Shown here piece after piece: positions 1 to 64,000 of a stretch of 64,000 bases of DNA (positions within the stretch are counted from its first letter, which is position 1; each line of letters starts with the position of its first letter). The DNA is from Clostridia bacterium (GTDB lineage Bacteria > Bacillota > Clostridia > Oscillospirales > Acutalibacteraceae). The notes beneath the pieces are model-generated. The model was not told the DNA's origin. It saw only the letters and a program-made list of their open reading frames with translations, and made no database searches. Location: contig JAFSFY010000010.1 in the NCBI GenBank assembly GCA_017434985.1, positions 1 through 64,000 of the forward strand, given 5' to 3'. Made by a program: the position numbers and the translations under genes.

Positions 1-1
1 C

Positions 2-1030
2 GTGACGTCTTCCGGCAACTTTATGATTGAGATCGACGGCGTGGATTACTACGTCACTGCCTATACCTACAAAGAGGCATTGGCCGGCGGTAAGAAATCG
101 GCCCCTTCGCTGATGCAGGTGTTCCTCGACAAGAAGACCACCAACGAGGATTGCGCCAAGTTCGGCGATGCTTGGGAAATCCTCGTTCTCTCCCAGGCGG
201 TTCAGACCAACGGCTTTGCTGATGCCCAGACCGCTCTTAACACCGCTTTCGGTGAAGTCACCGATGCCAACGCCGCCGTTTGGTTCGGCGGTGCGAAGAT
301 CCCCGGAGTCGTGGAAAGCGCAATCGGTATGAATAAAACCACGAATCAGAACGGAACCTTCATTTTGGCCAACAACATTGAGACTGCCGGGAATGCTGCC
401 GTTACAAGTGACGCTCGTTACGGATACGGTTACGAGTATATCATCAGAAAAGGCGTGGACTACACCTTGGATCTGAACGGAAAGACGGTCTCTCACAAAG
501 CAATCAACAAGAATGCAAACCACAATGCACTTACTTATTTGTTTATTGCCAACAATGCGGGTACCAAGCTGACCATTAACGGTGAAGGCAAGGTTTATTG
601 CCATAACAGCGAAGGCTATACTTGCGCCATTCAGGGCAAGGACGGCACTTTGGTTACCGTCAACGGCGGCGATTATGAAGTGGATAACGGTATTGCCGTT
701 TGGGCAGGTGCAGGCGCACACATCGTTATCAACGGCGGTAGCTTTGTGAACGGCAATGCCACGACCGACCACGAGTTGATCTATTCCAGCGGCGGTGTTA
801 TCGATATTTACGGTGGTTTCTTCCATAATACCGACGGTAATTACACCCTTAACGTCGAAGACCGTAACCGTGCTACCGGGTTCATTAACGTCTATGGCGG
901 CACCTATGTGAACTTCGATCCTTCTACCGGCGGTCAGGACCCCAACAACATTAAGGTGGCTGACGGCTACAAGGTCGTTTCCGAAACGCAGGCGAACGGC
1001 GACGTGTGGTATACCGTTGTTGCCGAATAA
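2..1030 (+). CDS. Partial SipW/TasA-like surface protein with beta-helix repeats (5' end outside window)
   Basis: The reading frame is open to the left edge, so the N-terminus is missing and the GTG at position 2 is probably internal. Residues about 30-90 (KKTTNEDC, LVLSQAVQT) match the end of the TasA-like part of the next gene (ATNEDC, LVFSQAIQT), so the two are paralogues. From about residue 110 the protein becomes a run of short strands with repeated NGG turns (TVNGGDY, VINGGSF), typical of a right-handed parallel beta-helix such as adhesins and pectate-lyase-like surface proteins. It is probably exported and forms or decorates a surface fibre. It is first of three same-strand genes. No catalytic residues are recognisable, and a purely structural role is likely. 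Confidence 0.75.
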   Translation: MTSSGNFMIEIDGVDYYVTAYTYKEALAGGKKSAPSLMQVFLDKKTTNEDCAKFGDAWEILVLSQAVQTNGFADAQTALNTAFGEVTDANAAVWFGGAKIPGVVESAIGMNKTTNQNGTFILANNIETAGNAAVTSDARYGYGYEYIIRKGVDYTLDLNGKTVSHKAINKNANHNALTYLFIANNAGTKLTINGEGKVYCHNSEGYTCAIQGKDGTLVTVNGGDYEVDNGIAVWAGAGAHIVINGGSFVNGNATTDHELIYSSGGVIDIYGGFFHNTDGNYTLNVEDRNRATGFINVYGGTYVNFDPSTGGQDPNNIKVADGYKVVSETQANGDVWYTVVAE

Positions 1031-1061
1031 TTTTGATTTAGCCTTGTCTTCGTAAACTCCA

Positions 1062-1126
1062 CCCATCCCCTTCGGGGGATGGGCGGCAATCAAAGGGTAT
1101 AAACGGCGTTTGTATCCTTTGATTGC
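1062..1126 (+). promoter_or_regulatory. Intercistronic double hairpin, copy 1
   Basis: Two strong hairpins lie back to back between the first two genes. The first is a 9-bp stem (CCCATCCCC, 1062-1070, with 1075-1083) closed by a TTCG tetraloop. The second pairs 1086-1104 with 1108-1126 over 19 bp with two G-T wobbles, starting GCAATCAAAGG. No T-run follows, so this is not a classical terminator. It is more likely an RNA-stability or processing element. A matching arrangement occurs in the next spacer. Confidence 0.6.
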
Positions 1127-1158
1127 TGAAAAAGCAATAAAAAAAGGAGGTAAGAATT

Positions 1159-3219
1159 ATGTCAAAACTCAAAAGTCTGTTACTCTCCGGCATAGGCGCG
1201 GTGGCGGTGGCGGCAGTTGCCATCGGCGGTACGCTCGCCTATCTGCAAGACGATGACAGCGATGTCAACGTGATGACGCTCGGCAACGTGCAGATCGACC
1301 AACTCGAATACGAACGCGTAGTGGACCAGGACGGCAACTGGGTCCCCCTGACCACGACGGACAAGTACGGGTATACTCCTGACGAACTGCAAGACTACAC
1401 GCAAGACAAGCCCTTGTACCCTGCGGTGTTCGCAGACGGCAGCATCAAATGGGACGACCGCAACGGTTCGCAAGAAGTAAGCGGCCCCACCTCCCACCAA
1501 CAGTCGTGGGCTCAAATCGGTGCTTCCGGTTCCAACCAACTGTTTGACGACAGTGTGAAAAACGCCCTTGACAAATTCGTGTTCGTCAAAAATACCGGCA
1601 AATCCGATGCATACGTGCGCACCTGGTTTGCATTCGAACAAGGCAGCGTTACCGCCGACAATTTTGCCGACGTGATCATGACCAATTCCAACCGTGACCA
1701 TTGGAGCTGGGAAACCGTGGCAACCGACGTGGACATTGACGGCAACCGCTACGTTGTGAAGTTGGCGACCTACTTGGGACCCAAATCCAACCCGACGGGC
1801 GTGCTTGCTCCCGGTGCCGTCTCCTACCCCTCTCTGCTTCAGGTGTATATGAAACCCGAAGCAACCAACGAGGACTGCGCGGCTATTGACGGCAACAAGA
1901 ACGGCACGTATGATATTTTGGTGTTTTCGCAAGCCATCCAAACGGCGGGCTTTGAGGCTCCGTCCACCTATTCGTTGACCAACCCCACCACGGCGGCGGA
2001 AGTGGCGTTGATCGAAGGATTCGGTACCGAGCATCCGTGGGATGGCCCGATCCATTTCCCCGGCTACGTGTACGACCAAGCCGAATTGGAAGCGGCTTTG
2101 AACGACGGCGTCACCACCGTTAAACTCGGCGCTCCGTTTGCGCTGAACGGTACCGTCACCATTCCTGCCGACACCACCATCGTGGGCGGCGGCTATGCGC
2201 TTACCCGTGCAGACGGGTTTACCGGCACGATGATTCAACCTGCGGTCGGCACCACCTTGACGCTGGAAAACATCGTGTTGGACGGCGGCTCTGCGAGCGG
2301 CGTTACGGCGACCGGCAACTTGGTTGCGGCTTCTAACAACAGCAACATCGTGTTGGGCGAAGGTGCCATTCTTCAAAACAACGACGGCGCTCACGCCGTG
2401 AACCTCGGCACCAGAATCGGCGCTACCTTGACCCTCAACGGCGGCGAGATCATCAACAACCGCTCGGGTTCCGGCGCGGTTTGGGGCGGTGGTCACATCA
2501 CCATCAACAGCGGTAAGATCAATGGCAACACCTCCACCGGCATCGGCGGTGCCATCCGTATGGTCGGCAACTGCCACCTAACGATGAACGGCGGCGAGAT
2601 CTGCAATAACACCGCAGCCAGTGACGGCGGTGCCATTTGGGGATACGGTGCTTCCACTTACACCTTCAACGGCGGTAAAATGAACGGTAACACTTCCGAC
2701 GGTGTCGGCGGCGCGATCTATACCGGCACCTACTCCACCATCAACCTCGGCGGTGATTTTGAACTTTGCAACAACCAAGCCGATAACAGCGGTGCTATCC
2801 GTTTGACGGACCACACTTCGTTGACGATGACCGGTGGTACAGTAAGCGGCAATACCCAAAACGGTGAATCCAATGCCTTTAACACTTGGAATAACTCCAT
2901 TACCATTACCGGCGGTAAATTGGCTGATAATGTCTCTTATGTGGGCGGCCTTGGGTTGACCATCGGCAATGCCGAGATTGACGGCGTGATCAGTTACAAT
3001 CTCTCCACCAATCACAATACCGCCTACTTGAAAAAAGATTTTGCCTCTTTCGAGTTTACGGTAAATGAGGCCGGCGAACATTTCGCGAACTTCAACTTTA
3101 AGCCCGAAGACGGTTACACCTACACGACGGGCGATGAATCCAAACTCGTCTGTCTCAACAACGGCTACGTTACCTATTGGGATGCCGTATCCGGCACCTT
3201 CCGTTTGAAGGCGGAATAA
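1159..3219 (+). CDS. SipW-dependent TasA/CalY-like surface protein with beta-helix C-terminus
   Basis: The 686-residue protein begins with a basic start, a hydrophobic stretch and GTLAYLQDDD at residues 24-33, the hallmark of signal peptides cut by the SipW-type signal peptidase, as in TasA and camelysin. A TasA-like beta-sandwich region runs to about residue 300. It is followed by about 300 residues of beta-helix repeats rich in NGG and N-x-TS turns (TLNGGEI, TINSGKI, TMNGGEI). Members of this family form extracellular fibres or matrix. The start is set by AAAAGGAGG just upstream. No SipW peptidase is in the window, so it must be encoded elsewhere. It is the middle gene of a three-gene surface operon and is related to the partial gene before it. 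Confidence 0.8.
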   Translation: MSKLKSLLLSGIGAVAVAAVAIGGTLAYLQDDDSDVNVMTLGNVQIDQLEYERVVDQDGNWVPLTTTDKYGYTPDELQDYTQDKPLYPAVFADGSIKWDDRNGSQEVSGPTSHQQSWAQIGASGSNQLFDDSVKNALDKFVFVKNTGKSDAYVRTWFAFEQGSVTADNFADVIMTNSNRDHWSWETVATDVDIDGNRYVVKLATYLGPKSNPTGVLAPGAVSYPSLLQVYMKPEATNEDCAAIDGNKNGTYDILVFSQAIQTAGFEAPSTYSLTNPTTAAEVALIEGFGTEHPWDGPIHFPGYVYDQAELEAALNDGVTTVKLGAPFALNGTVTIPADTTIVGGGYALTRADGFTGTMIQPAVGTTLTLENIVLDGGSASGVTATGNLVAASNNSNIVLGEGAILQNNDGAHAVNLGTRIGATLTLNGGEIINNRSGSGAVWGGGHITINSGKINGNTSTGIGGAIRMVGNCHLTMNGGEICNNTAASDGGAIWGYGASTYTFNGGKMNGNTSDGVGGAIYTGTYSTINLGGDFELCNNQADNSGAIRLTDHTSLTMTGGTVSGNTQNGESNAFNTWNNSITITGGKLADNVSYVGGLGLTIGNAEIDGVISYNLSTNHNTAYLKKDFASFEFTVNEAGEHFANFNFKPEDGYTYTTGDESKLVCLNNGYVTYWDAVSGTFRLKAE

Positions 3220-3250
3220 TACACTCGACGTACATTGTTTTATTGCTCGT

Positions 3251-3312
3251 CAACCCGTAAGGGTTGGCAGCAATCAAAAGGCGCAAGCAACCGTCTTGTG
3301 CCCTTTGATTGC
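3251..3312 (+). promoter_or_regulatory. Intercistronic double hairpin, copy 2
   Basis: This repeats the layout of the preceding spacer. A short hairpin (CAACCC 3251-3256 with 3261-3266, GTAA loop of GNRA type) is followed by a long stem (3270-3287 with 3295-3312, one A-C mismatch and one wobble) that again starts GCAATCAAA and ends TTTGATTGC. The outer arms and the TGAAA tail match copy 1, while the loops differ. That suggests conserved RNA structure instead of chance. Confidence 0.6.
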
Positions 3313-3343
3313 TGAAATGATTTTTTAAGGAGGAGATGCATCA

Positions 3344-4768
3344 ATGAAAAAACGCATATGTCAACGATTGCTCGTGTTTCTTTCGTTGATCACCTTGCTC
3401 ATTTCTTCGGTGAATTCCACTTTTTGCTTTATCGTGACCAAAACGGAAAGTTCGGTCAACACCTTTGTTCCGCTTGACAAACTCGTCGGCAAGTTGTTGA
3501 TCAACAAAACCGTGGAACATCCTTTTGGCGACTCCTACGTGATCCCTGACACCGTATCCTTTGACTTTGTCCTCAATTTCGGCTCCTTTTACGCCAACAC
3601 CACCCTGAAAACGACCAACGGCAAGGTGGTGACCGACGAGAACGGCGCGGTTACGGTTTCGGTGAAACCGAACAGTTCGTTTACCATTGAGGATATCGAC
3701 CCCGGCACCAACGTGACCATTACCGAACTCTTGAAAGACGGCAGCGGTTTTGTCGTGAAAGACGGCATCGTCACGAAACAGGCAACCGCCGCTGAAGACG
3801 GCAGTTTGACCTTCCATTTTGTGAATGTGTATACGCCTGCCGCGGTCAATCCCACCAACGTGACGGTGGGCGGCGTGAAATTGCTGGAAGGTCGCGATTG
3901 GCAGGACGGCGACACCTTTACCTTTGCTTTGGAACAACAAACGGGCGAAAACGAATGGACGGCCATCGGAACCAAAACGGTCACCTATCAACCCACCGTT
4001 GCCGATTTCAACCGCTTTGCTTTTGACGATCTGTTGCACGGTTTGTCCTTTGACAAGATCGGTACCTACTCTTTCCGCATTACCGAAGCGATCGGCGCAC
4101 TCGAAAATATGACCTACGATCCCACTGTGTACACCTTTGCTCTTTCCGTGACCGACGCGGATATGGACGGTAAATTGGAAGTGGGTTCTGTTACGGCGGA
4201 TCAAACCACGGTGGAAGAAGAAAACGGTGTCTATGCGATTTTCGCCACCTTCCAAAACACCTTTACTCCCAAACCGGACGATCTCGTGCTTGACGTGGAC
4301 GTAAAGACCACCGTGGAACACACCACCGACAGAGAATTTGATCTTTCGGAATTTGAGTTTATCCTTGAAAACGTTGAAACCGGCGATAAACGCATCTTCC
4401 GTACCGATGACGACGGTCATATCACCTTTGATCTCCCCTTCGATGAGGACGATATCGGCAAGACCTTTGTCTACGACCTGTATCAGAAGATCAACAACAT
4501 TCCCGGCGTGGTTTACGACGAACGCGTCTACCGTATCACCATCACCATTTCGTTGGATGACGACAACAAGTTGAAAGCCACCATCACGGTGGACGGCAAA
4601 CTGACCAACGATATTTGGGCGGTATTTGAAAACCGCTATGCAGAACTCCCCGTTTCCCCGCCCACCGGCGACCATACCACTGTTCTTTGGTTCGTGGCAA
4701 TGGCGCTCAGCGGCACCGTGTGCACGTTCTTGATTGCCTACAGCCGCAAGAAAAGAACAAACAAATAA
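3344..4768 (+). CDS. Cell-wall-anchored pilin-like protein with isopeptide-type domains
   Basis: This 474-residue protein starts with a basic and hydrophobic signal region, then FIVTKTESSVNTF, a pattern seen after the signal of SipW-type pilin-like proteins. It has several Ig-like repeats of the streptococcal pilin isopeptide (FctA/Spy0128) type. The GDTFTFALEQ, YSFRITE and YDPTVYTF blocks sit in the usual order, and the Glu of RITE is the expected isopeptide catalyst. The C-terminus has PPTGD (439-443), a hydrophobic helix and a KKR tail, which is a variant sortase sorting signal. It is probably a covalently anchored shaft or adaptor for the fibre proteins upstream. AAGGAGGAG precedes the ATG. 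No sortase gene is nearby. Confidence 0.75.
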   Translation: MKKRICQRLLVFLSLITLLISSVNSTFCFIVTKTESSVNTFVPLDKLVGKLLINKTVEHPFGDSYVIPDTVSFDFVLNFGSFYANTTLKTTNGKVVTDENGAVTVSVKPNSSFTIEDIDPGTNVTITELLKDGSGFVVKDGIVTKQATAAEDGSLTFHFVNVYTPAAVNPTNVTVGGVKLLEGRDWQDGDTFTFALEQQTGENEWTAIGTKTVTYQPTVADFNRFAFDDLLHGLSFDKIGTYSFRITEAIGALENMTYDPTVYTFALSVTDADMDGKLEVGSVTADQTTVEEENGVYAIFATFQNTFTPKPDDLVLDVDVKTTVEHTTDREFDLSEFEFILENVETGDKRIFRTDDDGHITFDLPFDEDDIGKTFVYDLYQKINNIPGVVYDERVYRITITISLDDDNKLKATITVDGKLTNDIWAVFENRYAELPVSPPTGDHTTVLWFVAMALSGTVCTFLIAYSRKKRTNK

Positions 4769-4776
4769 GGACAAAC

Positions 4777-4817
4777 AAAAACGCACGGACTTGAGTAAAT
4801 CAAGTCCGTGCGTTTTG
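4777..4817. terminator. Bidirectional terminator between surface operon and manA
   Basis: A perfect stem (ACGCACGGACTTGA with its complement, GTAAA loop) is flanked by A and T runs. It sits between two convergent genes and can serve both. Confidence 0.85.
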
Positions 4818-4836
4818 TTATCGTCTTGTTATGTGC

Positions 4837-5766
4837 TCACATTGGAAAAGACAGCAACACTTCCGCGTTGCCGCACAACCGAACGGAACACAGCGCAGGA
4901 ACGAACACGCTGTCCCCTTTGCCGAGCGACAAGGTTTCCGTTTCGCTTACCAGTGAAGCGCTTCCGCTCAAGACCAACACCGAAACAAACCCCGCCGTCA
5001 TATCCAGGTTTTTTTCACCGTTCAAGTCGAGTTTTACCGCTTTGAAATACGGACAGTCAGCCAACACGCGTTCGACACCGTAATCGCAGGAAACGGCGGC
5101 GACATCTTCGTCCAACGGCGACGGCGTCAACCGCATCACGTCCACCGCCTTATCCACATGCAGTTCGCGCGGCTTGCCGTCGGCACCCACGCGCCCGTAG
5201 TCAGACACGCGATAGGTGGTGTTGGAGTTTTGTTGCACTTCGGCAATCAGAATGCCTTTGCCGATGGCGTGAAGTGTTCCGGCGGGAATGAAAAGCGCGT
5301 CCCCCGCCTTGACAGGCACATAGCGAATCACTTCGTGCAAGGTATCGTTTTCAATGCGCTCACGCAATTCGTCGCGCGAGAGTTCCCGCGTGAACCCGTA
5401 CGCCAACGTGGCCCCTTCTTCACAGTCCACCACGTACCACATCTCGGTTTTGCCAAATTCGCCCTCGTGTTCCAGCGCATACGCGTCGTCGGGGTGCACC
5501 TGCACCGACAAACGATCCTGCGCGTCGATAAGCTTGATGAGCAACGGAAACGGTTCTTCGTATCCCCACGCTTTCAAAACGGTGTCCAGATCTTCGCCCG
5601 CATAACAACCGTTCAACACACGATTGACGCCGTCTTTACGGCAGGTAAGCATCCAACCTTCCGCCACCTTGTCTTGGTCACTTTCAAAGCCATACTCGGT
5701 TTTTAATCGTGTGCCGCCCCAGAGGTAGTCCTTTGTAACGGGTTTCAGCAACAACGGGTAGCGCAT
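4837..5766 (-). CDS. manA: Mannose-6-phosphate isomerase, class I
   Basis: The enzyme interconverts mannose 6-phosphate and fructose 6-phosphate and needs zinc. Family marks are KPVTKDYLWGG at the N-terminus, QVHPDDAYA (H about 91 after the chosen start), the downstream KTEMW Glu and FIPAGTLHAIGKG with the third ligand His. The 309-residue length fits the short Gram-positive type. A GTG two codons earlier is possible, but the ATG at 5766 has better spacing to AGG. It lies about 16 bp after the beta-mannosidase on the same strand, so the pair would release mannose from oligosaccharide and feed it, once phosphorylated, into glycolysis. Confidence 0.92.
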   Translation of the reverse strand: MRYPLLLKPVTKDYLWGGTRLKTEYGFESDQDKVAEGWMLTCRKDGVNRVLNGCYAGEDLDTVLKAWGYEEPFPLLIKLIDAQDRLSVQVHPDDAYALEHEGEFGKTEMWYVVDCEEGATLAYGFTRELSRDELRERIENDTLHEVIRYVPVKAGDALFIPAGTLHAIGKGILIAEVQQNSNTTYRVSDYGRVGADGKPRELHVDKAVDVMRLTPSPLDEDVAAVSCDYGVERVLADCPYFKAVKLDLNGEKNLDMTAGFVSVLVLSGSASLVSETETLSLGKGDSVFVPALCSVRLCGNAEVLLSFPM

Positions 5767-5782
5767 ATCCACATCCTACACC

Positions 5783-8173
5783 TCATCGAACATCGTACAC
5801 GGAACACACGGTCAGCGTTTGCGGATCGCCACTCACAATCTTGACGATGCGATCCCCCGCTTCCATATCAAAGCCGTTATCACTGAGGATAAGTTCCGTG
5901 TCGGGCGAATCAATCCATACCGTATGGGCATAGTTGTCCGCGTGTATCACAATGATATCACCATTTCGCACCACCGTCAAGTTGGGATCGGCAAAATGAT
6001 AATACTTCGGCACCGTAAACAGCACCGAACCGGCAGATACGATTACCCCGTCAACTTCCAACTCATACCACAAATGGTTGTGGTAAAAATCCGTTTTGTG
6101 GAAATTCAATTCCGTCAACGAATACACCGACAACGGCGCAACCGACACCGCTTCTTCCCCGCTTTGAATCACCGTACTGTCTTCGCGGCGAAGCGACCAA
6201 CGCACCACGCCGTTTACGGTTTTTCGCGTATCGTTGGTCACACACAATCGGGCGGCAGTGCGATAGTCGAAATGCTTGTCTTGTTGATACACCGCTAAAC
6301 GCGAATCGCGTTCGCCCACCTCTTCGCACGAAAGAAGCACGGGGGCATAAAAGCGCTTGGCAGCATACTGCAATTGCTTGTAGCGCCCATAGGCATCGAT
6401 ACTCGCCCAAGTAGCACACGGCCAAATATCGTTAAACTGCCAATATAGTGCGCCCATACACCGACCGCGGTTGCGCCGCAAATGCTCCACCACCGTTTTC
6501 ACCCGCAACGCTTGTAAATATTGAGAGGAAAACACGAGCATTTCCATATTGGTTGCATACGGCAACAATTTGGAAATCGCGTTGAGCGTGTGGCCGTGTC
6601 CCAGTTGGCAACGAATGTGAAAATCCATAACGTGCGACGAGAGATTGCGGTCTTCGGGTGCGGTAAAATCGCAGATGGTCTTATAAGACGGCAACGACAA
6701 ACACCCAAACTCGCTGACATATCGGAAATAATGCTTACGCAAGGACTTATGCGGTTCGTCCACCGACGGCCAAAAATGCCCGTCACCGTAGTTTTCGTTG
6801 TTGGGTTCAATAAAATGTCCCCGCGTGGTGGGCGATGAGGAAACATAGCCAAATTCGGGGCACACCTCCGCCACAATTTGCGGGAGGCGTTCCTCAAAAA
6901 CGTAATAATACTGTTCGCGCAATCCGTCGCTCAATTCGCCGTGCTCGTAATGCCACTGATTGCTCAGTTCGTTTTCGTTGTTACCCGAAATGAGCGCCAA
7001 CGAAGCGTGGTGGCGAATCCGCCCCAAATTCTCGCGCACTTCCGCTTCAAATTCCTCCGCAAAATCCGCTTGGTCGGGCGGCATATAACACGCCACCATC
7101 ATATCCTGAAACACCATCAGACCAAGCTCGTCACACGCATCATAAAACCAATCGTCGGGATAATACCCACCGCCCCACACGCGAATGGCATTGAAATGGC
7201 AATCGTGTGCTTGTTGCAACAAACGGCGCGTACGCTCGGGGGTGATGCGCGAAAAAATATTGTCCTCGGGAATGTAGTCGGCGCCCATGGCAAAAATGGG
7301 TTCCCCGTTCACTTCGTGGTAAAAACTTGCGCCCCAACGATCGGGGGTGCGAATCAGGTTCATACTCCGCAACCCGATACGCTTTTGCATCACGTCACCG
7401 TCCACCGTTGCTGTGACGGTATACAACGGTTGGTCACCCGCGCCGTTGGGCCACCACAATTGCGGGTTGTCAATTTCGTTTTCGACATTCGCTTGTAATG
7501 CCGCTGTTTGGCCGTTCGGCGCTTCCAACGTGAGATTTACCGCGCACGGTTCGCTGGTTTCGACCAATGCCGTCAACCACACGCGTCCGTTTTCGTGGCG
7601 TTGCAACAATCGCATAGCGGTAATACGCGGAGAATCCGCTTCCAACAAGTAAATATCGCGCCAAATGCCGGCATCGGGCAACATCGGGCCCCAATCCCAC
7701 CCCGACATACACCACGCCTTACGCAGATGTTGAAAACCGCGCACAATGTCAATGCCGAAGCGTTGCGGATTCCGGGCATCGCGACGCAAAAACTCGTTGA
7801 CGGGAGAGGTGATGGCCACCGCAATCTCATTTTCACCCTCTTTCAACAAGTCGGTAACATCCCATTCATACGTGCGGTGCATATTTTGGGTATGCCCCAC
7901 CCGTGTACCGTTCAGAAACACATCACACACCGTGTCCAACCCGTCACAATGCAACAGCACACGCACACCGCGGTTGGTGTATTTAAACGTGCGCGAAAAG
8001 GTATAATCGTGCTCCATCAAAGGCAGTAATTCCGTAGCGTTTTCGCGATACCACGGATCGGGTATCAACTGCTTGTCCAACAAGAAGGAATACACCGAGC
8101 CGGGGATGTTTCCCGTAACATCGAACCCGCCGCCCGTCATTCGCCATTCGCCGTTCAAAGAAATTCGTTGCAT
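5783..8173 (-). CDS. Beta-mannosidase, glycoside hydrolase family 2
   Basis: This 796-residue enzyme has the GH2 order: N-terminal sugar-binding sandwich (LNGEWRM, WDWGP), Ig-like linker, TIM barrel and C-terminal sandwiches. The acid/base Glu is in SGNNENE (about residue 400) and the nucleophile is in YVSEFGCLSLPS (about 488). The NNEN form and the WGGGYY strand are typical of beta-mannosidases rather than beta-galactosidases or glucuronidases. There is no signal peptide, so it acts in the cytosol on imported manno-oligosaccharides or beta-mannosyl N-glycan pieces. The second of two nearby ATGs is chosen because GGAGG lies only one base from the first. It is followed by manA in one operon and is divergent from an AraC regulator. 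Confidence 0.88.
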   Translation of the reverse strand: MQRISLNGEWRMTGGGFDVTGNIPGSVYSFLLDKQLIPDPWYRENATELLPLMEHDYTFSRTFKYTNRGVRVLLHCDGLDTVCDVFLNGTRVGHTQNMHRTYEWDVTDLLKEGENEIAVAITSPVNEFLRRDARNPQRFGIDIVRGFQHLRKAWCMSGWDWGPMLPDAGIWRDIYLLEADSPRITAMRLLQRHENGRVWLTALVETSEPCAVNLTLEAPNGQTAALQANVENEIDNPQLWWPNGAGDQPLYTVTATVDGDVMQKRIGLRSMNLIRTPDRWGASFYHEVNGEPIFAMGADYIPEDNIFSRITPERTRRLLQQAHDCHFNAIRVWGGGYYPDDWFYDACDELGLMVFQDMMVACYMPPDQADFAEEFEAEVRENLGRIRHHASLALISGNNENELSNQWHYEHGELSDGLREQYYYVFEERLPQIVAEVCPEFGYVSSSPTTRGHFIEPNNENYGDGHFWPSVDEPHKSLRKHYFRYVSEFGCLSLPSYKTICDFTAPEDRNLSSHVMDFHIRCQLGHGHTLNAISKLLPYATNMEMLVFSSQYLQALRVKTVVEHLRRNRGRCMGALYWQFNDIWPCATWASIDAYGRYKQLQYAAKRFYAPVLLSCEEVGERDSRLAVYQQDKHFDYRTAARLCVTNDTRKTVNGVVRWSLRREDSTVIQSGEEAVSVAPLSVYSLTELNFHKTDFYHNHLWYELEVDGVIVSAGSVLFTVPKYYHFADPNLTVVRNGDIIVIHADNYAHTVWIDSPDTELILSDNGFDMEAGDRIVKIVSGDPQTLTVCSVYDVR

Positions 8174-8195
8174 AGCCATACCTCCATTAAATCGT

Positions 8196-8224
8196 TTGAC
8201 ACTTGCAGTTTATTATGATACACT
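8196..8224 (+). promoter_or_regulatory. Promoter of the AraC regulator
   Basis: TTGACA (8196-8201) and TACACT (8219-8224) are 17 bp apart, about 60 bp before the regulator's start. Confidence 0.7.
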
Positions 8225-8283
8225 CATAAAAACAAGGTGTTTTTCTACTGAAAATTTGATGTTTCTTATTGAGGCGATAAACA

Positions 8284-9057
8284 ATGAAACTAATTGGCGG
8301 CAACGTTCACACCACCCATACGCTCGGCGCTTTCAGCGCACGCGTGAAATTCGATTTTTATTCCCTGTACTGCTTTGAAACGCCCTTTCTGTATGAACGC
8401 GACGGCAAACTGTTTTCGGGCAACGTCGGCGACCTTCTCATCAACACCCCCGGCGCGGTTGTGTACCACGGCCCCATACCCGATGCCCAAAAAGGATTTG
8501 TCAACGACTGGCTATACGTGGAATCGGACGAATTGACCGCCTTGTTGGAGCAGTATCCTTTGCCACTAAATACCGCCTTTTCGGTCGGTCGACCGTTGGC
8601 ACTGCGTTCCCTCTTTCACCGGTTGCGCGCCGAATCGATCTCACAAGCAATCGGCTATCAACAAAAACAATGGGCGCTGTTAACCGAGACCATCATTGAC
8701 CTCTACCGCGACTACACCTTCCCCAAAAATGCCGCGTTGCCGCACGTGCGGTTGGAATTGATTCGCGAAAAGATGCTTTGCGCCCCCGAAAAGCCGTGGA
8801 CACTGGAAGAAATGGCCACCGCGTACGGATATTCGGTCAGTCGTTTTTGCGCCCTCTACAAAAAGCAGTTCGGCATCGCGCCCAAGCAAGAATTGATGGC
8901 CGCCCGTTTGTTGATGGCACAACAACTGTTGCAATACAGCGGCAACAGCGTGACCGATATTGCCACCGCGTGCGGCTTTCAATCCCTTGCCCACTTTTCG
9001 CGGTATTTCAAAGACAATACGGGTGTTTCACCGCAGAAATATAAAAAACAGCAATGA
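8284..9057 (+). CDS. AraC-family regulator, divergent from the mannosidase operon
   Basis: This is a 257-residue protein. Residues 1-150 form a cupin-like sensor with no close match that I recognise. Residues about 165-255 carry the two AraC helix-turn-helix motifs (LEEMATAYGYSVSRFCALYKK and VTDIATACGFQSLAHFSRYFK) and end with the usual GVSPQKY. Divergent placement beside the beta-mannosidase and manA pair suggests that it activates those genes in response to a manno-oligosaccharide. That is inference from position only. The start follows a gap of about 60 bp after a good promoter and has no strong ribosome site. Confidence 0.85.
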   Translation: MKLIGGNVHTTHTLGAFSARVKFDFYSLYCFETPFLYERDGKLFSGNVGDLLINTPGAVVYHGPIPDAQKGFVNDWLYVESDELTALLEQYPLPLNTAFSVGRPLALRSLFHRLRAESISQAIGYQQKQWALLTETIIDLYRDYTFPKNAALPHVRLELIREKMLCAPEKPWTLEEMATAYGYSVSRFCALYKKQFGIAPKQELMAARLLMAQQLLQYSGNSVTDIATACGFQSLAHFSRYFKDNTGVSPQKYKKQQ

Positions 9058-9061
9058 TTCA

Positions 9062-9922
9062 TCATTGCTGTTTTTTGTTGGCAATCGTTAAACTTTCCTG
9101 CCGCTCCGCTTGGTACCATTTGCGGTAACGGCGCGGGGAAAAGCCAAAGCAACTTTTAAACTGTTTGGAAAACACGGCGGAGTCGCTTTCGCCCACCTTT
9201 TCCATAATTTCCGTGATGTACAGGTCGGACGATTCCAAATACCGTTTGGCGGTTTCCATCTTCTTTTGTTTGACGTAACGGGCGGGCGTTTGCCCCACCT
9301 CGTTTTTAAAAAACCGAATAAAGTGCGTTTCGTGAAGGTGAAACCGCTGTGCCAACTCCGCCACCGTTAACGGTTTGTCGATGTTGTTGTTGATGTAGCG
9401 AAGCACCTCGTCGATTTTGCTTTGGCGGATGCCGGTCACTTGCAGTTCGTTGGGCAACGCCAACTCCACGTAAGCGCCCAACAACTGCACCAGTAACGAT
9501 TTCACCTGAATCTTATCCAGCAGTTGACGGCTTTCGCTGAGTTTGGCATACTGCCGAAACAGCCGATACACCTTGTGCCCTTTGGGAACTTTGACCATAT
9601 ACGGCAACTTTAACAGGTGAAACAATTCGTTGTTGGGATACACGTCAAAATGCATCCAATATTGCCCAAAACGTTTGTCGGTGTCGTTGTGGTACCGATG
9701 CACCGTACCCGCGGGGATAAACAGCCAATCCCCCGCCTGGGCCACTACGTCCGTTCCCTCAATGTTGATCACGCAGTTGCCCTGGCTGATCAAATAAAAC
9801 TTGTTTTGGCTAAAATTGTGGTCACCATACGCCCACTCGCCGCCCGCGGGCAGGGTAAACAACCCGCCCAAATTGGACACCGCGTTAAAATTGGAAATAT
9901 ACGCATCCAGCAAATAACTCAT
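9062..9922 (-). CDS. AraC-family regulator, divergent from the creatininase/GH20-like pair
   Basis: This is a 286-residue regulator. Residues about 20-110 form an AraC-type cupin (FIPAGTVHRYHND is the typical His-bearing strand) and residues about 185-275 hold the two helix-turn-helix motifs (LAQRFHLHETHFIRFFK; KVGESDSAVFSKQFK) and GFSPRRYRK. It converges on the preceding AraC gene with only four bases between them and is divergent from the creatininase-like gene, which it probably controls. A near-perfect palindrome in the shared upstream region is a candidate binding site. Confidence 0.85.
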   Translation of the reverse strand: MSYLLDAYISNFNAVSNLGGLFTLPAGGEWAYGDHNFSQNKFYLISQGNCVINIEGTDVVAQAGDWLFIPAGTVHRYHNDTDKRFGQYWMHFDVYPNNELFHLLKLPYMVKVPKGHKVYRLFRQYAKLSESRQLLDKIQVKSLLVQLLGAYVELALPNELQVTGIRQSKIDEVLRYINNNIDKPLTVAELAQRFHLHETHFIRFFKNEVGQTPARYVKQKKMETAKRYLESSDLYITEIMEKVGESDSAVFSKQFKSCFGFSPRRYRKWYQAERQESLTIANKKQQ

Positions 9923-9961
9923 TTTTTATTCCCTTTTCGCGCTAATTTTTGACAAGTTTTT

Positions 9962-9978
9962 GGTGGTATTAAACTACC
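9962..9978. promoter_or_regulatory. Candidate operator palindrome
   Basis: GGTGGTATTAAACTACC is an inverted repeat (6-bp arms, one mismatch, 5-bp centre) in the 116-bp space between the divergent AraC and creatininase-like genes. A TATAAT that could be a -10 box lies about 16 bp downstream on the plus strand. The role is inferred. Confidence 0.35.
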
Positions 9979-10038
9979 TGAAACCGTTATACCATGCTAT
10001 AATTAAAAAGTAAAGACGAATTTTAGGAGGTTGTGTGT

Positions 10039-10794
10039 ATGTCTACCCGTTCTTTTTATATGGCCACCGCCTACCCGCGCGAAGTGGAATTGGCCAAACG
10101 TGAAAACTGGCCCGTGTTGTTGCCCGTTGGCACGATGGAATATCACTCTGCCCATTGTCCGTTCGGTTGTGACGGATTGGTGGCACAAGGGCTGATGGAA
10201 AAGGTGGCCGAAAACATCGATTGTATGATTTTGCCGACCGTGTGGTACGGCGTTTCGAGTTATGCCGTGGGCGGACCCGAAAAAAACACCATCAATATGG
10301 ACGTGGACATTTTTGAAGGGTATGTCTACCACATCCTCAAGTCGCTGTTACGGAGTGGATTCCGCAACATCAACATCATGCTCTGCCACCAAAGCGAAGA
10401 CATTTTGCCGACCGCCGCCGCGTGCATCAAAGCCGCCAAAAAACTCACCTTTGAATTTTTGGAAGAAACCCAAGGTACCGGTTGGTGGGGCGACAACCGC
10501 AACAAAACCTTTTACGAAAATTTGTCGGCGGAAGATAACCCGTGGAACTGGATTCGCGTGTTTAACAACTCCCCCAAACGCTTGGGTATCCCAGGCGACC
10601 ACGCGGGACCGTACGAATGCGCCATTTTGGAATATTTGCGCCCCGGCTCCATCAAACTGGAACGCTTGCCCGAATCGGACGACTGGTTTGCGCAAGATGC
10701 CGCCAATATGTCGCCGAAATTTGGTGCCGATGCGGTGACCCGCACCGTGGACGAAGTAATCAAAACCATTCGCGAGGGACTTTCTCCCCTGTGA
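10039..10794 (+). CDS. Creatininase-family amidohydrolase
   Basis: The family hydrolyses cyclic or linear amides with two metal ions; creatinine is only one substrate. The metal-site block appears as GTMEYHSAHCPFGCD (residues about 32-46), a variant of the usual E-x-HGxHLP-x-x-x-D in which Glu, both His and Asp remain. GDHAGPYECA later matches the conserved HAGxxE region. At 251 residues it is of normal length. The ATG at 10039 sits eight bases from AGGAGG, better than the GTG two codons earlier. It is 15 bp before the next gene and probably co-transcribed. Its pairing with a glycosidase-like protein hints at removal of an amide such as an N-acetyl group, which is speculation. Confidence 0.75.
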   Translation: MSTRSFYMATAYPREVELAKRENWPVLLPVGTMEYHSAHCPFGCDGLVAQGLMEKVAENIDCMILPTVWYGVSSYAVGGPEKNTINMDVDIFEGYVYHILKSLLRSGFRNINIMLCHQSEDILPTAAACIKAAKKLTFEFLEETQGTGWWGDNRNKTFYENLSAEDNPWNWIRVFNNSPKRLGIPGDHAGPYECAILEYLRPGSIKLERLPESDDWFAQDAANMSPKFGADAVTRTVDEVIKTIREGLSPL

Positions 10795-10809
10795 TAAGGA
10801 GCGATAACG

Positions 10810-12912
10810 ATGGAATACAAATATCAGTTTAAAACCGAGTTGTTGCAAGTGCACAAGCCAAACCTGCGCGACATGGTGCAAACCAAGTCGGACGACGAAT
10901 ACGAACTGAAACACGGGCTTGCCTTGGTACTCCCCGCCGATGCGGACGAGGTGGTGCTGACCGCCGCGCGCGATTTTGCCGATTATCTGTTCACTTCCAT
11001 GGGAATATCGGCCATGTTGTCGCACGCCGAGAGCGACCATTGCGTAAAACTGGTGTTAAACCAAGACATCGGCGATGCCGCGGGGTATATGGGTTACCGC
11101 GTAACCGTAACGGAAATCGGCGTGACGGTAGAGGGGTACGACCCGCGCGGTTTGGCGCAAGGGTTGTATTATCTGGAAGACGCGATGACCCTGCGCAAAG
11201 CCCCGTTTTTGAAGTACCAAACGGTGGCAAAAAAAGCGCGGTTCCGCTTCCGCATTACCCATTCCCCCATTGGGATGTTTGAGTTTCCCGATGCGGTGTT
11301 GTCGCTGATTGCGCACTACGGAATGGACACCATTGACGTATGGATCAAAGACGGATACACCAGCCACCGCGGAGACTTTTTGGATTTGCGCTTGTTGTCG
11401 GAACGCGCCGCCAAATACGGCATTGATTTGGCGCTGATGTTGTATGCCGACCATTCAATGCACCCCGACGACGAGGGCGCACAAGCGTTTTACGACAAGT
11501 TGTACGGCGATTTGCTGGCCGCGTGCCCCAAAGCCAAATACATCACCTTTTGCGGAGAGGCAACCCATTTTAAAAGTCGCGACCCGCACGTAAACCCCGT
11601 GCCGTACGCGGAAAATTACGACGACAACATCCCCTCCGGCAAACCCACGGGCGGGTGGTGGCCGTGCGAAGATTATCCGCGTTTGCTTTCGATGATTCAG
11701 CGCGCCATCCAAAAACATTCCGACCACACCGAACTCATCGTGTCCACCTACAACTGGGGTTGGGCGCCCGAGGCCGACCGCGTGAAACTGATTGAAGCGT
11801 TGCCCGCGGGCGTGTGGATTATGCCGACGTGGAATATGTTCCACCAATTCCGCGTGGGTGACACGGTGCAGGATATGGTGGACTATTCGCTGTGCTTTGA
11901 GGGCCCCGGCGACTATTTTGTCAGCGAGGCCGAAGCCGCCGCCCGCACCAACGGTGTGAAACTCTCCACCAACGCGCAATGTTCCGGCCGCACGTGGGAT
12001 TTTGGCGTGGCTCCTTACGAGCCGATGCCCGGCCGATGGATCAAACAGTACGAAGGGATGATTGCCGCGGGCGAGCAATGGGCGCTGAACGGCATTTACG
12101 AGAACATCCATTACGGGTTTTACCCCTCGTTCATTATGGATATTGAAAAGCACGCGTTTTTCACGAACGGCAAACCGCTGACGGCGTTTCTGGACGAAAT
12201 TTTGGTGCGCGATTACGGCAAAGACGCCGCTGCCGCCAAACAAGCGTGCGCGTTGTTTGACGAGGCCATCACCCATTACGTTCCCACCAACGAAGACCAG
12301 TACGGCGCGTTCCGCATCGGTCCCGCCTATCCGTTTTGGTTGGAGGATACCTTTAAGTTGCCTGAGGGTGGGCGCAAACCCGACAAGGTGCGCACGATGT
12401 TCGGCAACGCCATCTACAACCCCACCTACACCACCGAAATTGCGGGGCGCAACAGCGTGGCGGGGGTGCGGTTGTATGAAGAAATCAAACAAAACGAGCA
12501 AATGGCAGACTTGCTGTTGCAAGGCATTGCCATATTAAACGCGTGTGACGACCCCAACCGCAATCTGCAAAAGTTGTGTAATCTGGCGCAATTTTTGTAC
12601 CGCACCACGCTGACGGTCATTCATGTGAAACGGCATTACGTGTTAAAACAACGGTTTAACATTGCCGAAACGCGTGAGCAAGCGGCCGCCATTTTGGACG
12701 AGGTGGAGGCCTTGCTACTGGAAGAACGCGACAACGTACTCGCGACCATCCCGCTGGTGCAGTTCGATTCGCGTATCGGGTGGGAACCGTCGATGGAATA
12801 CGCCACCGACGAAGAAGCACTGAACTGGAAACTCAAACAGCTGGACTTTGAACTGAACACCACCTTGCCCACGTTCCGTCGATCCAACGACTTGATCGAC
12901 CAATTCATGTAA
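10810..12912 (+). CDS. Large protein with GH20-type N-terminal domain; putative glycoside hydrolase of unknown substrate
   Basis: This is a 700-residue protein without a signal peptide. Residues about 30-130 resemble the zincin-like domain that precedes GH20 and GH67 catalytic barrels (GYRVTVTEIGVTVEGYDPRG, then LYYLEDA). Residues about 150-450 look like a TIM barrel with Trp- and acid-rich strands (ITFCGEATHF, YNWGW, MPTWNMFHQF). The paired Asp-Glu of classical GH20 hexosaminidases is not visible, so the catalytic residues cannot be named. The C-terminal 250 residues are largely helical. It is translated right after a creatininase-like enzyme, and a shared cytosolic glycan pathway is likely. 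Hexosaminidase activity is possible but not shown. Confidence 0.6.
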   Translation: MEYKYQFKTELLQVHKPNLRDMVQTKSDDEYELKHGLALVLPADADEVVLTAARDFADYLFTSMGISAMLSHAESDHCVKLVLNQDIGDAAGYMGYRVTVTEIGVTVEGYDPRGLAQGLYYLEDAMTLRKAPFLKYQTVAKKARFRFRITHSPIGMFEFPDAVLSLIAHYGMDTIDVWIKDGYTSHRGDFLDLRLLSERAAKYGIDLALMLYADHSMHPDDEGAQAFYDKLYGDLLAACPKAKYITFCGEATHFKSRDPHVNPVPYAENYDDNIPSGKPTGGWWPCEDYPRLLSMIQRAIQKHSDHTELIVSTYNWGWAPEADRVKLIEALPAGVWIMPTWNMFHQFRVGDTVQDMVDYSLCFEGPGDYFVSEAEAAARTNGVKLSTNAQCSGRTWDFGVAPYEPMPGRWIKQYEGMIAAGEQWALNGIYENIHYGFYPSFIMDIEKHAFFTNGKPLTAFLDEILVRDYGKDAAAAKQACALFDEAITHYVPTNEDQYGAFRIGPAYPFWLEDTFKLPEGGRKPDKVRTMFGNAIYNPTYTTEIAGRNSVAGVRLYEEIKQNEQMADLLLQGIAILNACDDPNRNLQKLCNLAQFLYRTTLTVIHVKRHYVLKQRFNIAETREQAAAILDEVEALLLEERDNVLATIPLVQFDSRIGWEPSMEYATDEEALNWKLKQLDFELNTTLPTFRRSNDLIDQFM

Positions 12913-12915
12913 TAA

Positions 12916-12951
12916 AAAACGACCCGAACGCAAACGCGTTCGGGTCGTTTT
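12916..12951. terminator. Bidirectional terminator
   Basis: AAAACGACCCGAACGC pairs with its perfect complement around a four-base loop, with T-rich ends on both strands. It lies between two convergent genes. Confidence 0.85.
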
Positions 12952-12959
12952 GTTTGTGA

Positions 12960-13814
12960 TTAGATGATTTCGAGGTCGTTGCCGTAGATGTCACGGAGCA
13001 AACCTTCGAGGAACGCGCGGCTTTCCATAATGTCGACGATCTGTTGATCGCCTTCGATCTCGCGCTCGATGGTGACGTTGGCGTTGTAGCCAATCTCGTG
13101 CAACCGTTCAAACACCGCGCGGAACGGCACCACGCCTTTGCCGATGGGCATTTCCACACCGAGGTCGTGACCGTTGGCGGGGAACAACGTATCTTTCGCG
13201 TGCATATTGCGCACGTATTTGCCGAAGATGCACACCGCATCAGCGGGGTTGGCCTTGCCGTAGCACATCAGGTTCGCCACGTCGAGGTTGATACCGAGGT
13301 TATCGGTGCCGATCTGCTCGAACGCGCGAAGCATCGTCACCGGGGTCTCTTGACCCGTTTCAAACAGCAACCATTGGTCATTTTTCTTGCAGTGCTCCGC
13401 CACGTGGCGCACAGCGGCACAGAAAGGCGCAAAATTGGCGTCGTAGGGGTTTTCGGGGATGAAACCCATATGCGTGACCACGTCGGTAATTCCCATCTTT
13501 TTGGCGAAATCCGCGCCGTCGCACAAGTTCTTCACGCGAACGGCACGATACTCGGGCGGTACCAAGCCGAGGGTGAGCGGACCGTCATAGAAGTTCCAAT
13601 ACTTCGGCCCTTCCCAACCACACCAGAACGACGTGGGCGTCACGTCGTATTTTTTGAACAACGCATCCAGTTGGGCGGCGTATTCATCCGTCCACAACCA
13701 CGGCTCCCACGATTGCGGTTGGCAATACTTAAAGCCGTTATCACACAAAATTTTTAACCGTTTCTCGGTGATCTCAATGTTGTCACCAAGAATCAAACAA
13801 GTTCCGAATTTCAT
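12960..13814 (-). CDS. Sugar phosphate isomerase/epimerase-type TIM barrel (AP endonuclease family 2 fold)
   Basis: The 284-residue protein has the xylose-isomerase-like barrel seen in IolE, IolI and hydroxypyruvate isomerases: strand-end metal ligands are suggested by VVTHMGF, LLFETGQE, GINLDVAN, RNMHAKD and TIEREIEG, which supply Glu, Asp, His and Glu in the usual order. It probably isomerises or epimerises a sugar or keto sugar with a divalent metal, and the substrate cannot be read from sequence. A GTG lies one codon before the ATG used here and either may start it. It is divergent from an AraC regulator and ends at a terminator shared with the neighbouring operon. Confidence 0.78.
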   Translation of the reverse strand: MKFGTCLILGDNIEITEKRLKILCDNGFKYCQPQSWEPWLWTDEYAAQLDALFKKYDVTPTSFWCGWEGPKYWNFYDGPLTLGLVPPEYRAVRVKNLCDGADFAKKMGITDVVTHMGFIPENPYDANFAPFCAAVRHVAEHCKKNDQWLLFETGQETPVTMLRAFEQIGTDNLGINLDVANLMCYGKANPADAVCIFGKYVRNMHAKDTLFPANGHDLGVEMPIGKGVVPFRAVFERLHEIGYNANVTIEREIEGDQQIVDIMESRAFLEGLLRDIYGNDLEII

Positions 13815-13877
13815 CACAATATTCCTTTCCTCTTGCGTATTTGCTGATTTTATGTTATCATATATTTTATGGGAAAT

Positions 13878-13897
13878 AAAGGCATAAATTTGCCTTT
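13878..13897. promoter_or_regulatory. Candidate operator between sugar isomerase and AraC gene
   Basis: AAAGGCA and TGCCTTT form perfect 7-bp arms around TAAATT in the AT-rich divergent region. The site probably binds the neighbouring AraC protein, which is inference. Confidence 0.4.
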
Positions 13898-13935
13898 TAG
13901 TTGTAAAATTTTGACCTTTTATAAGGAGTGAGACG

Positions 13936-14796
13936 ATGCGCGCCGATATTTTAAAGGAATTGGATCCGATTACCTACGGAAAAAGCGGCATCAAATTTTT
14001 ATCCGAAAGCACGCCGCAAGCAAACGCCTGCTGTTTCCCGTTGCACTGGCACGAGCGAATGGAGATCTTGCGCGTGCTGGAAGGATCGCTGGAATTGCGC
14101 TTGGGCAACGAGACCTATTTGTTGGAGCCGGGCAAGGTGGCCATTGTGGATCCCCGTCAACTGCACGGCGGCTTCACGGGCGATGACGGCGTGGAACACC
14201 AAACGTTGATGTTTGACATTGCCGCTTTTTTGAACGACACGCCCGCCACCAAACAATATCTGCAGGCTTTGTTGGACGAAACGACGGCCTTTTGCGACAT
14301 TACCGATCACCCCGACGTGGTGGCCGCCACCGACGCCCTCATCAACGTGATGCAAAATCCCGATGCCCAACCGTTGGTGGCGATCGGGGAACTCTATCGC
14401 CTGTTTGGTGCGTTGTGGGAGCACTGCACCATCACCCCCCGCACCCCGCATCACGACCAAGACGAAAAGTTCAGCCGCGTACTGGATCACATCAACAACC
14501 ATTACACCGACCGTTTGTCCGCAAGCGAGTTGTGTCAACAATTCAATTACAGTGAAGCGTATTTCTGCCGATTGTTCAAAAAGCGTACCGGCCTGACGGT
14601 CACCAATTACATCCGCATTCTGCGGTTAGAGTTGGCGCAACGCCTGTTGAAACAAGATGAACTCGACATCAACACCATCGCCGCGCGTTGCGGTTTTGCC
14701 GATACGGCCTATTTCTGCAACTGTTTCCACCGCCAATTCAACCGCACCCCTACCGAGTTTCGTCGGCAATTGGCAGAAACGGCCAAACAATTATAA
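13936..14796 (+). CDS. AraC-family regulator, divergent from the sugar isomerase
   Basis: This is a 286-residue regulator. The N-terminal cupin is clear (PLHWHERMEILRVLEGSLEL, then DPRQLHGG, residues about 30-90), a sugar-sensing fold in this family. The C-terminal 100 residues carry both helix-turn-helix motifs (LCQQFNYSEAYFCRLFKK; IAARCGFADTAYFCNCFHR) and end NRTPTEFRRQ. AAGGAGTGA precedes the ATG. Its position opposite the isomerase gene suggests that it controls that gene and itself. Confidence 0.86.
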   Translation: MRADILKELDPITYGKSGIKFLSESTPQANACCFPLHWHERMEILRVLEGSLELRLGNETYLLEPGKVAIVDPRQLHGGFTGDDGVEHQTLMFDIAAFLNDTPATKQYLQALLDETTAFCDITDHPDVVAATDALINVMQNPDAQPLVAIGELYRLFGALWEHCTITPRTPHHDQDEKFSRVLDHINNHYTDRLSASELCQQFNYSEAYFCRLFKKRTGLTVTNYIRILRLELAQRLLKQDELDINTIAARCGFADTAYFCNCFHRQFNRTPTEFRRQLAETAKQL

Positions 14797-14801
14797 ACAG
14801 C

Positions 14802-14832
14802 AACAATCCCCCTGCAACGCAGGGGGATTGTT
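14802..14832. terminator. Bidirectional terminator
   Basis: AACAATCCCCCTGC pairs perfectly with its complement around AAC. T-rich tracts lie on both sides, between convergent genes. Confidence 0.8.
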
Positions 14833-15333
14833 TTATTCTCGTGTAAACTTCATTTTCTCAAATACGTTGACAAGCAATAGGCCAATCACCAATCCCGCGA
14901 CACCTTGTACACCGTTGGGCGGAATGTTGACCACCGACGGTGCAAATCCATACAGGAACCCTTCGAAAACAAAATACCCGAGGACCATCACCGCTTCGGC
15001 CACCGCGCCGCTCAAAATGCGGGGAAACATTTTCTTGTTTTTGGCGAGCAGTTTCACCCCGAAAAACGCGATCAGTGCCATACAACCTTTGATTAAAAAC
15101 GTGGCCGGTGCGTAAAGAACGTATCCCGAAAACACGTCTGCGAGCGCCGAGCCGAGCCCCGCCGCCAAAAATGCATACGCAGGGGACAACATCCACCCCG
15201 CCGCCAACACCATACAATCACCCAAGTTGATGTACCCTTTCAGCGGAGAGGGGATTTTGATCACCATCGTTGCCACGCAGGTCAACGCGGTCATCAAGGA
15301 AGCCATCACCAATTTTTTCGTTTTTGCGTTCAT
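14833..15333 (-). CDS. ECF transporter substrate-binding (S) component
   Basis: This is a 166-residue integral membrane protein with about five or six helices. Near the N-terminus it has KIPSPLKGYINLGDCMVL, the typical first-loop signature of ECF S components (I-x-x-G-Y-x-N-L-G-D), which bind vitamins or precursors and share an energising module (EcfA, EcfA' and EcfT) encoded elsewhere. A TTG nine codons earlier is possible, but the ATG at 15333 has AAAGGGG upstream. It is divergent from a MocR-type regulator. MocR proteins of the PdxR type often control vitamin B6 uptake or synthesis, so a B6 vitamer is a reasonable substrate guess. Confidence 0.8.
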   Translation of the reverse strand: MNAKTKKLVMASLMTALTCVATMVIKIPSPLKGYINLGDCMVLAAGWMLSPAYAFLAAGLGSALADVFSGYVLYAPATFLIKGCMALIAFFGVKLLAKNKKMFPRILSGAVAEAVMVLGYFVFEGFLYGFAPSVVNIPPNGVQGVAGLVIGLLLVNVFEKMKFTRE

Positions 15334-15427
15334 TTTTCCATTCGCCCCTTTACATCTCAACGAAAATACGATACACTAATTCTGGCCATATAACAATCAC
15401 CAAATAAGGAGTGTTTTATATAACCAG

Positions 15428-16513
15428 ATGAGATACGTCATTCAAAGAAACGACGGTCCGGCGTATTTGCAAGTGTATCAACAATTGCGCGAGGATATTG
15501 TCTGCGGGAATTACGCCTACAACGCCAAACTGCCATCCAAACGCAATTTGGCGGCCGAAACCGGACTCAGTACCGTCACGGTGGAACACGCGTATGCTCT
15601 GCTTTGCGAAGAAGGGTATATCGAGCCGCGCGAGAGAAGCGGTTACATCGTCATCTTTCGCAAAACGGACGGATTTGTGGCTTCGGGAGAACGCTCCGTT
15701 CCCCCTCCCGTGCGACAAGCCGAACGCTCGTATGTGGAATTTCCGTTATCGGTACTCCGTAAAACGATGCGACGCGTACTGAACGACCGTGGCGACTTGT
15801 TGTTGGAAAAATCGCCCAACGGCGGTTGTGTTGAACTGCGTGAAGCCATCCGTCATTACCTGGCTCGTAATCGCGGCATCCACGTAACGGCCGAGCGCAT
15901 TATCGTCGGCGCCGGGGCGGAATATCTGTACGGTCTGCTGATCGAATTGTTGGGACGGCACCGTCTTTATGCCATCGAAACTCCCTCGTACAATAAGATT
16001 GAGCAGGTATACCGCGCGGCGGATGTGGCATTTGAGTTGTTACCGCTGACCTCCTCCGGCATTGACAGCGACTGTCTTGCCGAGACAACCGCCGAGGTGT
16101 TGCACACCACCCCCTACCGCAGTTATCCCAGCGGCGTTACCGCCACTGCTTCCAAACGTCACGAATACATCCGTTGGGCAACACGGCATCATCGGTATAT
16201 TATTGAAGACGATTTTGAATCGGAGTTTTCGGTTTCGACCAAACCCACCGAAACCTTGTTTGCCCTATCCCAAAGTGACAACGTGATATACCTCAACACC
16301 TTTTCCAAAACCATTTCCCCCTCCTTGCGCGTGGGGTATATGGTGTTACCCGAACATTTGGTGGCGCCGTTCGGCCGAGACCTCGGCTTTTATTCCTGCA
16401 CCGTCCCCACCTTTATGCAATACGTCCTTGCCGACCTGCTCAACAACGGCGATTTTGAACGGCATATCAACCGCGTTCGACGCAACCTGCGCAAAGAACT
16501 CTCGCTTAAATAA
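15428..16513 (+). CDS. MocR/PdxR-type GntR regulator with aminotransferase-like domain, C-terminally truncated
   Basis: Residues 1-75 are a GntR winged helix (PAYLQVYQQLREDI, KLPSKRNLAAETGLS). From about residue 110 there is a class I aminotransferase-like domain with the PLP site NTFSKTISPSLRVGYM, whose Lys would bind pyridoxal phosphate, and EDDFESEF just before it. MocR proteins are usually about 450-490 residues. This one stops at 361, soon after HINRVRRNLRK, losing the last roughly 90 residues that complete the PLP pocket. No continuation exists downstream in any frame before the PerR promoter. The nearest good ribosome site is unusually far (about 16 bases). It may be a decaying gene or a reduced regulator. 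Confidence 0.75.
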   Translation: MRYVIQRNDGPAYLQVYQQLREDIVCGNYAYNAKLPSKRNLAAETGLSTVTVEHAYALLCEEGYIEPRERSGYIVIFRKTDGFVASGERSVPPPVRQAERSYVEFPLSVLRKTMRRVLNDRGDLLLEKSPNGGCVELREAIRHYLARNRGIHVTAERIIVGAGAEYLYGLLIELLGRHRLYAIETPSYNKIEQVYRAADVAFELLPLTSSGIDSDCLAETTAEVLHTTPYRSYPSGVTATASKRHEYIRWATRHHRYIIEDDFESEFSVSTKPTETLFALSQSDNVIYLNTFSKTISPSLRVGYMVLPEHLVAPFGRDLGFYSCTVPTFMQYVLADLLNNGDFERHINRVRRNLRKELSLK

Positions 16514-16579
16514 GGCTATCGTTTAAAACGTCTCCCAAAACCTTCCACCCATATTTTTTAAAATCATTACAAAAAACAC

Positions 16580-16607
16580 TTGACAAATAGAAAAATCATG
16601 GTATACT
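16580..16607 (+). promoter_or_regulatory. Promoter of the Fur/PerR gene
   Basis: TTGACA (16580-16585) and TATACT (16602-16607) are 16 bp apart and directly upstream of the PerR box. Confidence 0.8.
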
Positions 16608-16611
16608 CTAA

Positions 16612-16626
16612 TTGTAATCATTACAA
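16612..16626. promoter_or_regulatory. PerR/Fur box
   Basis: TTGTAATCATTACAA is a perfect 7-1-7 palindrome close to the PerR consensus. It lies just after the -10 box, so binding would block the promoter (autoregulation). Half-site-like ATTACAA copies also occur at about 16565 and 16635. Confidence 0.8.
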
Positions 16627-16656
16627 ATTAAAAGCGATTACAAAAGGAGTGACGCC

Positions 16657-17070
16657 ATGACAAAGCAGCGAATCTCGGATGTTTTGCGGAGCCACGGTGT
16701 CTGCCCCACTCAACAGCGGGTCGCGGTGTACGAGTATTTGCTCACCCATCGCACCCATCCCACAGCGGATACGATCTACCACGCATTGGTGCAGGAATTC
16801 CCTTCGTTTTCGCGCACAACGGTGTACAACTCGGCCAAAGCGTTGGCCAAGGCGGGCCTGATTCGGGTCATCACCATTGATGCGGAAGAACAACGGTTTG
16901 ACGCCGGTATCGAAAACCACGGGCATTTCCGTTGCACGCATTGTAACGAGGTGTTCGATTTCCCTGTGTCGGAAGAGTCGGTTACGGCCCTCTCCCCCGC
17001 ATCCTTTGAGGGCAACACGTGGGACGTGTACGTCACGGGTGTGTGCCCCCACTGTCAAGCAAGTTTGTAA
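16657..17070 (+). CDS. Fur-family repressor, PerR-like
   Basis: This is a 137-residue DNA-binding metalloregulator. Residues 1-80 form the winged helix ([30 protein letters not shown]). The dimer domain has [10 protein letters not shown] with the metal-sensing His pair and two CxxC motifs (CTHC and CPHC) for the structural zinc. It is called PerR-like, not Fur, because its own promoter carries a PerR-type palindrome and the next gene is a peroxide-detoxifying rubrerythrin. AAAAGGAGTG precedes the ATG. Iron sensing (Fur) cannot be ruled out from sequence alone. Confidence 0.85.
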
Positions 17071-17100
17071 ATTCAACACATTTTAGGAGGAAACAAGTTA

Positions 17101-17681
17101 TGAAAAAGTATGTTTGTTTGGTTTGCGGTTACGTCCACAACGGTGACGAAGCCCCCGGTTCCTGCCCCATCTGCAACGCCCCTGCGGAGAAATTCAAAGA
17201 ATCCGCTCCCGCTCCGGCCGCTCCCGTGTCGGATGTGAAAAACAACAGCGAACGCGTGTGGGCGGACGAGCATCGCGTCGGCATCGCCCAAGGCGTGGAC
17301 GCCGAAGTGGTGGAAATGCTCCGTGCCAACTTCACCGGCGAATGCTCCGAAGTAGGTATGTATCTCGCGATGGCTCGCGTGGCTCACCGTGAAGGTTATC
17401 CCGAGATCGGTTTGTATTGGGAAAAAGCCGCCTATGAAGAGGCCGAGCACGCCGCCAAATTTGCCGAACTCCTCGGCGAAGTGGTCACCAGCAGCACCGA
17501 GAAAAACCTCGCGATGCGCGTAGATGCCGAACACGGCGCCACCGAAGGCAAAATGATCCTCGCCCGCAAAGCGAAAGAACTCGGCTACGATGCCATTCAC
17601 GACACCGTACACGAAATGGCGAAAGACGAGGCTCGTCACGGTAAGGCGTTTGAGGGCCTTTTGAACCGCTATTTCAAGTAA
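17101..17681 (+). CDS. Rubrerythrin with N-terminal rubredoxin domain
   Basis: This 193-residue protein reduces hydrogen peroxide in anaerobes. Residues 1-30 form a rubredoxin-type iron site (C6, C9, C22, C25), so the domain order is reversed compared with classical rubrerythrin. Residues 60-190 form the ferritin-like di-iron four-helix bundle ([31 protein letters not shown]), containing the ExxH pairs. The start is fixed by TAGGAGGAAAC. An in-frame start upstream would overlap the PerR gene and lacks homology. It lies 30 bp after the PerR gene and is probably in the same transcript, induced by peroxide. A hairpin terminator follows. Confidence 0.93.
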
Positions 17682-17704
17682 TATCTGATTGAAAAATCAC
17701 TGAG

Positions 17705-17735
17705 GATGTGCTATCATAATGGTAGCACATCTTTT
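17705..17735 (+). terminator. Terminator of the PerR-rubrerythrin unit
   Basis: GATGTGCTA (17705-17713) pairs with TAGCACATC (17723-17731), followed by TTTTG. Confidence 0.7.
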
Positions 17736-17751
17736 GTTTCGGGGTGATTTT

Positions 17752-18339
17752 GTGAAAAAATACTATTGTCCTTACTGCGGCGAACCGACTTTTTCTAGTT
17801 ATCAAAAATATACGAGTAAATACTCTCGTTTTGGCGTCCGCGAGGCACTGTTTTACACTTGCCCTAAATGCCATAATGAGATTGAACGAAAATATGCATA
17901 TCGAGATACAAAAATTAAATATCTCTCATTATCTTGTCTGCTTTTTATACTTTTAACCTTTGTTTTTGTTTTAATCAAAACTTATATATTGATGGCCGTA
18001 GCATTAATTTGTTTAGCCGTATCCAGTACTATTGAAGATTATTATGTCGGAAAAGCCTGTGTGCTCGCACGTGTTGACGGTAATTATAACGATAAGCTGT
18101 ATCCCGTAAAAATCAACTCTAAAGAAGTTCTTTCGGGCGGTATATATCTATTAAAACCCACAAGCGGTGAATTAAATAAGGTATCTGTACATAGAGAATA
18201 TATTGCTGAAATAACAAAGGATAATTCAAACCAGTATTTTGTTAGAGTAATTAAACCTATTGATGCTGCATTTACACCGCAAGATTTTTCAGTTTTTGAT
18301 GACAAAAAATGTATTGGAACAGGTTCAATTTTTGTGTGA
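17752..18339 (+). CDS. Hypothetical AT-rich membrane protein with N-terminal zinc ribbon
   Basis: This is a 195-residue protein of unknown function. Residues about 5-45 hold a split zinc ribbon (YYCPYCGE and YTCPKCHNE, two CxxC pairs). Two hydrophobic segments follow (about 53-75 and 78-92), then a 100-residue soluble beta-rich tail. The GTG at 17752 is chosen because GGGGTGA stands upstream. An ATG 11 codons earlier lies inside the terminator of the previous gene. Base composition is clearly more AT-rich than in flanking genes. It sits between an intact rubrerythrin and the tail of a second one, which suggests that it came in by replacement or insertion. Confidence 0.65.
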   Translation: MKKYYCPYCGEPTFSSYQKYTSKYSRFGVREALFYTCPKCHNEIERKYAYRDTKIKYLSLSCLLFILLTFVFVLIKTYILMAVALICLAVSSTIEDYYVGKACVLARVDGNYNDKLYPVKINSKEVLSGGIYLLKPTSGELNKVSVHREYIAEITKDNSNQYFVRVIKPIDAAFTPQDFSVFDDKKCIGTGSIFV

Positions 18340-18408
18340 TAAAAGTGTGATTTTTGAAAATTCAATAGCAAAGTCCTTTATCCAAGCGGTTTTCGTGCAT
18401 AGTTTCAA

Positions 18409-18465
18409 GATGAGGCTCGTCACGGCAAGGCATTTGAGGGTCTCCTCAACAGATATTTTAAATAA
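18409..18465 (+). pseudogene. Remnant: last 18 codons of a second rubrerythrin
   Basis: In one frame this stretch reads [18 protein letters not shown] followed by TAA, identical in protein to the end of the intact rubrerythrin (17625-17681), while the DNA differs at several third positions. Nothing upstream of 18409 continues the homology. A terminator still follows it. This is what remains of an older tandem rubrerythrin copy whose body was lost. Confidence 0.85.
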
Positions 18466-18480
18466 TCCAAATATATGCGT

Positions 18481-18511
18481 AAGGCACTCACCGTTGGTGA
18501 GTGCCTTTTTT
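18481..18511 (+). terminator. Terminator after the rubrerythrin remnant
   Basis: AAGGCACTCACC pairs with GGTGAGTGCCTT around GTT, then a T-run. Confidence 0.85.
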
Positions 18512-18564
18512 ATTACCACAAATTGTTACACAAATTCTAGGTTTCAAATATTTTCAATCTTTCC

Positions 18565-18593
18565 TTTACTTTTGACAAATTGCGTGGTAAAAT
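18565..18593 (+). promoter_or_regulatory. Likely promoter of the structured RNA
   Basis: TAAAAT at 18588-18593 is preceded by TGG (extended -10) and by TTTACT 17 bp upstream. A nearer TTGACA at 18572 is too close to pair with it. Confidence 0.45.
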
Positions 18594-18597
18594 AGTC

Positions 18598-18744
18598 GTG
18601 CGACGCTAACTGAATAAATTAACCCACAAGGGGAAACTACCTTGGTAAAAGGTGTTTTCCTCTATGCCCCTGTGGGTATCGGTTAGCGTCGCAGCTTTCC
18701 GAGGGAACACTTTTTCGGCACATCCTTCGGGATGTGCTTTTTTA
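18598..18744 (+). ncRNA. Structured RNA of unknown family, about 147 nt, ending in a terminator
   Basis: A long rod can be drawn. The closing stem is TGCGACGCTAAC (18599-18610) with 18682-18693. An asymmetric A/T-rich internal loop follows, then ACCCACA and GGGG paired to CCCC and TGTGGGT, and an inner hairpin (ACCTT, GGTAA loop, AAGGT). Downstream come a short linker and an intrinsic terminator. The terminator sits 17 bases before a Cys-rich small gene, so this may be a leader with attenuation or an independent small RNA. I do not recognise 6S, SRP, or a known riboswitch consensus. Confidence 0.55.
18718..18743 (+). terminator. Terminator of the structured RNA
   Basis: GCACATCC, TTCG tetraloop, GGATGTGC, then six T residues. 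Confidence 0.9.
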
Positions 18745-18761
18745 TTGTGAGGTGAAAGGTT

Positions 18762-18962
18762 ATGAAAAGGAAGCCGATTATTGACGTCAGCGGCACACCG
18801 TTAACACCGTCGTGGCAGGGTCGTAAATGTTTGGGAAACGGCGAGCATCCGGAATATGAATGTTGTTGTGATGAGTGCGATTATTATCTAAAATGCTTTC
18901 CGCAATATGCCTCCTCATTCAAGCAATGGCTTTACAACCTCATACACAAAGGTGATCGGTGA
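18762..18962 (+). CDS. Small Cys-rich protein of unknown function
   Basis: This is a 66-residue protein with six Cys, most clustered in ECCCDECDYYLKC (residues about 33-45), which could bind zinc or an iron-sulfur centre. It lacks a signal peptide and has a basic C-terminal tail. GTGAGGTGAAAGG gives a fair ribosome site. It is flanked by a terminator-bearing structured RNA upstream and a strong terminator downstream, so its expression may depend on read-through of the leader. I do not recognise the family. Confidence 0.6.
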   Translation: MKRKPIIDVSGTPLTPSWQGRKCLGNGEHPEYECCCDECDYYLKCFPQYASSFKQWLYNLIHKGDR

Positions 18963-18963
18963 G

Positions 18964-19000
18964 AAAAAGTTGTGCTGTCAAACCCACAGCACAACTTTTT
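18964..19000. terminator. Strong bidirectional terminator
   Basis: AAAAAGTTGTGCTGT pairs with its perfect complement around a 7-base loop. Confidence 0.85.
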
Positions 19001-19055
19001 CTTGACAACGAGTTTCTATCGTGTTAGACTATAGGTGAACGTTGGGAGGGATACG

Positions 19056-19634
19056 ATGAACAAACTGAAAAAATGGCTATATCCACCTATTTTTGCGCTC
19101 TCTTCTTTTGTCGGTTTCGTGTTATCCCTGTTCATTACCGAGGGAATTTTTCATCTTGGTCTCGGTTCGATCTTCGTTTTGCTGCTCGTTGTGCTCCTGT
19201 GGGGATTGATCCTTCTCCCCATTTATTGCGCGAAATACGGAAAGCGGGTACAAACCGAGCGACGAGGCGTGGGATTTGTGTTTTACAATGCGGCCGTGAT
19301 CGTCCTCCCTTATGTCGTATGGTTAGCGGAGTATCGAGAAACCTACGGATACGCTTTTGTTTCGTTTCTTTGGGTGGTGGCCTGGGCCGCCTTTCCCCTT
19401 CTGTCCGCACGGGAGATCCGCAAGGGCGAAGAGCGCGCCAAAAAAGCGGTGTTTGAAGCAATCGGCGTTGCCGCCGACGAGGTGGGCGAACTGACCGTTA
19501 CCACCACGAAAGACGATATTATTGACGGTTGGGCATATCGCCTTACCTTCACCGTTGGCGACACCCGCTACCGAGCGGAAGTAAACGGGCAGACGGGCGA
19601 GATTATTCGTATTGAAAAGGAGAATGATTTATGA
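19056..19634 (+). CDS. Membrane protein with C-terminal PepSY-like domain
   Basis: This is a 192-residue protein. Residues about 8-115 form four hydrophobic segments. Residues about 120-190 resemble a PepSY-type domain (AIGVAADEVGEL, YRLTFTVGDTRYRAEVNGQTGEI), a fold often found as an extracytoplasmic peptidase-inhibitor or sensor module. GGGAGGG sets the ATG at 19056; a GTG seven codons earlier has no site. It overlaps the next lipoprotein gene by four bases (ATGA), so the two are translationally coupled. The function is unknown. Confidence 0.65.
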   Translation: MNKLKKWLYPPIFALSSFVGFVLSLFITEGIFHLGLGSIFVLLLVVLLWGLILLPIYCAKYGKRVQTERRGVGFVFYNAAVIVLPYVVWLAEYRETYGYAFVSFLWVVAWAAFPLLSAREIRKGEERAKKAVFEAIGVAADEVGELTVTTTKDDIIDGWAYRLTFTVGDTRYRAEVNGQTGEIIRIEKENDL

Positions 19635-20221
19635 AAAGAATACTTTCCGGTATATTGGCTGTTATTATGATTTTCGCCATAACTGGCTGTACAATCGATA
19701 AATCATCTGTTTCTTTTGAAGAAGTTCAGCAGATGGCAGAAAAAGAGATTCCTGACATTAGTTCGATGTTGGGGGATAATTGGGACGAACATAATCTTCC
19801 TGAATCTTTTTACTTCTTGATGGTTGCCAATGCACGGTATCTTTACAAGAGAGATACCGGCGAAGAATTACCAACGGTTGATGTGGCAGAAAACGAATTT
19901 CAAGTGAATAACGGTATTGAACTTGATATTCTTATACCGGCAATCACGAAGTATTATCCTTTCAGCGAAAACATGCTCCGCAACAGTTTTGAAGATTCTT
20001 TGGTATATGACGCACAGACGGATGCCGCCATTCTGGCAGACGGCTGGGGCTGGCATTTGGATGCCGTTGTGCACAATGTAACCGATAATCAAGACGGAAC
20101 ATATGACATATCCTATGGTTTATACTTGGCAGAAGAGCACCCTGAATATATAGGCGTTGTTAAAGCAAAGGTCCATCCTGACGGATATATGCAGTTTATA
20201 TCCAACACTGTGGACAGATAA
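19631..20221 (+). CDS. Hypothetical lipoprotein
   Basis: This is a 196-residue protein with a lipoprotein signal ending AITGC (Cys about residue 20), so it is anchored outside the cell membrane. The mature part is acidic and without a recognised domain. The gene is more AT-rich than its upstream partner and starts within its stop codon. It may work with the PepSY-like membrane protein at the cell surface, but nothing in the sequence defines the role. Confidence 0.6.
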   Translation: MKRILSGILAVIMIFAITGCTIDKSSVSFEEVQQMAEKEIPDISSMLGDNWDEHNLPESFYFLMVANARYLYKRDTGEELPTVDVAENEFQVNNGIELDILIPAITKYYPFSENMLRNSFEDSLVYDAQTDAAILADGWGWHLDAVVHNVTDNQDGTYDISYGLYLAEEHPEYIGVVKAKVHPDGYMQFISNTVDR

Positions 20222-20293
20222 TACAAATTCCAATATCCACAAACAGTTAGATAATACCAACGAAATGATTCCCTTTAAATAGGAGGATACCGT

Positions 20294-20944
20294 ATGAATA
20301 CGTTGTTTCAAAACAAAACCAAAAACATCGTCGCCGTTTCGTTTGCGGCATTGCTTATTGCGGTATCCATATGGGAGTTTGATTTTTCGATATTTTCCTA
20401 CGCCGCAGAAGAGGGCAGTTGGCGGTATATGCTCAACACACTTTTTGTTCCGCTGATAAAGTGGGTAGCCCCCGTTTCGGTGATTGTTTATTTCTTTACG
20501 ATGAACAAAGACTATCGGTTAAAACGTTGGTTGCTCCCCCTTGCGTTTGGTATCCATTGGTGCACACATCAGGTATTGCTGATGGTGTCCTTCTCGTCAA
20601 TCATACCTCACTTTGAAAGTTTTGTTACTGCTTCGTTTTACAATGTTTCCCTGTTGCTTACGACCGGCGCGGCATTCATTGCCAACACGCTGATCTTTAT
20701 CGGCTTCTTGCTCAACGACAACCCGATTTGGGTGCGCGTCGGTTCACTGCTTTACGTGGTACCGATGATTTTTTCTTACATCGTGGGTTTCGTCAACGCC
20801 GGGGGCTTGGCTTATTATCAAGCCTATTGGGAAACGATGTCGGCATCCTTCATTCAAAGTTTGGTATCCTTTGTTTCGTCCCTTTTGTTTTACATCGGTT
20901 TGTTTATCTTAAGCACCAACAAAGCCAAAGCACCGGAACAATAA
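20294..20944 (+). CDS. Hypothetical six-helix membrane protein
   Basis: This is a 216-residue protein with about six hydrophobic segments and short loops, and no recognisable transporter or enzyme motif. AGGAGGATACC gives a good ribosome site. A 72-bp gap separates it from the lipoprotein, and a strong terminator follows, so it may end this small unit. Confidence 0.55.
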   Translation: MNTLFQNKTKNIVAVSFAALLIAVSIWEFDFSIFSYAAEEGSWRYMLNTLFVPLIKWVAPVSVIVYFFTMNKDYRLKRWLLPLAFGIHWCTHQVLLMVSFSSIIPHFESFVTASFYNVSLLLTTGAAFIANTLIFIGFLLNDNPIWVRVGSLLYVVPMIFSYIVGFVNAGGLAYYQAYWETMSASFIQSLVSFVSSLLFYIGLFILSTNKAKAPEQ

Positions 20945-20947
20945 CTG

Positions 20948-20983
20948 AAAAACAGCGTGGGTCGCAACCCACGCTGTTTTTTT
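20948..20983. terminator. Bidirectional terminator
   Basis: AAAAACAGCGTGGGT pairs with its complement around CGCA, followed by T residues. It lies between convergent genes. Confidence 0.85.
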
Positions 20984-21578
20984 ATTCGGTAATGTAGAGC
21001 GTGCCTTTCATTCGCACGATTTCAAAATCCATCGGGACCGCTTGCATACCCGTACTGTATTCGCGGCTTTGCGTCAACGGTGTTTCTTTGGTGGTGACGG
21101 TGACCATACTGCCGCTCATATCGATCGGCGTGCGGTCTTCCACCGCCTCTCCGACAGTCATCGTTTCCGCTTGTTTGTCAATGGTCACGTAATGCCATTT
21201 CTTGACGTAATCGTACTCCACAGCAATCCTCGTCGATTCCTGTTCGGCGAGTTCGTACCCCTCTTTGAGCACCAAATAGGCGGTTTTGTAGACGTCTTCG
21301 ATCTCGTCAAAATCGTTTTTGACGGTGCGGAACCGCTCTTCTATTTTGAAATACTGTTGCCAGTTTTCGGTGGTGATCTCCACCGTCACCGTTTTCTTGT
21401 CGGTTTCGCTTTCTTTGTTCGCGTTTGCGCGGATGTTGTCAATCTCGTCATACGCGCCGACGTAATCGCCTTTTTCCAAGCAATCGATCAAGGCATCGTA
21501 TTTCGCATAGGCGTTCCCACACGCCGCCAACGACAAGCAGAGTGTCGCCGCCAACAACAGCGTCAGTATCTTTCGCAT
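20982..21578 (-). CDS. Hypothetical lipoprotein
   Basis: This is a 198-residue protein. The signal peptide ends SLAAC, a good lipobox with Cys at residue 20. The mature part is rich in charged residues and begins with a helical KYDALIDCLEKGDYVGAYDEI stretch, suggesting a short TPR-like helix, then a beta-rich half. No domain is recognised. It lies 15 bp after malQ on the same strand and is probably the last gene of the nadE-malQ unit. The functional link is not evident. Confidence 0.6.
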   Translation of the reverse strand: MRKILTLLLAATLCLSLAACGNAYAKYDALIDCLEKGDYVGAYDEIDNIRANANKESETDKKTVTVEITTENWQQYFKIEERFRTVKNDFDEIEDVYKTAYLVLKEGYELAEQESTRIAVEYDYVKKWHYVTIDKQAETMTVGEAVEDRTPIDMSGSMVTVTTKETPLTQSREYSTGMQAVPMDFEIVRMKGTLYITE

Positions 21579-21593
21579 TTTTCCATTCCTCTC

Positions 21594-23087
21594 TTATTTT
21601 TCTTCCGTTTGCGGGGCAAGGCGCCCGTACAGTGCCGTTTGTTCGCGGATGATCCCCGCGAGCCAATCGTTGATGCACCCGCCCGCGATGCGCCACGTCC
21701 AGTTGCCGCCGAGAGTGGCGGGGGTGTTGATGCGGGCTTCGCTGCCGAGACCGATGAAATCCGCCATCGGCAACACGGCGGTGTCCGCCACCGACATCAG
21801 TGCCGCACGGATCATCGCCCAGTTGAACCCCTCTTGCCCGCTGGCGTTCAGGTAACGGCGCGCCAGTGCCACGTCGTCCTTGTCGGCGGTGTCCGCCCAA
21901 CCGACGCAGGTGTCGTTGTCGTGCGTGCCCGTATACACCACGCTGTTTTTGACGTGGCGGTGCGGCAGATAGTTGCTTTCCTGTCCCGCCGCAAATGCGA
22001 ACTGCAACACTTTCATACCGGGGAAACCCGTTTCATCCAACAATTCGTGCACCGCGGGGGTCAGCAACCCGAGATCCTCCGCGATGATGGGCAGTTCCCG
22101 TCCGAATTCGCGGCGCAATTCGTCAAACAAGGCCATACCGGGGCCTTTGACCCATTCGCCGTTTTGGGCGGTTTTCTCGCCGTACGGGATGGCAAAATAG
22201 GATTCAAATGCACGGAAATGGTCAATGCGGATCACGTCGTAGGTGTCAAACGCGTGCCGCAAGCGGCGTTTCCACCACGCATAGCCGTCGGCCTTCATAT
22301 GCGCCCAATCGTAGAGGGGATTGCCCCATAGTTGTCCGTCTTCCGAAAAGGCATCGGGCGGCACGCCCGCCACCAATTCGGGGCGTGCGCGTTTATCCAA
22401 TAAAAATTGAGCGGGTTCGGCCCACACGTCGGCGCTGTCGTACGACACGTAGATGGGTAGATCACCGATGAGATACACCCCGTTTTGGTTGGCATACTCT
22501 TTCAGCGCGTGCCATTGGCAGGAGAATTTGTATTGCACGAAACGGTAGAACGCCGTTTCCTCGGCAAGGCGGGTGCGCGCGGCCGACAGCGCCGCGGGAT
22601 CGCGCAGACGAAGCGCATCGTTCCACTCTTCCAAACTGCGGTCGTCGTTTTCGCGTTTTAAGGCGGTGAACAACACGTAGTCGTCCAACCACCAAGCATT
22701 GTCACGGCAAAAGGTTTCGTACCCGCCGTCGGGTGTGAAACGCGCAAACGCGCGGCGAAGAAGCGGCAACCGATTGTCGTACAATTTGCCGTAGTCGATG
22801 AGGTGCGGATCGTCTCCGAAATCGCACGCGGTGATCTCCGCTTTGGTGAGCAGGCCGTCCTGCACCAACAAATCAAGGTCGATGAAATAGGGGTTTCCCG
22901 CAAACGCGGAAAACGATTGATACGGCGAATCACCGTATCCGGTGGGACCCAGCGGCAACAACTGCCAATAGCGTTGCCCCGCTTTGCGCAGGAAATCCAC
23001 AAACCGATAGGCTTCTTCGCCAAACGAGCCGATCCCGTACGGGGACGGCAATGAAAAAATCGGCATTAAAATACCGCAAGCTCTCAT
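21594..23087 (-). CDS. malQ: 4-alpha-glucanotransferase (amylomaltase)
   Basis: This GH77 enzyme transfers alpha-1,4-glucan segments between maltodextrins in the cytosol. Clear family blocks are SPYGIGSFGEEAYRFVDFL near the start, LPLGPTGYGDSPYQS, the nucleophile region DVIRIDHFRAFESYF, and the conserved IAEDLGLLTP (acid/base Glu) and GTHDNDT. The length (497) is standard for Gram-positive MalQ. The second ATG is chosen because TGAGG is well spaced; the first overlaps the nadE stop (ATGA). It would act with maltodextrin or glycogen enzymes located elsewhere. Confidence 0.94.
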   Translation of the reverse strand: MRACGILMPIFSLPSPYGIGSFGEEAYRFVDFLRKAGQRYWQLLPLGPTGYGDSPYQSFSAFAGNPYFIDLDLLVQDGLLTKAEITACDFGDDPHLIDYGKLYDNRLPLLRRAFARFTPDGGYETFCRDNAWWLDDYVLFTALKRENDDRSLEEWNDALRLRDPAALSAARTRLAEETAFYRFVQYKFSCQWHALKEYANQNGVYLIGDLPIYVSYDSADVWAEPAQFLLDKRARPELVAGVPPDAFSEDGQLWGNPLYDWAHMKADGYAWWKRRLRHAFDTYDVIRIDHFRAFESYFAIPYGEKTAQNGEWVKGPGMALFDELRREFGRELPIIAEDLGLLTPAVHELLDETGFPGMKVLQFAFAAGQESNYLPHRHVKNSVVYTGTHDNDTCVGWADTADKDDVALARRYLNASGQEGFNWAMIRAALMSVADTAVLPMADFIGLGSEARINTPATLGGNWTWRIAGGCINDWLAGIIREQTALYGRLAPQTEEK

Positions 23088-23098
23088 ACAATGTAACC

Positions 23099-23821
23099 TC
23101 ATTCCGGTTTAAATGCGGGCATCAGTTGCAGTTTGAATTGATTAAGGCGATGCAAACGGTCGATACGCGCTTTGGTTTCGTCGTCGTCGATCTCGCCCGT
23201 GCGGATATACCGATCGAGCACCGCGTAGGTAAACCCGAGATTGTCCTCGTCGGTTTTGCCGCAAAGTCCGTCGATCGGCACTTTATCCACCAATACGTCG
23301 GGGAGCCCGAGCAGACGGCCGATCTCTTTCATCTCCTGCACCGTCAGGTTGGAACAGGGACTGAAATCGCCCGCGGCATCACCGTAGCGCGTGGAATATC
23401 CCACCCAGTCTTCCGATAGGTTGCAGGTGTTGGCCACACGGCCGTTGCAACTTTGCGACACGGCGTACAACGTTGCCATACGTACGCGCGGCGGCAGATT
23501 GGTTTTGGCTTGCGCGGAAAGTTCAAGCGGCATTGCCGAAAGCAAGCCGTCCATCGCGTCTTTGATGTTGACGGTATAATGACGAATACCCAAATGGCTC
23601 ACGAGCAACTCCGCCATATCGATATCGTGTTGCACGCCGCACGGCATCAACACACCGATCACACGGTCTTTGCCCAGCGCTTCCACGCACAGGGCCGCCA
23701 CGATGGAACTGTCTTTCCCCCCCGAAATGCCGACAACGGCGTTGCAATCGGGACCGTTTTCTTCAAAAAAGCGGCGAATCCACCGCACGCAATCGTTTTT
23801 CACTTGTAACGCATCAAACAT
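23099..23821 (-). CDS. nadE: NAD synthase, ammonia-dependent
   Basis: It converts nicotinic acid adenine dinucleotide, ATP and ammonia to NAD, the last step of NAD synthesis. VGISGGKDSSIVAALC (residues about 28-43) is the P-loop of ATP pyrophosphatases with the SGGKDS signature. NLSEDWVGYSTRYGDAAGDF and KVPIDGLCGKTDEDNLGF are conserved substrate loops. At 240 residues and without a glutaminase domain, it uses free ammonia. It heads an operon with malQ and has a good promoter. Confidence 0.94.
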   Translation of the reverse strand: MFDALQVKNDCVRWIRRFFEENGPDCNAVVGISGGKDSSIVAALCVEALGKDRVIGVLMPCGVQHDIDMAELLVSHLGIRHYTVNIKDAMDGLLSAMPLELSAQAKTNLPPRVRMATLYAVSQSCNGRVANTCNLSEDWVGYSTRYGDAAGDFSPCSNLTVQEMKEIGRLLGLPDVLVDKVPIDGLCGKTDEDNLGFTYAVLDRYIRTGEIDDDETKARIDRLHRLNQFKLQLMPAFKPE

Positions 23822-23859
23822 GGTTCTTCCCCTTTTCAGTGTGTCCGTTTCTCCTTCTT

Positions 23860-23888
23860 ATTATAGCGGGTTTTTTCGCCGTTTTCAA
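23860..23888 (-). promoter_or_regulatory. Promoter of nadE-malQ
   Basis: On the minus strand TTGAAA and TATAAT are separated by 17 bp, about 40 bp before nadE. Confidence 0.75.
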
Positions 23889-23905
23889 CGCCTTGGATAT
23901 TTTTC

Positions 23906-23934
23906 TTGATTTTCTTTCCAAAATTTAGTACAAT
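23906..23934 (+). promoter_or_regulatory. Promoter of the DUF4282-like gene
   Basis: TTGATT (23906-23911), 17 bp, TACAAT (23929-23934). Confidence 0.6.
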
Positions 23935-23966
23935 GGGTGCGTATGATGAATACGAGGAGGCTTTCT

Positions 23967-24521
23967 ATGTCTACGTTGATTACGATTTTATCCGCCGTTT
24001 TATCCGTCGTCGGCACGGTGCTTATCTTTATTTTCATCTTGCCGGGTGACAAACGTGCCGGACTGCCCAAGTTCGGCAAATGGATCCACGATTTCTTAAA
24101 CTTCAAAAGTTTGGTCGTGGAAGCGGTGCTCAAGTTCTTGTACATCCTCAGCACCTTGTTTGTGATTCTTGACGGATTTTTCACCATCTTCACCACCAAC
24201 TATATGGGGCAAAGCAACGCGCTTCAAGGTCTTTTGGCCATGATTTTCGGTCCCATTGCGGTGCGCCTTGCGTTTGAACTGTTGATGTTGCTGATTTTGT
24301 TGGTCAAAAACGTGATGGCCATCAATCGCCGCCTGTCGGGTGAGGATGTCGGTGATGCCGAAATGGAATTTTTGCCGGGTCTGCGCGCGCTTCTCAAAAC
24401 CGAACCGGACACGATCAACGACGTGCCGGTGGACACCTCTTGTCCCCACTGCGGCAGTATGGCGACTCCCGAGCAAGCCTTTTGCAGCAGTTGCGGTCAA
24501 AAATTAACCGACGAAACATGA
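23967..24521 (+). CDS. DUF4282-like membrane protein with C-terminal zinc ribbon
   Basis: This is a 184-residue protein. It has an N-terminal hydrophobic helix, then residues about 35-115 with two helices in a pattern resembling DUF4282 (FLNFKSLVVEAVLKFLYIL, IFGPIAVRLAFELLMLLILL). The C-terminus has a zinc ribbon (SCPHCGS and FCSSCGQKL, residues about 155-180). GAGGAGG six bases before 23967 fixes the start. The biochemical role is unknown. The zinc ribbon suggests interaction with a partner on the cytosolic side. Confidence 0.65.
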   Translation: MSTLITILSAVLSVVGTVLIFIFILPGDKRAGLPKFGKWIHDFLNFKSLVVEAVLKFLYILSTLFVILDGFFTIFTTNYMGQSNALQGLLAMIFGPIAVRLAFELLMLLILLVKNVMAINRRLSGEDVGDAEMEFLPGLRALLKTEPDTINDVPVDTSCPHCGSMATPEQAFCSSCGQKLTDET

Positions 24522-24525
24522 TGTC

Positions 24526-24563
24526 AAAATGCCGTATCACGCCTAGCGTGATACGGCATTTTT
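24526..24563. terminator. Bidirectional terminator
   Basis: AAAATGCCGTATCACGC pairs perfectly with its complement around CTA. T-runs lie on both strands between convergent genes. Confidence 0.9.
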
Positions 24564-25008
24564 ATGCGCGTTTTTGGGTGCGCGGGGCATCCTTTTCGTG
24601 AAAATAGCGAATGATATCTCGCCGCGTCACGATCCCGATAAACGAGCCGAGATCGTCGATCACGGGGATGAAGTTTTGGTTCATCGCCCGTTCCACCAAT
24701 TGGTCGATGGTGGCGGTGATACGCACGGGTGGGTTGCGGTCGATGCGCAACACGTCCCGCACGAGCGCGTCTTCCGTTTGACGGATGGATCTCGGGCGGA
24801 TCTCTTCGTTACGGAACGGGTCGTCCTGTACGAGATACCACAAAAAATCCCCTTCGCTGACCGTGCCGACGTAACGGTTTTCTCGTGTGACAACGGGAAG
24901 GGCAGCGTAGCCGCTGCGCCGTAATTTTTCAAGGCCTTGGCGTACGGTACTGTCATCGCAAATATAGCCGACTTGGCTTTTCGGAATCAAAAAATAGGCA
25001 ACGTTCAC
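24562..25008 (-). CDS. Two-CBS-domain protein
   Basis: This is a 148-residue protein made of two CBS motifs (residues about 10-65 and 80-140), ending in GSFIGIVTRRDIIRYF, the typical closing strand. CBS pairs bind adenine nucleotides and regulate partner proteins. With no attached enzyme or transporter, this stand-alone Bateman module probably acts as a sensor, but its partner is unknown. Confidence 0.8.
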   Translation of the reverse strand: MNVAYFLIPKSQVGYICDDSTVRQGLEKLRRSGYAALPVVTRENRYVGTVSEGDFLWYLVQDDPFRNEEIRPRSIRQTEDALVRDVLRIDRNPPVRITATIDQLVERAMNQNFIPVIDDLGSFIGIVTRRDIIRYFHEKDAPRTQKRA

Positions 25009-25071
25009 CGGAATCTCACCTCACTGACAGTATATCAAAAGAAAATGAATAAGATGTTAAGGGGCGATAAA

Positions 25072-25554
25072 TTATTTGTGATATTTGGTGCCGTTGTTGA
25101 TCTGCATGGCACGATACAACTGCTCGAGCACCATCACACGCGCCAATTGGTGCGGAAAGGTCATCGGTGACATCGAGAGCCGCAACCGTGCCGATTGTTT
25201 GACGAGGTCGGATAGTCCGCACGAACTGCCGATAACAAACGCGATGTGGCTGACCCCTTCCACCGTCCATTTGGTGAATTGTTTCGCCAAGTCGGTGGAA
25301 GGCATTTCGGTTCCCTCTATGCACAGCGCAATCATTGACGCGCCCGCAGGAATGCGAGAGAGCAAGCGGTGCCCCTCTGCTTGTAAAGCGGCAGTGATCT
25401 GTGCATCGGACGGGTCGTTCGGCAAGCGTTCTTCCTCAATTTCTACGATATTCAATTTGCAAAAGGGTGACAGACGTTTTGCGTATTCCGCACACGCGTC
25501 ACGCCAATAGGCTTCTTTTAATCGACCGACGCAGGCAATGGTTACCGTCAACAT
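25072..25554 (-). CDS. rlmH: 23S rRNA pseudouridine-1915 N3-methyltransferase
   Basis: This is a 160-residue SPOUT methyltransferase. The C-terminal knot is clear: FVIGSSCGLSDLV followed by LSMSPMTFPHQLARVMVLEQLYRAMQI, the SAM-binding trefoil knot of RlmH, and the N-terminus VTIACVGRLKEAYWRDACAEY is equally typical. It methylates position 1915 in helix 69 on assembled 70S ribosomes. It lies 12 bp after the metallo-hydrolase gene, a neighbourhood common in Firmicutes. Confidence 0.95.
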   Translation of the reverse strand: MLTVTIACVGRLKEAYWRDACAEYAKRLSPFCKLNIVEIEEERLPNDPSDAQITAALQAEGHRLLSRIPAGASMIALCIEGTEMPSTDLAKQFTKWTVEGVSHIAFVIGSSCGLSDLVKQSARLRLSMSPMTFPHQLARVMVLEQLYRAMQINNGTKYHK

Positions 25555-25566
25555 ACGGGGTACCTC

Positions 25567-26352
25567 CTAAAAGATCAGCGGCGATACCGCGTTTTCGGGC
25601 GGTGCCACCTGCAACGTAAAATCGCGATTTTCCACCGCGCCTTGTACCTGCAAGGCGGCAAGGGCGGTCGCGTGCGCCAGGGCGGGGAGATTGTTTTCGC
25701 GGCTTAAATGTCCGAGCATCACCCGCGTGGTGCCGTTTTGCAACAATGCCGACAATTCTGCCGCGCACGCTTCGTTGGACAGGTGCCCGCGTTCGGACAA
25801 AATACGACGTTTGAGCGGATAGGGATACGGTCCGTTTTCCAGCATCCGCACGTCGTGGTTGGATTCGATATGTACCAAATCGCATCCGCAAAGCCCTTCA
25901 CGCACCGCCTCGGTCACGTACCCGAGGTCGGTCGCGATGCCGACGGTACGTCCGTCACGCAACACAATGCGAAAGCCGTTGCTTTCGCGGCAATCGTGTG
26001 AAGTAGGAAACGCGGTGATCTCAAAATCGTCCAAACAAATCTCCTCAACAGGAAAACAGTTGTCCGTTTCGGCCACCATTTTCTCCTCGAGCAATGCCGC
26101 CAACGTGCCGTGCGAGGCATAAATGGGGGTGTGATACCGTTTTTGAAACACCCGCAACCCACTCGTATGGTCACTGTGTTCGTGGGTCACCAAAATGGCA
26201 CGAATGGCCGAGGGGGCAATCTCGCGTGCGGCCAGCGCGGTCTCTATACGGCGAGCACTGACACCGGCATCGATCAAAATGCCGCTATCGGCATTGCCGA
26301 CGTATAAGCAATTTCCACTGCTGCCGCTGAACAACGGGCAAAACCGTGCCAC
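25567..26352 (-). CDS. MBL-fold metallo-hydrolase, WalJ/YycJ type
   Basis: This is a 261-residue protein. The metal site THEHSDHTSGL (HxHxDH, residues about 54-64) and the opening FCPLFSGSSGNCLYVG are characteristic of the YycJ/WalJ branch, a likely nuclease linked to cell-wall regulation in Firmicutes. The GTG at 26352 is chosen because AAAGGGGG lies seven bases upstream; an upstream TTG-type extension has no ribosome site and overlaps the murA terminator. It is followed closely by rlmH. Confidence 0.85.
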   Translation of the reverse strand: MARFCPLFSGSSGNCLYVGNADSGILIDAGVSARRIETALAAREIAPSAIRAILVTHEHSDHTSGLRVFQKRYHTPIYASHGTLAALLEEKMVAETDNCFPVEEICLDDFEITAFPTSHDCRESNGFRIVLRDGRTVGIATDLGYVTEAVREGLCGCDLVHIESNHDVRMLENGPYPYPLKRRILSERGHLSNEACAAELSALLQNGTTRVMLGHLSRENNLPALAHATALAALQVQGAVENRDFTLQVAPPENAVSPLIF

Positions 26353-26372
26353 CGTATTTCCCCCTTTCCCAT

Positions 26373-26403
26373 AAAAAAGGCACACCGCTGTGTGCCTTTT
26401 TAA
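26373..26403 (-). terminator. Terminator of murA
   Basis: GGCACAC (26379-26385) pairs with GTGTGCC (26390-26396), with a T-run on the minus strand. Confidence 0.8.
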
Positions 26404-26412
26404 CTCCTTGTT

Positions 26413-27696
26413 TTATGCTTGCTTGGCAATCGCTTCGGTTTCGGTCACGCGGCGAATATCCGCACCGACACCGCGCAGTTTTTCGACGATGTCCTCATAC
26501 CCACGCTCGATGTATTGGATCTCTTCGATCTCGGTAGTGCCTTTGGCAGCCAAGGCGGCCAATACCATCGCCGCACCGGCACGCAAGTCCATCGCTTTGA
26601 CGGGCGCCGCCATCAGTTGCGACACACCTTGCACCACGGCCAGCTTGCCGTCCACCTGAATCTCAGCGCCCATACGACGCAGTTCGTCCACGTAACGGAA
26701 GCGGTTATCCCACACGCTTTCGTTGATGATGCTTGTCCCCTGTGCCATCGACAACAGCACCGCGATCTGCGGTTGCATATCGGTGGGGAAACCGGGGTGC
26801 GGCATTGTTTTTACGTTGCAATGACGCGTGGGGCCAGGGCAATACACCCGCACCTCTTCGTCAAACTCTTCCACTTGCGCGCCCATTTCCTGCAATTTGG
26901 CGGTGATGGACTCCAAGTGTTTGGGGATGACGTTGCGCACCGTAATATCACCATGCGTGGCAACGGCGGCCGCCATATACGTTCCCGCCTCAATTTGGTC
27001 GGGAATGATGGAATAGGTGGCACCGTACAAACGGGCGACACCGCGAATTTTAATCACGTCGGTGCCCGCGCCGCGAATATCGGCGCCCATCGTGTTGAGG
27101 AAGTTGGCCAAGTCCACAATGTGCGGTTCTTTGGCGGCGTTTTCAATCACCGTCATCCCCTCGGCGTATACCGCGGCCAACATGATGTTGACAGTGGCGC
27201 CCACCGAAGCCATATCCAAGTAGATGGAGTTGCCCACCAATTGATCGGTCTGCGCTTCGATCATCCCGTCTTTCATCGGGAACACTTGCGCGCCGAGGGA
27301 GGCAAAGCCTTTTAAATGTTGGTCAATCGGGCGAACACCGAAGTTGCAACCGCCCGGCATCGGCACACGGGCGCGACCGTAACGGCCGAGCAGAGCACCA
27401 ATGAAATAGTACGACGCGCGCATTTTCTTCGCCAGATCGTGCGGCACCGTTTGGGTCACAATGGTCGACGGATCGATCTCCACCGTGTGACGATCAATGC
27501 GGCGGATGTTGGCACCCAGCGCATCCAAAATCTCAAGCGCCGTGGATACGTCTGCGATGTTGGGCATATTCTCAATACGGCAAATACTGTTGGCCAACAC
27601 CACGGCAGGCAAAATTGCCACCACGGCGTTTTTGGCGCCACTGATATCCACCGTTCCGTGCAACGGTTTTTCGCCGCAAATCACGTATTTATCCAC
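26413..27696 (-). CDS. murA: UDP-N-acetylglucosamine 1-carboxyvinyltransferase
   Basis: It transfers enolpyruvate from PEP to UDP-GlcNAc, the first committed step of peptidoglycan synthesis. Hallmarks are SGAKNAVVAILPA near the N-terminus and PGGCNFGVRPIDQHL, whose Cys (about residue 116) is the fosfomycin-reactive residue. QIEAGTYMAAA and GFPTDMQPQ are substrate loops. The length, 427 residues, is standard. The GTG start before DKYVICGEK is preferred because AGGGAG lies eight bases upstream; an alternative GTG is six codons earlier. It is expressed alone from its own promoter. Confidence 0.95.
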   Translation of the reverse strand: MDKYVICGEKPLHGTVDISGAKNAVVAILPAVVLANSICRIENMPNIADVSTALEILDALGANIRRIDRHTVEIDPSTIVTQTVPHDLAKKMRASYYFIGALLGRYGRARVPMPGGCNFGVRPIDQHLKGFASLGAQVFPMKDGMIEAQTDQLVGNSIYLDMASVGATVNIMLAAVYAEGMTVIENAAKEPHIVDLANFLNTMGADIRGAGTDVIKIRGVARLYGATYSIIPDQIEAGTYMAAAVATHGDITVRNVIPKHLESITAKLQEMGAQVEEFDEEVRVYCPGPTRHCNVKTMPHPGFPTDMQPQIAVLLSMAQGTSIINESVWDNRFRYVDELRRMGAEIQVDGKLAVVQGVSQLMAAPVKAMDLRAGAAMVLAALAAKGTTEIEEIQYIERGYEDIVEKLRGVGADIRRVTETEAIAKQA

Positions 27697-27760
27697 AAAG
27701 TCCACTCCCTGCACTCAAGTTGGGGATGCTCACTTTACTGCTCGCACATACCTAACGTAT

Positions 27761-27788
27761 AGTATACCACACTTTTTCAAAAAATCAA
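27761..27788 (-). promoter_or_regulatory. Promoter of murA
   Basis: On the minus strand TTGATT and TATACT are 16 bp apart. The 200-bp space between murA and the LUD gene otherwise holds only the LUD terminator. Confidence 0.75.
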
Positions 27789-27854
27789 ACATTTTCTTAT
27801 CGGTTTTTATAATATCCACAAGATATAGTATGTGCACGAAAAAACGAGTTAAAC

Positions 27855-27893
27855 AAAAAAAGGCGGCAAGAACGCCGTCTTGCCGCCTTTTTC
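27855..27893 (-). terminator. Terminator of the rpiB-LUD unit
   Basis: AGGCGGCAAGA pairs with its complement around ACGCCG, with A and T runs flanking. Confidence 0.85.
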
Positions 27894-27896
27894 CTG

Positions 27897-28550
27897 TTAA
27901 AATCCCAAATTTTCATCCACCAAGATCACTTTGATGCGCCCGGCAACGCGTTGCCCTGCCGTGATCACGTAGGTGCAACAAATACGACCGGGAGAACGGC
28001 AACCGTCGGTGCAATACGCACCATCCGCTTGCATACACGCGTTTTGCGTGCGGCAATAGGTATCACAATGCAGTCGCTGTGAATTCAGCGGTGCGGCGAT
28101 GGTTTTGACGCGGTGTTCGGCGGCTTTCAGATCGGGTACGATCTTATTCTTGCCAACCACCAACACGACGGAGCGCGGTCCGTAACACAGTGCCGCCACA
28201 CGGTTGGACAGTCCGTCCACGTTGTACAGTTCGCCGTTCATCGTGACGGCGTTGGAGGAACACAAAAACACGTCGGCTCCCAAGGCGGCCACGTATTTTT
28301 CGCGCAGCTGTTCGGGGGTAAGACCCGGTTCGTAACGGTCAATGAACCGATAATCGCCGCCGCGAAGCAGGTCGATCACACCGAGTTCATCCAACGTGCG
28401 TGAACCGCCGACCCCCACCGAATCGCCCGTTTTCAACAAACTTTTCAGCGTTGCCACCGCTTCTTCTTTGGTATCCACGCAGTAGGCATCCATATTGTTG
28501 CGGCGCAGTGCCGCGGCGGTCTGCTCCATGTGTTCGCGGGTCACGGTCAT
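27897..28550 (-). CDS. LUD-domain protein (lactate-utilisation type)
   Basis: This is a 217-residue protein of the LUD/DUF162 family. Conserved blocks are GDSVGVGGSRTLDELGV, FLCSSNAVTMNGELYNVDG and GPRSVVLVVGKNKIVPDL. The C-terminus holds seven Cys including CRTQNAC and CRSPGRICC, suggesting an iron-sulfur or zinc site. LutC-type members take part in lactate oxidation, but this single-domain form without LutA and LutB is often found alone in Clostridia and its reaction is not defined. It starts inside the rpiB stop codon (ATGA), so the two are coupled. Confidence 0.8.
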   Translation of the reverse strand: MTVTREHMEQTAAALRRNNMDAYCVDTKEEAVATLKSLLKTGDSVGVGGSRTLDELGVIDLLRGGDYRFIDRYEPGLTPEQLREKYVAALGADVFLCSSNAVTMNGELYNVDGLSNRVAALCYGPRSVVLVVGKNKIVPDLKAAEHRVKTIAAPLNSQRLHCDTYCRTQNACMQADGAYCTDGCRSPGRICCTYVITAGQRVAGRIKVILVDENLGF

Positions 28551-28996
28551 TCGATATCGTTCCCTTCTTCGATCGCGTGAATTAAGTCGATGCGACGTTG
28601 ATGACGGCCACCCTCAAACGGCGTGGACAAGAACGTTTTGACGATCATTTTGGCAAGTTCGGGACCAATCACACGCGCACCGAGTGCCAACATATTGGCA
28701 TCGTTGTGACGGCGGGTGAGTTCGGCCGAATACGGTTCACTGCACAACGCACAGCGGATGCCTTTCACCTTATTGGCGGCAAGGCTGATCCCGATGCCGG
28801 TTCCGCAAATAACAATGCCTTTTTCGCATTCGCCGCTTGCCACGGCCTTCGCCGCACGAGCGCCGAAGACGGGATAGTCGCAACTCTCCGCCGTGTCGGT
28901 ACCGAAATCGCGGTAGGTCTCTCCCATCTCATCCAGAAGAGATTTGATCTCCTTTTTCATTTCCAACGCAGAGTGATCACAAGCAAGAGCAATCAT
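28547..28996 (-). CDS. rpiB: Ribose-5-phosphate isomerase B
   Basis: It interconverts ribose 5-phosphate and ribulose 5-phosphate in the pentose phosphate pathway. Family blocks are IALACDHSALEMKKEI, GTDTAESCDYP, VICGTGIGISLAANKVKGIR and RRHNDANMLALGARVIG, including the catalytic Cys in the ICGTG strand and the His and Asn cluster. At 149 residues it is full length. AAAGGAG before the ATG at 28996 sets the start; longer readings upstream are an unrelated basic stretch overlapping the ispH-S1 gene. Confidence 0.94.
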   Translation of the reverse strand: MIALACDHSALEMKKEIKSLLDEMGETYRDFGTDTAESCDYPVFGARAAKAVASGECEKGIVICGTGIGISLAANKVKGIRCALCSEPYSAELTRRHNDANMLALGARVIGPELAKMIVKTFLSTPFEGGRHQRRIDLIHAIEEGNDIE

Positions 28997-29066
28997 AGTC
29001 ACTATCTCCTTTACCGAAAAAGAAAACGGAGTGTTAAGCAGCACTCCGTTCCCCTTTTGTTTGTTC

Positions 29067-31103
29067 TTAGGCTTCTTCCGCAGGAGCTTCGACAGCTTCC
29101 TCAGCAGGAGCCTCGGCAACTTCCTCGACGGGCGCTTCTTTTTCGAGCAACGCACGGATGGACAAGCTGATGCGTTTGGCTTCTTCGTCCACGGCGGTGA
29201 TCTTCACTTGCACTTCTTCGCCGACTTTGAGCGCATCTTGCGGTTTTTCGATGCGGCGGTCAGCAATTTGGGAGATGTGGATCAGGCCGTCCACACCGTC
29301 AATGATTTGAGCAAAAGCGCCAAAGGTGGTCATACCCACGATCTTCGCGGTCACCACATCGCCCACTTGATATTTCGACTTGAAGATCTCGAACGGATTG
29401 TCTTCCGCACGGCGATAGCCGAGGGAGATCTTTTTCTTTTCGACGTCGAGGTCACGGATGTACACTTTCACGGTGTCGCCCACGTTGACAACCGCAGACG
29501 GATGTTTGATGCGTTTCCAGGAAAGTTCGGAAATGTGCACCATACCGTCCACGCCACCCAAATCGACGAATGCGCCGTAGGAGGTGAGAGATTTCACCAC
29601 GCCGGTATATTCTTGACCGACTTCCGCTTGCGCGAAGAAGGCAGCTTCTTTCTCTTTGCGTTCCTCGCGAGCGATGACGCGGATGTCACCCACCGCGCGA
29701 CGGCGAGATTGGTTCACTTCGATAACCTTAAAGCGAACGGTTTGCTTGAGAAGGGGATTCAAATCGTCCAAACGGCCGGCCGAAGCGAGCGAAGCGGGCA
29801 CAAACACTTTCACGCCGTGCGACACGACAAGCACGCCGCCTTTGATCACGTCGGTCACGACACCTTCCATAATTTCGCCGCTTTCGGAAGCCGCGACGAT
29901 GGTGTTCCAACCCTTTTGGGCGTCCACACGTTTTTTGGAAAGCATAATGGTGCCTTCTTGGTCGTTGGTGCGCATAATGAGCAATTCGAGCTCGTCGCCA
30001 ATCTTGACGAGTTCAGACGGATCGGTTCCTGCGGCGGACAATTCGTCGGCCGGGATGTAACCGGTTTGTTTACGGCCGACAACTTCGACCTGTACTTCGT
30101 TGGGGGCGATAGCCACCACGATGCCGCGCACTCTTTCATCTGTAGTTAAACTTTGAAGCGACGCTTCAAGCGCCTCTTCAAAACTCATTTCGTCAAAGGA
30201 TTTGACAGGGGCGGTCTCCACCGCAGTTTCTTGGACTTCGCTGTTGTTGATGATCTCAGACATGGTTTCAAGTACCTCCTTTATAATATCGGCAGGGGTC
30301 GACGCTCCCGCAGTCACGCCGATACGGCGTGCGCCCGCAAAGGACGTTGCTGTCAGTTCTGCCGCCGTTTCGATCAAGATCGTGGGGCAATGTTTCCGAC
30401 ACACGTCACGCAATTTTGCGGTATTGGAACTTTGACGTCCTCCGACAATCACCATCACATCGCTTTGCTGTGACAGGGCATCCGCCTCCCGTTGCCGTTC
30501 GGCAGTCGCATTGCATATTGTATCAAATATTTGAAGATTTGTATAGTGTTTTTTTGAGATTTTTTCGCAATTTTCCCAAGTTTTTGAATGAAATGTTGTT
30601 TGGGCTACCAAAATGATTGTTTCATCGCGGTTCGGCACCCCGCTTTTGATGATATTCTCCAACTCTTCCTCGTTGGAAAACACGTACGAAGGGCCGACAC
30701 AGTGGCCACGAATCCCTTCTACCTCGGGATGTTTGGCATCCCCCGCGATCATCACCGCCGCGCCGCGTGCCGAATGTTCGGCCGCCAAGCGATGAATTTT
30801 CGAAACGAACGGACAGGTGGCATCGTAATACGCAATGCCGTTTTGCTCCAACGTTTCATATACGTTGCGCGACACACCGTGCGAACGAATGACCAGCGTT
30901 CCATCGTCGGGAGCGTCCCCCGGTGTTTGCGCGATGGACACGCCGCGCGAAGCGAGCTTTTCCACCATTTGCGGATTGTGAATGATGGGGCCAAGGGTGC
31001 AGACGCGTTTGCCCTCATCAAGCAATCGCTCCACCGCATCCACCGCACGCTGTACGCCGAAACAAAAGCCGGCGGATTTGGCTACCGTGATCGTCGGTTT
31101 CAT
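29067..31103 (-). CDS. ispH: IspH fused to ribosomal protein S1-type domains
   Basis: Residues 1-285 are 4-hydroxy-3-methylbut-2-enyl diphosphate reductase, the last step of the MEP isoprenoid pathway, with the three iron-sulfur Cys in SAGFCFGVQRAV, DATCPFV and DTICNAT. After an acidic linker, residues about 320-650 contain four S1 RNA-binding repeats (the clearest are GMVHISELSWKRI and GLIHISQIADRRIE), then an Ala-Glu-rich tail. The 678-residue fusion is known from Clostridia. The S1 half probably supplies ribosomal or mRNA-binding function. The ATG overlaps the plsC stop (ATGA). It follows cmk and plsC, a conserved clostridial order. Confidence 0.95.
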   Translation of the reverse strand: MKPTITVAKSAGFCFGVQRAVDAVERLLDEGKRVCTLGPIIHNPQMVEKLASRGVSIAQTPGDAPDDGTLVIRSHGVSRNVYETLEQNGIAYYDATCPFVSKIHRLAAEHSARGAAVMIAGDAKHPEVEGIRGHCVGPSYVFSNEEELENIIKSGVPNRDETIILVAQTTFHSKTWENCEKISKKHYTNLQIFDTICNATAERQREADALSQQSDVMVIVGGRQSSNTAKLRDVCRKHCPTILIETAAELTATSFAGARRIGVTAGASTPADIIKEVLETMSEIINNSEVQETAVETAPVKSFDEMSFEEALEASLQSLTTDERVRGIVVAIAPNEVQVEVVGRKQTGYIPADELSAAGTDPSELVKIGDELELLIMRTNDQEGTIMLSKKRVDAQKGWNTIVAASESGEIMEGVVTDVIKGGVLVVSHGVKVFVPASLASAGRLDDLNPLLKQTVRFKVIEVNQSRRRAVGDIRVIAREERKEKEAAFFAQAEVGQEYTGVVKSLTSYGAFVDLGGVDGMVHISELSWKRIKHPSAVVNVGDTVKVYIRDLDVEKKKISLGYRRAEDNPFEIFKSKYQVGDVVTAKIVGMTTFGAFAQIIDGVDGLIHISQIADRRIEKPQDALKVGEEVQVKITAVDEEAKRISLSIRALLEKEAPVEEVAEAPAEEAVEAPAEEA

Positions 31104-31711
31104 TGCACACCCTCCATCAATTCCGCAATGGCGCTCATAATCGCGCGGGAAGCGTAACGAATATCCGGTTTTTCCCGATTATCAAGATGCAGATCTTGCG
31201 GCGAGAGGGGTTTGCCGATCACCAACGTGGTTTTGCGAAACGGGCGCGGTTTTTGATCTTTCGCCACCACCGCGACGGGCAACACGTGTGCCTGCACATC
31301 GGCCACAATGAACGCCGCGCCCGATTTGGCGCGCCCCAATTTTCCGTCTTTGGAACGGGTGCCTTCGGGGAAAATGCCCATCACTTTTCCCTCGTTGATG
31401 AGCTGTTTGGCATAATCAAGCGCACCGGTATCCCCACTGCCCCGTTTGACGGGAAAGGCGCCGAATTGCTTGCCGATCAACCACGCGAACGGTTTGAATT
31501 GAAAGAGTTCCGCTTTCGCCATAAAATGAGGATGGCGCGGCAACGACACCGCCAGCACCACCGGGTCCCACAACGACACGTGGTTACAACACAATGCCAG
31601 CGGCGGCTCACCGGGGGTAAGCGGGATGTTCTCTTTGCCTTTCACTTCCACCCGCATCAACAGACGCACCAGCGGGCCAAACAAAAAGATGATGGTTTTT
31701 CCTAACCACAT
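31100..31711 (-). CDS. plsC: 1-acyl-sn-glycerol-3-phosphate acyltransferase
   Basis: This 203-residue membrane-associated enzyme adds the second acyl chain to make phosphatidic acid. NHVSLWDPVVL carries the catalytic HX4D (His about 48), and FPEGTRSKDGKLG is the glycerol-phosphate-binding motif. One N-terminal hydrophobic helix is present. The ATG at 31711 has AAAGGA eight bases upstream and lies five bases past the cmk stop; a longer upstream reading would run into cmk. Confidence 0.93.
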   Translation of the reverse strand: MWLGKTIIFLFGPLVRLLMRVEVKGKENIPLTPGEPPLALCCNHVSLWDPVVLAVSLPRHPHFMAKAELFQFKPFAWLIGKQFGAFPVKRGSGDTGALDYAKQLINEGKVMGIFPEGTRSKDGKLGRAKSGAAFIVADVQAHVLPVAVVAKDQKPRPFRKTTLVIGKPLSPQDLHLDNREKPDIRYASRAIMSAIAELMEGVQ

Positions 31712-31716
31712 AATCG

Positions 31717-32397
31717 TTATCCTTTCAAGGCTTTCAGTACCGTGTTTTTGAGCAGTGCAACCGATTCTTCCAGCGTGCATTCGCTGGTATCCACCAAAAT
31801 CGCATCGTCCGCCGCTTTGAGCGGCGCGGTTGCACGGTGCGAATCGTTATAATCGCGTTCTTTCATATCGCGCAGCACCTCGTCAAAGGTGGTTTCCACG
31901 CCTTTTTCCTGCAACTCAAGGAAGCGGCGTTCGGCACGCGCTTCAGCAGAAGCGGTAAGGAAAATTTTAACGTCGGCAAACGGCAACACCACCGTACCGA
32001 TGTCACGCCCATCCATAATGACGCTTTGTTTACGGGCGGTATCTTGTTGCAGGTCAAGCAAATATTGGCGTACCACCGGCAACGCGGAAAATGCCGACGC
32101 CGCCATCGATACTTCGGGCGTGCGAATGCGGTCACCCAAGTTTTCACCGTTGAGCCACACTTGTTGCACACCGTTTTCGTGGGTCAATTCCACCCGAATC
32201 TCACTGAGCATCGCTTCCACGGCGGCAAGGTCGGTCGCTTCGATGCCGCGCCCGAGGGCGGCATAGCCTACCGTGCGGTACAGCGCACCCGTATCCACGT
32301 ACATACAACCAAGTTCACCCGCCAAAATACGGGCAATGGTGCTTTTCCCCGCACCGGAGGGGCCGTCAATGGCGATCGCAATGGGTTTGTTCGACAT
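31717..32397 (-). CDS. cmk: Cytidylate kinase
   Basis: It phosphorylates CMP and dCMP to the diphosphates. DGPSGAGKSTIAR (residues about 10-22) is the P-loop, YVDTGALYRTVGYAAL and DGRDIGTVVLPFADVKIFLTA are CMP-kinase signatures, and RDYNDSHRATAPLKAADDA is the lid region. The 226-residue length is standard. It sits between the BaiN-like gene (15 bp) and plsC (5 bp) in a tight operon. Confidence 0.95.
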   Translation of the reverse strand: MSNKPIAIAIDGPSGAGKSTIARILAGELGCMYVDTGALYRTVGYAALGRGIEATDLAAVEAMLSEIRVELTHENGVQQVWLNGENLGDRIRTPEVSMAASAFSALPVVRQYLLDLQQDTARKQSVIMDGRDIGTVVLPFADVKIFLTASAEARAERRFLELQEKGVETTFDEVLRDMKERDYNDSHRATAPLKAADDAILVDTSECTLEESVALLKNTVLKALKG

Positions 32398-32412
32398 AGT
32401 AAGTACTCCTTT

Positions 32413-33645
32413 TTATACGTGCTCACCGGCGGCAACGCCGGTGGAAAAGGCAATTTGCAAATTGAATCCGCCGGTATAGGCATCTACGTCGATGACTTCG
32501 CCGGCGAAGTAGAGGCCACTGACCAGTTTGGATTCCATCGAAGAAGCGGATAACTCCCGCACGCTGACACCACCGGCGGTCACAACGGCTTCTGCCAACG
32601 GACGAAAACCCGATACCGTGAGCGGCAACCGCTTGAGCAATTCGCCCAATCGGCGGCGCTGTTGCTTGGATACCGAGTGGCATTTGCATTCACCCGGCAG
32701 ATCGGCCAAGCGCAAGACAACGGGAATGAGCGAACGCGGCAGCACCGTCGACAAGGCGTTGCCGACACAGGTGTTCTTTTGCCCGTCAAACTCCCGCACC
32801 AGCCGCGCATCCACCTGCTCGGCAGATAAGGCAGGTTTCAAATCAATTGTCAAACGGTAACGACCGTTTTCGGGTTCGCGCATATGCGCGGAAGCCGACA
32901 AGATCATCGGCCCCGACACGCCGTAATGCGTGAACAACATTTCGCCGAAATCGGTATAAACCGTTTTGCCCGTCACCGTATCCGTGACGGTGAGAGCACT
33001 GTTTTTAAGGGAAAGACCTTGCAGGTCGGGGCACCATTCCTCACACACGGTGAGCGGCACCAAAGACGGACGCGGCGGCGTGACGGTGTGTCCCGCTTGT
33101 TTCGCGAGCGTATACCCGTCACCCGTAGAGCCGGTGCCGGGATAGGAACACCCACCCGTACACACCACCACGGCAAACGCGGTAAGCGTTTCCCCGTTTT
33201 CCAAGGTGACACCGGTGCAAACCCCATCGTCAATGCACAGTGACGTGACACGCCCCGTGCGGAATTTGACACCGCCGCTTTTGGCGTAACGCACCAGCGC
33301 ATCCACAATGTCGACTGCCTTGTCCGAGCAGGGAAACACACGGTTGCCGCGCTCGGTCTTCAGCGGAACGCCTTGGTCTTCAAAAAACGCCATGGTATCC
33401 TGCGGCGTAAACGCGGAAAAAGCACTGTACAAAAAGCGGCCGTTGCCGGGCACCTGCGCCACACACTCCTGTACCGAGCAGTTGTTGGTGACGTTGCACC
33501 GCCCTTTTCCCGTAATCATCACTTTTCGGGCGGGACGCTCGTTGCGCTCCACCACCGTTACCGCGTATCCGCGGCGTGCCGCGCGACCCGCGGCCATCAA
33601 TCCGGCGGCACCGCCGCCCACAATAATGACATCAGCCATGGTCAT
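32413..33645 (-). CDS. BaiN/HI0933-type flavoprotein oxidoreductase
   Basis: This is a 410-residue FAD enzyme. VIIVGGGAAGLMAAGRAARRG is the dinucleotide-binding fold, followed by the subfamily signature KVMITGKGRCNVTNN. The C-terminal GLYFAGEVIDVDAYTGGFNLQ closes the FAD site. Members are found in nearly all Firmicutes; one was linked to bile-acid reduction, but most are unassigned. The start overlaps the RpiR gene by 14 bases; an ATG two codons in is an alternative. It probably heads the cmk-plsC-ispH stretch through translational coupling. Confidence 0.88.
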   Translation of the reverse strand: MTMADVIIVGGGAAGLMAAGRAARRGYAVTVVERNERPARKVMITGKGRCNVTNNCSVQECVAQVPGNGRFLYSAFSAFTPQDTMAFFEDQGVPLKTERGNRVFPCSDKAVDIVDALVRYAKSGGVKFRTGRVTSLCIDDGVCTGVTLENGETLTAFAVVVCTGGCSYPGTGSTGDGYTLAKQAGHTVTPPRPSLVPLTVCEEWCPDLQGLSLKNSALTVTDTVTGKTVYTDFGEMLFTHYGVSGPMILSASAHMREPENGRYRLTIDLKPALSAEQVDARLVREFDGQKNTCVGNALSTVLPRSLIPVVLRLADLPGECKCHSVSKQQRRRLGELLKRLPLTVSGFRPLAEAVVTAGGVSVRELSASSMESKLVSGLYFAGEVIDVDAYTGGFNLQIAFSTGVAAGEHV

Positions 33646-34504
33646 CCAAAGAGGGTTGGAACACGTGGTAAGAATCCCACAGATTTTCCAACTCGGTCAG
33701 CGTGTCGCGGTTTTCGTCCATCCGTTTGAGGGAGATCGCCACCAACAACGCGTTGATAATGCTCATCGGCGCCACCAAGGAGTCCACGATGGTGGCCATA
33801 TCGCTGTGTGCGGAAAGAAGGCACGTGGACAGTGCCGCAAGCGGAGACAGCACACCGTCGGTAATGGCGATCACTTTGGCGTTTCGTGAATGGGCAAAGT
33901 GCGCCGCTTTGACGGTTTTGCTGGAATAGCGCGGAAAACTGAGAACAATGAGCGCATCCTCGTCGCTGATGTGGATCATTTCTTCCAAAATTTCCGTTTC
34001 GCTGGAGGTGCTGATGAGACAAATATTCGGTAATAATAATTTCAAATAATACGCCGAAAAGTTGGCAAGCGCGCGGCAACTTCCCGCACCGAACACGTAG
34101 ACGCGGCGGGCGCCCACCAAATCCCGCACCGCTTCGTCAAAGGTTTCTTTGGGCAATTCTTCCAGCGTTTTGCGGATGTTCGCCATATCGTATGCCATCA
34201 CACGGTCGAGCACTTCGTCGTCCGCCATACGTGCACGAGTAACCTCCACACGTTGAACACTGGTGAGTTTGCTGCGCACGAGTTCCTGCACCGCGCGTTG
34301 CAGTTCGGGATACCCCTCGAACCCCAACTCGGCCGCAAAGCGAACCACGGTGGATTCACTGACACCCACCGTTTGTCCCAGACAGTTGGCGGTCATATAC
34401 GCCGCCTCGTCGTAATGTTCCAAAATATAGTTGGCAATGCGCCGTTGACCTTTGGAAAATCCCGGCATCAACTGGGTGATATGCGCAGTTAAATTGATCT
34501 TCAC
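33632..34504 (-). CDS. MurR/RpiR-family regulator
   Basis: This is a 290-residue regulator. Residues 1-77 are the RpiR helix-turn-helix (FSKGQRRIANYILEHYDEAAYM, VSESTVVRFAAELGFEGYPEL). Residues about 125-260 are a SIS domain that senses phosphosugars (YVFGAGSCRALANFSAYYLK, SDEDALIVLSFPRYSS). The ligand cannot be read. It is placed among core genes, with no sugar operon adjacent, so the target is unclear. It overlaps the next gene. Confidence 0.88.
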   Translation of the reverse strand: MKINLTAHITQLMPGFSKGQRRIANYILEHYDEAAYMTANCLGQTVGVSESTVVRFAAELGFEGYPELQRAVQELVRSKLTSVQRVEVTRARMADDEVLDRVMAYDMANIRKTLEELPKETFDEAVRDLVGARRVYVFGAGSCRALANFSAYYLKLLLPNICLISTSSETEILEEMIHISDEDALIVLSFPRYSSKTVKAAHFAHSRNAKVIAITDGVLSPLAALSTCLLSAHSDMATIVDSLVAPMSIINALLVAISLKRMDENRDTLTELENLWDSYHVFQPSLDDHG

Positions 34505-34589
34505 GAAGCCTCACACCTTTGCTTTGTCTTACCCTCTATTCTACCGCTTTTACGCCGAAAATGCAAGTTTGAATTTGTTTCTTGCAAAA

Positions 34590-35123
34590 TTAGCGAAACA
34601 GCCGCCGCAACAACGGTTGAAAACGCGCAAAATACAGCGAAAGCGCCCGTGTGAGCGCGATGTCATACAACACAAACACCACGTTGCCGACAAGCAAAAA
34701 GCCCACCAGCACCGCGCCGAGCGGCAGATTGCCGAGGGCAAATTCTTGAAGTGACAATCCCAGCCGTGTCAACACGAAATACGCGCCGATCACCGAGAGG
34801 TTGAACGCGCCGAGTTTGAGCGCCCATTCCCCCGCTTTGCCGCAAGGTTCGGCCACCGATTTGAGGATGGGATAGTACCCGAAAAACGCCGCGTACAACA
34901 CTTTTGCTTCCAAATCGGGCGCCAACAGTACGGCCAAAACAGCGGTGGCGGCATAAGTAAGTAAGCCCCAGCGGCGACCGCATTCGATTACCACGGGGAA
35001 CAAAAACATCGAGGCAAGAGCCGGTAAGGCATACGTGGCAAAAGGAAAGACGGTGAGCAACAAACAGGTCACCGAAAGTGCCCCCATCATCCCGCACAAC
35101 GCCATACGTGAGGAGGATTTCAT
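34590..35123 (-). CDS. Conserved-looking membrane protein, S-component-like
   Basis: This is a 177-residue protein with five or six hydrophobic helices, starting with an ALCGMMGALSVTCLLL segment that resembles the first helix of ECF S components and related vitamin transporters. The GYYPILK and KLGAFN motifs lie in mid-protein. No ligand or partner is evident. GAGG eight bases before the third ATG favours the start used. It begins two bases past the dnaJ-like gene and is probably co-transcribed with it. Confidence 0.6.
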   Translation of the reverse strand: MKSSSRMALCGMMGALSVTCLLLTVFPFATYALPALASMFLFPVVIECGRRWGLLTYAATAVLAVLLAPDLEAKVLYAAFFGYYPILKSVAEPCGKAGEWALKLGAFNLSVIGAYFVLTRLGLSLQEFALGNLPLGAVLVGFLLVGNVVFVLYDIALTRALSLYFARFQPLLRRLFR

Positions 35124-35133
35124 TCCCATCACC

Positions 35134-35727
35134 TCAACAGCAACGAATCAAATCGCCGCCCATACATTCGCAACAACAGTCGGCGCAAATGAGGCCTTGA
35201 CACATATCGCAGGCATTGCAACCGCCGCCGACAGGCGCGGCATGGTATCCGCCCGTGCGGCGCTGTTGGTCCATACGGTTAAATGCGGCGCGGTATTCGG
35301 GGTTTTGCGGATCCATACGGTGAGCCGTGGCAAAATGGTTGTGTGCATCGTCCAACCATCCTTTTTTGTAAAGGACACTGCCTTTCAAAAAATACCATTC
35401 CGCATCACGCGAAGGAGCGGGCACACCGTCAAGCAACATTTCGGCATCGATCACACGACCGAGACGAATCAGATTACGAATATCGGTGTAACGGCCACTG
35501 TCGGTCGTTTGTTGCCGTGTGCCTTCTTTTGCGCCGCCGCGTCGCATACGAATGATGGCATCGTACGCTTCGTTGATCTCTTGCATTTTTTCTTCCGCCA
35601 GATCGGAAAGCGGGTTGTCGGAATAGTTGTCAAGATGATATTTTTTGGCCAATTCGCGATAGGCGTTTTTGACTTCTTCGTCGGTCGCCTCCGGGCGAAC
35701 GCCCAATACTTCATACGGATTGTTCAC
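35134..35727 (-). CDS. DnaJ-domain protein with altered HPD motif
   Basis: This is a 197-residue protein. Residues 1-65 form a J domain (NPYEVLGVRPEATDEEVKNAYRELAKKYH then EEKMQEINEAYDAI). The HPD triad needed to stimulate DnaK reads HLD here (codon CTT), one base from proline. Residues about 90-160 look like TPR-type helices. The C-terminus is very Cys-rich (CNACDMCQG, CADCCCECMGG, RCC), likely a metal site. The gene overlaps the DUF5685 gene by 17 bases. Without the proline it may not activate DnaK and could be a membrane or assembly adaptor. Confidence 0.8.
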   Translation of the reverse strand: MNNPYEVLGVRPEATDEEVKNAYRELAKKYHLDNYSDNPLSDLAEEKMQEINEAYDAIIRMRRGGAKEGTRQQTTDSGRYTDIRNLIRLGRVIDAEMLLDGVPAPSRDAEWYFLKGSVLYKKGWLDDAHNHFATAHRMDPQNPEYRAAFNRMDQQRRTGGYHAAPVGGGCNACDMCQGLICADCCCECMGGDLIRCC

Positions 35728-36577
35728 GGTTTTTCTCTCCTTTTTTCACAGTTTCCCAAACGGCGGCCATGCCGAAATCCAATACGTTACGCAAAATGCC
35801 GTCGAAACGGCGGATGGTTAATAGTTCGTACGCCGCCTTGCATTCCGCCAACGAGCCGTTGAGGGACGCTCCCGCCCGTTCTCGCAACACGGCAATATCC
35901 GTTTCATCTGTCGCGAGTAAAAACGGGTTGTAATTGCCGCTTTTACGGTCTTTTTCCAGATCATCCGCCGCGTCGATCAAGTAGATCCAACGCCCCATAC
36001 AGTAACCGAGGCGTTCGAGCACACGGCGCTGCCGTTCCTCGCTCACGTCCAACGTGAACAGAAAGGAGAGCAACTCGGCGGTCGGTTCGGCGGCGGCGTC
36101 CACCGACGCTACCCGTTCGCGTTCCAAGTCAGCTTGTTTTTGCATACACGCGGCCACCGCCTCGTCCCAATCGGGATGCCGTTTTCGGCAACGGCGACGG
36201 TCATTCGCCGCAAAGGGCAACAATAACCGTGCACCCAAACGCTTAAAAAAGCCGCCGTCAGCAATGGTGTCGCGCAATTTGTGATAGGTGAGCAACACCG
36301 CCGCGTCGGCCGCGGCATCCAACTGCTGTGTGTCGCAACAACAAGTACGCTTTTTAAAAGGGTTATAGGGACACCGCTTTTTTTGAAAACCCGCGCACCC
36401 GTCGGCAAGTGCCAAACGGAGCAGTGCCAAAAACGTAAAATCATAACTGAGTGACCACTGGGCGAACAACCCGTAGCGCTTGCCCAAACGGCGGCAAAGG
36501 GCACAGTAGACACCGCGATAGTGTTCAAATTCGCCCATTTTGAGTTCCGGTTGATACACTTTAACGTAGCCGAACAT
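35711..36577 (-). CDS. DUF5685 family protein
   Basis: This is a 288-residue, mostly helical protein. The N-terminus FGYVKVYQPELKMGEFEHYRGVYCALCR is the family signature, with several paired Cys (YCALCRR, CPYNPFKKRTCCC) that may bind metal. It resembles enzymes with an all-alpha isoprenoid-like fold (YLIDAADDLEKD mid-protein looks like an Asp-rich motif), but no reaction is known. The second ATG is used because GAGGTGAAAAGGG stands before it. It is the first gene of a minus-strand run with a DnaJ-like protein and a membrane protein, a set often found together in Clostridia. Confidence 0.78.
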   Translation of the reverse strand: MFGYVKVYQPELKMGEFEHYRGVYCALCRRLGKRYGLFAQWSLSYDFTFLALLRLALADGCAGFQKKRCPYNPFKKRTCCCDTQQLDAAADAAVLLTYHKLRDTIADGGFFKRLGARLLLPFAANDRRRCRKRHPDWDEAVAACMQKQADLERERVASVDAAAEPTAELLSFLFTLDVSEERQRRVLERLGYCMGRWIYLIDAADDLEKDRKSGNYNPFLLATDETDIAVLRERAGASLNGSLAECKAAYELLTIRRFDGILRNVLDFGMAAVWETVKKGEKNREQSV

Positions 36578-36726
36578 AGCCCTTTTCACCTCTATTATCA
36601 TGATACGATATTTTCAAAATAGTGTATGAAAGATTTGTAAATATTTTCATCGTGTATACGGCTTTTATGCCGTACATACTATGAATGCGCATACAATCTC
36701 TACTTTAACAGCAAGGAGGAAATAAG

Positions 36727-36939
36727 ATGCTTGACAGATTAGCATTGTTGCTCGTCGTCGTCGGTGCGCTGAATTGGGGCAGCATCGGCTTGTTCCAATT
36801 TGATTTGGTGGCCTGGATCGGCGGCGGTCAGGACGGTCCCATCAGTCGCGTGGTATACACCTTGGTGGCACTCGCGGGCGTATGGTGCATTTCGCTTTTT
36901 TTCCGCAAACGCGAACACCTGCTCGAAAACGCCGAATAA
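36727..36939 (+). CDS. DUF378 small membrane protein
   Basis: This is a 70-residue protein with two membrane helices. VGALNWGSIGLFQFDLVAWIGG is the DUF378 signature. The function is unknown; the family is widespread in Firmicutes. AAGGAGG lies upstream, and it is a single-gene unit closed by a terminator. Confidence 0.85.
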   Translation: MLDRLALLLVVVGALNWGSIGLFQFDLVAWIGGGQDGPISRVVYTLVALAGVWCISLFFRKREHLLENAE

Positions 36940-36946
36940 AACAGTG

Positions 36947-36978
36947 AGCGGCACTCCCCACGGGAAGTGCCGCTTTGC
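36947..36978 (+). terminator. Terminator after the DUF378 gene
   Basis: AGCGGCACT pairs with AGTGCCGCT, with an inner CCC/GGG, followed by TTGCTTT. It faces the convergent ackA end. Confidence 0.7.
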
Positions 36979-36996
36979 TTTGTGTTTATGCGATCA

Positions 36997-38187
36997 TTAC
37001 ACCAAGCTCATCGTATCGCGGGCAATCACCAATTCCTCGTTGGTGGGGATGATAAAGCCGCGTACCGCGGAATCGGGCGTGGTGATCTCGCGTTCCACAC
37101 CGCGCACGTCGTTGGCTTCGTAATCGACTTTCACGCCGAGGTAGGCCATTTTTTCGAGAATCTCCGCGCGGAGCAGTTTTTGGTTTTCACCGATACCCGC
37201 CGTGAACACGATCGCGTCCAAGCCGCCGAGAGCCGCTACATAGCCGCCGATGTATTTCATAATTTGGTAGGTACGCATATCCCACGCCAATTTGGCACGA
37301 GGATTGCCTTCTTCGATGGCGGCCGCGATGTCACGGTCGTCACTGGACACGCCCGAAATGCCGAGCATACCGGATTTTTTGTTCATCAGATCGTCCATCT
37401 CTTTGGGAGAGAGACCTTCTTTTTCCATAATGAAGGTGACGGCAGAGGGGTCAAGCACGCCGCAACGGGTACCCATCAAGAAACCGTCGAGGGGGGTAAG
37501 GCCCATCGTGGTATCGATAACTTTACCGTCTTTGATGGCGGCAATGGAAGAACCGTTGCCGAGGTGGCAGGTGATGATGCGGGTGCCTTTGCCGTCGGGT
37601 TTGCCGAGCAACTCGCAGCAACGAGCGCTGACAAAACGGTGGGAGGTGCCGTGGAAACCGTAGCGGCGGATGCCGTGTTTCTCGTACAGTTCGTACGGGA
37701 TACCCCACAGATACGCCACTTCGGGCATGGTTTGGTGGAACGCGGTGTCAAACACGGCGACCTGCGGCACGTCGGGGCCAAAGGTGGCCACCGAAGCCTC
37801 GATACCTTTGATGGTAGCGGGGTTGTGCAGGGGCGCGAGCGCTTGATATTCTTTGATTTTGCCGATCACTTCGTCGGTGATACGCACGGATTTGGCAAAC
37901 GCCGTACCGCCTTGCACCGCACGGTGACCAACGGCGGTCACTTCCGACAGATCGTTGATGACCTTGCCTTCGCCTTCGGTGAGGGCTTCTTTCACCTGCG
38001 CAAAAGCGGCGGTGTGGTCGGGCATATCGACGTCTTTTTTGAATTCTTTGCCATCCACTTTATGGGTGAACTTACCGTCGATACCAATGCGTTCGCACAG
38101 ACCTTTGGCGATGGTGACTTCGCCGTTCATATCGATCAGCTGATATTTGAGGGAAGAACTCCCCGCGTTGATAACCAAAATTTTCAT
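36997..38187 (-). CDS. ackA: Acetate kinase
   Basis: This 396-residue enzyme makes ATP and acetate from acetyl phosphate. Signatures are ILVINAGSSSLKYQLID at the N-terminus, FDTAFHQTMPEVAYLW, RRYGFHGTSHRFV and CHLGNGSSIAAIKDGK, plus VFTAGIGENQ near the end. It shows fermentation with acetate and substrate-level ATP. No pta is next to it. It is divergent from tmcAL with overlapping promoters. Confidence 0.96.
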   Translation of the reverse strand: MKILVINAGSSSLKYQLIDMNGEVTIAKGLCERIGIDGKFTHKVDGKEFKKDVDMPDHTAAFAQVKEALTEGEGKVINDLSEVTAVGHRAVQGGTAFAKSVRITDEVIGKIKEYQALAPLHNPATIKGIEASVATFGPDVPQVAVFDTAFHQTMPEVAYLWGIPYELYEKHGIRRYGFHGTSHRFVSARCCELLGKPDGKGTRIITCHLGNGSSIAAIKDGKVIDTTMGLTPLDGFLMGTRCGVLDPSAVTFIMEKEGLSPKEMDDLMNKKSGMLGISGVSSDDRDIAAAIEEGNPRAKLAWDMRTYQIMKYIGGYVAALGGLDAIVFTAGIGENQKLLRAEILEKMAYLGVKVDYEANDVRGVEREITTPDSAVRGFIIPTNEELVIARDTMSLV

Positions 38188-38211
38188 AACTGTTTCTTTC
38201 TCCTTACCCCA

Positions 38212-38240
38212 TTGATTTTATCGCAAAAACAATATATACT
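38212..38240 (+). promoter_or_regulatory. Promoter of tmcAL
   Basis: TTGATT (38212-38217), 17 bp, TATACT (38235-38240). It adjoins the divergent ackA promoter. Confidence 0.6.
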
Positions 38241-38241
38241 T

Positions 38242-38270
38242 ATAATAGTACCATTTGGCAAAATTTTCAA
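38242..38270 (-). promoter_or_regulatory. Promoter of ackA
   Basis: On the minus strand TTGAAA, 17 bp, TATTAT. Its -10 box begins two bases from the -10 of the divergent tmcAL promoter, so the two may compete. Confidence 0.65.
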
Positions 38271-38306
38271 CTGTTTTTTCACATTTTTTGATGGGAGGGT
38301 TCCTTT

Positions 38307-39524
38307 ATGCGCATTGCCGGTATCGTAGCGGAATACAACCCCTTTCACAACGGTCACGCCTATCACATTGAAAAAACTCGTGAACGCGACGGCGGGTGTG
38401 AAGCCACCCACATTGTTGCAGTGATGAGCGGCAGTTTCGTCCAACGGGGCGAACCCGCCGTCATGACCAAGTTTGACCGCGCCCGTGCCGCGCTTTCGGG
38501 CGGTGCCGATTTGGTACTGGAATTGCCGTTGTCGTGGGCGCTGTCCTCGGCGGAAAAATTCGCCTTCGGGGCGGTGTCGATGCTGAATGCCCTCGGCTGT
38601 GTCGATGCCATCAGTTTCGGTTCGGAAGCGGGCGCGCTCGCGCCGCTCCGACGCGCGGTCGATACGATGGAGACACCGCGCTTTCAAACGTTGCTCAAAT
38701 ATTTTATGGAATCGGGCATCGCGTTCCCCGAGGCTACGCAAAAAGCCCTTACCGAAATTGCGGGGGATTCCTGCGGGAAACTGCTCGCCTCCCCCAACAA
38801 CACGCTCGGCATCGAATATCTCAAGGCCTTGCGCCGTTTGGATTCGTCCATACAACCGTTTACGGTGGCGCGTTACCAAGTGGCACACGACAGCGAGGTG
38901 CCGCTGGGCAATATTGCTTCCGCCACCTACCTGCGCGGATTGCTGAAAAGCGACCGCACCGTCGCCGCGTTCCCGTTTATGCCGTCCGCGTGCATCAGCG
39001 CCGTCTCCGATGCGGCACAAAAAGGCGCCCTCCCCGCCCTGCCCGAACGATTGGAACGGGCGGTGCTTGCCAAACTGCGCACCTTGTCCCCCGCCGCGAT
39101 TGCCGCACTCCCCGGCATTTCCGAGGGGCTCGAAAACCGCTTCTATAACGCCGTGCGCACCGCGGTCGATCTTACTTCGCTCGAAGAGGCCGTCAAAACC
39201 AAACGCTATCCGCTGACACGGGTGCGGCGGCTGATTTGGAACGCCTTTTTGGGCACGCCGAAACTCGCGCCTTTTACCCCCGTTCCCTATTTGCGTGTAC
39301 TCGCAGCCAACAGCCGCGGCAAGGAGATCTTATCGGCGGCAAAACCCACCGTCCCCGTCATCCACCGCGCATCGCAGGTGGACAAGCTGGACGACAACGT
39401 CCGCGCGTTGTGGGAACTCGAATGCCGTGCGACCGATCTGCACGCACTTGCCTTCCCCACGCCGCTCCCTTGCGGAGCCGACCATACCACCGGAATTGTG
39501 AGGGCTGACAGTGAGTTTGTGTGA
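38307..39524 (+). CDS. tmcAL: tRNA-Met cytidine-34 acetate ligase
   Basis: This 405-residue enzyme uses ATP and acetate to acetylate C34 of elongator tRNA-Met. The nucleotidyltransferase opening GIVAEYNPFHNGHAYHI (with HNGH) and SGSFVQRGEPAV, DLVLELP and SPNNTLGIEYLKAL are typical of the YlbM/TmcAL family. GGGAGGG gives the start. It is divergent from acetate kinase, the source of its substrate, a pairing common in Firmicutes. The last 14 bases overlap the next small gene. Confidence 0.92.
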   Translation: MRIAGIVAEYNPFHNGHAYHIEKTRERDGGCEATHIVAVMSGSFVQRGEPAVMTKFDRARAALSGGADLVLELPLSWALSSAEKFAFGAVSMLNALGCVDAISFGSEAGALAPLRRAVDTMETPRFQTLLKYFMESGIAFPEATQKALTEIAGDSCGKLLASPNNTLGIEYLKALRRLDSSIQPFTVARYQVAHDSEVPLGNIASATYLRGLLKSDRTVAAFPFMPSACISAVSDAAQKGALPALPERLERAVLAKLRTLSPAAIAALPGISEGLENRFYNAVRTAVDLTSLEEAVKTKRYPLTRVRRLIWNAFLGTPKLAPFTPVPYLRVLAANSRGKEILSAAKPTVPVIHRASQVDKLDDNVRALWELECRATDLHALAFPTPLPCGADHTTGIVRADSEFV

Positions 39525-39681
39525 CGAGTGCGTGTATTACACGTATAACGAGGATTACGAGGAATACGAATGCCTCGTCAATTTGGACGAGGACGACCTG
39601 TACCGCTTTTACAGCAACAAAGACACCTGCCCGTATTTCCGTTTGGACGACGAATACAGTGTGGTGCGAAAACAAAACTAA
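39511..39681 (+). CDS. Small acidic Cys-containing protein, DUF6472-like
   Basis: This 56-residue reading frame starts at GTG 39511, six bases after GAGGG, overlapping the end of tmcAL by 14 bases. It begins SLCDECVYYTYNEDYEEYEC and ends with NKDTCPYFRLDDEY. It has four Cys in a CxxC-x(n)-C-x(n)-C pattern, many acidic residues and several Tyr, resembling the DUF6472 small proteins found after tmcAL in clostridial genomes. A metal site is likely and the function is unknown. It was found by reading the sequence between tmcAL and the terminator. Confidence 0.75.
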   Translation: MSLCDECVYYTYNEDYEEYECLVNLDEDDLYRFYSNKDTCPYFRLDDEYSVVRKQN

Positions 39682-39682
39682 C

Positions 39683-39716
39683 AAGAACCGCGATACGGTT
39701 GTATCGCGGTTCTTTT
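39683..39716. terminator. Bidirectional terminator
   Basis: AAGAACCGCGATAC, GGTT loop and perfect complement. It ends tmcAL on the plus strand and the propeller operon on the minus strand. Confidence 0.88.
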
Positions 39717-39717
39717 G

Positions 39718-40866
39718 TTATTCTTCGATTTCAATTTCCACGTAGCGCGTGCCGCGGCGGTTGTGGTCGTAACCAAAGCAAATCGTACCGTCGGACAGGA
39801 TGCGCGGGTCGGGATAGGACAGGTAAAATTCGCCCGCCACGATATCCTCTTTGATGTACCACGTTTTCATTTCGTCGTTGGACACCCACACCGCCAAGCG
39901 TTTGCGGTCGCCACGTTTACCGACCACACCGCCCGTGGGGTTTAAGAACATCGCGATACGGCCATCGGGCAGACGCATCAAGGTGGTGAGCGAACTGGGG
40001 TTCGGGATGTCGGTTTGATACGCGGGCGTCCAGGTGTAGCCGTTATCAAAACTGTCCGAGCGCCACAGATAGCCACCCCATTCCGCACGCGCCAGCAGCG
40101 CAAGCGAACCGTCTTTGAGTTCAATGATCTGCGTTTCGCACAAGCCGAGCGGGCGGTTGTCAATGAGATTACCGCGCACCTTAAACTCGGTGAAATCCTC
40201 GTTGGTTTCAAAACAACACATTTTCACATGCCAATCACCGAACTCGGCAGAGGGTTTTTCTTCGTCTTCGCGCGCGGGTTCCATCGCCAGCGCCTCCTCT
40301 TCCGACTTGGCGTAGGCCAAACGAGCCACACCCGCTTTTAACGGGACGGGGCGTTTTTGGTTGATGGAACCGCTGCACAGCAGTTCGCCCTTGGAGGTGC
40401 GGATGATGTTGCCGACACCGGAGGACAAACCCTCGCCGTCCACCTTGGTTACGGGAAGTTCCTCGCCCCACGTGCGGCAACCGTCCTCGGAAATACCGGT
40501 CGTATAGTGCCACACCGAATAGGTATCCTTGGCGGGCCAACGCGCAATGCGCAGATAGTTTTTGCCGTCAAACAACGTTTGGCCGTTCACCGAAATGATG
40601 CCGCCCGAACCGTTTTCGCCGTTTTCGTTTCCCACGATGATCTCGGGGTCACTCCACGTACGGCCATGGTCAAACGAACGGGTGAGAATCATCACGTGGT
40701 CGTCGCACGGCTCGGTGTCGCCGCCCGTCATCGTGCAGGCGAGCAGTTCCCCGTTCGGTCCTTCGGCGATGCCACATCCCACCGCTAAACGGTAGGTCTT
40801 GCCTTCGTGTTCCCAGCCTTTCACCCCGTCAAACGGAGTGAAAATACGATACTTAATTTTGCCCAT
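39718..40866 (-). CDS. Cytosolic sialidase-like beta-propeller protein (copy 1)
   Basis: This is a 382-residue protein without a signal peptide. Asp-box motifs of the sialidase/BNR superfamily are seen at SFDHGRTW (64-71) and SFDNGYTW (about 270), with a variant SEDGCRTW between. The opening YRIFTPFDG resembles the arginine-bearing RIP segment of sialidases. LRLPDGRIAMFLNPTGGVVGKRGDR is a conserved inner-blade block. It is probably an exo-acting glycosidase or lyase of unknown specificity. It is last in a four-gene unit (44.9-39.7 kb) and a close paralogue of the next gene, 14 bp away. Confidence 0.65.
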   Translation of the reverse strand: MGKIKYRIFTPFDGVKGWEHEGKTYRLAVGCGIAEGPNGELLACTMTGGDTEPCDDHVMILTRSFDHGRTWSDPEIIVGNENGENGSGGIISVNGQTLFDGKNYLRIARWPAKDTYSVWHYTTGISEDGCRTWGEELPVTKVDGEGLSSGVGNIIRTSKGELLCSGSINQKRPVPLKAGVARLAYAKSEEEALAMEPAREDEEKPSAEFGDWHVKMCCFETNEDFTEFKVRGNLIDNRPLGLCETQIIELKDGSLALLARAEWGGYLWRSDSFDNGYTWTPAYQTDIPNPSSLTTLMRLPDGRIAMFLNPTGGVVGKRGDRKRLAVWVSNDEMKTWYIKEDIVAGEFYLSYPDPRILSDGTICFGYDHNRRGTRYVEIEIEE

Positions 40867-40880
40867 TTCTAGTTCCTCCT

Positions 40881-42029
40881 TTATTCCATCGGCGGAATTT
40901 CAATTTCGACGTACTCCGCACAACGGCGGTTTTTGTCGTAACCGAAACAAATGGTACCGTCAGACAAAATGCGCGGTTCGGGGTAGGATAAATACCCGCC
41001 CACCACAATGTCCTCTTTGATATACCACGTTTTCGCCTCGTCGTTAGACACCCACACCGATAAAACATCGCGCGGGCCGCGTTTACCGACCACACCGCCC
41101 GTGGGGTTGTGGAACAACGCAATACGCCCGTCGGGCAGACGCAAAAAACGCGCCAAACTGCTGGGGTTGGGAATGTCGGTCGGATAGGCGTCCGTCCACG
41201 TGTGGCCGCCGTCAAAACTGTCGGCACGCCACAAGAAGCCCGCCCATTCCGCACGGCAGAACAAGGCAAGAGAACCGTCTTTCATTTCAATCAGATGCGG
41301 TTCGGTCAAACCGAGAGGACGGTTGCCCACGATGCCGCGCGGTTTGAAACTGGTCAAATCTTCGCTGACTTCAAAACAAAGCGATTTGGTGATGTACTCA
41401 TCAATACGGCTATCCAGCGGCGTTTCGCCCTCTTTGCAAGGTTCCATCGCCACGGCTTCTTCTTCCGTTTTGGCCAAGGCCAAGCGCTCCACACTCGCCG
41501 TCAGCGGTTGGTCACGTTTTACGTTCACAATGCCCGCCGCCAACAATTCACCTTTGGACGTGCGCGTGATATTGCCGACACCGTAATAGGAATCGTTTAC
41601 ACCGTCAAACGTGACCGGCTTGGGTTCGCCCCACGTGCGCACGCCGTCGGTGCTGACCGCCGTGTAATGGTTCCACACCATATATTTCTCCTCGGCAGGC
41701 CAAAGGTCCACCGACAGATAGTTTTTACCGTCAAAGAGCGTACGACCGTCAATGTTATACGTGCCGCCGCTGCCGTTGACACCGTTTTCGTTGCCGATCA
41801 GTTCCTCCGGTTCGCTCCACGTTTGGCCGTGGTCATACGAACGCATAATGATGCTGATATGATCGTCGCACGGCTCGGTATCGCCGCCCGTCATGGTGCC
41901 GGCAAGCAATTCACCGTTCGGCCCTTCGGCAATGTTGCAGGAAACCGCCAACCGATAGATCTTACCGTTGTGTTCCCATCCTTTGTAACCGTCGAACGGG
42001 GTACTGATGCGATACTTGATTTTTCCCAT
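40881..42029 (-). CDS. Cytosolic sialidase-like beta-propeller protein (copy 2)
   Basis: This is a 382-residue twin of the downstream gene: same start (MGKIKYRI), same length and the same motif order. The Asp boxes are SYDHGQTW (64-71) and SFDGGHTW, with STDGVRTW as a variant. LRLPDGRIALFHNPTGGVVGKRGPRD matches the partner block. Conserved acids in GGDTEPCDDH and the Arg of YRIST could belong to an active site, but this cannot be assigned. AAAGGGGAAATC precedes the ATG. Tandem duplication followed by divergence is evident. The two may act on different linkages of one oligosaccharide. Confidence 0.65.
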   Translation of the reverse strand: MGKIKYRISTPFDGYKGWEHNGKIYRLAVSCNIAEGPNGELLAGTMTGGDTEPCDDHISIIMRSYDHGQTWSEPEELIGNENGVNGSGGTYNIDGRTLFDGKNYLSVDLWPAEEKYMVWNHYTAVSTDGVRTWGEPKPVTFDGVNDSYYGVGNITRTSKGELLAAGIVNVKRDQPLTASVERLALAKTEEEAVAMEPCKEGETPLDSRIDEYITKSLCFEVSEDLTSFKPRGIVGNRPLGLTEPHLIEMKDGSLALFCRAEWAGFLWRADSFDGGHTWTDAYPTDIPNPSSLARFLRLPDGRIALFHNPTGGVVGKRGPRDVLSVWVSNDEAKTWYIKEDIVVGGYLSYPEPRILSDGTICFGYDKNRRCAEYVEIEIPPME

Positions 42030-42042
42030 TATGATTTCCCCT

Positions 42043-43200
42043 TTATTCGATGTCCTCGATCTTCACGCGGACAAGTTCCATGATTTCCTTTTTGCGGGAA
42101 TGGAAGATATACAAATATCCGTCGTGGTTGCACATCGCCATATAGCCGTACTCGCCGCCTTTGGAGTAACCTTGTTGATGCAAGATGTAATGCTCGTTAC
42201 GGAGGGTGTAGGCTTTGTTAAAGTGATAGCCGTCCTTGGTGGTATAGAGGTTTAAGGGGAACAGATCCCACACATAGCCGTCGGCACAATCGGGCGAACC
42301 GATAGCGATCGGACGACCGTCGGGCAGGTGGTGGAAGTTAAATTGCGAGTTATCCGCCGTGAAACGGGTGGGATAAAACTCGGTCCAGCTTTCGCCGTCG
42401 TCATAACTTTCGCTGTTCCACACATAGCCGGCATCCGAGCGACGTATAATGTGCAACACGCCGTCCGGGCTTTGATACCACGTGGTTTCGGTGAGATTAC
42501 CGCCCTCCGCTTTGCAACGGGCAATGGAGTTCTTGTTTTTCTCACTGTCCACAAACGTGTAGTCCCATTTAAAGCCGTCCGGTTGTTCCTCGTCCGAACG
42601 AGAGGCGCAACAACCGTAAATCCCCATCCAGCGACCCGATTGCAACCGCCACAAGCCGACTGCCGACCCGATGGACGATATCCGCTCGGGCTCGCTCCAA
42701 TGCTCGCCATCCTCGGTGTAGATGCGCCACAAACTATCTTTGCGGCCGCCACCGAGGGTGGGGTCGAATTCGCCGTTTTCGTTAAAGTTGTTGGCGTCGA
42801 ACTCGCACAAGCAGTAGGTGGCAAACAGTTTGCCGTCAATCACACCGATGCGATTCGGGATGATGCAGGTTTCGCCAAATTCGCCTTGCGTGGCGGGGGC
42901 GATCACTTGGGGTTCGCTCCATTTGTAAAAGTTTTCGCTGCTGGAAATGGCCATTTGTTGGCCGGGGAAATCCTCGCCCCAATAGCCACGGGAATAGGCG
43001 GCATACAACTTGCCTTTGAAAAACGCCACACCCGCCGTATGATGGGTGAACGCCCATTCGGGGTCGTATTGCGTCACGTTGACGATCTCCACGTCCAACT
43101 GCTTCGGTGGTTCGGAAATGTGGTTGGTGATGTTCATTGAAGAACATTGCGCGCGCCATTCCAGCGCATCCAGTTCCACGGTTTTGTTTGCGTTCGACAT
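42043..43200 (-). CDS. Cytosolic beta-propeller protein, HHTAGVAFFKGK type
   Basis: This is a 385-residue protein without a signal peptide and without the N-terminal sandwich of its larger relatives. It has blade motifs WAFTHHTAGVAFFKGKLYAA, FYKWSEPQ, EDGEHWSEPE and SYDDGESW (a full Asp box), and ends with SRKKEIMELVRVKIED, the same closing strand as in the larger propellers (SKQKEV-x-E-x-x-R). Its closest relative in the window is the exported 516-residue lipoprotein. The ATG before SNANK is chosen because GAGGAG is then eight bases away. It is in one unit with the genes on either side. Confidence 0.62.
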   Translation of the reverse strand: MSNANKTVELDALEWRAQCSSMNITNHISEPPKQLDVEIVNVTQYDPEWAFTHHTAGVAFFKGKLYAAYSRGYWGEDFPGQQMAISSSENFYKWSEPQVIAPATQGEFGETCIIPNRIGVIDGKLFATYCLCEFDANNFNENGEFDPTLGGGRKDSLWRIYTEDGEHWSEPERISSIGSAVGLWRLQSGRWMGIYGCCASRSDEEQPDGFKWDYTFVDSEKNKNSIARCKAEGGNLTETTWYQSPDGVLHIIRRSDAGYVWNSESYDDGESWTEFYPTRFTADNSQFNFHHLPDGRPIAIGSPDCADGYVWDLFPLNLYTTKDGYHFNKAYTLRNEHYILHQQGYSKGGEYGYMAMCNHDGYLYIFHSRKKEIMELVRVKIEDIE

Positions 43201-43223
43201 ACTCATTTCTCCTCTCACGGATA

Positions 43224-44909
43224 TTAGATATCGCTCCACTTAATGCGGGTGATCTCGATAACCTCTTTTTGTTTGGAATACAGGATGTACAAATACTCGC
43301 CATCGTCTTCCAAATAGGGATAGGCGAAGGGGCCGCCTTTCGCATAACCCGGTTTTTGCATTTCGTACATTTCGTCGCGAATGACATAACCTTTGTCGAA
43401 ATTGTAGCCGTCTTCGGAAACAAACATCGCGAGCGGCCAACGCACGTCGTAATACGGCGACCCGATCCACAAAATACGTCCGTCAGGCGTGTAGGTGCAC
43501 ACCGGCATCGTAGACGCCGAAGTGAAGTTGGTGGGATAGTAGCCCGTCCAAGTCTCGCCCTCGTCGTAACTCTCGCTGTTCCACACGTAACCCGATTCGC
43601 TGCGGATGATGTTGTGCACCACGCCATCGGGACTTTGATAGCCGGAACTCTCGGTAAGCAACCCTTGACAACGGGCATCGGAATCGTCCAGTTTCTCTTG
43701 AGGGGCGCGGCGAGAATGCCATTCCACACCATCGCGCGAAAAGAGATTCACTTTTCCGTAGGCTACGTAGTAACTGTGACTGCCAAAAGGCGACGGAACG
43801 TCATTGACCAATTTATCCGAACCGCAACGCTCAGGCTCGCTCCAGTGAATACCGTCTTCCGAATACATAATGTAGCCACGGTGGGTGGCTTTGCGGCTGC
43901 CCGTGTTCATAAAGTTGCCGTTTTCGTCAAACGCCTCCGCCAAATAGTCGGTGACGACAAAGTGACAATACAGTTTCCCGAACGCCGCTTTCACACCGCC
44001 GATGATGCAGGGCGGATGATCGGTATGTTCACTCTTGGTGCCGGGGGTCACACCGGGCACCACCAGATCCATCGGCTCGGACCAATGATAAAAATCGTCA
44101 CTGACACAGTACACGATCTTTTGGCCGGGACAATCTTCGTCCTGCGGGGTGTTGGAAAATGAGGCGTAAAGTTTGCCGTTATGGTACGCGATACCCGGGT
44201 GATGCTTAAACGCAACGTCGGGCTGATAGTCACTGATAAGCACCTTTTCGGAATTGATTTTCGTCAGATCGCCTTTATAGTTGCTAATGCGCAACGAGCT
44301 TTCCATGGCGCGCTTTTCTTCGGGTGCCCTTTCGGGTTTGACGGGCGCTTCATACGGCAGACCCGCATACTCGTGGGCATCCGCCGCCGAGGCAAACCAC
44401 CCCATCCAATCGATGTACAATCCGTCGTCGGTGGTCACCCCTTCGCCGTGAATGTTGAACGGCGTAAACAGTGTCGTTTGCCAATTGCCGATGAAATAGG
44501 GGTGCGGGATCTCGCTGAAATCGACATACAGCATTTGCCAATCGGTGGTGGGTTGATACACAAATCGAGAACGGTAAATAAACTGCCACGGGTCGATCGC
44601 CGAACCGAGCTTTTCGTGCATTCTCATCGATTCGTCGGTACGCCAATAGAAGAACCCAAACGTGGAGGCGGGGTTTTTGAGTTTTACACGCATCGCAAAC
44701 ACGGGAAATTCGCGGCAATCGGTGGGGCCCATCGCAGGGAATTCAAACGCACCGCTTTCCCAGGCACCATTTTTGGTGGGGGTTACCAAAGCGGCTTTCT
44801 CCTCCGCCGCATACGAAATGGCGGTATCTCTTGTGGGGAACGGTTTGATGGAACCGATCTTATCTTCGGTATCAAATTTCACAAAGAAATTGTCTGCTTT
44901 TTTTACCAT
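43224..44909 (-). CDS. Cytosolic two-domain propeller protein (561 residues)
   Basis: It starts MVKKADNFFVKFDTE without a signal peptide. Residues about 1-195 form a sandwich-like domain that ends in YIDWMGWFASAADAHEYAG. Residues about 215-561 form a beta-propeller with KHHPGIAYHNGKLYASF, YHWSEPMD, SEDGIHWSEPE and the full Asp box SYDEGETW, closing with SKQKEVIEITRIKWSD. The domain pair is shared with three other genes nearby. AAAAGGAGAG fixes the start; 19 extra upstream codons lack support. It is first gene of the 44.9-39.7 kb unit. A glycan-processing enzyme is likely, but the reaction is unknown. Confidence 0.65.
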   Translation of the reverse strand: MVKKADNFFVKFDTEDKIGSIKPFPTRDTAISYAAEEKAALVTPTKNGAWESGAFEFPAMGPTDCREFPVFAMRVKLKNPASTFGFFYWRTDESMRMHEKLGSAIDPWQFIYRSRFVYQPTTDWQMLYVDFSEIPHPYFIGNWQTTLFTPFNIHGEGVTTDDGLYIDWMGWFASAADAHEYAGLPYEAPVKPERAPEEKRAMESSLRISNYKGDLTKINSEKVLISDYQPDVAFKHHPGIAYHNGKLYASFSNTPQDEDCPGQKIVYCVSDDFYHWSEPMDLVVPGVTPGTKSEHTDHPPCIIGGVKAAFGKLYCHFVVTDYLAEAFDENGNFMNTGSRKATHRGYIMYSEDGIHWSEPERCGSDKLVNDVPSPFGSHSYYVAYGKVNLFSRDGVEWHSRRAPQEKLDDSDARCQGLLTESSGYQSPDGVVHNIIRSESGYVWNSESYDEGETWTGYYPTNFTSASTMPVCTYTPDGRILWIGSPYYDVRWPLAMFVSEDGYNFDKGYVIRDEMYEMQKPGYAKGGPFAYPYLEDDGEYLYILYSKQKEVIEITRIKWSDI

Positions 44910-44970
44910 AGTTGCTCTCTCCTTTTTTAAGAGACTCAGTTCGTTTTTGCATCGCGCTTTGCGCAAGGTC

Positions 44971-44999
44971 AGTGTAGCATAGACCGCCGCATTTTACAA
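44971..44999 (-). promoter_or_regulatory. Promoter of the 44.9-39.7 kb unit
   Basis: On the minus strand TTGTAA, 17 bp, TACACT followed by GA. The same boxes and spacing precede the neighbouring unit. Confidence 0.7.
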
Positions 45000-45034
45000 G
45001 AAAAATTTACGTTTTTAGGGTAGCATTTTGATCA

Positions 45035-45075
45035 AAAAACAAGCGGTATTTCCGTCACACGGAAATACCGCTTGT
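45035..45075 (-). terminator. Terminator of the single-gene propeller unit
   Basis: AAGCGGTATTTCCGT pairs with its full complement around CAC. T-rich sequence follows on the minus strand. Confidence 0.88.
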
Positions 45076-45086
45076 CAAAACGTTTT

Positions 45087-46775
45087 TTAGATGTCCGACC
45101 ACTTGATACGCGTGATCTCGATAACCTCTTTTTGTTTGGAATACAGGATGTACAAATACTCGCCATCGTCTTCCAAATAGGGATAGGCGAAGGGGCCGCC
45201 TTTGGCATAACCGGGATGTTGCATCTCATACATCTCGTCGCGGATAACGTAGCCTTTGTCGAAGTTATAGCCATCCTCCGACACGTACAAGGCGAGCGGC
45301 CAACGCACGTCGTAGTACGGCGAACCGATCCACACGATGCGGCCGTCGGGCGTGTAGGTGCACACGGGCATGGTCGAAGCAGAGGTAAAGTTGGTGGGAT
45401 AATAACCCGTCCAGGTCTCTCCCTCGTCGTAGCTTTCGCTGTTCCACACGTAACCGCATTCACTGCGGATAATGTTATGGAACACACCGTCGGGGCCTTG
45501 ATAGCCGGAACTTTCGGTCAAGTGACCGGAGCAACGTGCATCCGAATCTGCCAATTTTTCATCCGTGGCACGGCGGACGACCCACTCTTTACCGTCTTTG
45601 GACAAAATGTTCAGTTTACCGTGCGCCACATACCGCTGATGCTCACCGAACGGCGACACCACATCGGTGTGGATATTGGACGAAGAAGATGGCACAGGGT
45701 CGGTCCAAGTCAGGCCGTCTTCGGAATACATAATGTAGTTGCGATAGGTAGCCTTGCGGTTACCCGCCGGCATAAACTTGCCGTTTTCGTCAAACGCTTC
45801 GGGCAAAAAGTCGATCACCACAAAACTGCAATACAGTTGACCGCACGCCGCTTTGACACCACCGATGATGCAGGGCGGATTATCGGTATGTTCGCTCTTG
45901 GTGCACGGCGTTACACCGGGAACGACCAGATCCATCGGTTCGGACCAATGATAGAAATCGTCACTGACACAGTACACGATCTTTTGACCGGGAACGTCCT
46001 CGTCGGCAGGCGTGTTGGAGAACGACGCATAGATCTTGCCGTTGTAGTAGGCGATGCCGGGGTGATGTTTGAACGTCACCTCGGGATCATAATCACTGAT
46101 GAGAACCTTTTCGGATTTGATTTTGGGCAGGTCTTTCGCACTGTTGCAAATACGGAGTGAGCTTTCCATCGCGCGTTTCTCAAGAGGATCGGCGATTTCG
46201 GGTTTCGCCGGCGCTTCGTACGGCTCGCCCGCATATTCGTGGGCATCCGCCATCGAACCGAACCAGCCCATCCAATCGATGTACAAACCGTCATCGGTGG
46301 TCACGCCCTCACCGGTCGCGTTAAAGGGCGTGAGCATCGTTACCAACCAGTTGCCGACAAAATAGGGGTGCGGAATGTCAGAGAAATCCACATACATGGT
46401 TTGCCAATCCGCCGTTTTCTCGTAGGTGAAATTGGCTTTGAGAACAAATTGCCAACAGTCAATGGCCGGGCCGAGCAAATCACGCATCCGCATCACTTCT
46501 TCGGTGCGCCAATAAAAACGGCCGAATTTGGATTCGGGATTTTTCAGTTTCACACGCATCGCAAACACGGGATATTCACGGCAATCGGCGTCACCGAATC
46601 CGTGAAATTCAAACCCGCCGCTTTCCCATGCGCCGTTTGCGGTGGGAACCACCAACGCCGCTTTTTCGGTTTCGTCATACGAAATGGCGGTCGCCGTGTT
46701 GCCGAACGGTTTGAGAACGCTCATCTTTTCTTTGCAATCAAATTTGACAAAGAAATTGTCTGCTTTTTTTACCAT
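45087..46775 (-). CDS. Cytosolic two-domain propeller protein (562 residues), twin of the previous
   Basis: It has the same start (MVKKADNFFVKFD), sandwich domain ending in WMGWFGSMADAHEYAG, and propeller with FKHHPGIAYYNGKIYASF, YHWSEPMD, SEDGLTWTDP and SYDEGETW. The last 92 coding bases before the final codons match the twin base for base. AAAAGGAGAGAG precedes the ATG used; a longer N-terminus reaching to 46874 would cover the promoter. It has its own promoter and terminator, so it can be expressed separately. No signal peptide is present. An intracellular glycan enzyme of unknown type is inferred. Confidence 0.65.
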   Translation of the reverse strand: MVKKADNFFVKFDCKEKMSVLKPFGNTATAISYDETEKAALVVPTANGAWESGGFEFHGFGDADCREYPVFAMRVKLKNPESKFGRFYWRTEEVMRMRDLLGPAIDCWQFVLKANFTYEKTADWQTMYVDFSDIPHPYFVGNWLVTMLTPFNATGEGVTTDDGLYIDWMGWFGSMADAHEYAGEPYEAPAKPEIADPLEKRAMESSLRICNSAKDLPKIKSEKVLISDYDPEVTFKHHPGIAYYNGKIYASFSNTPADEDVPGQKIVYCVSDDFYHWSEPMDLVVPGVTPCTKSEHTDNPPCIIGGVKAACGQLYCSFVVIDFLPEAFDENGKFMPAGNRKATYRNYIMYSEDGLTWTDPVPSSSSNIHTDVVSPFGEHQRYVAHGKLNILSKDGKEWVVRRATDEKLADSDARCSGHLTESSGYQGPDGVFHNIIRSECGYVWNSESYDEGETWTGYYPTNFTSASTMPVCTYTPDGRIVWIGSPYYDVRWPLALYVSEDGYNFDKGYVIRDEMYEMQHPGYAKGGPFAYPYLEDDGEYLYILYSKQKEVIEITRIKWSDI

Positions 46776-46878
46776 TGTCTCTCTCTCCTTTTGGGTTACC
46801 AAAGATAAAACATCTGATAGAGGAGCTGTTTTGTCAGATCGTGTGCACTGTCTTTTTTCATAAGTCGCGCACATCGTC

Positions 46879-46907
46879 AGTGTACCATACGTTATCCCGT
46901 TTTACAA
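46879..46907 (-). promoter_or_regulatory. Promoter of the single-gene propeller unit
   Basis: On the minus strand TTGTAA, 17 bp, TACACT, then GA: identical boxes to the promoter at 44971-44999. Confidence 0.7.
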
Positions 46908-46984
46908 CCTAAAAATTGGTTTTTAGAACGCTTTTTTCAGAAAAAAGCATCCTTTTTGCCGTCTTGGTCACCCGTTCTTCGGCA

Positions 46985-47025
46985 AGACAAAATCCCCGTT
47001 TTGTCGGTTGACAAAACGGGGATCA
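46985..47025 (-). terminator. Terminator of the 59.1-47.0 kb operon
   Basis: ATCCCCGTTTTGTC pairs perfectly with its complement around GGTT, with TTTTG on the minus strand. Confidence 0.88.
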
Positions 47026-47034
47026 TCGTTCAAT

Positions 47035-48741
47035 TTACAGTTCGGTGAGTTTGACGCGCAAGATCTCGGTAACTTCTTTTTGTTTGGAATAAAACACGTA
47101 GAGATACTCATCGCGTATCATCACGTGCGGATAGGCGATCTGGCCGCCCTTGGCCCAACCGTCCGTCTTCATCTCGTACACGTCGTCGCACAAAATGTAA
47201 CCCTTGTTGAAATTGTAGCCATCTTCCGACACATACAGCGTGAGCGGCCAACGCGTATCGTAATACGGCGAACCGATCCACGCGATGCGACCGTCCGGCA
47301 GATAGATCAGTTTAAACATGGAGGAAGCCGACGTGAAATTGGTGGGATAAAACTCCGTCCACGTTTCACCGTTGTCATAGCTTTCGTTCTGCCAAATATA
47401 CCCGCAGTCGCTGCGGATGAAGTTGTGCACCACGCCGTCGGGGCTTTGGAAACCCGCACTTTCGGTCAATTGGCCGGGACAGCGGGCCACGGAGGCCGCA
47501 ATTTGTGCATCGGTGGCACGGGTGGTGGTCCAGTGTTCGCCGTCGTCGGAATAGGATGCTTGTTTGCCGTAAAATTCGTACCAACGGTGCATACCGTAGG
47601 GGGACGGCAACATCATATTGTTGCGGCAGTTGGCATCGGGCTGTGTCGGCTTGCTCCAATAGATGCCGTCTTCACTGCTCACCATATAATTGCGATAGGT
47701 CGCTTTGCCCAAGTGATTCGTGTTAAAACTGCCGTCTTCGCGGAAACATTCGGGATGATAGTCGGTGACGGTATACAGAAAACACAAGCGGTCACCTTTC
47801 ACCGTAAACCCGCCGATGATGGAGGTTGGTGCTTCGGTGAATTTGCTGTCGGTTTGCGGTGTGACACCCGGCACCACCACGTCCATCGGCTCGGACCAAT
47901 GATAAAAGTCGTCACTTACGCAGTACACCATTTTTTGGCCGGGATGGTCCTCGTCTTTGACACCACTGGAGAAAGATACATAGAATTTGCCTTTAAAATA
48001 AGTGATGTCGGGATGGTGCTTAAACGTCTGTTTCGGGTCGTAATCGCTGACGAGCACGCGTTCAACGGAAGATAACCGTTTCAAATCACCGTTCAAACGG
48101 TTGTTGATTTTGAGCGAACTTTCCATCGCACGCTGTTCGTTTGCGGGGCGTTGCACTTCTTCTTTCTTCGGTGCTTCGTAAGGCAAATCGGCGTATTCAT
48201 ACGCATCTGCCACCGAACTGAACCAACCCATCCAATCGATGTAAACGCCATCGTCGGTGGTCACGCCCTCGCCGTCGATGCGCATCAACGTCAACATCGC
48301 AATTTGCCAATTGCCCTGAAAATAGGGATGGTGCATCTCGGAAAAATCGGCAACACAAAGTTGCCAATCCGTCGTCGGCGCATAATCGGGCTGAACCTTG
48401 CGAATGAATTGCCAATACCCCACGTTGGCACCCGTGCCCTCCAATTTTTGGCGCAGGTCACTCACCGCATCGGTGTGCCAATAAAAACGGCCGAAAGTGG
48501 TTTCGGGGTTTTTGAGTTTGACGTGCATGGCAAACACGGGATATTCTCGGCAATTGGCCGCACCCATGGCGGGAAACTCGATGCTGGGGCTTTCGTAAGC
48601 ACCGTTCTCGGTGGGTACCACCAACGCCGCTTGTTCGGTTTCGTCATACAAAACGGCGGTGGCGGTTTTGCCGAACGGCGCAATGGCGCTTATCGACCGC
48701 GGGGTGGAAAAACGGACGAAGAAATTGGTTGCTTGTTTCAT
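47035..48741 (-). CDS. Cytosolic two-domain propeller protein (568 residues)
   Basis: It begins MKQATNFFVRFSTP, with no signal peptide. The N-terminal sandwich ends YIDWMGWFSSVADAYEYAD at about residue 185. The propeller has FKHHPDITYFKGKFYVSF, YHWSEPMD, SEDGIYWSKP and an Asp-box variant SYDNGETW, and ends with SKQKEVTEILRVK. It is the third member of the 561-562-residue type, less similar to the other two than they are to each other. It lies 61 bp after the giant exported gene and before a terminator, so it is probably the last gene of the long operon. A stretch with CACCGC and GCGGTG arms lies in that gap. Confidence 0.63.
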   Translation of the reverse strand: MKQATNFFVRFSTPRSISAIAPFGKTATAVLYDETEQAALVVPTENGAYESPSIEFPAMGAANCREYPVFAMHVKLKNPETTFGRFYWHTDAVSDLRQKLEGTGANVGYWQFIRKVQPDYAPTTDWQLCVADFSEMHHPYFQGNWQIAMLTLMRIDGEGVTTDDGVYIDWMGWFSSVADAYEYADLPYEAPKKEEVQRPANEQRAMESSLKINNRLNGDLKRLSSVERVLVSDYDPKQTFKHHPDITYFKGKFYVSFSSGVKDEDHPGQKMVYCVSDDFYHWSEPMDVVVPGVTPQTDSKFTEAPTSIIGGFTVKGDRLCFLYTVTDYHPECFREDGSFNTNHLGKATYRNYMVSSEDGIYWSKPTQPDANCRNNMMLPSPYGMHRWYEFYGKQASYSDDGEHWTTTRATDAQIAASVARCPGQLTESAGFQSPDGVVHNFIRSDCGYIWQNESYDNGETWTEFYPTNFTSASSMFKLIYLPDGRIAWIGSPYYDTRWPLTLYVSEDGYNFNKGYILCDDVYEMKTDGWAKGGQIAYPHVMIRDEYLYVFYSKQKEVTEILRVKLTEL

Positions 48742-48802
48742 AGGGGTCTACTCCTTTTTTATTTTCACCGCAAGGAGGAGCGCGCGGTGTTGGCCTAAGT
48801 GA

Positions 48803-51800
48803 TCATCCGATATCGGACAGCTTGACGCGGCAGATCTCCACCACTTCTTTTTGTTTGGTGTACATCACGTACAGATAGTCGCCTTCTATCACAAGTTGCG
48901 GATAGGCGAAGGGGCCGCCTTTGGCCCAACCGTCTTGTTGCATCTCATAGACTTTGTCTTGCAAGATGTAGGCTTTGTCGAAGTTGTAGCCGTCTTCCGA
49001 AATATACAGTGCCAACGGCCAGCGCACGTCGTAGTAGGGTGAGCCGACCCACGCGATGCGGCCGTCCGGCAACGTGATGTGGGTAAACATCGTGTTGGCG
49101 GACACAAAGTTGGTGGGATAGAATTCCGACCACGATTGGCCCTCGTCGGTGCTGGTGGCCGACCAGATGTAGCCCGTTTCGCTGCGGCACATCAGGTGCA
49201 ACACACCGTCGGGGCTTTGATAGTACGACGTCTCGGTGAGCGAACCGGGGCAACGCGCGCGTGAAGAGGCGATCTGCTCGTTGCTCATCACGGCGCTGGC
49301 AATTTTAGTCCTCGGATTGAGCGCGTCGGTATTCGCGTAATGAATACGGAAACCGCAGATGGAATAAAACTTTTTCGACCCGTACGGGGATTGTTGGAAC
49401 GTGCTGTAACGGTCCAAACTGGAGACCGCTTTGGGGGCCGACCAGGTCACACCGTCGGTAGAAAAGATACCGTATTGCCGTTGCATACGGTATTTGGCCG
49501 CGTCATAGCCACGGAAGTTCCCGTTCGCATCAAAACTTTCAGGATAAAATTCACCGACCGTGTAATAGAAACACAACGTATCGCCGACCACCGAAAAACC
49601 GCCGATAACCTGCGTAGAGACGATGCCTTGCGCGTTCAAGTCTTTCATTTCCGCGAGTTCGTTGGTGGTGCGGTGGGCGGCCGAGCCGATGGGCACGATA
49701 TCTTGCGGATCGGTCCAATTCACAAAATCGGTGCTGGTGCTGAACACCATTTTTTGGCCGGGACAATCTTCGTCTTTGACGCCGTTGGAATAGCCAGCAT
49801 ACCATTTGCCCTTAAAATACGCAAGCGTCGGATGATGTTGGAACGAATAGGCGTCCACTTTCGGGTCGTACCCGTTGATGAGAGCCGTTTCGACGGGAAG
49901 TTTGGTCATTTCAGCGGACAATTCGTTGTTGATCTGCCACGCGGTGTCCTTTGCGAATTGTTCTTTTTGTGTCAAGGCAGGCGCTTCGGCAGGCGGCGTG
50001 TACGGTTCGCCCGCAAAGGCGTACACATCCTCCACCGACCCGAAGGCACCCATCCAATCGACGTACACACCGTCATCGGTAGTCACGTCGGTACCGAAGA
50101 TCGGTAGCAGATTGCACATCAGTCCCGTCCATTTGCCGATGAGATAGGGGTTGTGCACCTGCGACATATCGGCATACACGATCTGCCATTCGTCGGTCGC
50201 CTCGTAAGTCAACCCGCCGTTGCCGGCGTGTTGCATCCAGTTGATGCGCGAGCCAAAGTCCTGCACCACCGTGTACATTCGCTCGGACTCTTGGGTGCGC
50301 CAATACAACCGTCCGAACGGCATATTCGGGTTTTTCAGTTTGACCCGCATCGCTACAACGGGGAACTGTTTCACACTGACCGGCGTGGAGGGCGAAAATC
50401 CGATGGTACCGCCTTCCTTCACACCGTCTGCGGTGGGAGAAACGAGCACCGCACTCGTACCGTCGAGATTGACGTATTGATACGTGCTGTTTGCATGACG
50501 GTTAATCTTGTTGAGAGAAGCGGAATTTTCGATATCCCACAACATATACGGTGAACGGCCGCTCATCCAGTCGTCAACGACGGTGTCAAATTTTCCATCG
50601 CCAATTACTTCATACATTTCTTTTACGTTGGTCGTTTGCACGGGACCGTACACGTCCACCTGTGTGCCGTCGGCCGTTTGGCAAAGCAAATGCGTACGTG
50701 CACAAATGTCGGTCGCCTTGTCTTGCTGGTCAACGTCGGCCACCGTGGCGGCAAACGAATAGGTAACCATATCCCCGTTTTGCTCTCGCGAATGGCAGGA
50801 TGTGACGGGGGTGTTGACCACTTTCGCCACCTGACCGACCAAATTCACTTTTAAATCATTCGGAGTCTTCCCTGCCGCTTCCAGCGTATCTTTGGTGGCA
50901 GTAAGCACCGACACACGGAGCACCTGCAAGGGGGTGCCGTAGTGGACAACCATCTCCTTATCCCCTACGATTTTGGTTTTCAAGGTATGATAGAAGCGCA
51001 GACCTTGGGCATCGCCCGCGTTGAGGCGCGTGCGGATAGCGGCAGTGCCGCCGCCGATCGCGCTTCCCTGCCCGTTGGTTTTATCGAAATAGGCCTCGGC
51101 ATCGGCAACCGATGCAAAGGTCGCCGCCCATTGAATCCAGGCGAGATCCACGGAATGTCCTTTGCCGAGAACGGCGGTGTTGGCGGTCAAACCGTTGAGT
51201 TGGAGACCCTGCCACTCCCCGCTTGTGCGGCGGGTATCGTATACGAGCAGTTGCCAATCGGTGGTGTTGGTCGAATCGGGATAGTCACACAGCAATTCGC
51301 CAACGCCGTCGCCAAACAGGCCGACGGCGGCAGGCATTGTTCCCAAATCCTTTCGCGCCAATTTGATCTTAACGGCGACCACAGGATAGTCGCCCACCGC
51401 ATCGGTCAACCACGCGCGTGAGGGATCCATTTGTAATTTCAAGCCGCCGATGGTGGCGGTGTTCGCCGCATCAACCGTGCTGATCTTATACGCATTTTCG
51501 TTTGCGTCGTAGGTCAGCCCACTGTTGCCGATGGGGTGCAGATACAAAGGGTCGTAGTCGTGGTAAAATTCCGACGTGAGCGGCAATGAAAAGTTAAAGA
51601 AGGTGTTGCCCTTGTCAATCGCCACCGAGGAAATCGTCGCGGTGGTCTCCTCGAAGTAGGCTTTGGCAGCGTCGATCGTGGCAAAAGCCCCCGCCCACGC
51701 TATGTGCGCAATGGGTTCGGGTTCGCCGTCCCACAGAGAGTTGTCGGTTTCGTATTCCGGATCGATAAACGAGAGCGAAACCCCGTTCCACGTTTCCACG

Positions 51801-52915
51801 CTCGGTTGGTTGTTGGCAGAAAAGATCATCAGTTGCCAATCGTCTTCAAGCGGCGTCCACGCATAGCGATTTTTCCGGTCGGGATGTTCATCACAAACCG
51901 AAACGGTTGTCATTTCCACGTACCTGCCGTTTTCGGCACGAACGAGGGCCGTATTCGTCGGCACCGCATCGTTCTTATCCATTTTTACTTTGAGGGCAAA
52001 GTACGGATACTCCGCCGTTGAAACGGTGTCGGCGGCCGCTTCGCCCGACCAAAAATGCAGTCCGCCGATCGGGCCTTTCGTTGTGTATCCGTTTTTGGTG
52101 GACACCTGAAGCGCGCTTGATTTGTCATCATACGTCAGTGCGGCGTTGCCTTCGGCGGTGTTATACGGTTTTTCGATCCACTCGTTATAGGAGGGGTGTA
52201 CGGCGGCGTCTTTCGAATAGTCAAAGAAATAATCGGAAGCGCCGTCAATGTTGTCTTGCGGTGCGGTGGTTTTATCGAACATCTCCTGTGCTTCTTCCAC
52301 GCTGGAAAACGCGCCCGCCCATTGCACCCACGCGAGGTCGTGCACCTTGCCGTCTGCCAATGCCGTATTTTCGGTAACGCGGAAAATATTGCCGAGCCAT
52401 CGACCGTCGCCGTAGTAGGTAGAATGATTCAGCACGGTATGGCCGTCGCAAATATACAGCACCCATTTGCCAACAGTGTAAGAATCGTATCCTTCGAGCG
52501 GTTGCAGAATGGTGCCGAAACTGCCGGAATAATTGACGCGAGCCGAATAGTGAGAGGTAGGTTCCTTCACTTCGGAGCTTGCCACCTTGATCTTCACGGC
52601 AAAATAGGGATACTCCTCGATCGACACGTTGGTGTCGGCAGTTTCGGGCAACCATAGCATCTGCCCGACCTTTTGACCGTTGGCTTCGTCGGCACGTTTG
52701 CCTGCCGTAGTGATCTTGATGGCTTTTTGCGAAGCATCGTAAGAGGCTTTCGTGTTGGTATTGGTATACGGCTTGTCGGCATCGCTCGGCGTATAGCCGT
52801 CAGTATAATCAAAAAAGAATTCGGTCGCTTCGGCGGCATCAACCATCGAGCTATACGACGCAAACAACCCTACCATCATCACCAGTGTCGTGATAATACA
52901 AACGATTCGTTTCAT
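48803..52915 (-). CDS. Giant exported multidomain propeller protein (1370 residues)
   Basis: A signal peptide (residues 1-28, cut near VDAAEA) is followed by three tandem sandwich-like domains of about 200 residues. Each opens with an FFFDY-like strand and closes with a W-x-G-x-F-x-S/T motif (VQWAGAFSSVEEAQ, IAWAGAFATIDAAK, IQWAATFASVADAE). Next comes a roughly 150-residue domain with QGLRFYHTLKT, then a fourth sandwich ending WMGAFGSVEDVYAFAG, and finally the beta-propeller (FQHHPTLAYFKGKWYAGY, SATSTDEGQSW). No anchor is visible. The first three domains are probably carbohydrate-binding. The ATG at 52915 follows GAGGG by seven bases. A surface glycan-processing role is inferred. Confidence 0.68.
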   Translation of the reverse strand: MKRIVCIITTLVMMVGLFASYSSMVDAAEATEFFFDYTDGYTPSDADKPYTNTNTKASYDASQKAIKITTAGKRADEANGQKVGQMLWLPETADTNVSIEEYPYFAVKIKVASSEVKEPTSHYSARVNYSGSFGTILQPLEGYDSYTVGKWVLYICDGHTVLNHSTYYGDGRWLGNIFRVTENTALADGKVHDLAWVQWAGAFSSVEEAQEMFDKTTAPQDNIDGASDYFFDYSKDAAVHPSYNEWIEKPYNTAEGNAALTYDDKSSALQVSTKNGYTTKGPIGGLHFWSGEAAADTVSTAEYPYFALKVKMDKNDAVPTNTALVRAENGRYVEMTTVSVCDEHPDRKNRYAWTPLEDDWQLMIFSANNQPSVETWNGVSLSFIDPEYETDNSLWDGEPEPIAHIAWAGAFATIDAAKAYFEETTATISSVAIDKGNTFFNFSLPLTSEFYHDYDPLYLHPIGNSGLTYDANENAYKISTVDAANTATIGGLKLQMDPSRAWLTDAVGDYPVVAVKIKLARKDLGTMPAAVGLFGDGVGELLCDYPDSTNTTDWQLLVYDTRRTSGEWQGLQLNGLTANTAVLGKGHSVDLAWIQWAATFASVADAEAYFDKTNGQGSAIGGGTAAIRTRLNAGDAQGLRFYHTLKTKIVGDKEMVVHYGTPLQVLRVSVLTATKDTLEAAGKTPNDLKVNLVGQVAKVVNTPVTSCHSREQNGDMVTYSFAATVADVDQQDKATDICARTHLLCQTADGTQVDVYGPVQTTNVKEMYEVIGDGKFDTVVDDWMSGRSPYMLWDIENSASLNKINRHANSTYQYVNLDGTSAVLVSPTADGVKEGGTIGFSPSTPVSVKQFPVVAMRVKLKNPNMPFGRLYWRTQESERMYTVVQDFGSRINWMQHAGNGGLTYEATDEWQIVYADMSQVHNPYLIGKWTGLMCNLLPIFGTDVTTDDGVYVDWMGAFGSVEDVYAFAGEPYTPPAEAPALTQKEQFAKDTAWQINNELSAEMTKLPVETALINGYDPKVDAYSFQHHPTLAYFKGKWYAGYSNGVKDEDCPGQKMVFSTSTDFVNWTDPQDIVPIGSAAHRTTNELAEMKDLNAQGIVSTQVIGGFSVVGDTLCFYYTVGEFYPESFDANGNFRGYDAAKYRMQRQYGIFSTDGVTWSAPKAVSSLDRYSTFQQSPYGSKKFYSICGFRIHYANTDALNPRTKIASAVMSNEQIASSRARCPGSLTETSYYQSPDGVLHLMCRSETGYIWSATSTDEGQSWSEFYPTNFVSANTMFTHITLPDGRIAWVGSPYYDVRWPLALYISEDGYNFDKAYILQDKVYEMQQDGWAKGGPFAYPQLVIEGDYLYVMYTKQKEVVEICRVKLSDIG

Positions 52916-52947
52916 ACATTCCCTCACTTTTTCGTTACGCCTTCATC

Positions 52948-53036
52948 GCACAAGAAAAGAAAACCGCCGCGTGTTTTCCTTTCTTGTGCGTTGAAAATCA
53001 AGGCGGCGCCGATGCCCGAACCGACATCGGCGCCGC
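52948..53036 (-). promoter_or_regulatory. Intercistronic double hairpin between two exported propeller genes
   Basis: Stem one pairs GCACAAGAAA (52948-52957) with 52980-52989 and continues inward with GAAAAC and GTTTTC. Stem two is 12 bp (GCGGCGCCGATG, 53003-53014, with 53025-53036). No T-run follows on the minus strand. The arrangement recalls the paired hairpins in the surface-fibre operon. Confidence 0.55.
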
Positions 53037-53056
53037 ACGTGTTACTGTAGTTTCAA

Positions 53057-55408
53057 TTAGGCAATATCCGTGAGTTTCACGCGGCAGATCTCCACCACTT
53101 CTTTTTGCTTGGTGTACATAATGTAGAGATAGTCGCCTTCAATCACGAGTTGCGGATAGGCAAAGTAACCGCCTTTGGCCCAACCGTCTTGTTGCATTTC
53201 GTATTTCTCGTCTTGCAGAATGTAGGCTTTGTCAAAGTTGTAGCCGTCCTCCGAGATGTAGAGCGTCAACGGCCAACGCACGTCATAATACGGCGAGCCG
53301 ACCCACGCGATACGGCCATCGGGCAACGTGATGTGGGTGAACATCGTGTTGGCGGATTGCATATTGGTGGGATAGTATTCCGTCCAGGTCAAGCCTTCGT
53401 TCATGCTGGTGGCCGCCCAAACGTAACCGCTCTCACTGCGGCACATCAAGTGCAACACACCGTCGGGGCTCTGATAGTAGGACGTTTCGGTCAACTGACC
53501 CGGGCAACGCGCACGAGAAGAGGCAATCTGTTCGCTCGTCATTTGCGAACTGGTAATCGTATCGCGAGGATCCAGATCGTCGGTCGCCGCATAGTGAATA
53601 CGGAACCCGCTGATGGAGTAGAATTTCTTCGTGCCGTAGGGCGATTGTGCGAAGACGCTGTAACGGTTGAGACTGGTCACCCGCACCGGATCGGACCAGG
53701 TCGTGCCGTCTTCGGAATAGATGGCATATTGGCGGTTGATCTGATATTTCGCATCCTGCATACCGAGGAAGTTGCCGTCCGCGTCAAAGCTGGAACGCTC
53801 AAACTCGGTCACCGAGTAGTAGAAGCAGAGGGTATCACCCACCACCGAGAAGTTACCGATGATCTGCGTGGTCACTGCACCCATAGCGTTCAGATCACTC
53901 ACACCGGCCAATTGGTTGGTGGTGCCCATCGACGCGCTGGCGGGTTGCACAATCGTTTTCGCGGAGGACCAGTTGACAAAGTCGGTGCTGGTCGCATACA
54001 TCATCCGTTGACCCGGAGCGTCTTCATCCTTCACGCCGCGAGAGAAACCGGCATACCACGTGCCTTTGAAGTAGACCAAGCTGGGATGGTGCTTAAACGC
54101 ATAACGAGAAGAATAATCACTGATGATCGCCGTTTCCACGGGGATTTTGGTCATTTCGGAAGACAAGTTGTTGTTGATCTTCCACGCGTTATCTTTACCG
54201 TTTTGTTCAAACGCAGTGAGCGGTGCGGCCTCTTCCACTTCGGGGACTTCTTCACCGGCAAACGCATACGCGTCTTCCACCGTGCCGAACGCACCGATCC
54301 AGTCGACGTAGATACCGCGGTCGGTCGTCACGCCTGTGCCGCCGTAGGTAGGCAACATATTGCACATCATCGCGGTCCAATTGCCGATGAGGTAGGGGTT
54401 ATGTGCGTCGGACATATCCACGTAAATGATCTGCCAATCGGTGGTCGCTTCATACGTCATAGATTTACCGGTGATGGATTGTTGCCAGTTAATACGGCTG
54501 CCCATCTCGTTCATCACGTACCACATACGCTCGGATTCTTCGGTTCTCCAATAGAGACGGCCAAATTCGCAGTCAGCACGTTGCAGTTTCACGCGCATCG
54601 CCAGCACGGGATATTGCTTCACGCTGCCCTTGCCCGGGAAGGTGATGGCAATGGTGTTGCCTTCTTTGATACCGTTCTCCTTGGGTGTCAACAGCACGGA
54701 CGTTTGACCGTCCACCGTCGAAAACGCATAGTTCGTGTTGGTTTGCGCCGACAGACTGCTGACGGACGACGCACTCGTGATATCAAAGAACAGGTTGGTG
54801 TTGCGGCCTTGCATCCACTGTTGGATGTTGGAGGTAAATTTGGAAGCGCCGATGGCTTCGTACATCTCTTTCACGTTGGTGATCTGCACGTTGCCGTACA
54901 CGTCCACGGGATTACCGCTCGCATCTTGGCACAGCAAGTGCGCACGGGAACAAATGTCGGTCTTTTTGTTGTCTTGACCGACCGTGTTGACCAGCGCGGT
55001 GAAGACGTAGGTAACGTCGTTGCCGTTTTGCACGCGAGAGCGGCATTTGGTGACGGGGGTCTGCACCACTTTGTCCACGTTGCCGATCAAATCGACCGTC
55101 AGATCGTCGGGGTGCACGTAGGCGTTCACCAAGGTGTCGAGCGTCGCCGTGAGCACCGAAACGCTCACCACTTCGAGCTCTTGACCGCCGTAGGTGACGA
55201 CTTCTTTGCCGTCTTTGACGGTGGTTTTCAAGGTGTGATAGAAACGCAAGCCTTGCGTTTCATCGCTGTTGAGTGCGGTACGAATACCGGCCGACGTACA
55301 TTGCAAAGGCGAGTCTTCAACCGACTCGGCGATCGCCGCCGGCGTAAAAGTGGCAAACATACCGATCATCATCATAAGGGTCGTTACCAAGGATAATACA
55401 CGTTTCAT
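53057..55408 (-). CDS. Exported propeller protein (783 residues)
   Basis: A signal peptide (residues 1-28, ending PAAIAES) is followed by a roughly 150-residue domain with QGLRFYHTLKT and TNVKEMYEAIG, shared with the giant neighbour. A sandwich domain ending in WIGAFGTVEDAYAFAG follows, then the beta-propeller (FKHHPSLVYFKGTWYAGF, SEDGTTWSDP, ATSMNEGLTW) closing with TKQKEVVEICRVK. It corresponds to the C-terminal half of the 1370-residue protein, so one arose from the other by duplication with gain or loss of three domains. AAAAGGAG sets the ATG at 55408; an upstream extension has no ribosome site. Confidence 0.68.
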   Translation of the reverse strand: MKRVLSLVTTLMMMIGMFATFTPAAIAESVEDSPLQCTSAGIRTALNSDETQGLRFYHTLKTTVKDGKEVVTYGGQELEVVSVSVLTATLDTLVNAYVHPDDLTVDLIGNVDKVVQTPVTKCRSRVQNGNDVTYVFTALVNTVGQDNKKTDICSRAHLLCQDASGNPVDVYGNVQITNVKEMYEAIGASKFTSNIQQWMQGRNTNLFFDITSASSVSSLSAQTNTNYAFSTVDGQTSVLLTPKENGIKEGNTIAITFPGKGSVKQYPVLAMRVKLQRADCEFGRLYWRTEESERMWYVMNEMGSRINWQQSITGKSMTYEATTDWQIIYVDMSDAHNPYLIGNWTAMMCNMLPTYGGTGVTTDRGIYVDWIGAFGTVEDAYAFAGEEVPEVEEAAPLTAFEQNGKDNAWKINNNLSSEMTKIPVETAIISDYSSRYAFKHHPSLVYFKGTWYAGFSRGVKDEDAPGQRMMYATSTDFVNWSSAKTIVQPASASMGTTNQLAGVSDLNAMGAVTTQIIGNFSVVGDTLCFYYSVTEFERSSFDADGNFLGMQDAKYQINRQYAIYSEDGTTWSDPVRVTSLNRYSVFAQSPYGTKKFYSISGFRIHYAATDDLDPRDTITSSQMTSEQIASSRARCPGQLTETSYYQSPDGVLHLMCRSESGYVWAATSMNEGLTWTEYYPTNMQSANTMFTHITLPDGRIAWVGSPYYDVRWPLTLYISEDGYNFDKAYILQDEKYEMQQDGWAKGGYFAYPQLVIEGDYLYIMYTKQKEVVEICRVKLTDIA

Positions 55409-55439
55409 AACAGATTCTCCTTTTTTAAAAGTTAACCCA

Positions 55440-56990
55440 TTACAGGTCAGCAATCTTGATACGATGGATCTCCATCACTTCTTTTTGCTTGGAATGCAAT
55501 ACGTAGAGATATTGATCGTCCATCGTGACACGCGGATAACCGAAGCAACCACCCTTGGAATAGCCCGCTTGTTTCAGGTTGTAGCGTTCGTCACTGATGG
55601 TGTATGCTTTATCAAAGTTATAGCCATCTTCCGAAATATAAATATTGAGCGGCCATTGTTCCCATTGATTGGACTTGTTGTACGGGGTACCGATCGCGTA
55701 GATACGGCCGTCCGGCAACTCGCCCATCGGGAATTGGTTGTTGGAAGAGGAGAAGTTGGTGGGATACGCTTCGGTCCACGTCTCGCCGCCGTCATAGCTT
55801 TGCGAGAGATACATCACGCCCGCGTTGGTACGAGACATCATAAAGATCACGTTGTCTTTGGTATGATACCACGAAGACTCGGTGAAGATCGGGTTGCTCG
55901 GTTTGGGAGTATGGTTCTTAATACGCTCGCGAATGCGTTGCAACTGTTGATCGTCGTGTTGAGACGCTTCCCAGAAGAAACCGTCGGGCTCTTTGTCGGT
56001 GTAATAGAAGCGTGTACCCGACACACACAGCCAACGACCGAAGTAAGTTTGGCGGAGGGAGTCGTTGACAAGAGCGCCGCATTTTACGGGTTCGCTCCAA
56101 TTCACACCGTCTTCGGTGTAAGACATCCAACTGGTGGTGTTGCCCACAAAGTCATCACCGCCGCCTTTGAACTTGCCGTTGCTGTCAAACATCACAGGGC
56201 CATAGTCGTGCGCCATACCGGTGGCAAACAATTTACCGTTCGCCACGTACAAACCGCAGGGAATGATGGAGACTTTGGCTTTCACACCGTTGTACGTGTA
56301 GGTGCCGTCAAACGCATCAATGACGACTTTCGGCTCACTCCAGTCGAAGAAGTTGTCGCTGGATGCCACCGCCAACCGCTGACCGGGGAAATCTTCGCCG
56401 GTTTCGTGTTGCGAGAACATCGCGTAGATCTTGCCTTTGAACACCGCCACGCCGGGATGGTGAGTAAACGCCCACTCTTTGTTGAAGGTGGTCACCGCCG
56501 CGGTATCGTTCGGTATCTTCGCAAACACCTTGCCGTCCACATGGGTTACCTTTTTCGCCGCTTCTTCGGGCGTCATGGTGGGGGTGATCTTTTTGAAGGT
56601 GGTGGTGGTCACCTTGGTACGGCTGGGCGGCGTTTTCTTGGTGGTGGTGACAGTGGTCGGTTCGGTGACATCGACAACCGTGCCCGTCGTGGGGGCCTGT
56701 TCACTCGTCGTGGTCGTCTTATTCACGGTGCGGTAGGTGACCTTCGTCGTGGTGGTCGCCTTGGTGGTTTCTTTTTTCGTTGTGGTGGATTTCTTCGAAC
56801 CCGTAGTTTCGTCTTGCTGTACCGAAGTGGAGGTTTCTTCCTCTTCGGTGGTCGTCGTGGCTTCTGCCGTCGTGGTGGTTTCTGCGGTGGTGGTCGTCGT
56901 GGCATCCGTGTCACCGTTATCACCACAACCGGTGAGCATCGCCAACGACAACGCCGCCGCCAAAATCGCCGCAAACAAACGAATTTTCAT
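55440..56990 (-). CDS. Propeller lipoprotein with Thr-rich linker (516 residues)
   Basis: The lipobox LTGC has its Cys at residue 22. Residues about 28-140 are a low-complexity stretch rich in Thr, Glu and Lys (TTTTAETTTT, KKETTKATTTT), a flexible stalk that may be glycosylated. The rest is a beta-propeller (WAFTHHPGVAVFKGKIYAMF, FFDWSEPK, TEDGVNWSEP and the Asp box SYDGGETW), closing SKQKEVMEIHRIK. It lacks the sandwich domain. The protein would be anchored in the outer leaflet beside the sugar-binding lipoprotein, whose gene lies upstream. It is 31 bp before the next exported gene. Confidence 0.68.
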   Translation of the reverse strand: MKIRLFAAILAAALSLAMLTGCGDNGDTDATTTTTAETTTTAEATTTTEEEETSTSVQQDETTGSKKSTTTKKETTKATTTTKVTYRTVNKTTTTSEQAPTTGTVVDVTEPTTVTTTKKTPPSRTKVTTTTFKKITPTMTPEEAAKKVTHVDGKVFAKIPNDTAAVTTFNKEWAFTHHPGVAVFKGKIYAMFSQHETGEDFPGQRLAVASSDNFFDWSEPKVVIDAFDGTYTYNGVKAKVSIIPCGLYVANGKLFATGMAHDYGPVMFDSNGKFKGGGDDFVGNTTSWMSYTEDGVNWSEPVKCGALVNDSLRQTYFGRWLCVSGTRFYYTDKEPDGFFWEASQHDDQQLQRIRERIKNHTPKPSNPIFTESSWYHTKDNVIFMMSRTNAGVMYLSQSYDGGETWTEAYPTNFSSSNNQFPMGELPDGRIYAIGTPYNKSNQWEQWPLNIYISEDGYNFDKAYTISDERYNLKQAGYSKGGCFGYPRVTMDDQYLYVLHSKQKEVMEIHRIKIADL

Positions 56991-57053
56991 GCAACCATTC
57001 CTTTCTGTATATGTTTCAAAAAATTATCAACGTAACAATTACGAATAGCGAGC

Positions 57054-57179
57054 CGATGTGGGCATCGCCCTCTTACTCTGGGCGGGGACGATGGCCACAT
57101 CGTCCCACATAGGCACCGCCGTGCCGTAATAATCGTTTTGCCGAGGCGGCTCCCGATGCCCCCTTGCGGGGGCATCGGG
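57054..57179 (-). promoter_or_regulatory. Three hairpins in the spacer after the sugar-binding protein gene
   Basis: The stems are CGATG/CATCG (57054-57067), GGGACGATG/CATCGTCCC (57085-57106) and a 12-bp CCCGATGCCCCC stem (57152-57179) whose minus-strand RNA loop is GCAA, a GNRA tetraloop. There is no terminal T-run. They probably protect or separate the abundant solute-binding-protein message from downstream genes. The rest of this roughly 240-bp spacer shows nothing else. Confidence 0.5.
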
Positions 57180-57229
57180 GTCGCCGAGTTGACAAGGTGC
57201 GAACGAAGAACGTTCGCTTTCAGTCGTAT

Positions 57230-59098
57230 TTACGCGTTACACGCTTTGAGGAGGTCTTCGATACCCATCGCTTTGAGGTCGTTCACGAAGGTGTCGTACT
57301 CGCTCATCGGGCGGTTGCCCTTGATGAAGGACACGATCTGGTTGCGGATGTACACCTGAATGGTGTCAAAACGCTGGACCATCGTGGCTTCCACGTCGGG
57401 AGTGAGCGGGAGATAGTTTTGGCCGTAGCCTTCCGCCACCGCTTTGTCATAGTCGCGCACCCAAGGATGAGTGGCTTCCCAACTATCGTCCGAATATTCT
57501 TCAAAATCTTCCCAATCCCAATCTTGAATGTTCATCGCCGGAGCAAAGCAGAGCTGACCGATACCGACGTTGGACATCCATTGATATTGATAGTCAGCTT
57601 TGTCGGCATATTTTTGCCACACAGACTTCGGCACGTAGGGGTTGCCGTCTTTGTCGGTCTTGTAGGTCTCGCCGAGTTTGCCGTAGCAGTTGGTCGCCGC
57701 ACCCTCGTCGGTGTAGCACCAATCCATAAAGAACAGCAGTTCGTCAATGTGGTGGGCTTGCGCGCCGATGAAGTACATTTGCGAATAGTTGGTGGATTCC
57801 GACCAATAGATGGTGGACTTCTTGTTGTTGTTCAAGTGGCTCTTCATATCGGAGATGCAAATGAAACCGGACTCTTTTTTGGTTTGTTGCAACTGCTGAT
57901 TCGCCTTGAAGGTCGGAGGACCGTTGTCGATGGTGAAGAACGCTTTGGACGCGGTCGACAAGCTCATCCAGTTGGCGTCACTGGACTGATCGAAGTTTTG
58001 GTCCAAAATGCCTTCGTCATAGCAATCCTTCATAAATTGGAGGATGTTCTTGTATTTCGCCGCGTTGAGCACGCCGCATTCCCATTTCGCCGCTTCCGCG
58101 TTGTAGTACACGTTGTAGCGTTGGCCGAGTTGCGCGCTCCAGTATTCCAAAATGTTGGTCAAACCACGGGACGCGTAGGGTTGGCTGTCGGGATATTTCT
58201 TCTTGAGGACTTTCATCGCCTCAAACCACTCTTTCCAGGTGGTGGGGCATTTGATGTTGTTGTCTTCCAAAATATCCACGCGGAGGTAAGAGCCCAAGTA
58301 GGCGCTCTCATAGCCGCCCCATTCCGCCTGCGCAAAACCGTACAAACGGCCGCCGGTGGAATATTGCATCAGATCGTTCCAGCGATCTTTCACCATCGCG
58401 TAGTAGTGGGGCGTGTCGGTCTTGATGCGATCGGTCAGATCGTAGAACAGCGAGGTCTTGTAGGTGCGGAATTGGGTGTTGCCGAGGTAAGAAATATCAT
58501 AGAACTTACCCGAAGCGGCCGCCGCCATCAATTTGGTTTGGGCAGAAGCGCCTTCACCGATATCAATGTCAAATTCCACGTTGGTGAGCTCGTAAAGCGC
58601 ATCCCATTTCGGTGCATCCGTCTTGATGGGTTGATACGCGTGCTCGGTCATATACAACGACCATTTCATCGTCTCGTCAAGCGGCATCGAGAGATCGATC
58701 GCCGAAGTAGGAGTCGTTTGACCGTCTTTCTTCGTGGTCGCGGTATTTTTCTTGGTGGTGCCATCTTTTTTCGTGGTGGTGGTCACCTTTTTCGTGGTGC
58801 TTTTCTTGCCACCGATGATGACCTTTTTGGTCGTTTTGGTGGTTTTTTGCGTTTTACCGTTTTCGTCGGTCACGACCGTTTCTTCTTCGGAAGGATCGGT
58901 CTCTTCCTCGCCGGAAGGATCGGTCACGTCATCACCCGAAGGATCGGTCACGTCGTCACCGGAAGGATCGGTGTCGGCTTGAGAGGTCGTGGTGGTCGTC
59001 GTGGTATCGTCGTCCGGCGTATCAGAGGGTTTGCAACCCGCAAACAGCGACAACGAGAGAAGCGCCGCCAACACAACGGCTAAGATGCGCAGTTTCAT
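57230..59098 (-). CDS. ABC-type sugar-binding lipoprotein with long repeat-bearing linker
   Basis: This is a 622-residue lipoprotein. The lipobox LFAGC has its Cys at residue 22. Residues about 25-145 are low complexity: Thr runs, three or more copies of an eight-residue TDPSGDDV-like repeat, then a Lys-Thr-rich stretch (TTKK). The remaining roughly 460 residues look like a family 1-type extracellular solute-binding protein (LKKKYPDSQPYASRG, FFTIDNGPPTF, HIDELLFFMDWCYTDEGA). It would capture oligosaccharide for an ABC importer, but no permease genes are in the window. The start is set by AGGAAG and by the signal peptide; extra upstream codons cover the promoter. It is first gene of the long propeller operon. 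Confidence 0.8.
   Translation of the reverse strand: MKLRILAVVLAALLSLSLFAGCKPSDTPDDDTTTTTTTSQADTDPSGDDVTDPSGDDVTDPSGEEETDPSEEETVVTDENGKTQKTTKTTKKVIIGGKKSTTKKVTTTTKKDGTTKKNTATTKKDGQTTPTSAIDLSMPLDETMKWSLYMTEHAYQPIKTDAPKWDALYELTNVEFDIDIGEGASAQTKLMAAAASGKFYDISYLGNTQFRTYKTSLFYDLTDRIKTDTPHYYAMVKDRWNDLMQYSTGGRLYGFAQAEWGGYESAYLGSYLRVDILEDNNIKCPTTWKEWFEAMKVLKKKYPDSQPYASRGLTNILEYWSAQLGQRYNVYYNAEAAKWECGVLNAAKYKNILQFMKDCYDEGILDQNFDQSSDANWMSLSTASKAFFTIDNGPPTFKANQQLQQTKKESGFICISDMKSHLNNNKKSTIYWSESTNYSQMYFIGAQAHHIDELLFFMDWCYTDEGAATNCYGKLGETYKTDKDGNPYVPKSVWQKYADKADYQYQWMSNVGIGQLCFAPAMNIQDWDWEDFEEYSDDSWEATHPWVRDYDKAVAEGYGQNYLPLTPDVEATMVQRFDTIQVYIRNQIVSFIKGNRPMSEYDTFVNDLKAMGIEDLLKACNA
58889..58978. repeat. 24-bp tandem repeat within the linker of the sugar-binding protein
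   Basis: Units start at 58889, 58913, 58937 and 58961 and share GAAGGATCGGT. They encode the TDPSG-type repeat. The partial fourth unit and imperfect sites suggest slippage-driven length change in the stalk. Confidence 0.8.
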
Positions 59099-59159
59099 AC
59101 GGTCTTTCTTCCTTTCTTTTTTGTCACGTACCAAAGGAACACGATATTCCTTCGTATGT

Positions 59160-59218
59160 ATTATACAACATTTTTTGCGCCGATTCTCTTGTATTTTCGG
59201 CGTAAAGTGTGGTATAAT
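59160..59218. promoter_or_regulatory. Divergent promoter region of the propeller operon and AraC gene
   Basis: The plus strand has TTGTAT (59189-59194), 18 bp, TATAAT (59213-59218) for the AraC gene. The minus strand has TATAAT at 59160-59165 for the sugar-binding-protein operon, with no good -35 box, as expected for an activator-dependent promoter. Confidence 0.6.
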
Positions 59219-59238
59219 CGGCAAAAGGGAGTGATTGT

Positions 59239-60057
59239 ATGCCGCGAATTGATAAACAATGGAGTGGGTCCTTGTTTGCCGGTACCGTGCCGTTTCACAT
59301 CCAGCGGTGCACCCATACCGAACCGCTCGACGTGGATCGCGTCCAAATGCACCAACACGATACGTTTGAGTTGTTCGTCAACATTACGGGCGACGCCTCG
59401 TTTTTGTCCAACGATCGTGTGTATTTTCTGGCACGCGGCGACGTGTTCATTGCGCGCCCGCGCGAACCGCATCACTGCGTGTATCACCACGTGATGCCGC
59501 ACGAGCATTATGCCCTCTTGTTCGACGCGGCCGCCTGCCTCGATGTGGTGGAATTTGCGATCAACGACCCCTCGTGTTGTTGCTTTTTCCCCGCTGAGGA
59601 ACATAAAGAAGAGATCCTCACCCTGTGCGAATCGCTGTTGCAACCCGACCTGCCCCACTGCGACCGCCATTATTTCTTTTTGCGGCTGTTATACCTGCTC
59701 AAGCACGCCGCACGAGAACCGTTGGACGTGACACAAAAACTGCCCTCTGACGTGATCCGTATGTTGACCTTTATCGAAGACCGGCTGGACACCTCGTTCA
59801 CCATCGCCGAGATGGCCAAAGTGTTATACACCAGCCAAAGCAACGTGGAACGGCAATTCAAAAAGCACCTGCATATGACCCCGCTGTCGTATGTGCAAAA
59901 GCGCAAGTTGCAACTCGCCGCCACACTGTTACAGGAGGGGACTTCCGTTTCGGACGCCGCCCTTTCGGTGGGATTTGCCGACCTGTCGTATTTTATACAA
60001 TTATTTAAGCAGCACTACGGCGTAACCCCGCGCCGTTACAAGCAACACGATAAATAA
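59239..60057 (+). CDS. AraC-family regulator, probable activator of the propeller operon
   Basis: This is a 272-residue protein. The N-terminal cupin (residues about 20-95) has QMHQHDTFELFVNITGD and ARPREPHHCVYHHV, the sugar-sensing pattern. Residues about 170-270 carry the two helix-turn-helix motifs (MAKVLYTSQSNVERQFKK; AALSVGFADLSYFIQLFKQ) and end GVTPRRYKQ. It is divergent from the sugar-binding-protein gene across a 140-bp space. It probably activates the whole set of propeller genes when a cytosolic glycan product is present. GGGAGTG precedes the ATG. Confidence 0.86.
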   Translation: MPRIDKQWSGSLFAGTVPFHIQRCTHTEPLDVDRVQMHQHDTFELFVNITGDASFLSNDRVYFLARGDVFIARPREPHHCVYHHVMPHEHYALLFDAAACLDVVEFAINDPSCCCFFPAEEHKEEILTLCESLLQPDLPHCDRHYFFLRLLYLLKHAAREPLDVTQKLPSDVIRMLTFIEDRLDTSFTIAEMAKVLYTSQSNVERQFKKHLHMTPLSYVQKRKLQLAATLLQEGTSVSDAALSVGFADLSYFIQLFKQHYGVTPRRYKQHDK

Positions 60058-60117
60058 TGCCGTCCCGTTGCGGGAGGCGCAACATGACACGTCCTCTCTC
60101 TTATGGTGCTTGTCAAC

Positions 60118-60546
60118 CTACACGCGCTCCACTCGACAAGTTACGTCCCATTTTGCGGTGTTGCCGCTGTAACGCCCGTAGTTTTCCCGAACGGTGATAA
60201 CGGTAGATACCATAACTCCGTCTTGTAATTCCACGATCAAGCGACCACTGCCAACATCGGGACATTTGTCCCGTTCGGTAATCACCGTCTCAACCTCCAT
60301 CTGTTTGATTGTCCCGTGCGGAACCGTCCACAGTTGACCGCTATACACCACTTCTCCCTCACACATATACCGTTTACTCCATTCCTCACCCACAGAATCA
60401 TTGGTTACCAGTTCGGCGGTAATAATCAATTGATACACATCATCCGCCGGCGTTGACGGGATTACGGTTGCTTCCTTTTGGGGAACATCGCATCCACAGA
60501 ACCCTACCATTACTGCTAAAAAAATCGGCCACCATTTTTTCATCAA
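60118..60546 (-). CDS. Hypothetical lipoprotein
   Basis: This is a 142-residue protein with a short signal ending GFCGC (Cys at residue 19 by the first ATG), so it is membrane-anchored. The mature part is predicted beta-rich, with no recognised domain. Two ATGs stand in tandem; either could start it. It is a single gene, divergent from a small XRE regulator. A functional link between the two is possible but unproven. Confidence 0.55.
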   Translation of the reverse strand: MMKKWWPIFLAVMVGFCGCDVPQKEATVIPSTPADDVYQLIITAELVTNDSVGEEWSKRYMCEGEVVYSGQLWTVPHGTIKQMEVETVITERDKCPDVGSGRLIVELQDGVMVSTVITVRENYGRYSGNTAKWDVTCRVERV

Positions 60547-60639
60547 ACATCCCTTCTCCCATCTATTTTACTATCACCTGACGGTAAAATCAATACTATT
60601 GTTTGGTAGTACGTATACTTAATTTTGAGGTGACGGTAT

Positions 60640-60858
60640 ATGTACTATCCACGATTGCGTGACCTGCGCGAGGATCACGATATGGCACAAAAAGAAATAG
60701 CAGCGGTTTTGGGGATCGACCAACGGGTATACAGCACTTATGAAACCGGCAAACGGGAGATCCCGACTCATCATCTGCTTACCCTTGCCGAATTCTATAA
60801 AACATCGGTCGATTATCTGCTTGGCAGAACCAACGACCCCGCGTGGACCAAAAAATGA
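60640..60858 (+). CDS. Small XRE-family helix-turn-helix regulator
   Basis: This is a 72-residue protein that is entirely an HTH_3 domain: LRDLREDHDMAQKEIAAVLGI, QRVYSTYETGKREIPTHHLL and LAEFYKTSVDYLLGRT, the common clostridial form. Such single-domain proteins often regulate themselves or a neighbour. No ligand domain is present. Tightly spaced GAGGTGACGG precedes the ATG. Confidence 0.85.
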   Translation: MYYPRLRDLREDHDMAQKEIAAVLGIDQRVYSTYETGKREIPTHHLLTLAEFYKTSVDYLLGRTNDPAWTKK

Positions 60859-60886
60859 TCCGTCAAACGACTGTCTTCACAAACGC

Positions 60887-60915
60887 TTGACATCCCAAAA
60901 AAAATGTGCTACACT
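60887..60915 (+). promoter_or_regulatory. Promoter of the T-box leader
   Basis: TTGACA (60887-60892), 17 bp, TACACT (60910-60915), directly ahead of the T-box. Confidence 0.85.
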
Positions 60916-60921
60916 ACCATA

Positions 60922-61213
60922 AACCGATGAGAAAGAGTAAGTAACACGCCACAGACGTTTCAGAGAGCCGTCGGTCGCTGCGAGGCGGTACGAAGGTGAC
61001 GTGCGAATGGGCTTTCGAGGGCAAGCCGAACGGGAGTGGTCCCTTGTAGGTGCGTCGGAGACTGCACTCCGTTACCAAACGCAAGTGTATGTTTGTACAC
61101 AACGAGTGGACGCTGTCGCGTCAAGCCGGGTGGCACCGCAAGAGTATTCTCTTGTCCCTGCAAAGAACCATCTTTGGGGGATAGGAGTTTTTTATTTCCC
61201 CCACAAAGGAGCC
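60922..61213 (+). promoter_or_regulatory. T-box riboswitch, tryptophan-type
   Basis: The order of conserved pieces is right: GATGAGAAAGAGTAAG at the 5' base of Stem I, CAGAGAGCCG, the distal loops, the T-box core GGGTGGCACCGC (61128-61139) with the TGGC bulge that pairs with the uncharged tRNA end, then a terminator-type hairpin (CCC-x-x-CAAAGA and TCTTTG-GGG) and a T-run. TGG at 61008-61010 (in GCGAATGGGC) is the likely specifier codon, so uncharged tRNA-Trp would switch on the TrpB-like gene. The specifier position is read by analogy. Confidence 0.88.
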
Positions 61214-61221
61214 TGATCATT

Positions 61222-62592
61222 ATGGCAGACAAAACCATCCCTTACAAAATTTATCTGGAAGAAAGCGAACTGCCGAAACAATGGTACAACGTGCGTGCGG
61301 ATATGAAAAACAAACCCGCACCGCTCTTGGACCCCAAAACGGGCAAGCCCATCACCGCCGAAGCGCTCAGCGAAGTGTTCTGCGAAGAACTCGTCAAGCA
61401 GGAGTTGGACGACACCACCCCCTATTTTGACATTCCGCAGCCGATTTTGGACTTCTACAAAATGTACCGTCCCGCGCCGTTGGTGCGCGCGTATTGCTTG
61501 GAAGAGAAATTGCAAACTCCCGCCAAAATTTACTATAAATTTGAGGGTAACAACACCTCGGGAAGCCACAAACTCAACAGCGCCATCGCGCAGGCATACT
61601 ATGCCAAAGAACAAGGCCTCAAAGGTGTCACCACCGAAACGGGTGCGGGACAATGGGGCACGGCGCTGAGTATGGCGTGCGCCTATTTGGGGCTGGATTG
61701 CCAAGTGTATATGGTGAAATGCTCCTACGAACAAAAACCGTTCCGCCGCGAAGTGATGCGCACCTATGGGGCGTCGGTCACCCCCTCACCGTCGGAACTC
61801 ACCGCCATCGGCCGTCAAATTCTCAAAGAACATCCCGGCACCACCGGCAGTCTCGGTTGTGCCATCAGCGAAGCGGTGGAAGCCGCCACCACGCAGGAAG
61901 GATACCGTTACGTGCTCGGCAGTGTGCTCACGCAGGTGCTGCTGCATCAAACGGTTATCGGCCTCGAAACCAAAACCGCGATGGACAAATACGGCATCAA
62001 GCCCGACATCATCATCGGTTGTGCGGGCGGCGGTTCCAATCTCGGCGGTCTTATCTCGCCGTTTATGGGCGAAAAATTGCGCGGCGAAGCGGATTACCGC
62101 TTCATCGCGGTGGAGCCCGCCTCCTGCCCGAGCTTGACCCGCGGCAAATACGTGTACGACTATTGTGACACCGGTCGCGTGTGCCCGCTTGCCAAGATGT
62201 ACACCCTCGGCAGTGGGTTTATCCCCTCCTCCACCCATTCGGGCGGTTTGCGTTACCACGGGATGAGCAGTGTGCTCAGCCAGTTGTATGACGACGGCTT
62301 GATGGAAGCCCGTTCGGTGGAACAAACGTCGGTGTTTGCCGCCGCGCAGGAATTTGCCCGTGTGGAAGGCATTCTTCCCGCCCCCGAAAGCAGTCACGCC
62401 ATCCGCGTCGCCATCGACGAGGCGCTCAAATGCAAAGAAACCGGCGAAGAAAAGACCATCCTCTTCGGTCTCACCGGTACCGGCTACTTCGATATGTTCG
62501 CCTATCAAAAATTCAACGACGGCTTGATGGGCGACTACATCCCCACCGACGAAGAGATCGCCCGCGGTCTTGCCAATCTGCCGCAAGTGTAA
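61222..62592 (+). CDS. TrpB2-like tryptophan synthase beta chain
   Basis: This is a 456-residue PLP enzyme, longer than the classic TrpB1 (about 400) and with the TrpB2 N-terminal extension (YLEESELPKQWYN, PAPLLDPKTGKPI). The PLP Lys is in NNTSGSHKLNSA (about residue 120), and the phosphate loop is GCAGGGSNLGG. TrpB2 enzymes make tryptophan from serine or phosphoserine and indole, often without TrpA. No trpA or other trp genes are here, so indole salvage is likely. AAAGGAGCC nine bases upstream fixes the ATG; an in-frame reading that starts inside the T-box is not real. It is controlled by the Trp T-box. Confidence 0.92.
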   Translation: MADKTIPYKIYLEESELPKQWYNVRADMKNKPAPLLDPKTGKPITAEALSEVFCEELVKQELDDTTPYFDIPQPILDFYKMYRPAPLVRAYCLEEKLQTPAKIYYKFEGNNTSGSHKLNSAIAQAYYAKEQGLKGVTTETGAGQWGTALSMACAYLGLDCQVYMVKCSYEQKPFRREVMRTYGASVTPSPSELTAIGRQILKEHPGTTGSLGCAISEAVEAATTQEGYRYVLGSVLTQVLLHQTVIGLETKTAMDKYGIKPDIIIGCAGGGSNLGGLISPFMGEKLRGEADYRFIAVEPASCPSLTRGKYVYDYCDTGRVCPLAKMYTLGSGFIPSSTHSGGLRYHGMSSVLSQLYDDGLMEARSVEQTSVFAAAQEFARVEGILPAPESSHAIRVAIDEALKCKETGEEKTILFGLTGTGYFDMFAYQKFNDGLMGDYIPTDEEIARGLANLPQV

Positions 62593-62605
62593 TTGCTACA
62601 TAACG

Positions 62606-62645
62606 AAAGAAGCTCCTTGTATGAAACACAAGGGGCTTCTTTTGT
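62606..62645 (+). terminator. Terminator after the TrpB2 gene
   Basis: AGAAGCTCCTTGT pairs with ACAAGGGGCTTCT (one wobble), followed by TTTTG. Confidence 0.85.
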
Positions 62646-62684
62646 TTTTTTACGCATATACTGTTACCACAAGGAGTGTTGTTT

Positions 62685-63377
62685 ATGTCCTGGGATCTGT
62701 TGTTGACTATGTTGACCGATTTTTCGTATCTGTCGGTGCTCGTTCGCATTTTGGCGGCGGCGGTGCTCGGCGGCGCCATCGGCTGGGAACGCGGCCGCCA
62801 CGGCCGTGCGGCGGGGTTGCGCACCCACATTCTGGTGTGCGTCGGCGCGGCGGTCACGGCGTTGACGGGCTTGTTCACCACCACCGTACTCGGTACGGGC
62901 GGTGACCCGTCGCGTATTGCGGCGCAAGTGGTGTCGGGCATCGGCTTTTTAGGTGTCGGGATGATTCTCGTGCGCAACCGCACGGTGGTGACGGGTCTCA
63001 CCACCGCCGCGGGCTTGTGGGCCACCGCTGCTATCGGCATCGCCGTCGGCTACGGGTTCTATCTCGGTGCTGCCGCTGCTACCGTGCTCTGCATCATTGC
63101 GGTGCCGCTGCTCGGTCACTTTGAGGAAAAGGGCAAGACCCTCACCAACATCTACCTCGAAATTGCCGACACCTCGAAGACAGGCATCATCGTCCGTCAG
63201 TTACGCTCGTTGTTCTCCACCCCCGTCACGGTGGACGTGGTGTCCCCCAAAAGCAACGCGCAAGGGCGGGTCGGCATTTTGTTGCTGGTGAAAACCTACA
63301 CCATCCCCGAAGAGGTACTCACCGCCATCGAGGCCATCGACGGCATCGACTTCGCGGTGGAAGAATGCAACACGTAA
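62685..63377 (+). CDS. MgtC/SapB-family membrane protein
   Basis: This is a 230-residue protein. Four or five helices in residues about 1-145 carry the family signature RILAAAVLGGAIGWERGRHGRAAGLRTHILVCVGAA and SRIAAQVVSGIGFLGVGMIL. The C-terminal 80 residues are an ACT-like soluble domain. MgtC relatives modulate membrane ATPase or magnesium-linked homeostasis. AAGGAG eight bases before 62685 decides the start. No magnesium riboswitch is visible in the short upstream space. Confidence 0.88.
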   Translation: MSWDLLLTMLTDFSYLSVLVRILAAAVLGGAIGWERGRHGRAAGLRTHILVCVGAAVTALTGLFTTTVLGTGGDPSRIAAQVVSGIGFLGVGMILVRNRTVVTGLTTAAGLWATAAIGIAVGYGFYLGAAAATVLCIIAVPLLGHFEEKGKTLTNIYLEIADTSKTGIIVRQLRSLFSTPVTVDVVSPKSNAQGRVGILLLVKTYTIPEEVLTAIEAIDGIDFAVEECNT

Positions 63378-63382
63378 AAACC

Positions 63383-63415
63383 AAAACGGACGCATCCGTC
63401 GGATGCGTCCGTTTT
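63383..63415. terminator. Bidirectional terminator
   Basis: AAAACGGACGCATCC, GTC loop and perfect complement, between convergent genes. Confidence 0.88.
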
Positions 63416-63417
63416 AT

Positions 63418-64000
63418 TTATCGGTATTTTTTAACAATTGCGTTTAACTCATCAAATTTGTTTTGAATGTCCGCCGCCAGTTTGAATTGCGTGTGGCAAC
63501 GGCGTAGGTTTTGCTCGGGGTCGTGGATGCGGAAATAGGTATCCCCCGACAGGTAATCGGTGAGGAAGCGAATCCCGCATTCCAGCGTCATCATATACGC
63601 CCCGTACGGCAGATAGTCTTTCTCCGTGTCGGTAAGCGCATCGCCGCACGCTTCAAGGAACCCACGGGTGTATTCTTCAAAAAGCGTAAGATCACAGTAT
63701 ACTTTGGACAGATCCGGCTCATCCTCCGCGGCAGGGTTGGTACCAAAGCGAATGCTATCGCCAAAATCGTACACCGACAAACCCGGCATCACGGTATCAA
63801 GGTCAATCACCGCCATCGGTTCGCCCGTTTGGTCATCCAGCAACACGTTGTTGAGTTTTGTATCGTTGTGGGTAACGCGCAACGGCAATTTTCCCTCTTT
63901 AAGCAGATTCGTAAGCACGGCCGTATCGTCCTTTCGCTCCCGTACAAACGCAATCTCCTCTTGTACCGAAGCGGCACGACCGCACACATCTGCCGCCACC
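63418..64000 (-). CDS. Partial sugar-kinase-like protein (aminoglycoside phosphotransferase fold; 5' end outside window)
   Basis: The C-terminal roughly 193 residues are present and the frame runs off the right edge. RVTHNDTKLNNVLLDD holds the catalytic HxD-x-x-x-x-N loop, and AVIDLDTVMPGLSVYDFGDSIR holds the metal-binding Asp (DLD). The VIDLDTVMPG and DFGDSIRFG forms resemble N-acetylhexosamine 1-kinases (NahK type) more than antibiotic kinases. If so, it phosphorylates GlcNAc or GalNAc released from host glycans, but the substrate cannot be settled from this part. Confidence 0.75.
   Translation of the reverse strand, partial: VAADVCGRAASVQEEIAFVRERKDDTAVLTNLLKEGKLPLRVTHNDTKLNNVLLDDQTGEPMAVIDLDTVMPGLSVYDFGDSIRFGTNPAAEDEPDLSKVYCDLTLFEEYTRGFLEACGDALTDTEKDYLPYGAYMMTLECGIRFLTDYLSGDTYFRIHDPEQNLRRCHTQFKLAADIQNKFDELNAIVKKYR

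Follow-up and report, generated by a model that had tools for sequence, protein, structure and literature searches.

Lineage-specific radiation of GH143/GH33-like propellers with an altered sialidase active site in a Clostridia bacterium

Introduction

Nine related genes for Asp-box propeller proteins follow each other on one strand of contig JAFSFY010000010.1 (assembly GCA_017434985.1), of which a stretch of 64,000 nucleotides, referred to here as the window, was analysed. The question raised by this locus is why a single bacterium should carry so many sialidase-like proteins, and which glycan they might act on. A preliminary description regarded the run as a nine-gene expansion of the sialidase/BNR superfamily outside any characterised family and, together with its neighbours, as a complete glycan-use locus. 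We find that the run belongs to a larger, lineage-specific radiation of GH143/GH33-like propellers with an altered sialidase active site.

Organisation of the propeller cluster

The nine propeller ORFs occupy positions 39718-56990 of the minus strand and have the sizes given in the preliminary description (Table 1). All nine scored above the Pfam BNR_2 cut-off and together contain ten Asp boxes of the form SxDxGxxW/F, where 0.13 would be expected from shuffled proteins, which agrees with the superfamily first proposed; the 783-residue protein has no box of this exact form. An NCBIfam search of the nine gave no meaningful match. Two subfamilies were recognised, family A with seven members that can be aligned end to end and family B with the two 382-residue twins, which share 68% identity. 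Among the nine N-termini, hydrophobic signal sequences were observed in the 516-residue protein (with a lipobox and a Thr-rich stalk) and in the 783- and 1370-residue proteins but not in the other six, and the earlier division into exported and cytosolic sets therefore holds.

The 622-residue lipoprotein next to the cluster has no Pfam match of its own. Its previous reading as a sugar-binding protein was confirmed by 42% identity over 483 residues to an SBP_bac_1-matching protein of locus L099, in the Oscillospiraceae MAG SIG584, where that protein directly adjoins a family A gene. The divergent AraC gene was likewise confirmed. As a separate observation, L085:3709-4024 shares about 95% DNA identity with window 58783-59118, the start of the solute-binding protein gene, and forms the end of a 4-kb contig carrying two more family A lipoproteins; there must therefore be a near-copy of this gene, which is the probable cause of the break in the assembly.

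A single operon is unlikely for the run, because intrinsic-terminator-like stems would split it into at least four units; the stems suggest SBP-516-783, 1370-568, 562 and 561-385-twin-twin as putative transcription units. The cluster resembles glycan-utilisation loci with ABC uptake in that a solute-binding lipoprotein and an AraC gene lie beside surface and cytosolic enzymes. However, it differs from them in that no ABC permease or kinase adjoins it (gene list for 39718-60057) and in that the members of the family are spread over 12 contigs. ABC permeases are found elsewhere in the genome, for example with a family A gene on contig C45. Given these permeases, the dispersed family and the predicted units, the notion of a complete locus was not retained. 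The GC content of the cluster (53.2%) matches that of the window (52.9%), so nothing suggests recently acquired foreign DNA.

Table 1. Positions of the features of the cluster in the window (aa, residues)
Feature	Position	Strand	Evidence
Terminator-like stem closing the cluster	39683-39714	-	Consensus scan only
Propeller, family B twin 1, 382 aa, no signal peptide	39718-40866	-	BNR_2 E 3.4e-23
Propeller, family B twin 2, 382 aa, no signal peptide	40881-42029	-	BNR_2 E 1.8e-23
Propeller, family A, 385 aa, Leu for third triad Arg, no signal peptide	42043-43200	-	BNR_2 E 1.9e-19
Family A, 561 aa, N-terminal module and propeller, no signal peptide	43224-44909	-	AlphaFold2, VIA
Module of the 561-aa protein (example)	44364-44828	-	Module profile
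Family A, 562 aa	45087-46775	-	78% identity to 561-aa neighbour, dN/dS 0.13
Family A, 568 aa, no signal peptide	47035-48741	-	Pfam
Exported family A, 1370 aa, four modules of about 160 aa, then propeller	48803-52915	-	Signal sequence, module profile
Modules of the 1370-aa protein	52274-52759, 51650-52150, 51083-51526, 50012-50482	-	Module profile
Exported family A, 783 aa, single module and propeller	53057-55408	-	Pfam, module profile, signal sequence
Lipoprotein, family A, 516 aa, Thr-rich linker and propeller, Gln for third triad Arg	55440-56990	-	
Further terminator-like stems	45038-45076, 46991-47024, 53003-53036		Consensus scan only
Solute-binding lipoprotein, 622 aa, Thr-rich linker	57230-59098	-	42% identity to SBP_bac_1 protein
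Divergent regulator, AraC family, AraC_binding domain	59239-60057	+	HTH_18 E 7.9e-22

Genome-wide distribution and phylogeny

The host genome (1.62 Mb, 90% complete), of which the window is one contig, was found to encode 25 BNR_2 propellers on 12 contigs, and the nine-gene expansion, although real, had thus been understated. Twenty-one of these belong to family A, three to family B (the window twins and one gene on contig C32) and one, on contig C20, is a more typical BNR protein. The nine window genes form the largest cluster. Within the genus, family A was detected in only one other of nine sampled genomes, the sheep-colon MAG RGIG5311, whose contig is identical to locus L098. At the level of the order, 12 of 394 genomes matched at 1e-20, with at least one or two copies each except in the host genome, which has more. 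None of 390 other genomes sampled from the class reached 1e-40; the copy numbers in these order and class genomes are lower bounds where scoring stopped at five candidates. Five related loci were found with a ten-sequence family A alignment.

In the maximum-likelihood tree, 17 of the 21 family A proteins fall into one clade exclusive to the host genome (support 96/96). The genes at 43224, 45087, 47035, 48803 and 53057 form a clade of their own (support 100/100), and the cluster therefore grew by tandem duplication. All eight pairs tested are under purifying selection, with dN/dS of 0.12-0.36. No account of such an expansion was found in the literature searched. Twenty-five genes for one uncharacterised family in the very small (1.62 Mb) genome of an uncultured gut bacterium would represent a strong bet on a specific acidic glycan as food for this lineage. 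Specialisation on a fibre or mucus glycan that bears acidic sugars is suggested.

Fold and family placement

When the family A profile was searched against PDB sequences with hmmsearch, the best match was the GH143 enzyme BT_1020 (5mqr, E 3.8e-22, in two segments), followed by GH181 and then GH33 sialidases. Identity between family A and BT_1020 is about 20%. An AlphaFold2 model of the 561-residue protein (pLDDT 86.6) has a sialidase-type beta-propeller fold, and its C-terminal 345 residues match 5mqr in VIA with Z 27.1. The model also matches the Micromonospora GH33 sialidase 2bzd (Z 26.6, rmsd 3.2, 297 residues aligned); it fits both the five-bladed 5mqr and the six-bladed GH33 fold well. 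PF24067 was above the cut-off in five of the seven window members of family A and below it in those at 42043 and 55440. For family B, a model of twin 2 gave GH33 sialidases as the top Foldseek matches at a pLDDT of only 61. PL24/PL25-type propellers, considered on account of the His pair described below, were not among the profile and fold matches listed. The absence of a characterised family was thus right insofar as no exact match exists; judged by profiles and models, family A is nevertheless clearly nearest to GH143 (BT_1020) and GH33, with the catalytic Glu, the Tyr and the second Arg conserved.

Active-site residues

Residues E76, D77, Q81, E238, R254, Y353, K371 and E372 do not vary among the 21 family A copies of the host genome, and the conserved acids anticipated for the presumed pocket are present. 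In an HMM alignment with Clostridium perfringens NanI, an invariant Glu, an invariant Arg, the Arg of RWPL and an invariant Tyr of family A fall on chain positions 297, 313, 373 and 413. We take these to be E539, R555, R615 and Y655, which fits the range of the structural match (246-688). The Tyr/Glu nucleophile pair of GH33 (positions 413 and 297) is thus invariant in the 21 copies, but the three-Arg carboxylate site is incomplete. The first Arg of the triad is replaced by His in every copy, in a His-His/Gln-Pro-type motif whose equivalent in BT_1020 is NHQP. The third is absent from six of the 21 (42043, 55440, two genes on contig C2 and one each on C45 and C37), with Leu, Gln, Met or Ala in its place, and these six form one clade (support 87/92). 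Carboxylate recognition is therefore less strongly indicated for those copies. The EDAPG motif resembles the DAPG/DAPN of GH33, in a region where the HMM alignment is non-significant, and from this similarity the acid/base would be D77 or E76.

The closest known system is the N-terminal domain of BT_1020, a Dha hydrolase, which provides the top profile and structure matches and shares the HxP, E76, Tyr and C-terminal KE motifs with family A. Family A differs from it in having Asp where BT_1020 has His, in its massive paralogy and in lacking the large second catalytic domain. GH143 cleaves Dha, a sialic-acid analogue, and retains the Tyr-Glu pair (PMC6811678). Compared with the GH33 enzymes NanI and that of Micromonospora viridifaciens, the fold (Z about 26), the Glu, the Tyr, the second Arg and, in most copies, the third Arg are kept, but the first Arg has become His and the third is lost in the six-gene clade. 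In the GH181 sialidase Amuc_1547, the second-best profile match, the Glu and Arg are conserved, the Arg triplet of GH33 is altered too and His/Gln stands in place of the Tyr (PMC12018670), whereas family A retains an invariant Tyr.

A repeated module of about 160 residues

Several propellers are preceded by a module of about 160 residues, of which a protein may have a single copy or up to seven. Seven copies were observed in a 1718-residue protein on contig C6 and in a 1386-residue protein of SIG584, three in a 987-residue protein on contig C9 and two in the C45 protein, which is secreted and also carries cell-wall-binding-type repeats. The module has no match in Pfam or among PDB sequences, and across the order it was seen in only two other genomes (G052 and G093), both of the same genus. 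It is previously undescribed and probably a carbohydrate-binding module, a candidate for a new family of such modules. Module copies on exported proteins are encoded at window 50012-52759, L082:4395-9550, L099:3316-7476 and L092:6246-9209.

Proposed function and alternative explanations

We propose, with a probability of roughly 0.6, that the family A proteins act as retaining exo-glycosidases on 2-keto-3-deoxy (ulosonic) sugar acids or their analogues. Following the retaining mechanism of sialidases, the propeller pocket would remove a terminal acidic sugar, for example Dha, Kdo or an analogue of sialic acid. The invariant Tyr, activated by the invariant Glu, would attack the anomeric carbon, and the Asp, the Glu or both in the ED-P-GQ motif would serve as acid/base. 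The carboxylate may be held by one or two Arg residues together with the His that replaces the first Arg. Lipoprotein and exported copies would work at the cell surface with the help of the tandem modules, and the solute-binding protein would pass fragments on to an ABC system whose genes lie elsewhere in the genome. Trimming might then be completed by the cytosolic copies and the released acid cleaved by an aldolase, with the cluster putatively under AraC control. This reading is favoured by a DHDPS-family aldolase that is encoded with the C45 family A gene and scores below both the DapA and the NanA cut-offs; at L097, another such aldolase lies beside a BNR gene. Duplication would have diversified the pocket, notably in the clade that lost the third Arg. 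Against the proposal, no close relative has a known activity. Since the site is conserved yet altered, a few Dha, Kdo, Kdn and Neu5Ac conjugates would suffice to test the substrate class.

A narrower reading, in which the bacterium is a pectin side-chain specialist and the targets are RG-II-like Dha/Kdo side chains, is possible but rather unlikely. The nearest solved relative, BT_1020, is an RG-II enzyme, albeit a distant one at this level of identity. GH4, tagaturonate reductase and altronate dehydratase genes adjoin the three-module protein, and the C20 BNR gene has KDG-kinase-like, KDPG-aldolase-like and YhcH-family neighbours. The genome contains five matches to GH78-type rhamnosidases, one of them about 0.5 kb from the two C2 family A genes. 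Genes for GH78, an FGGY sugar kinase and a rhamnogalacturonase/epimerase-like protein are likewise found close to a family A gene of genome G303. However, no GH28 was found above the cut-off in the genome and no pectinase was recognised within the cluster, while the C34 family A gene has PIG-L deacetylase and NagB-like genes around it, which suggest amino sugars, as well as a PfkB kinase. An acidic, partly pectic diet would fit these neighbourhoods, and a pectin context is favoured over Neu5Ac. True mucin sialidases for Neu5Ac/Neu5Gc with a relaxed active site are improbable, even though the GH33 fold and the Tyr, Glu and Arg are conserved, relatives come from the ruminant gut and a related gene (L138) adjoins a sialic-acid-type acetylesterase. 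The first Arg is missing from all copies, and NanE was not found in the 90% complete genome, so the fate of any released sialic acid would be hard to place. Both full-length DHDPS proteins other than the C45 aldolase are encoded among lysine-synthesis (DapA) genes. These contexts and the lack of NanE disfavour Neu5Ac as a carbon source; since sialidases can also feed other species, the missing catabolism is not decisive.

Display or adhesion by non-catalytic lectins or adhesins that keep the sialidase fold is also improbable. The exported copies do have Thr-rich stalks, tandem modules and choline-binding-type repeats, and in G052 and G093 most module proteins are anchored to the S-layer (three of the four checked), but the catalytic residues are invariant in all copies, cytosolic ones included, and selection is purifying. 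The ulosonic-acid reading is itself opposed by copy number, as 21 copies far exceed what the two ulosonic acids of RG-II would need. It is a real, if tentative, possibility that the proteins constitute one or more new families of the sialidase clan, with the His-for-Arg exchange and a clade lacking the third Arg, which cleave an acidic linkage outside the known families and are accompanied by a new surface carbohydrate-binding module.

Other features of the gene neighbourhoods

Family A genes of other genomes were found near GH78 and an FGGY kinase (L137) and near GH42 (L140). The C45 gene is preceded, besides the aldolase, by ABC permeases, an NHL/Yip1 protein and a DUF5696-type protein, whose family was assigned from the equivalent L099 gene. 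At L091:686-6990, ABC permeases occur with a DUF5696-type protein and an NHL/Yip1 membrane protein, and the same set is present at L099 of SIG584; the literature searched yielded no paper that describes it.

Genes of the nucleoside-hydrolase family adjoin family A in two genomes, at L136:14674-15558 (Pfam) and L094:5550-6437 (by eye), and it is possible that they encode unrecognised sugar hydrolases. Elsewhere in the window, 5783-8179 encodes an enzyme resembling GH2 beta-mannosidases, and the product of 10810-12912 has a GH20 domain-2 match. Finally, microcompartment-like shell proteins (recognised by eye) and an aldehyde dehydrogenase are encoded on contig C2 (L081:1633-7531), where they adjoin the two family A lipoproteins and the GH78-type gene.
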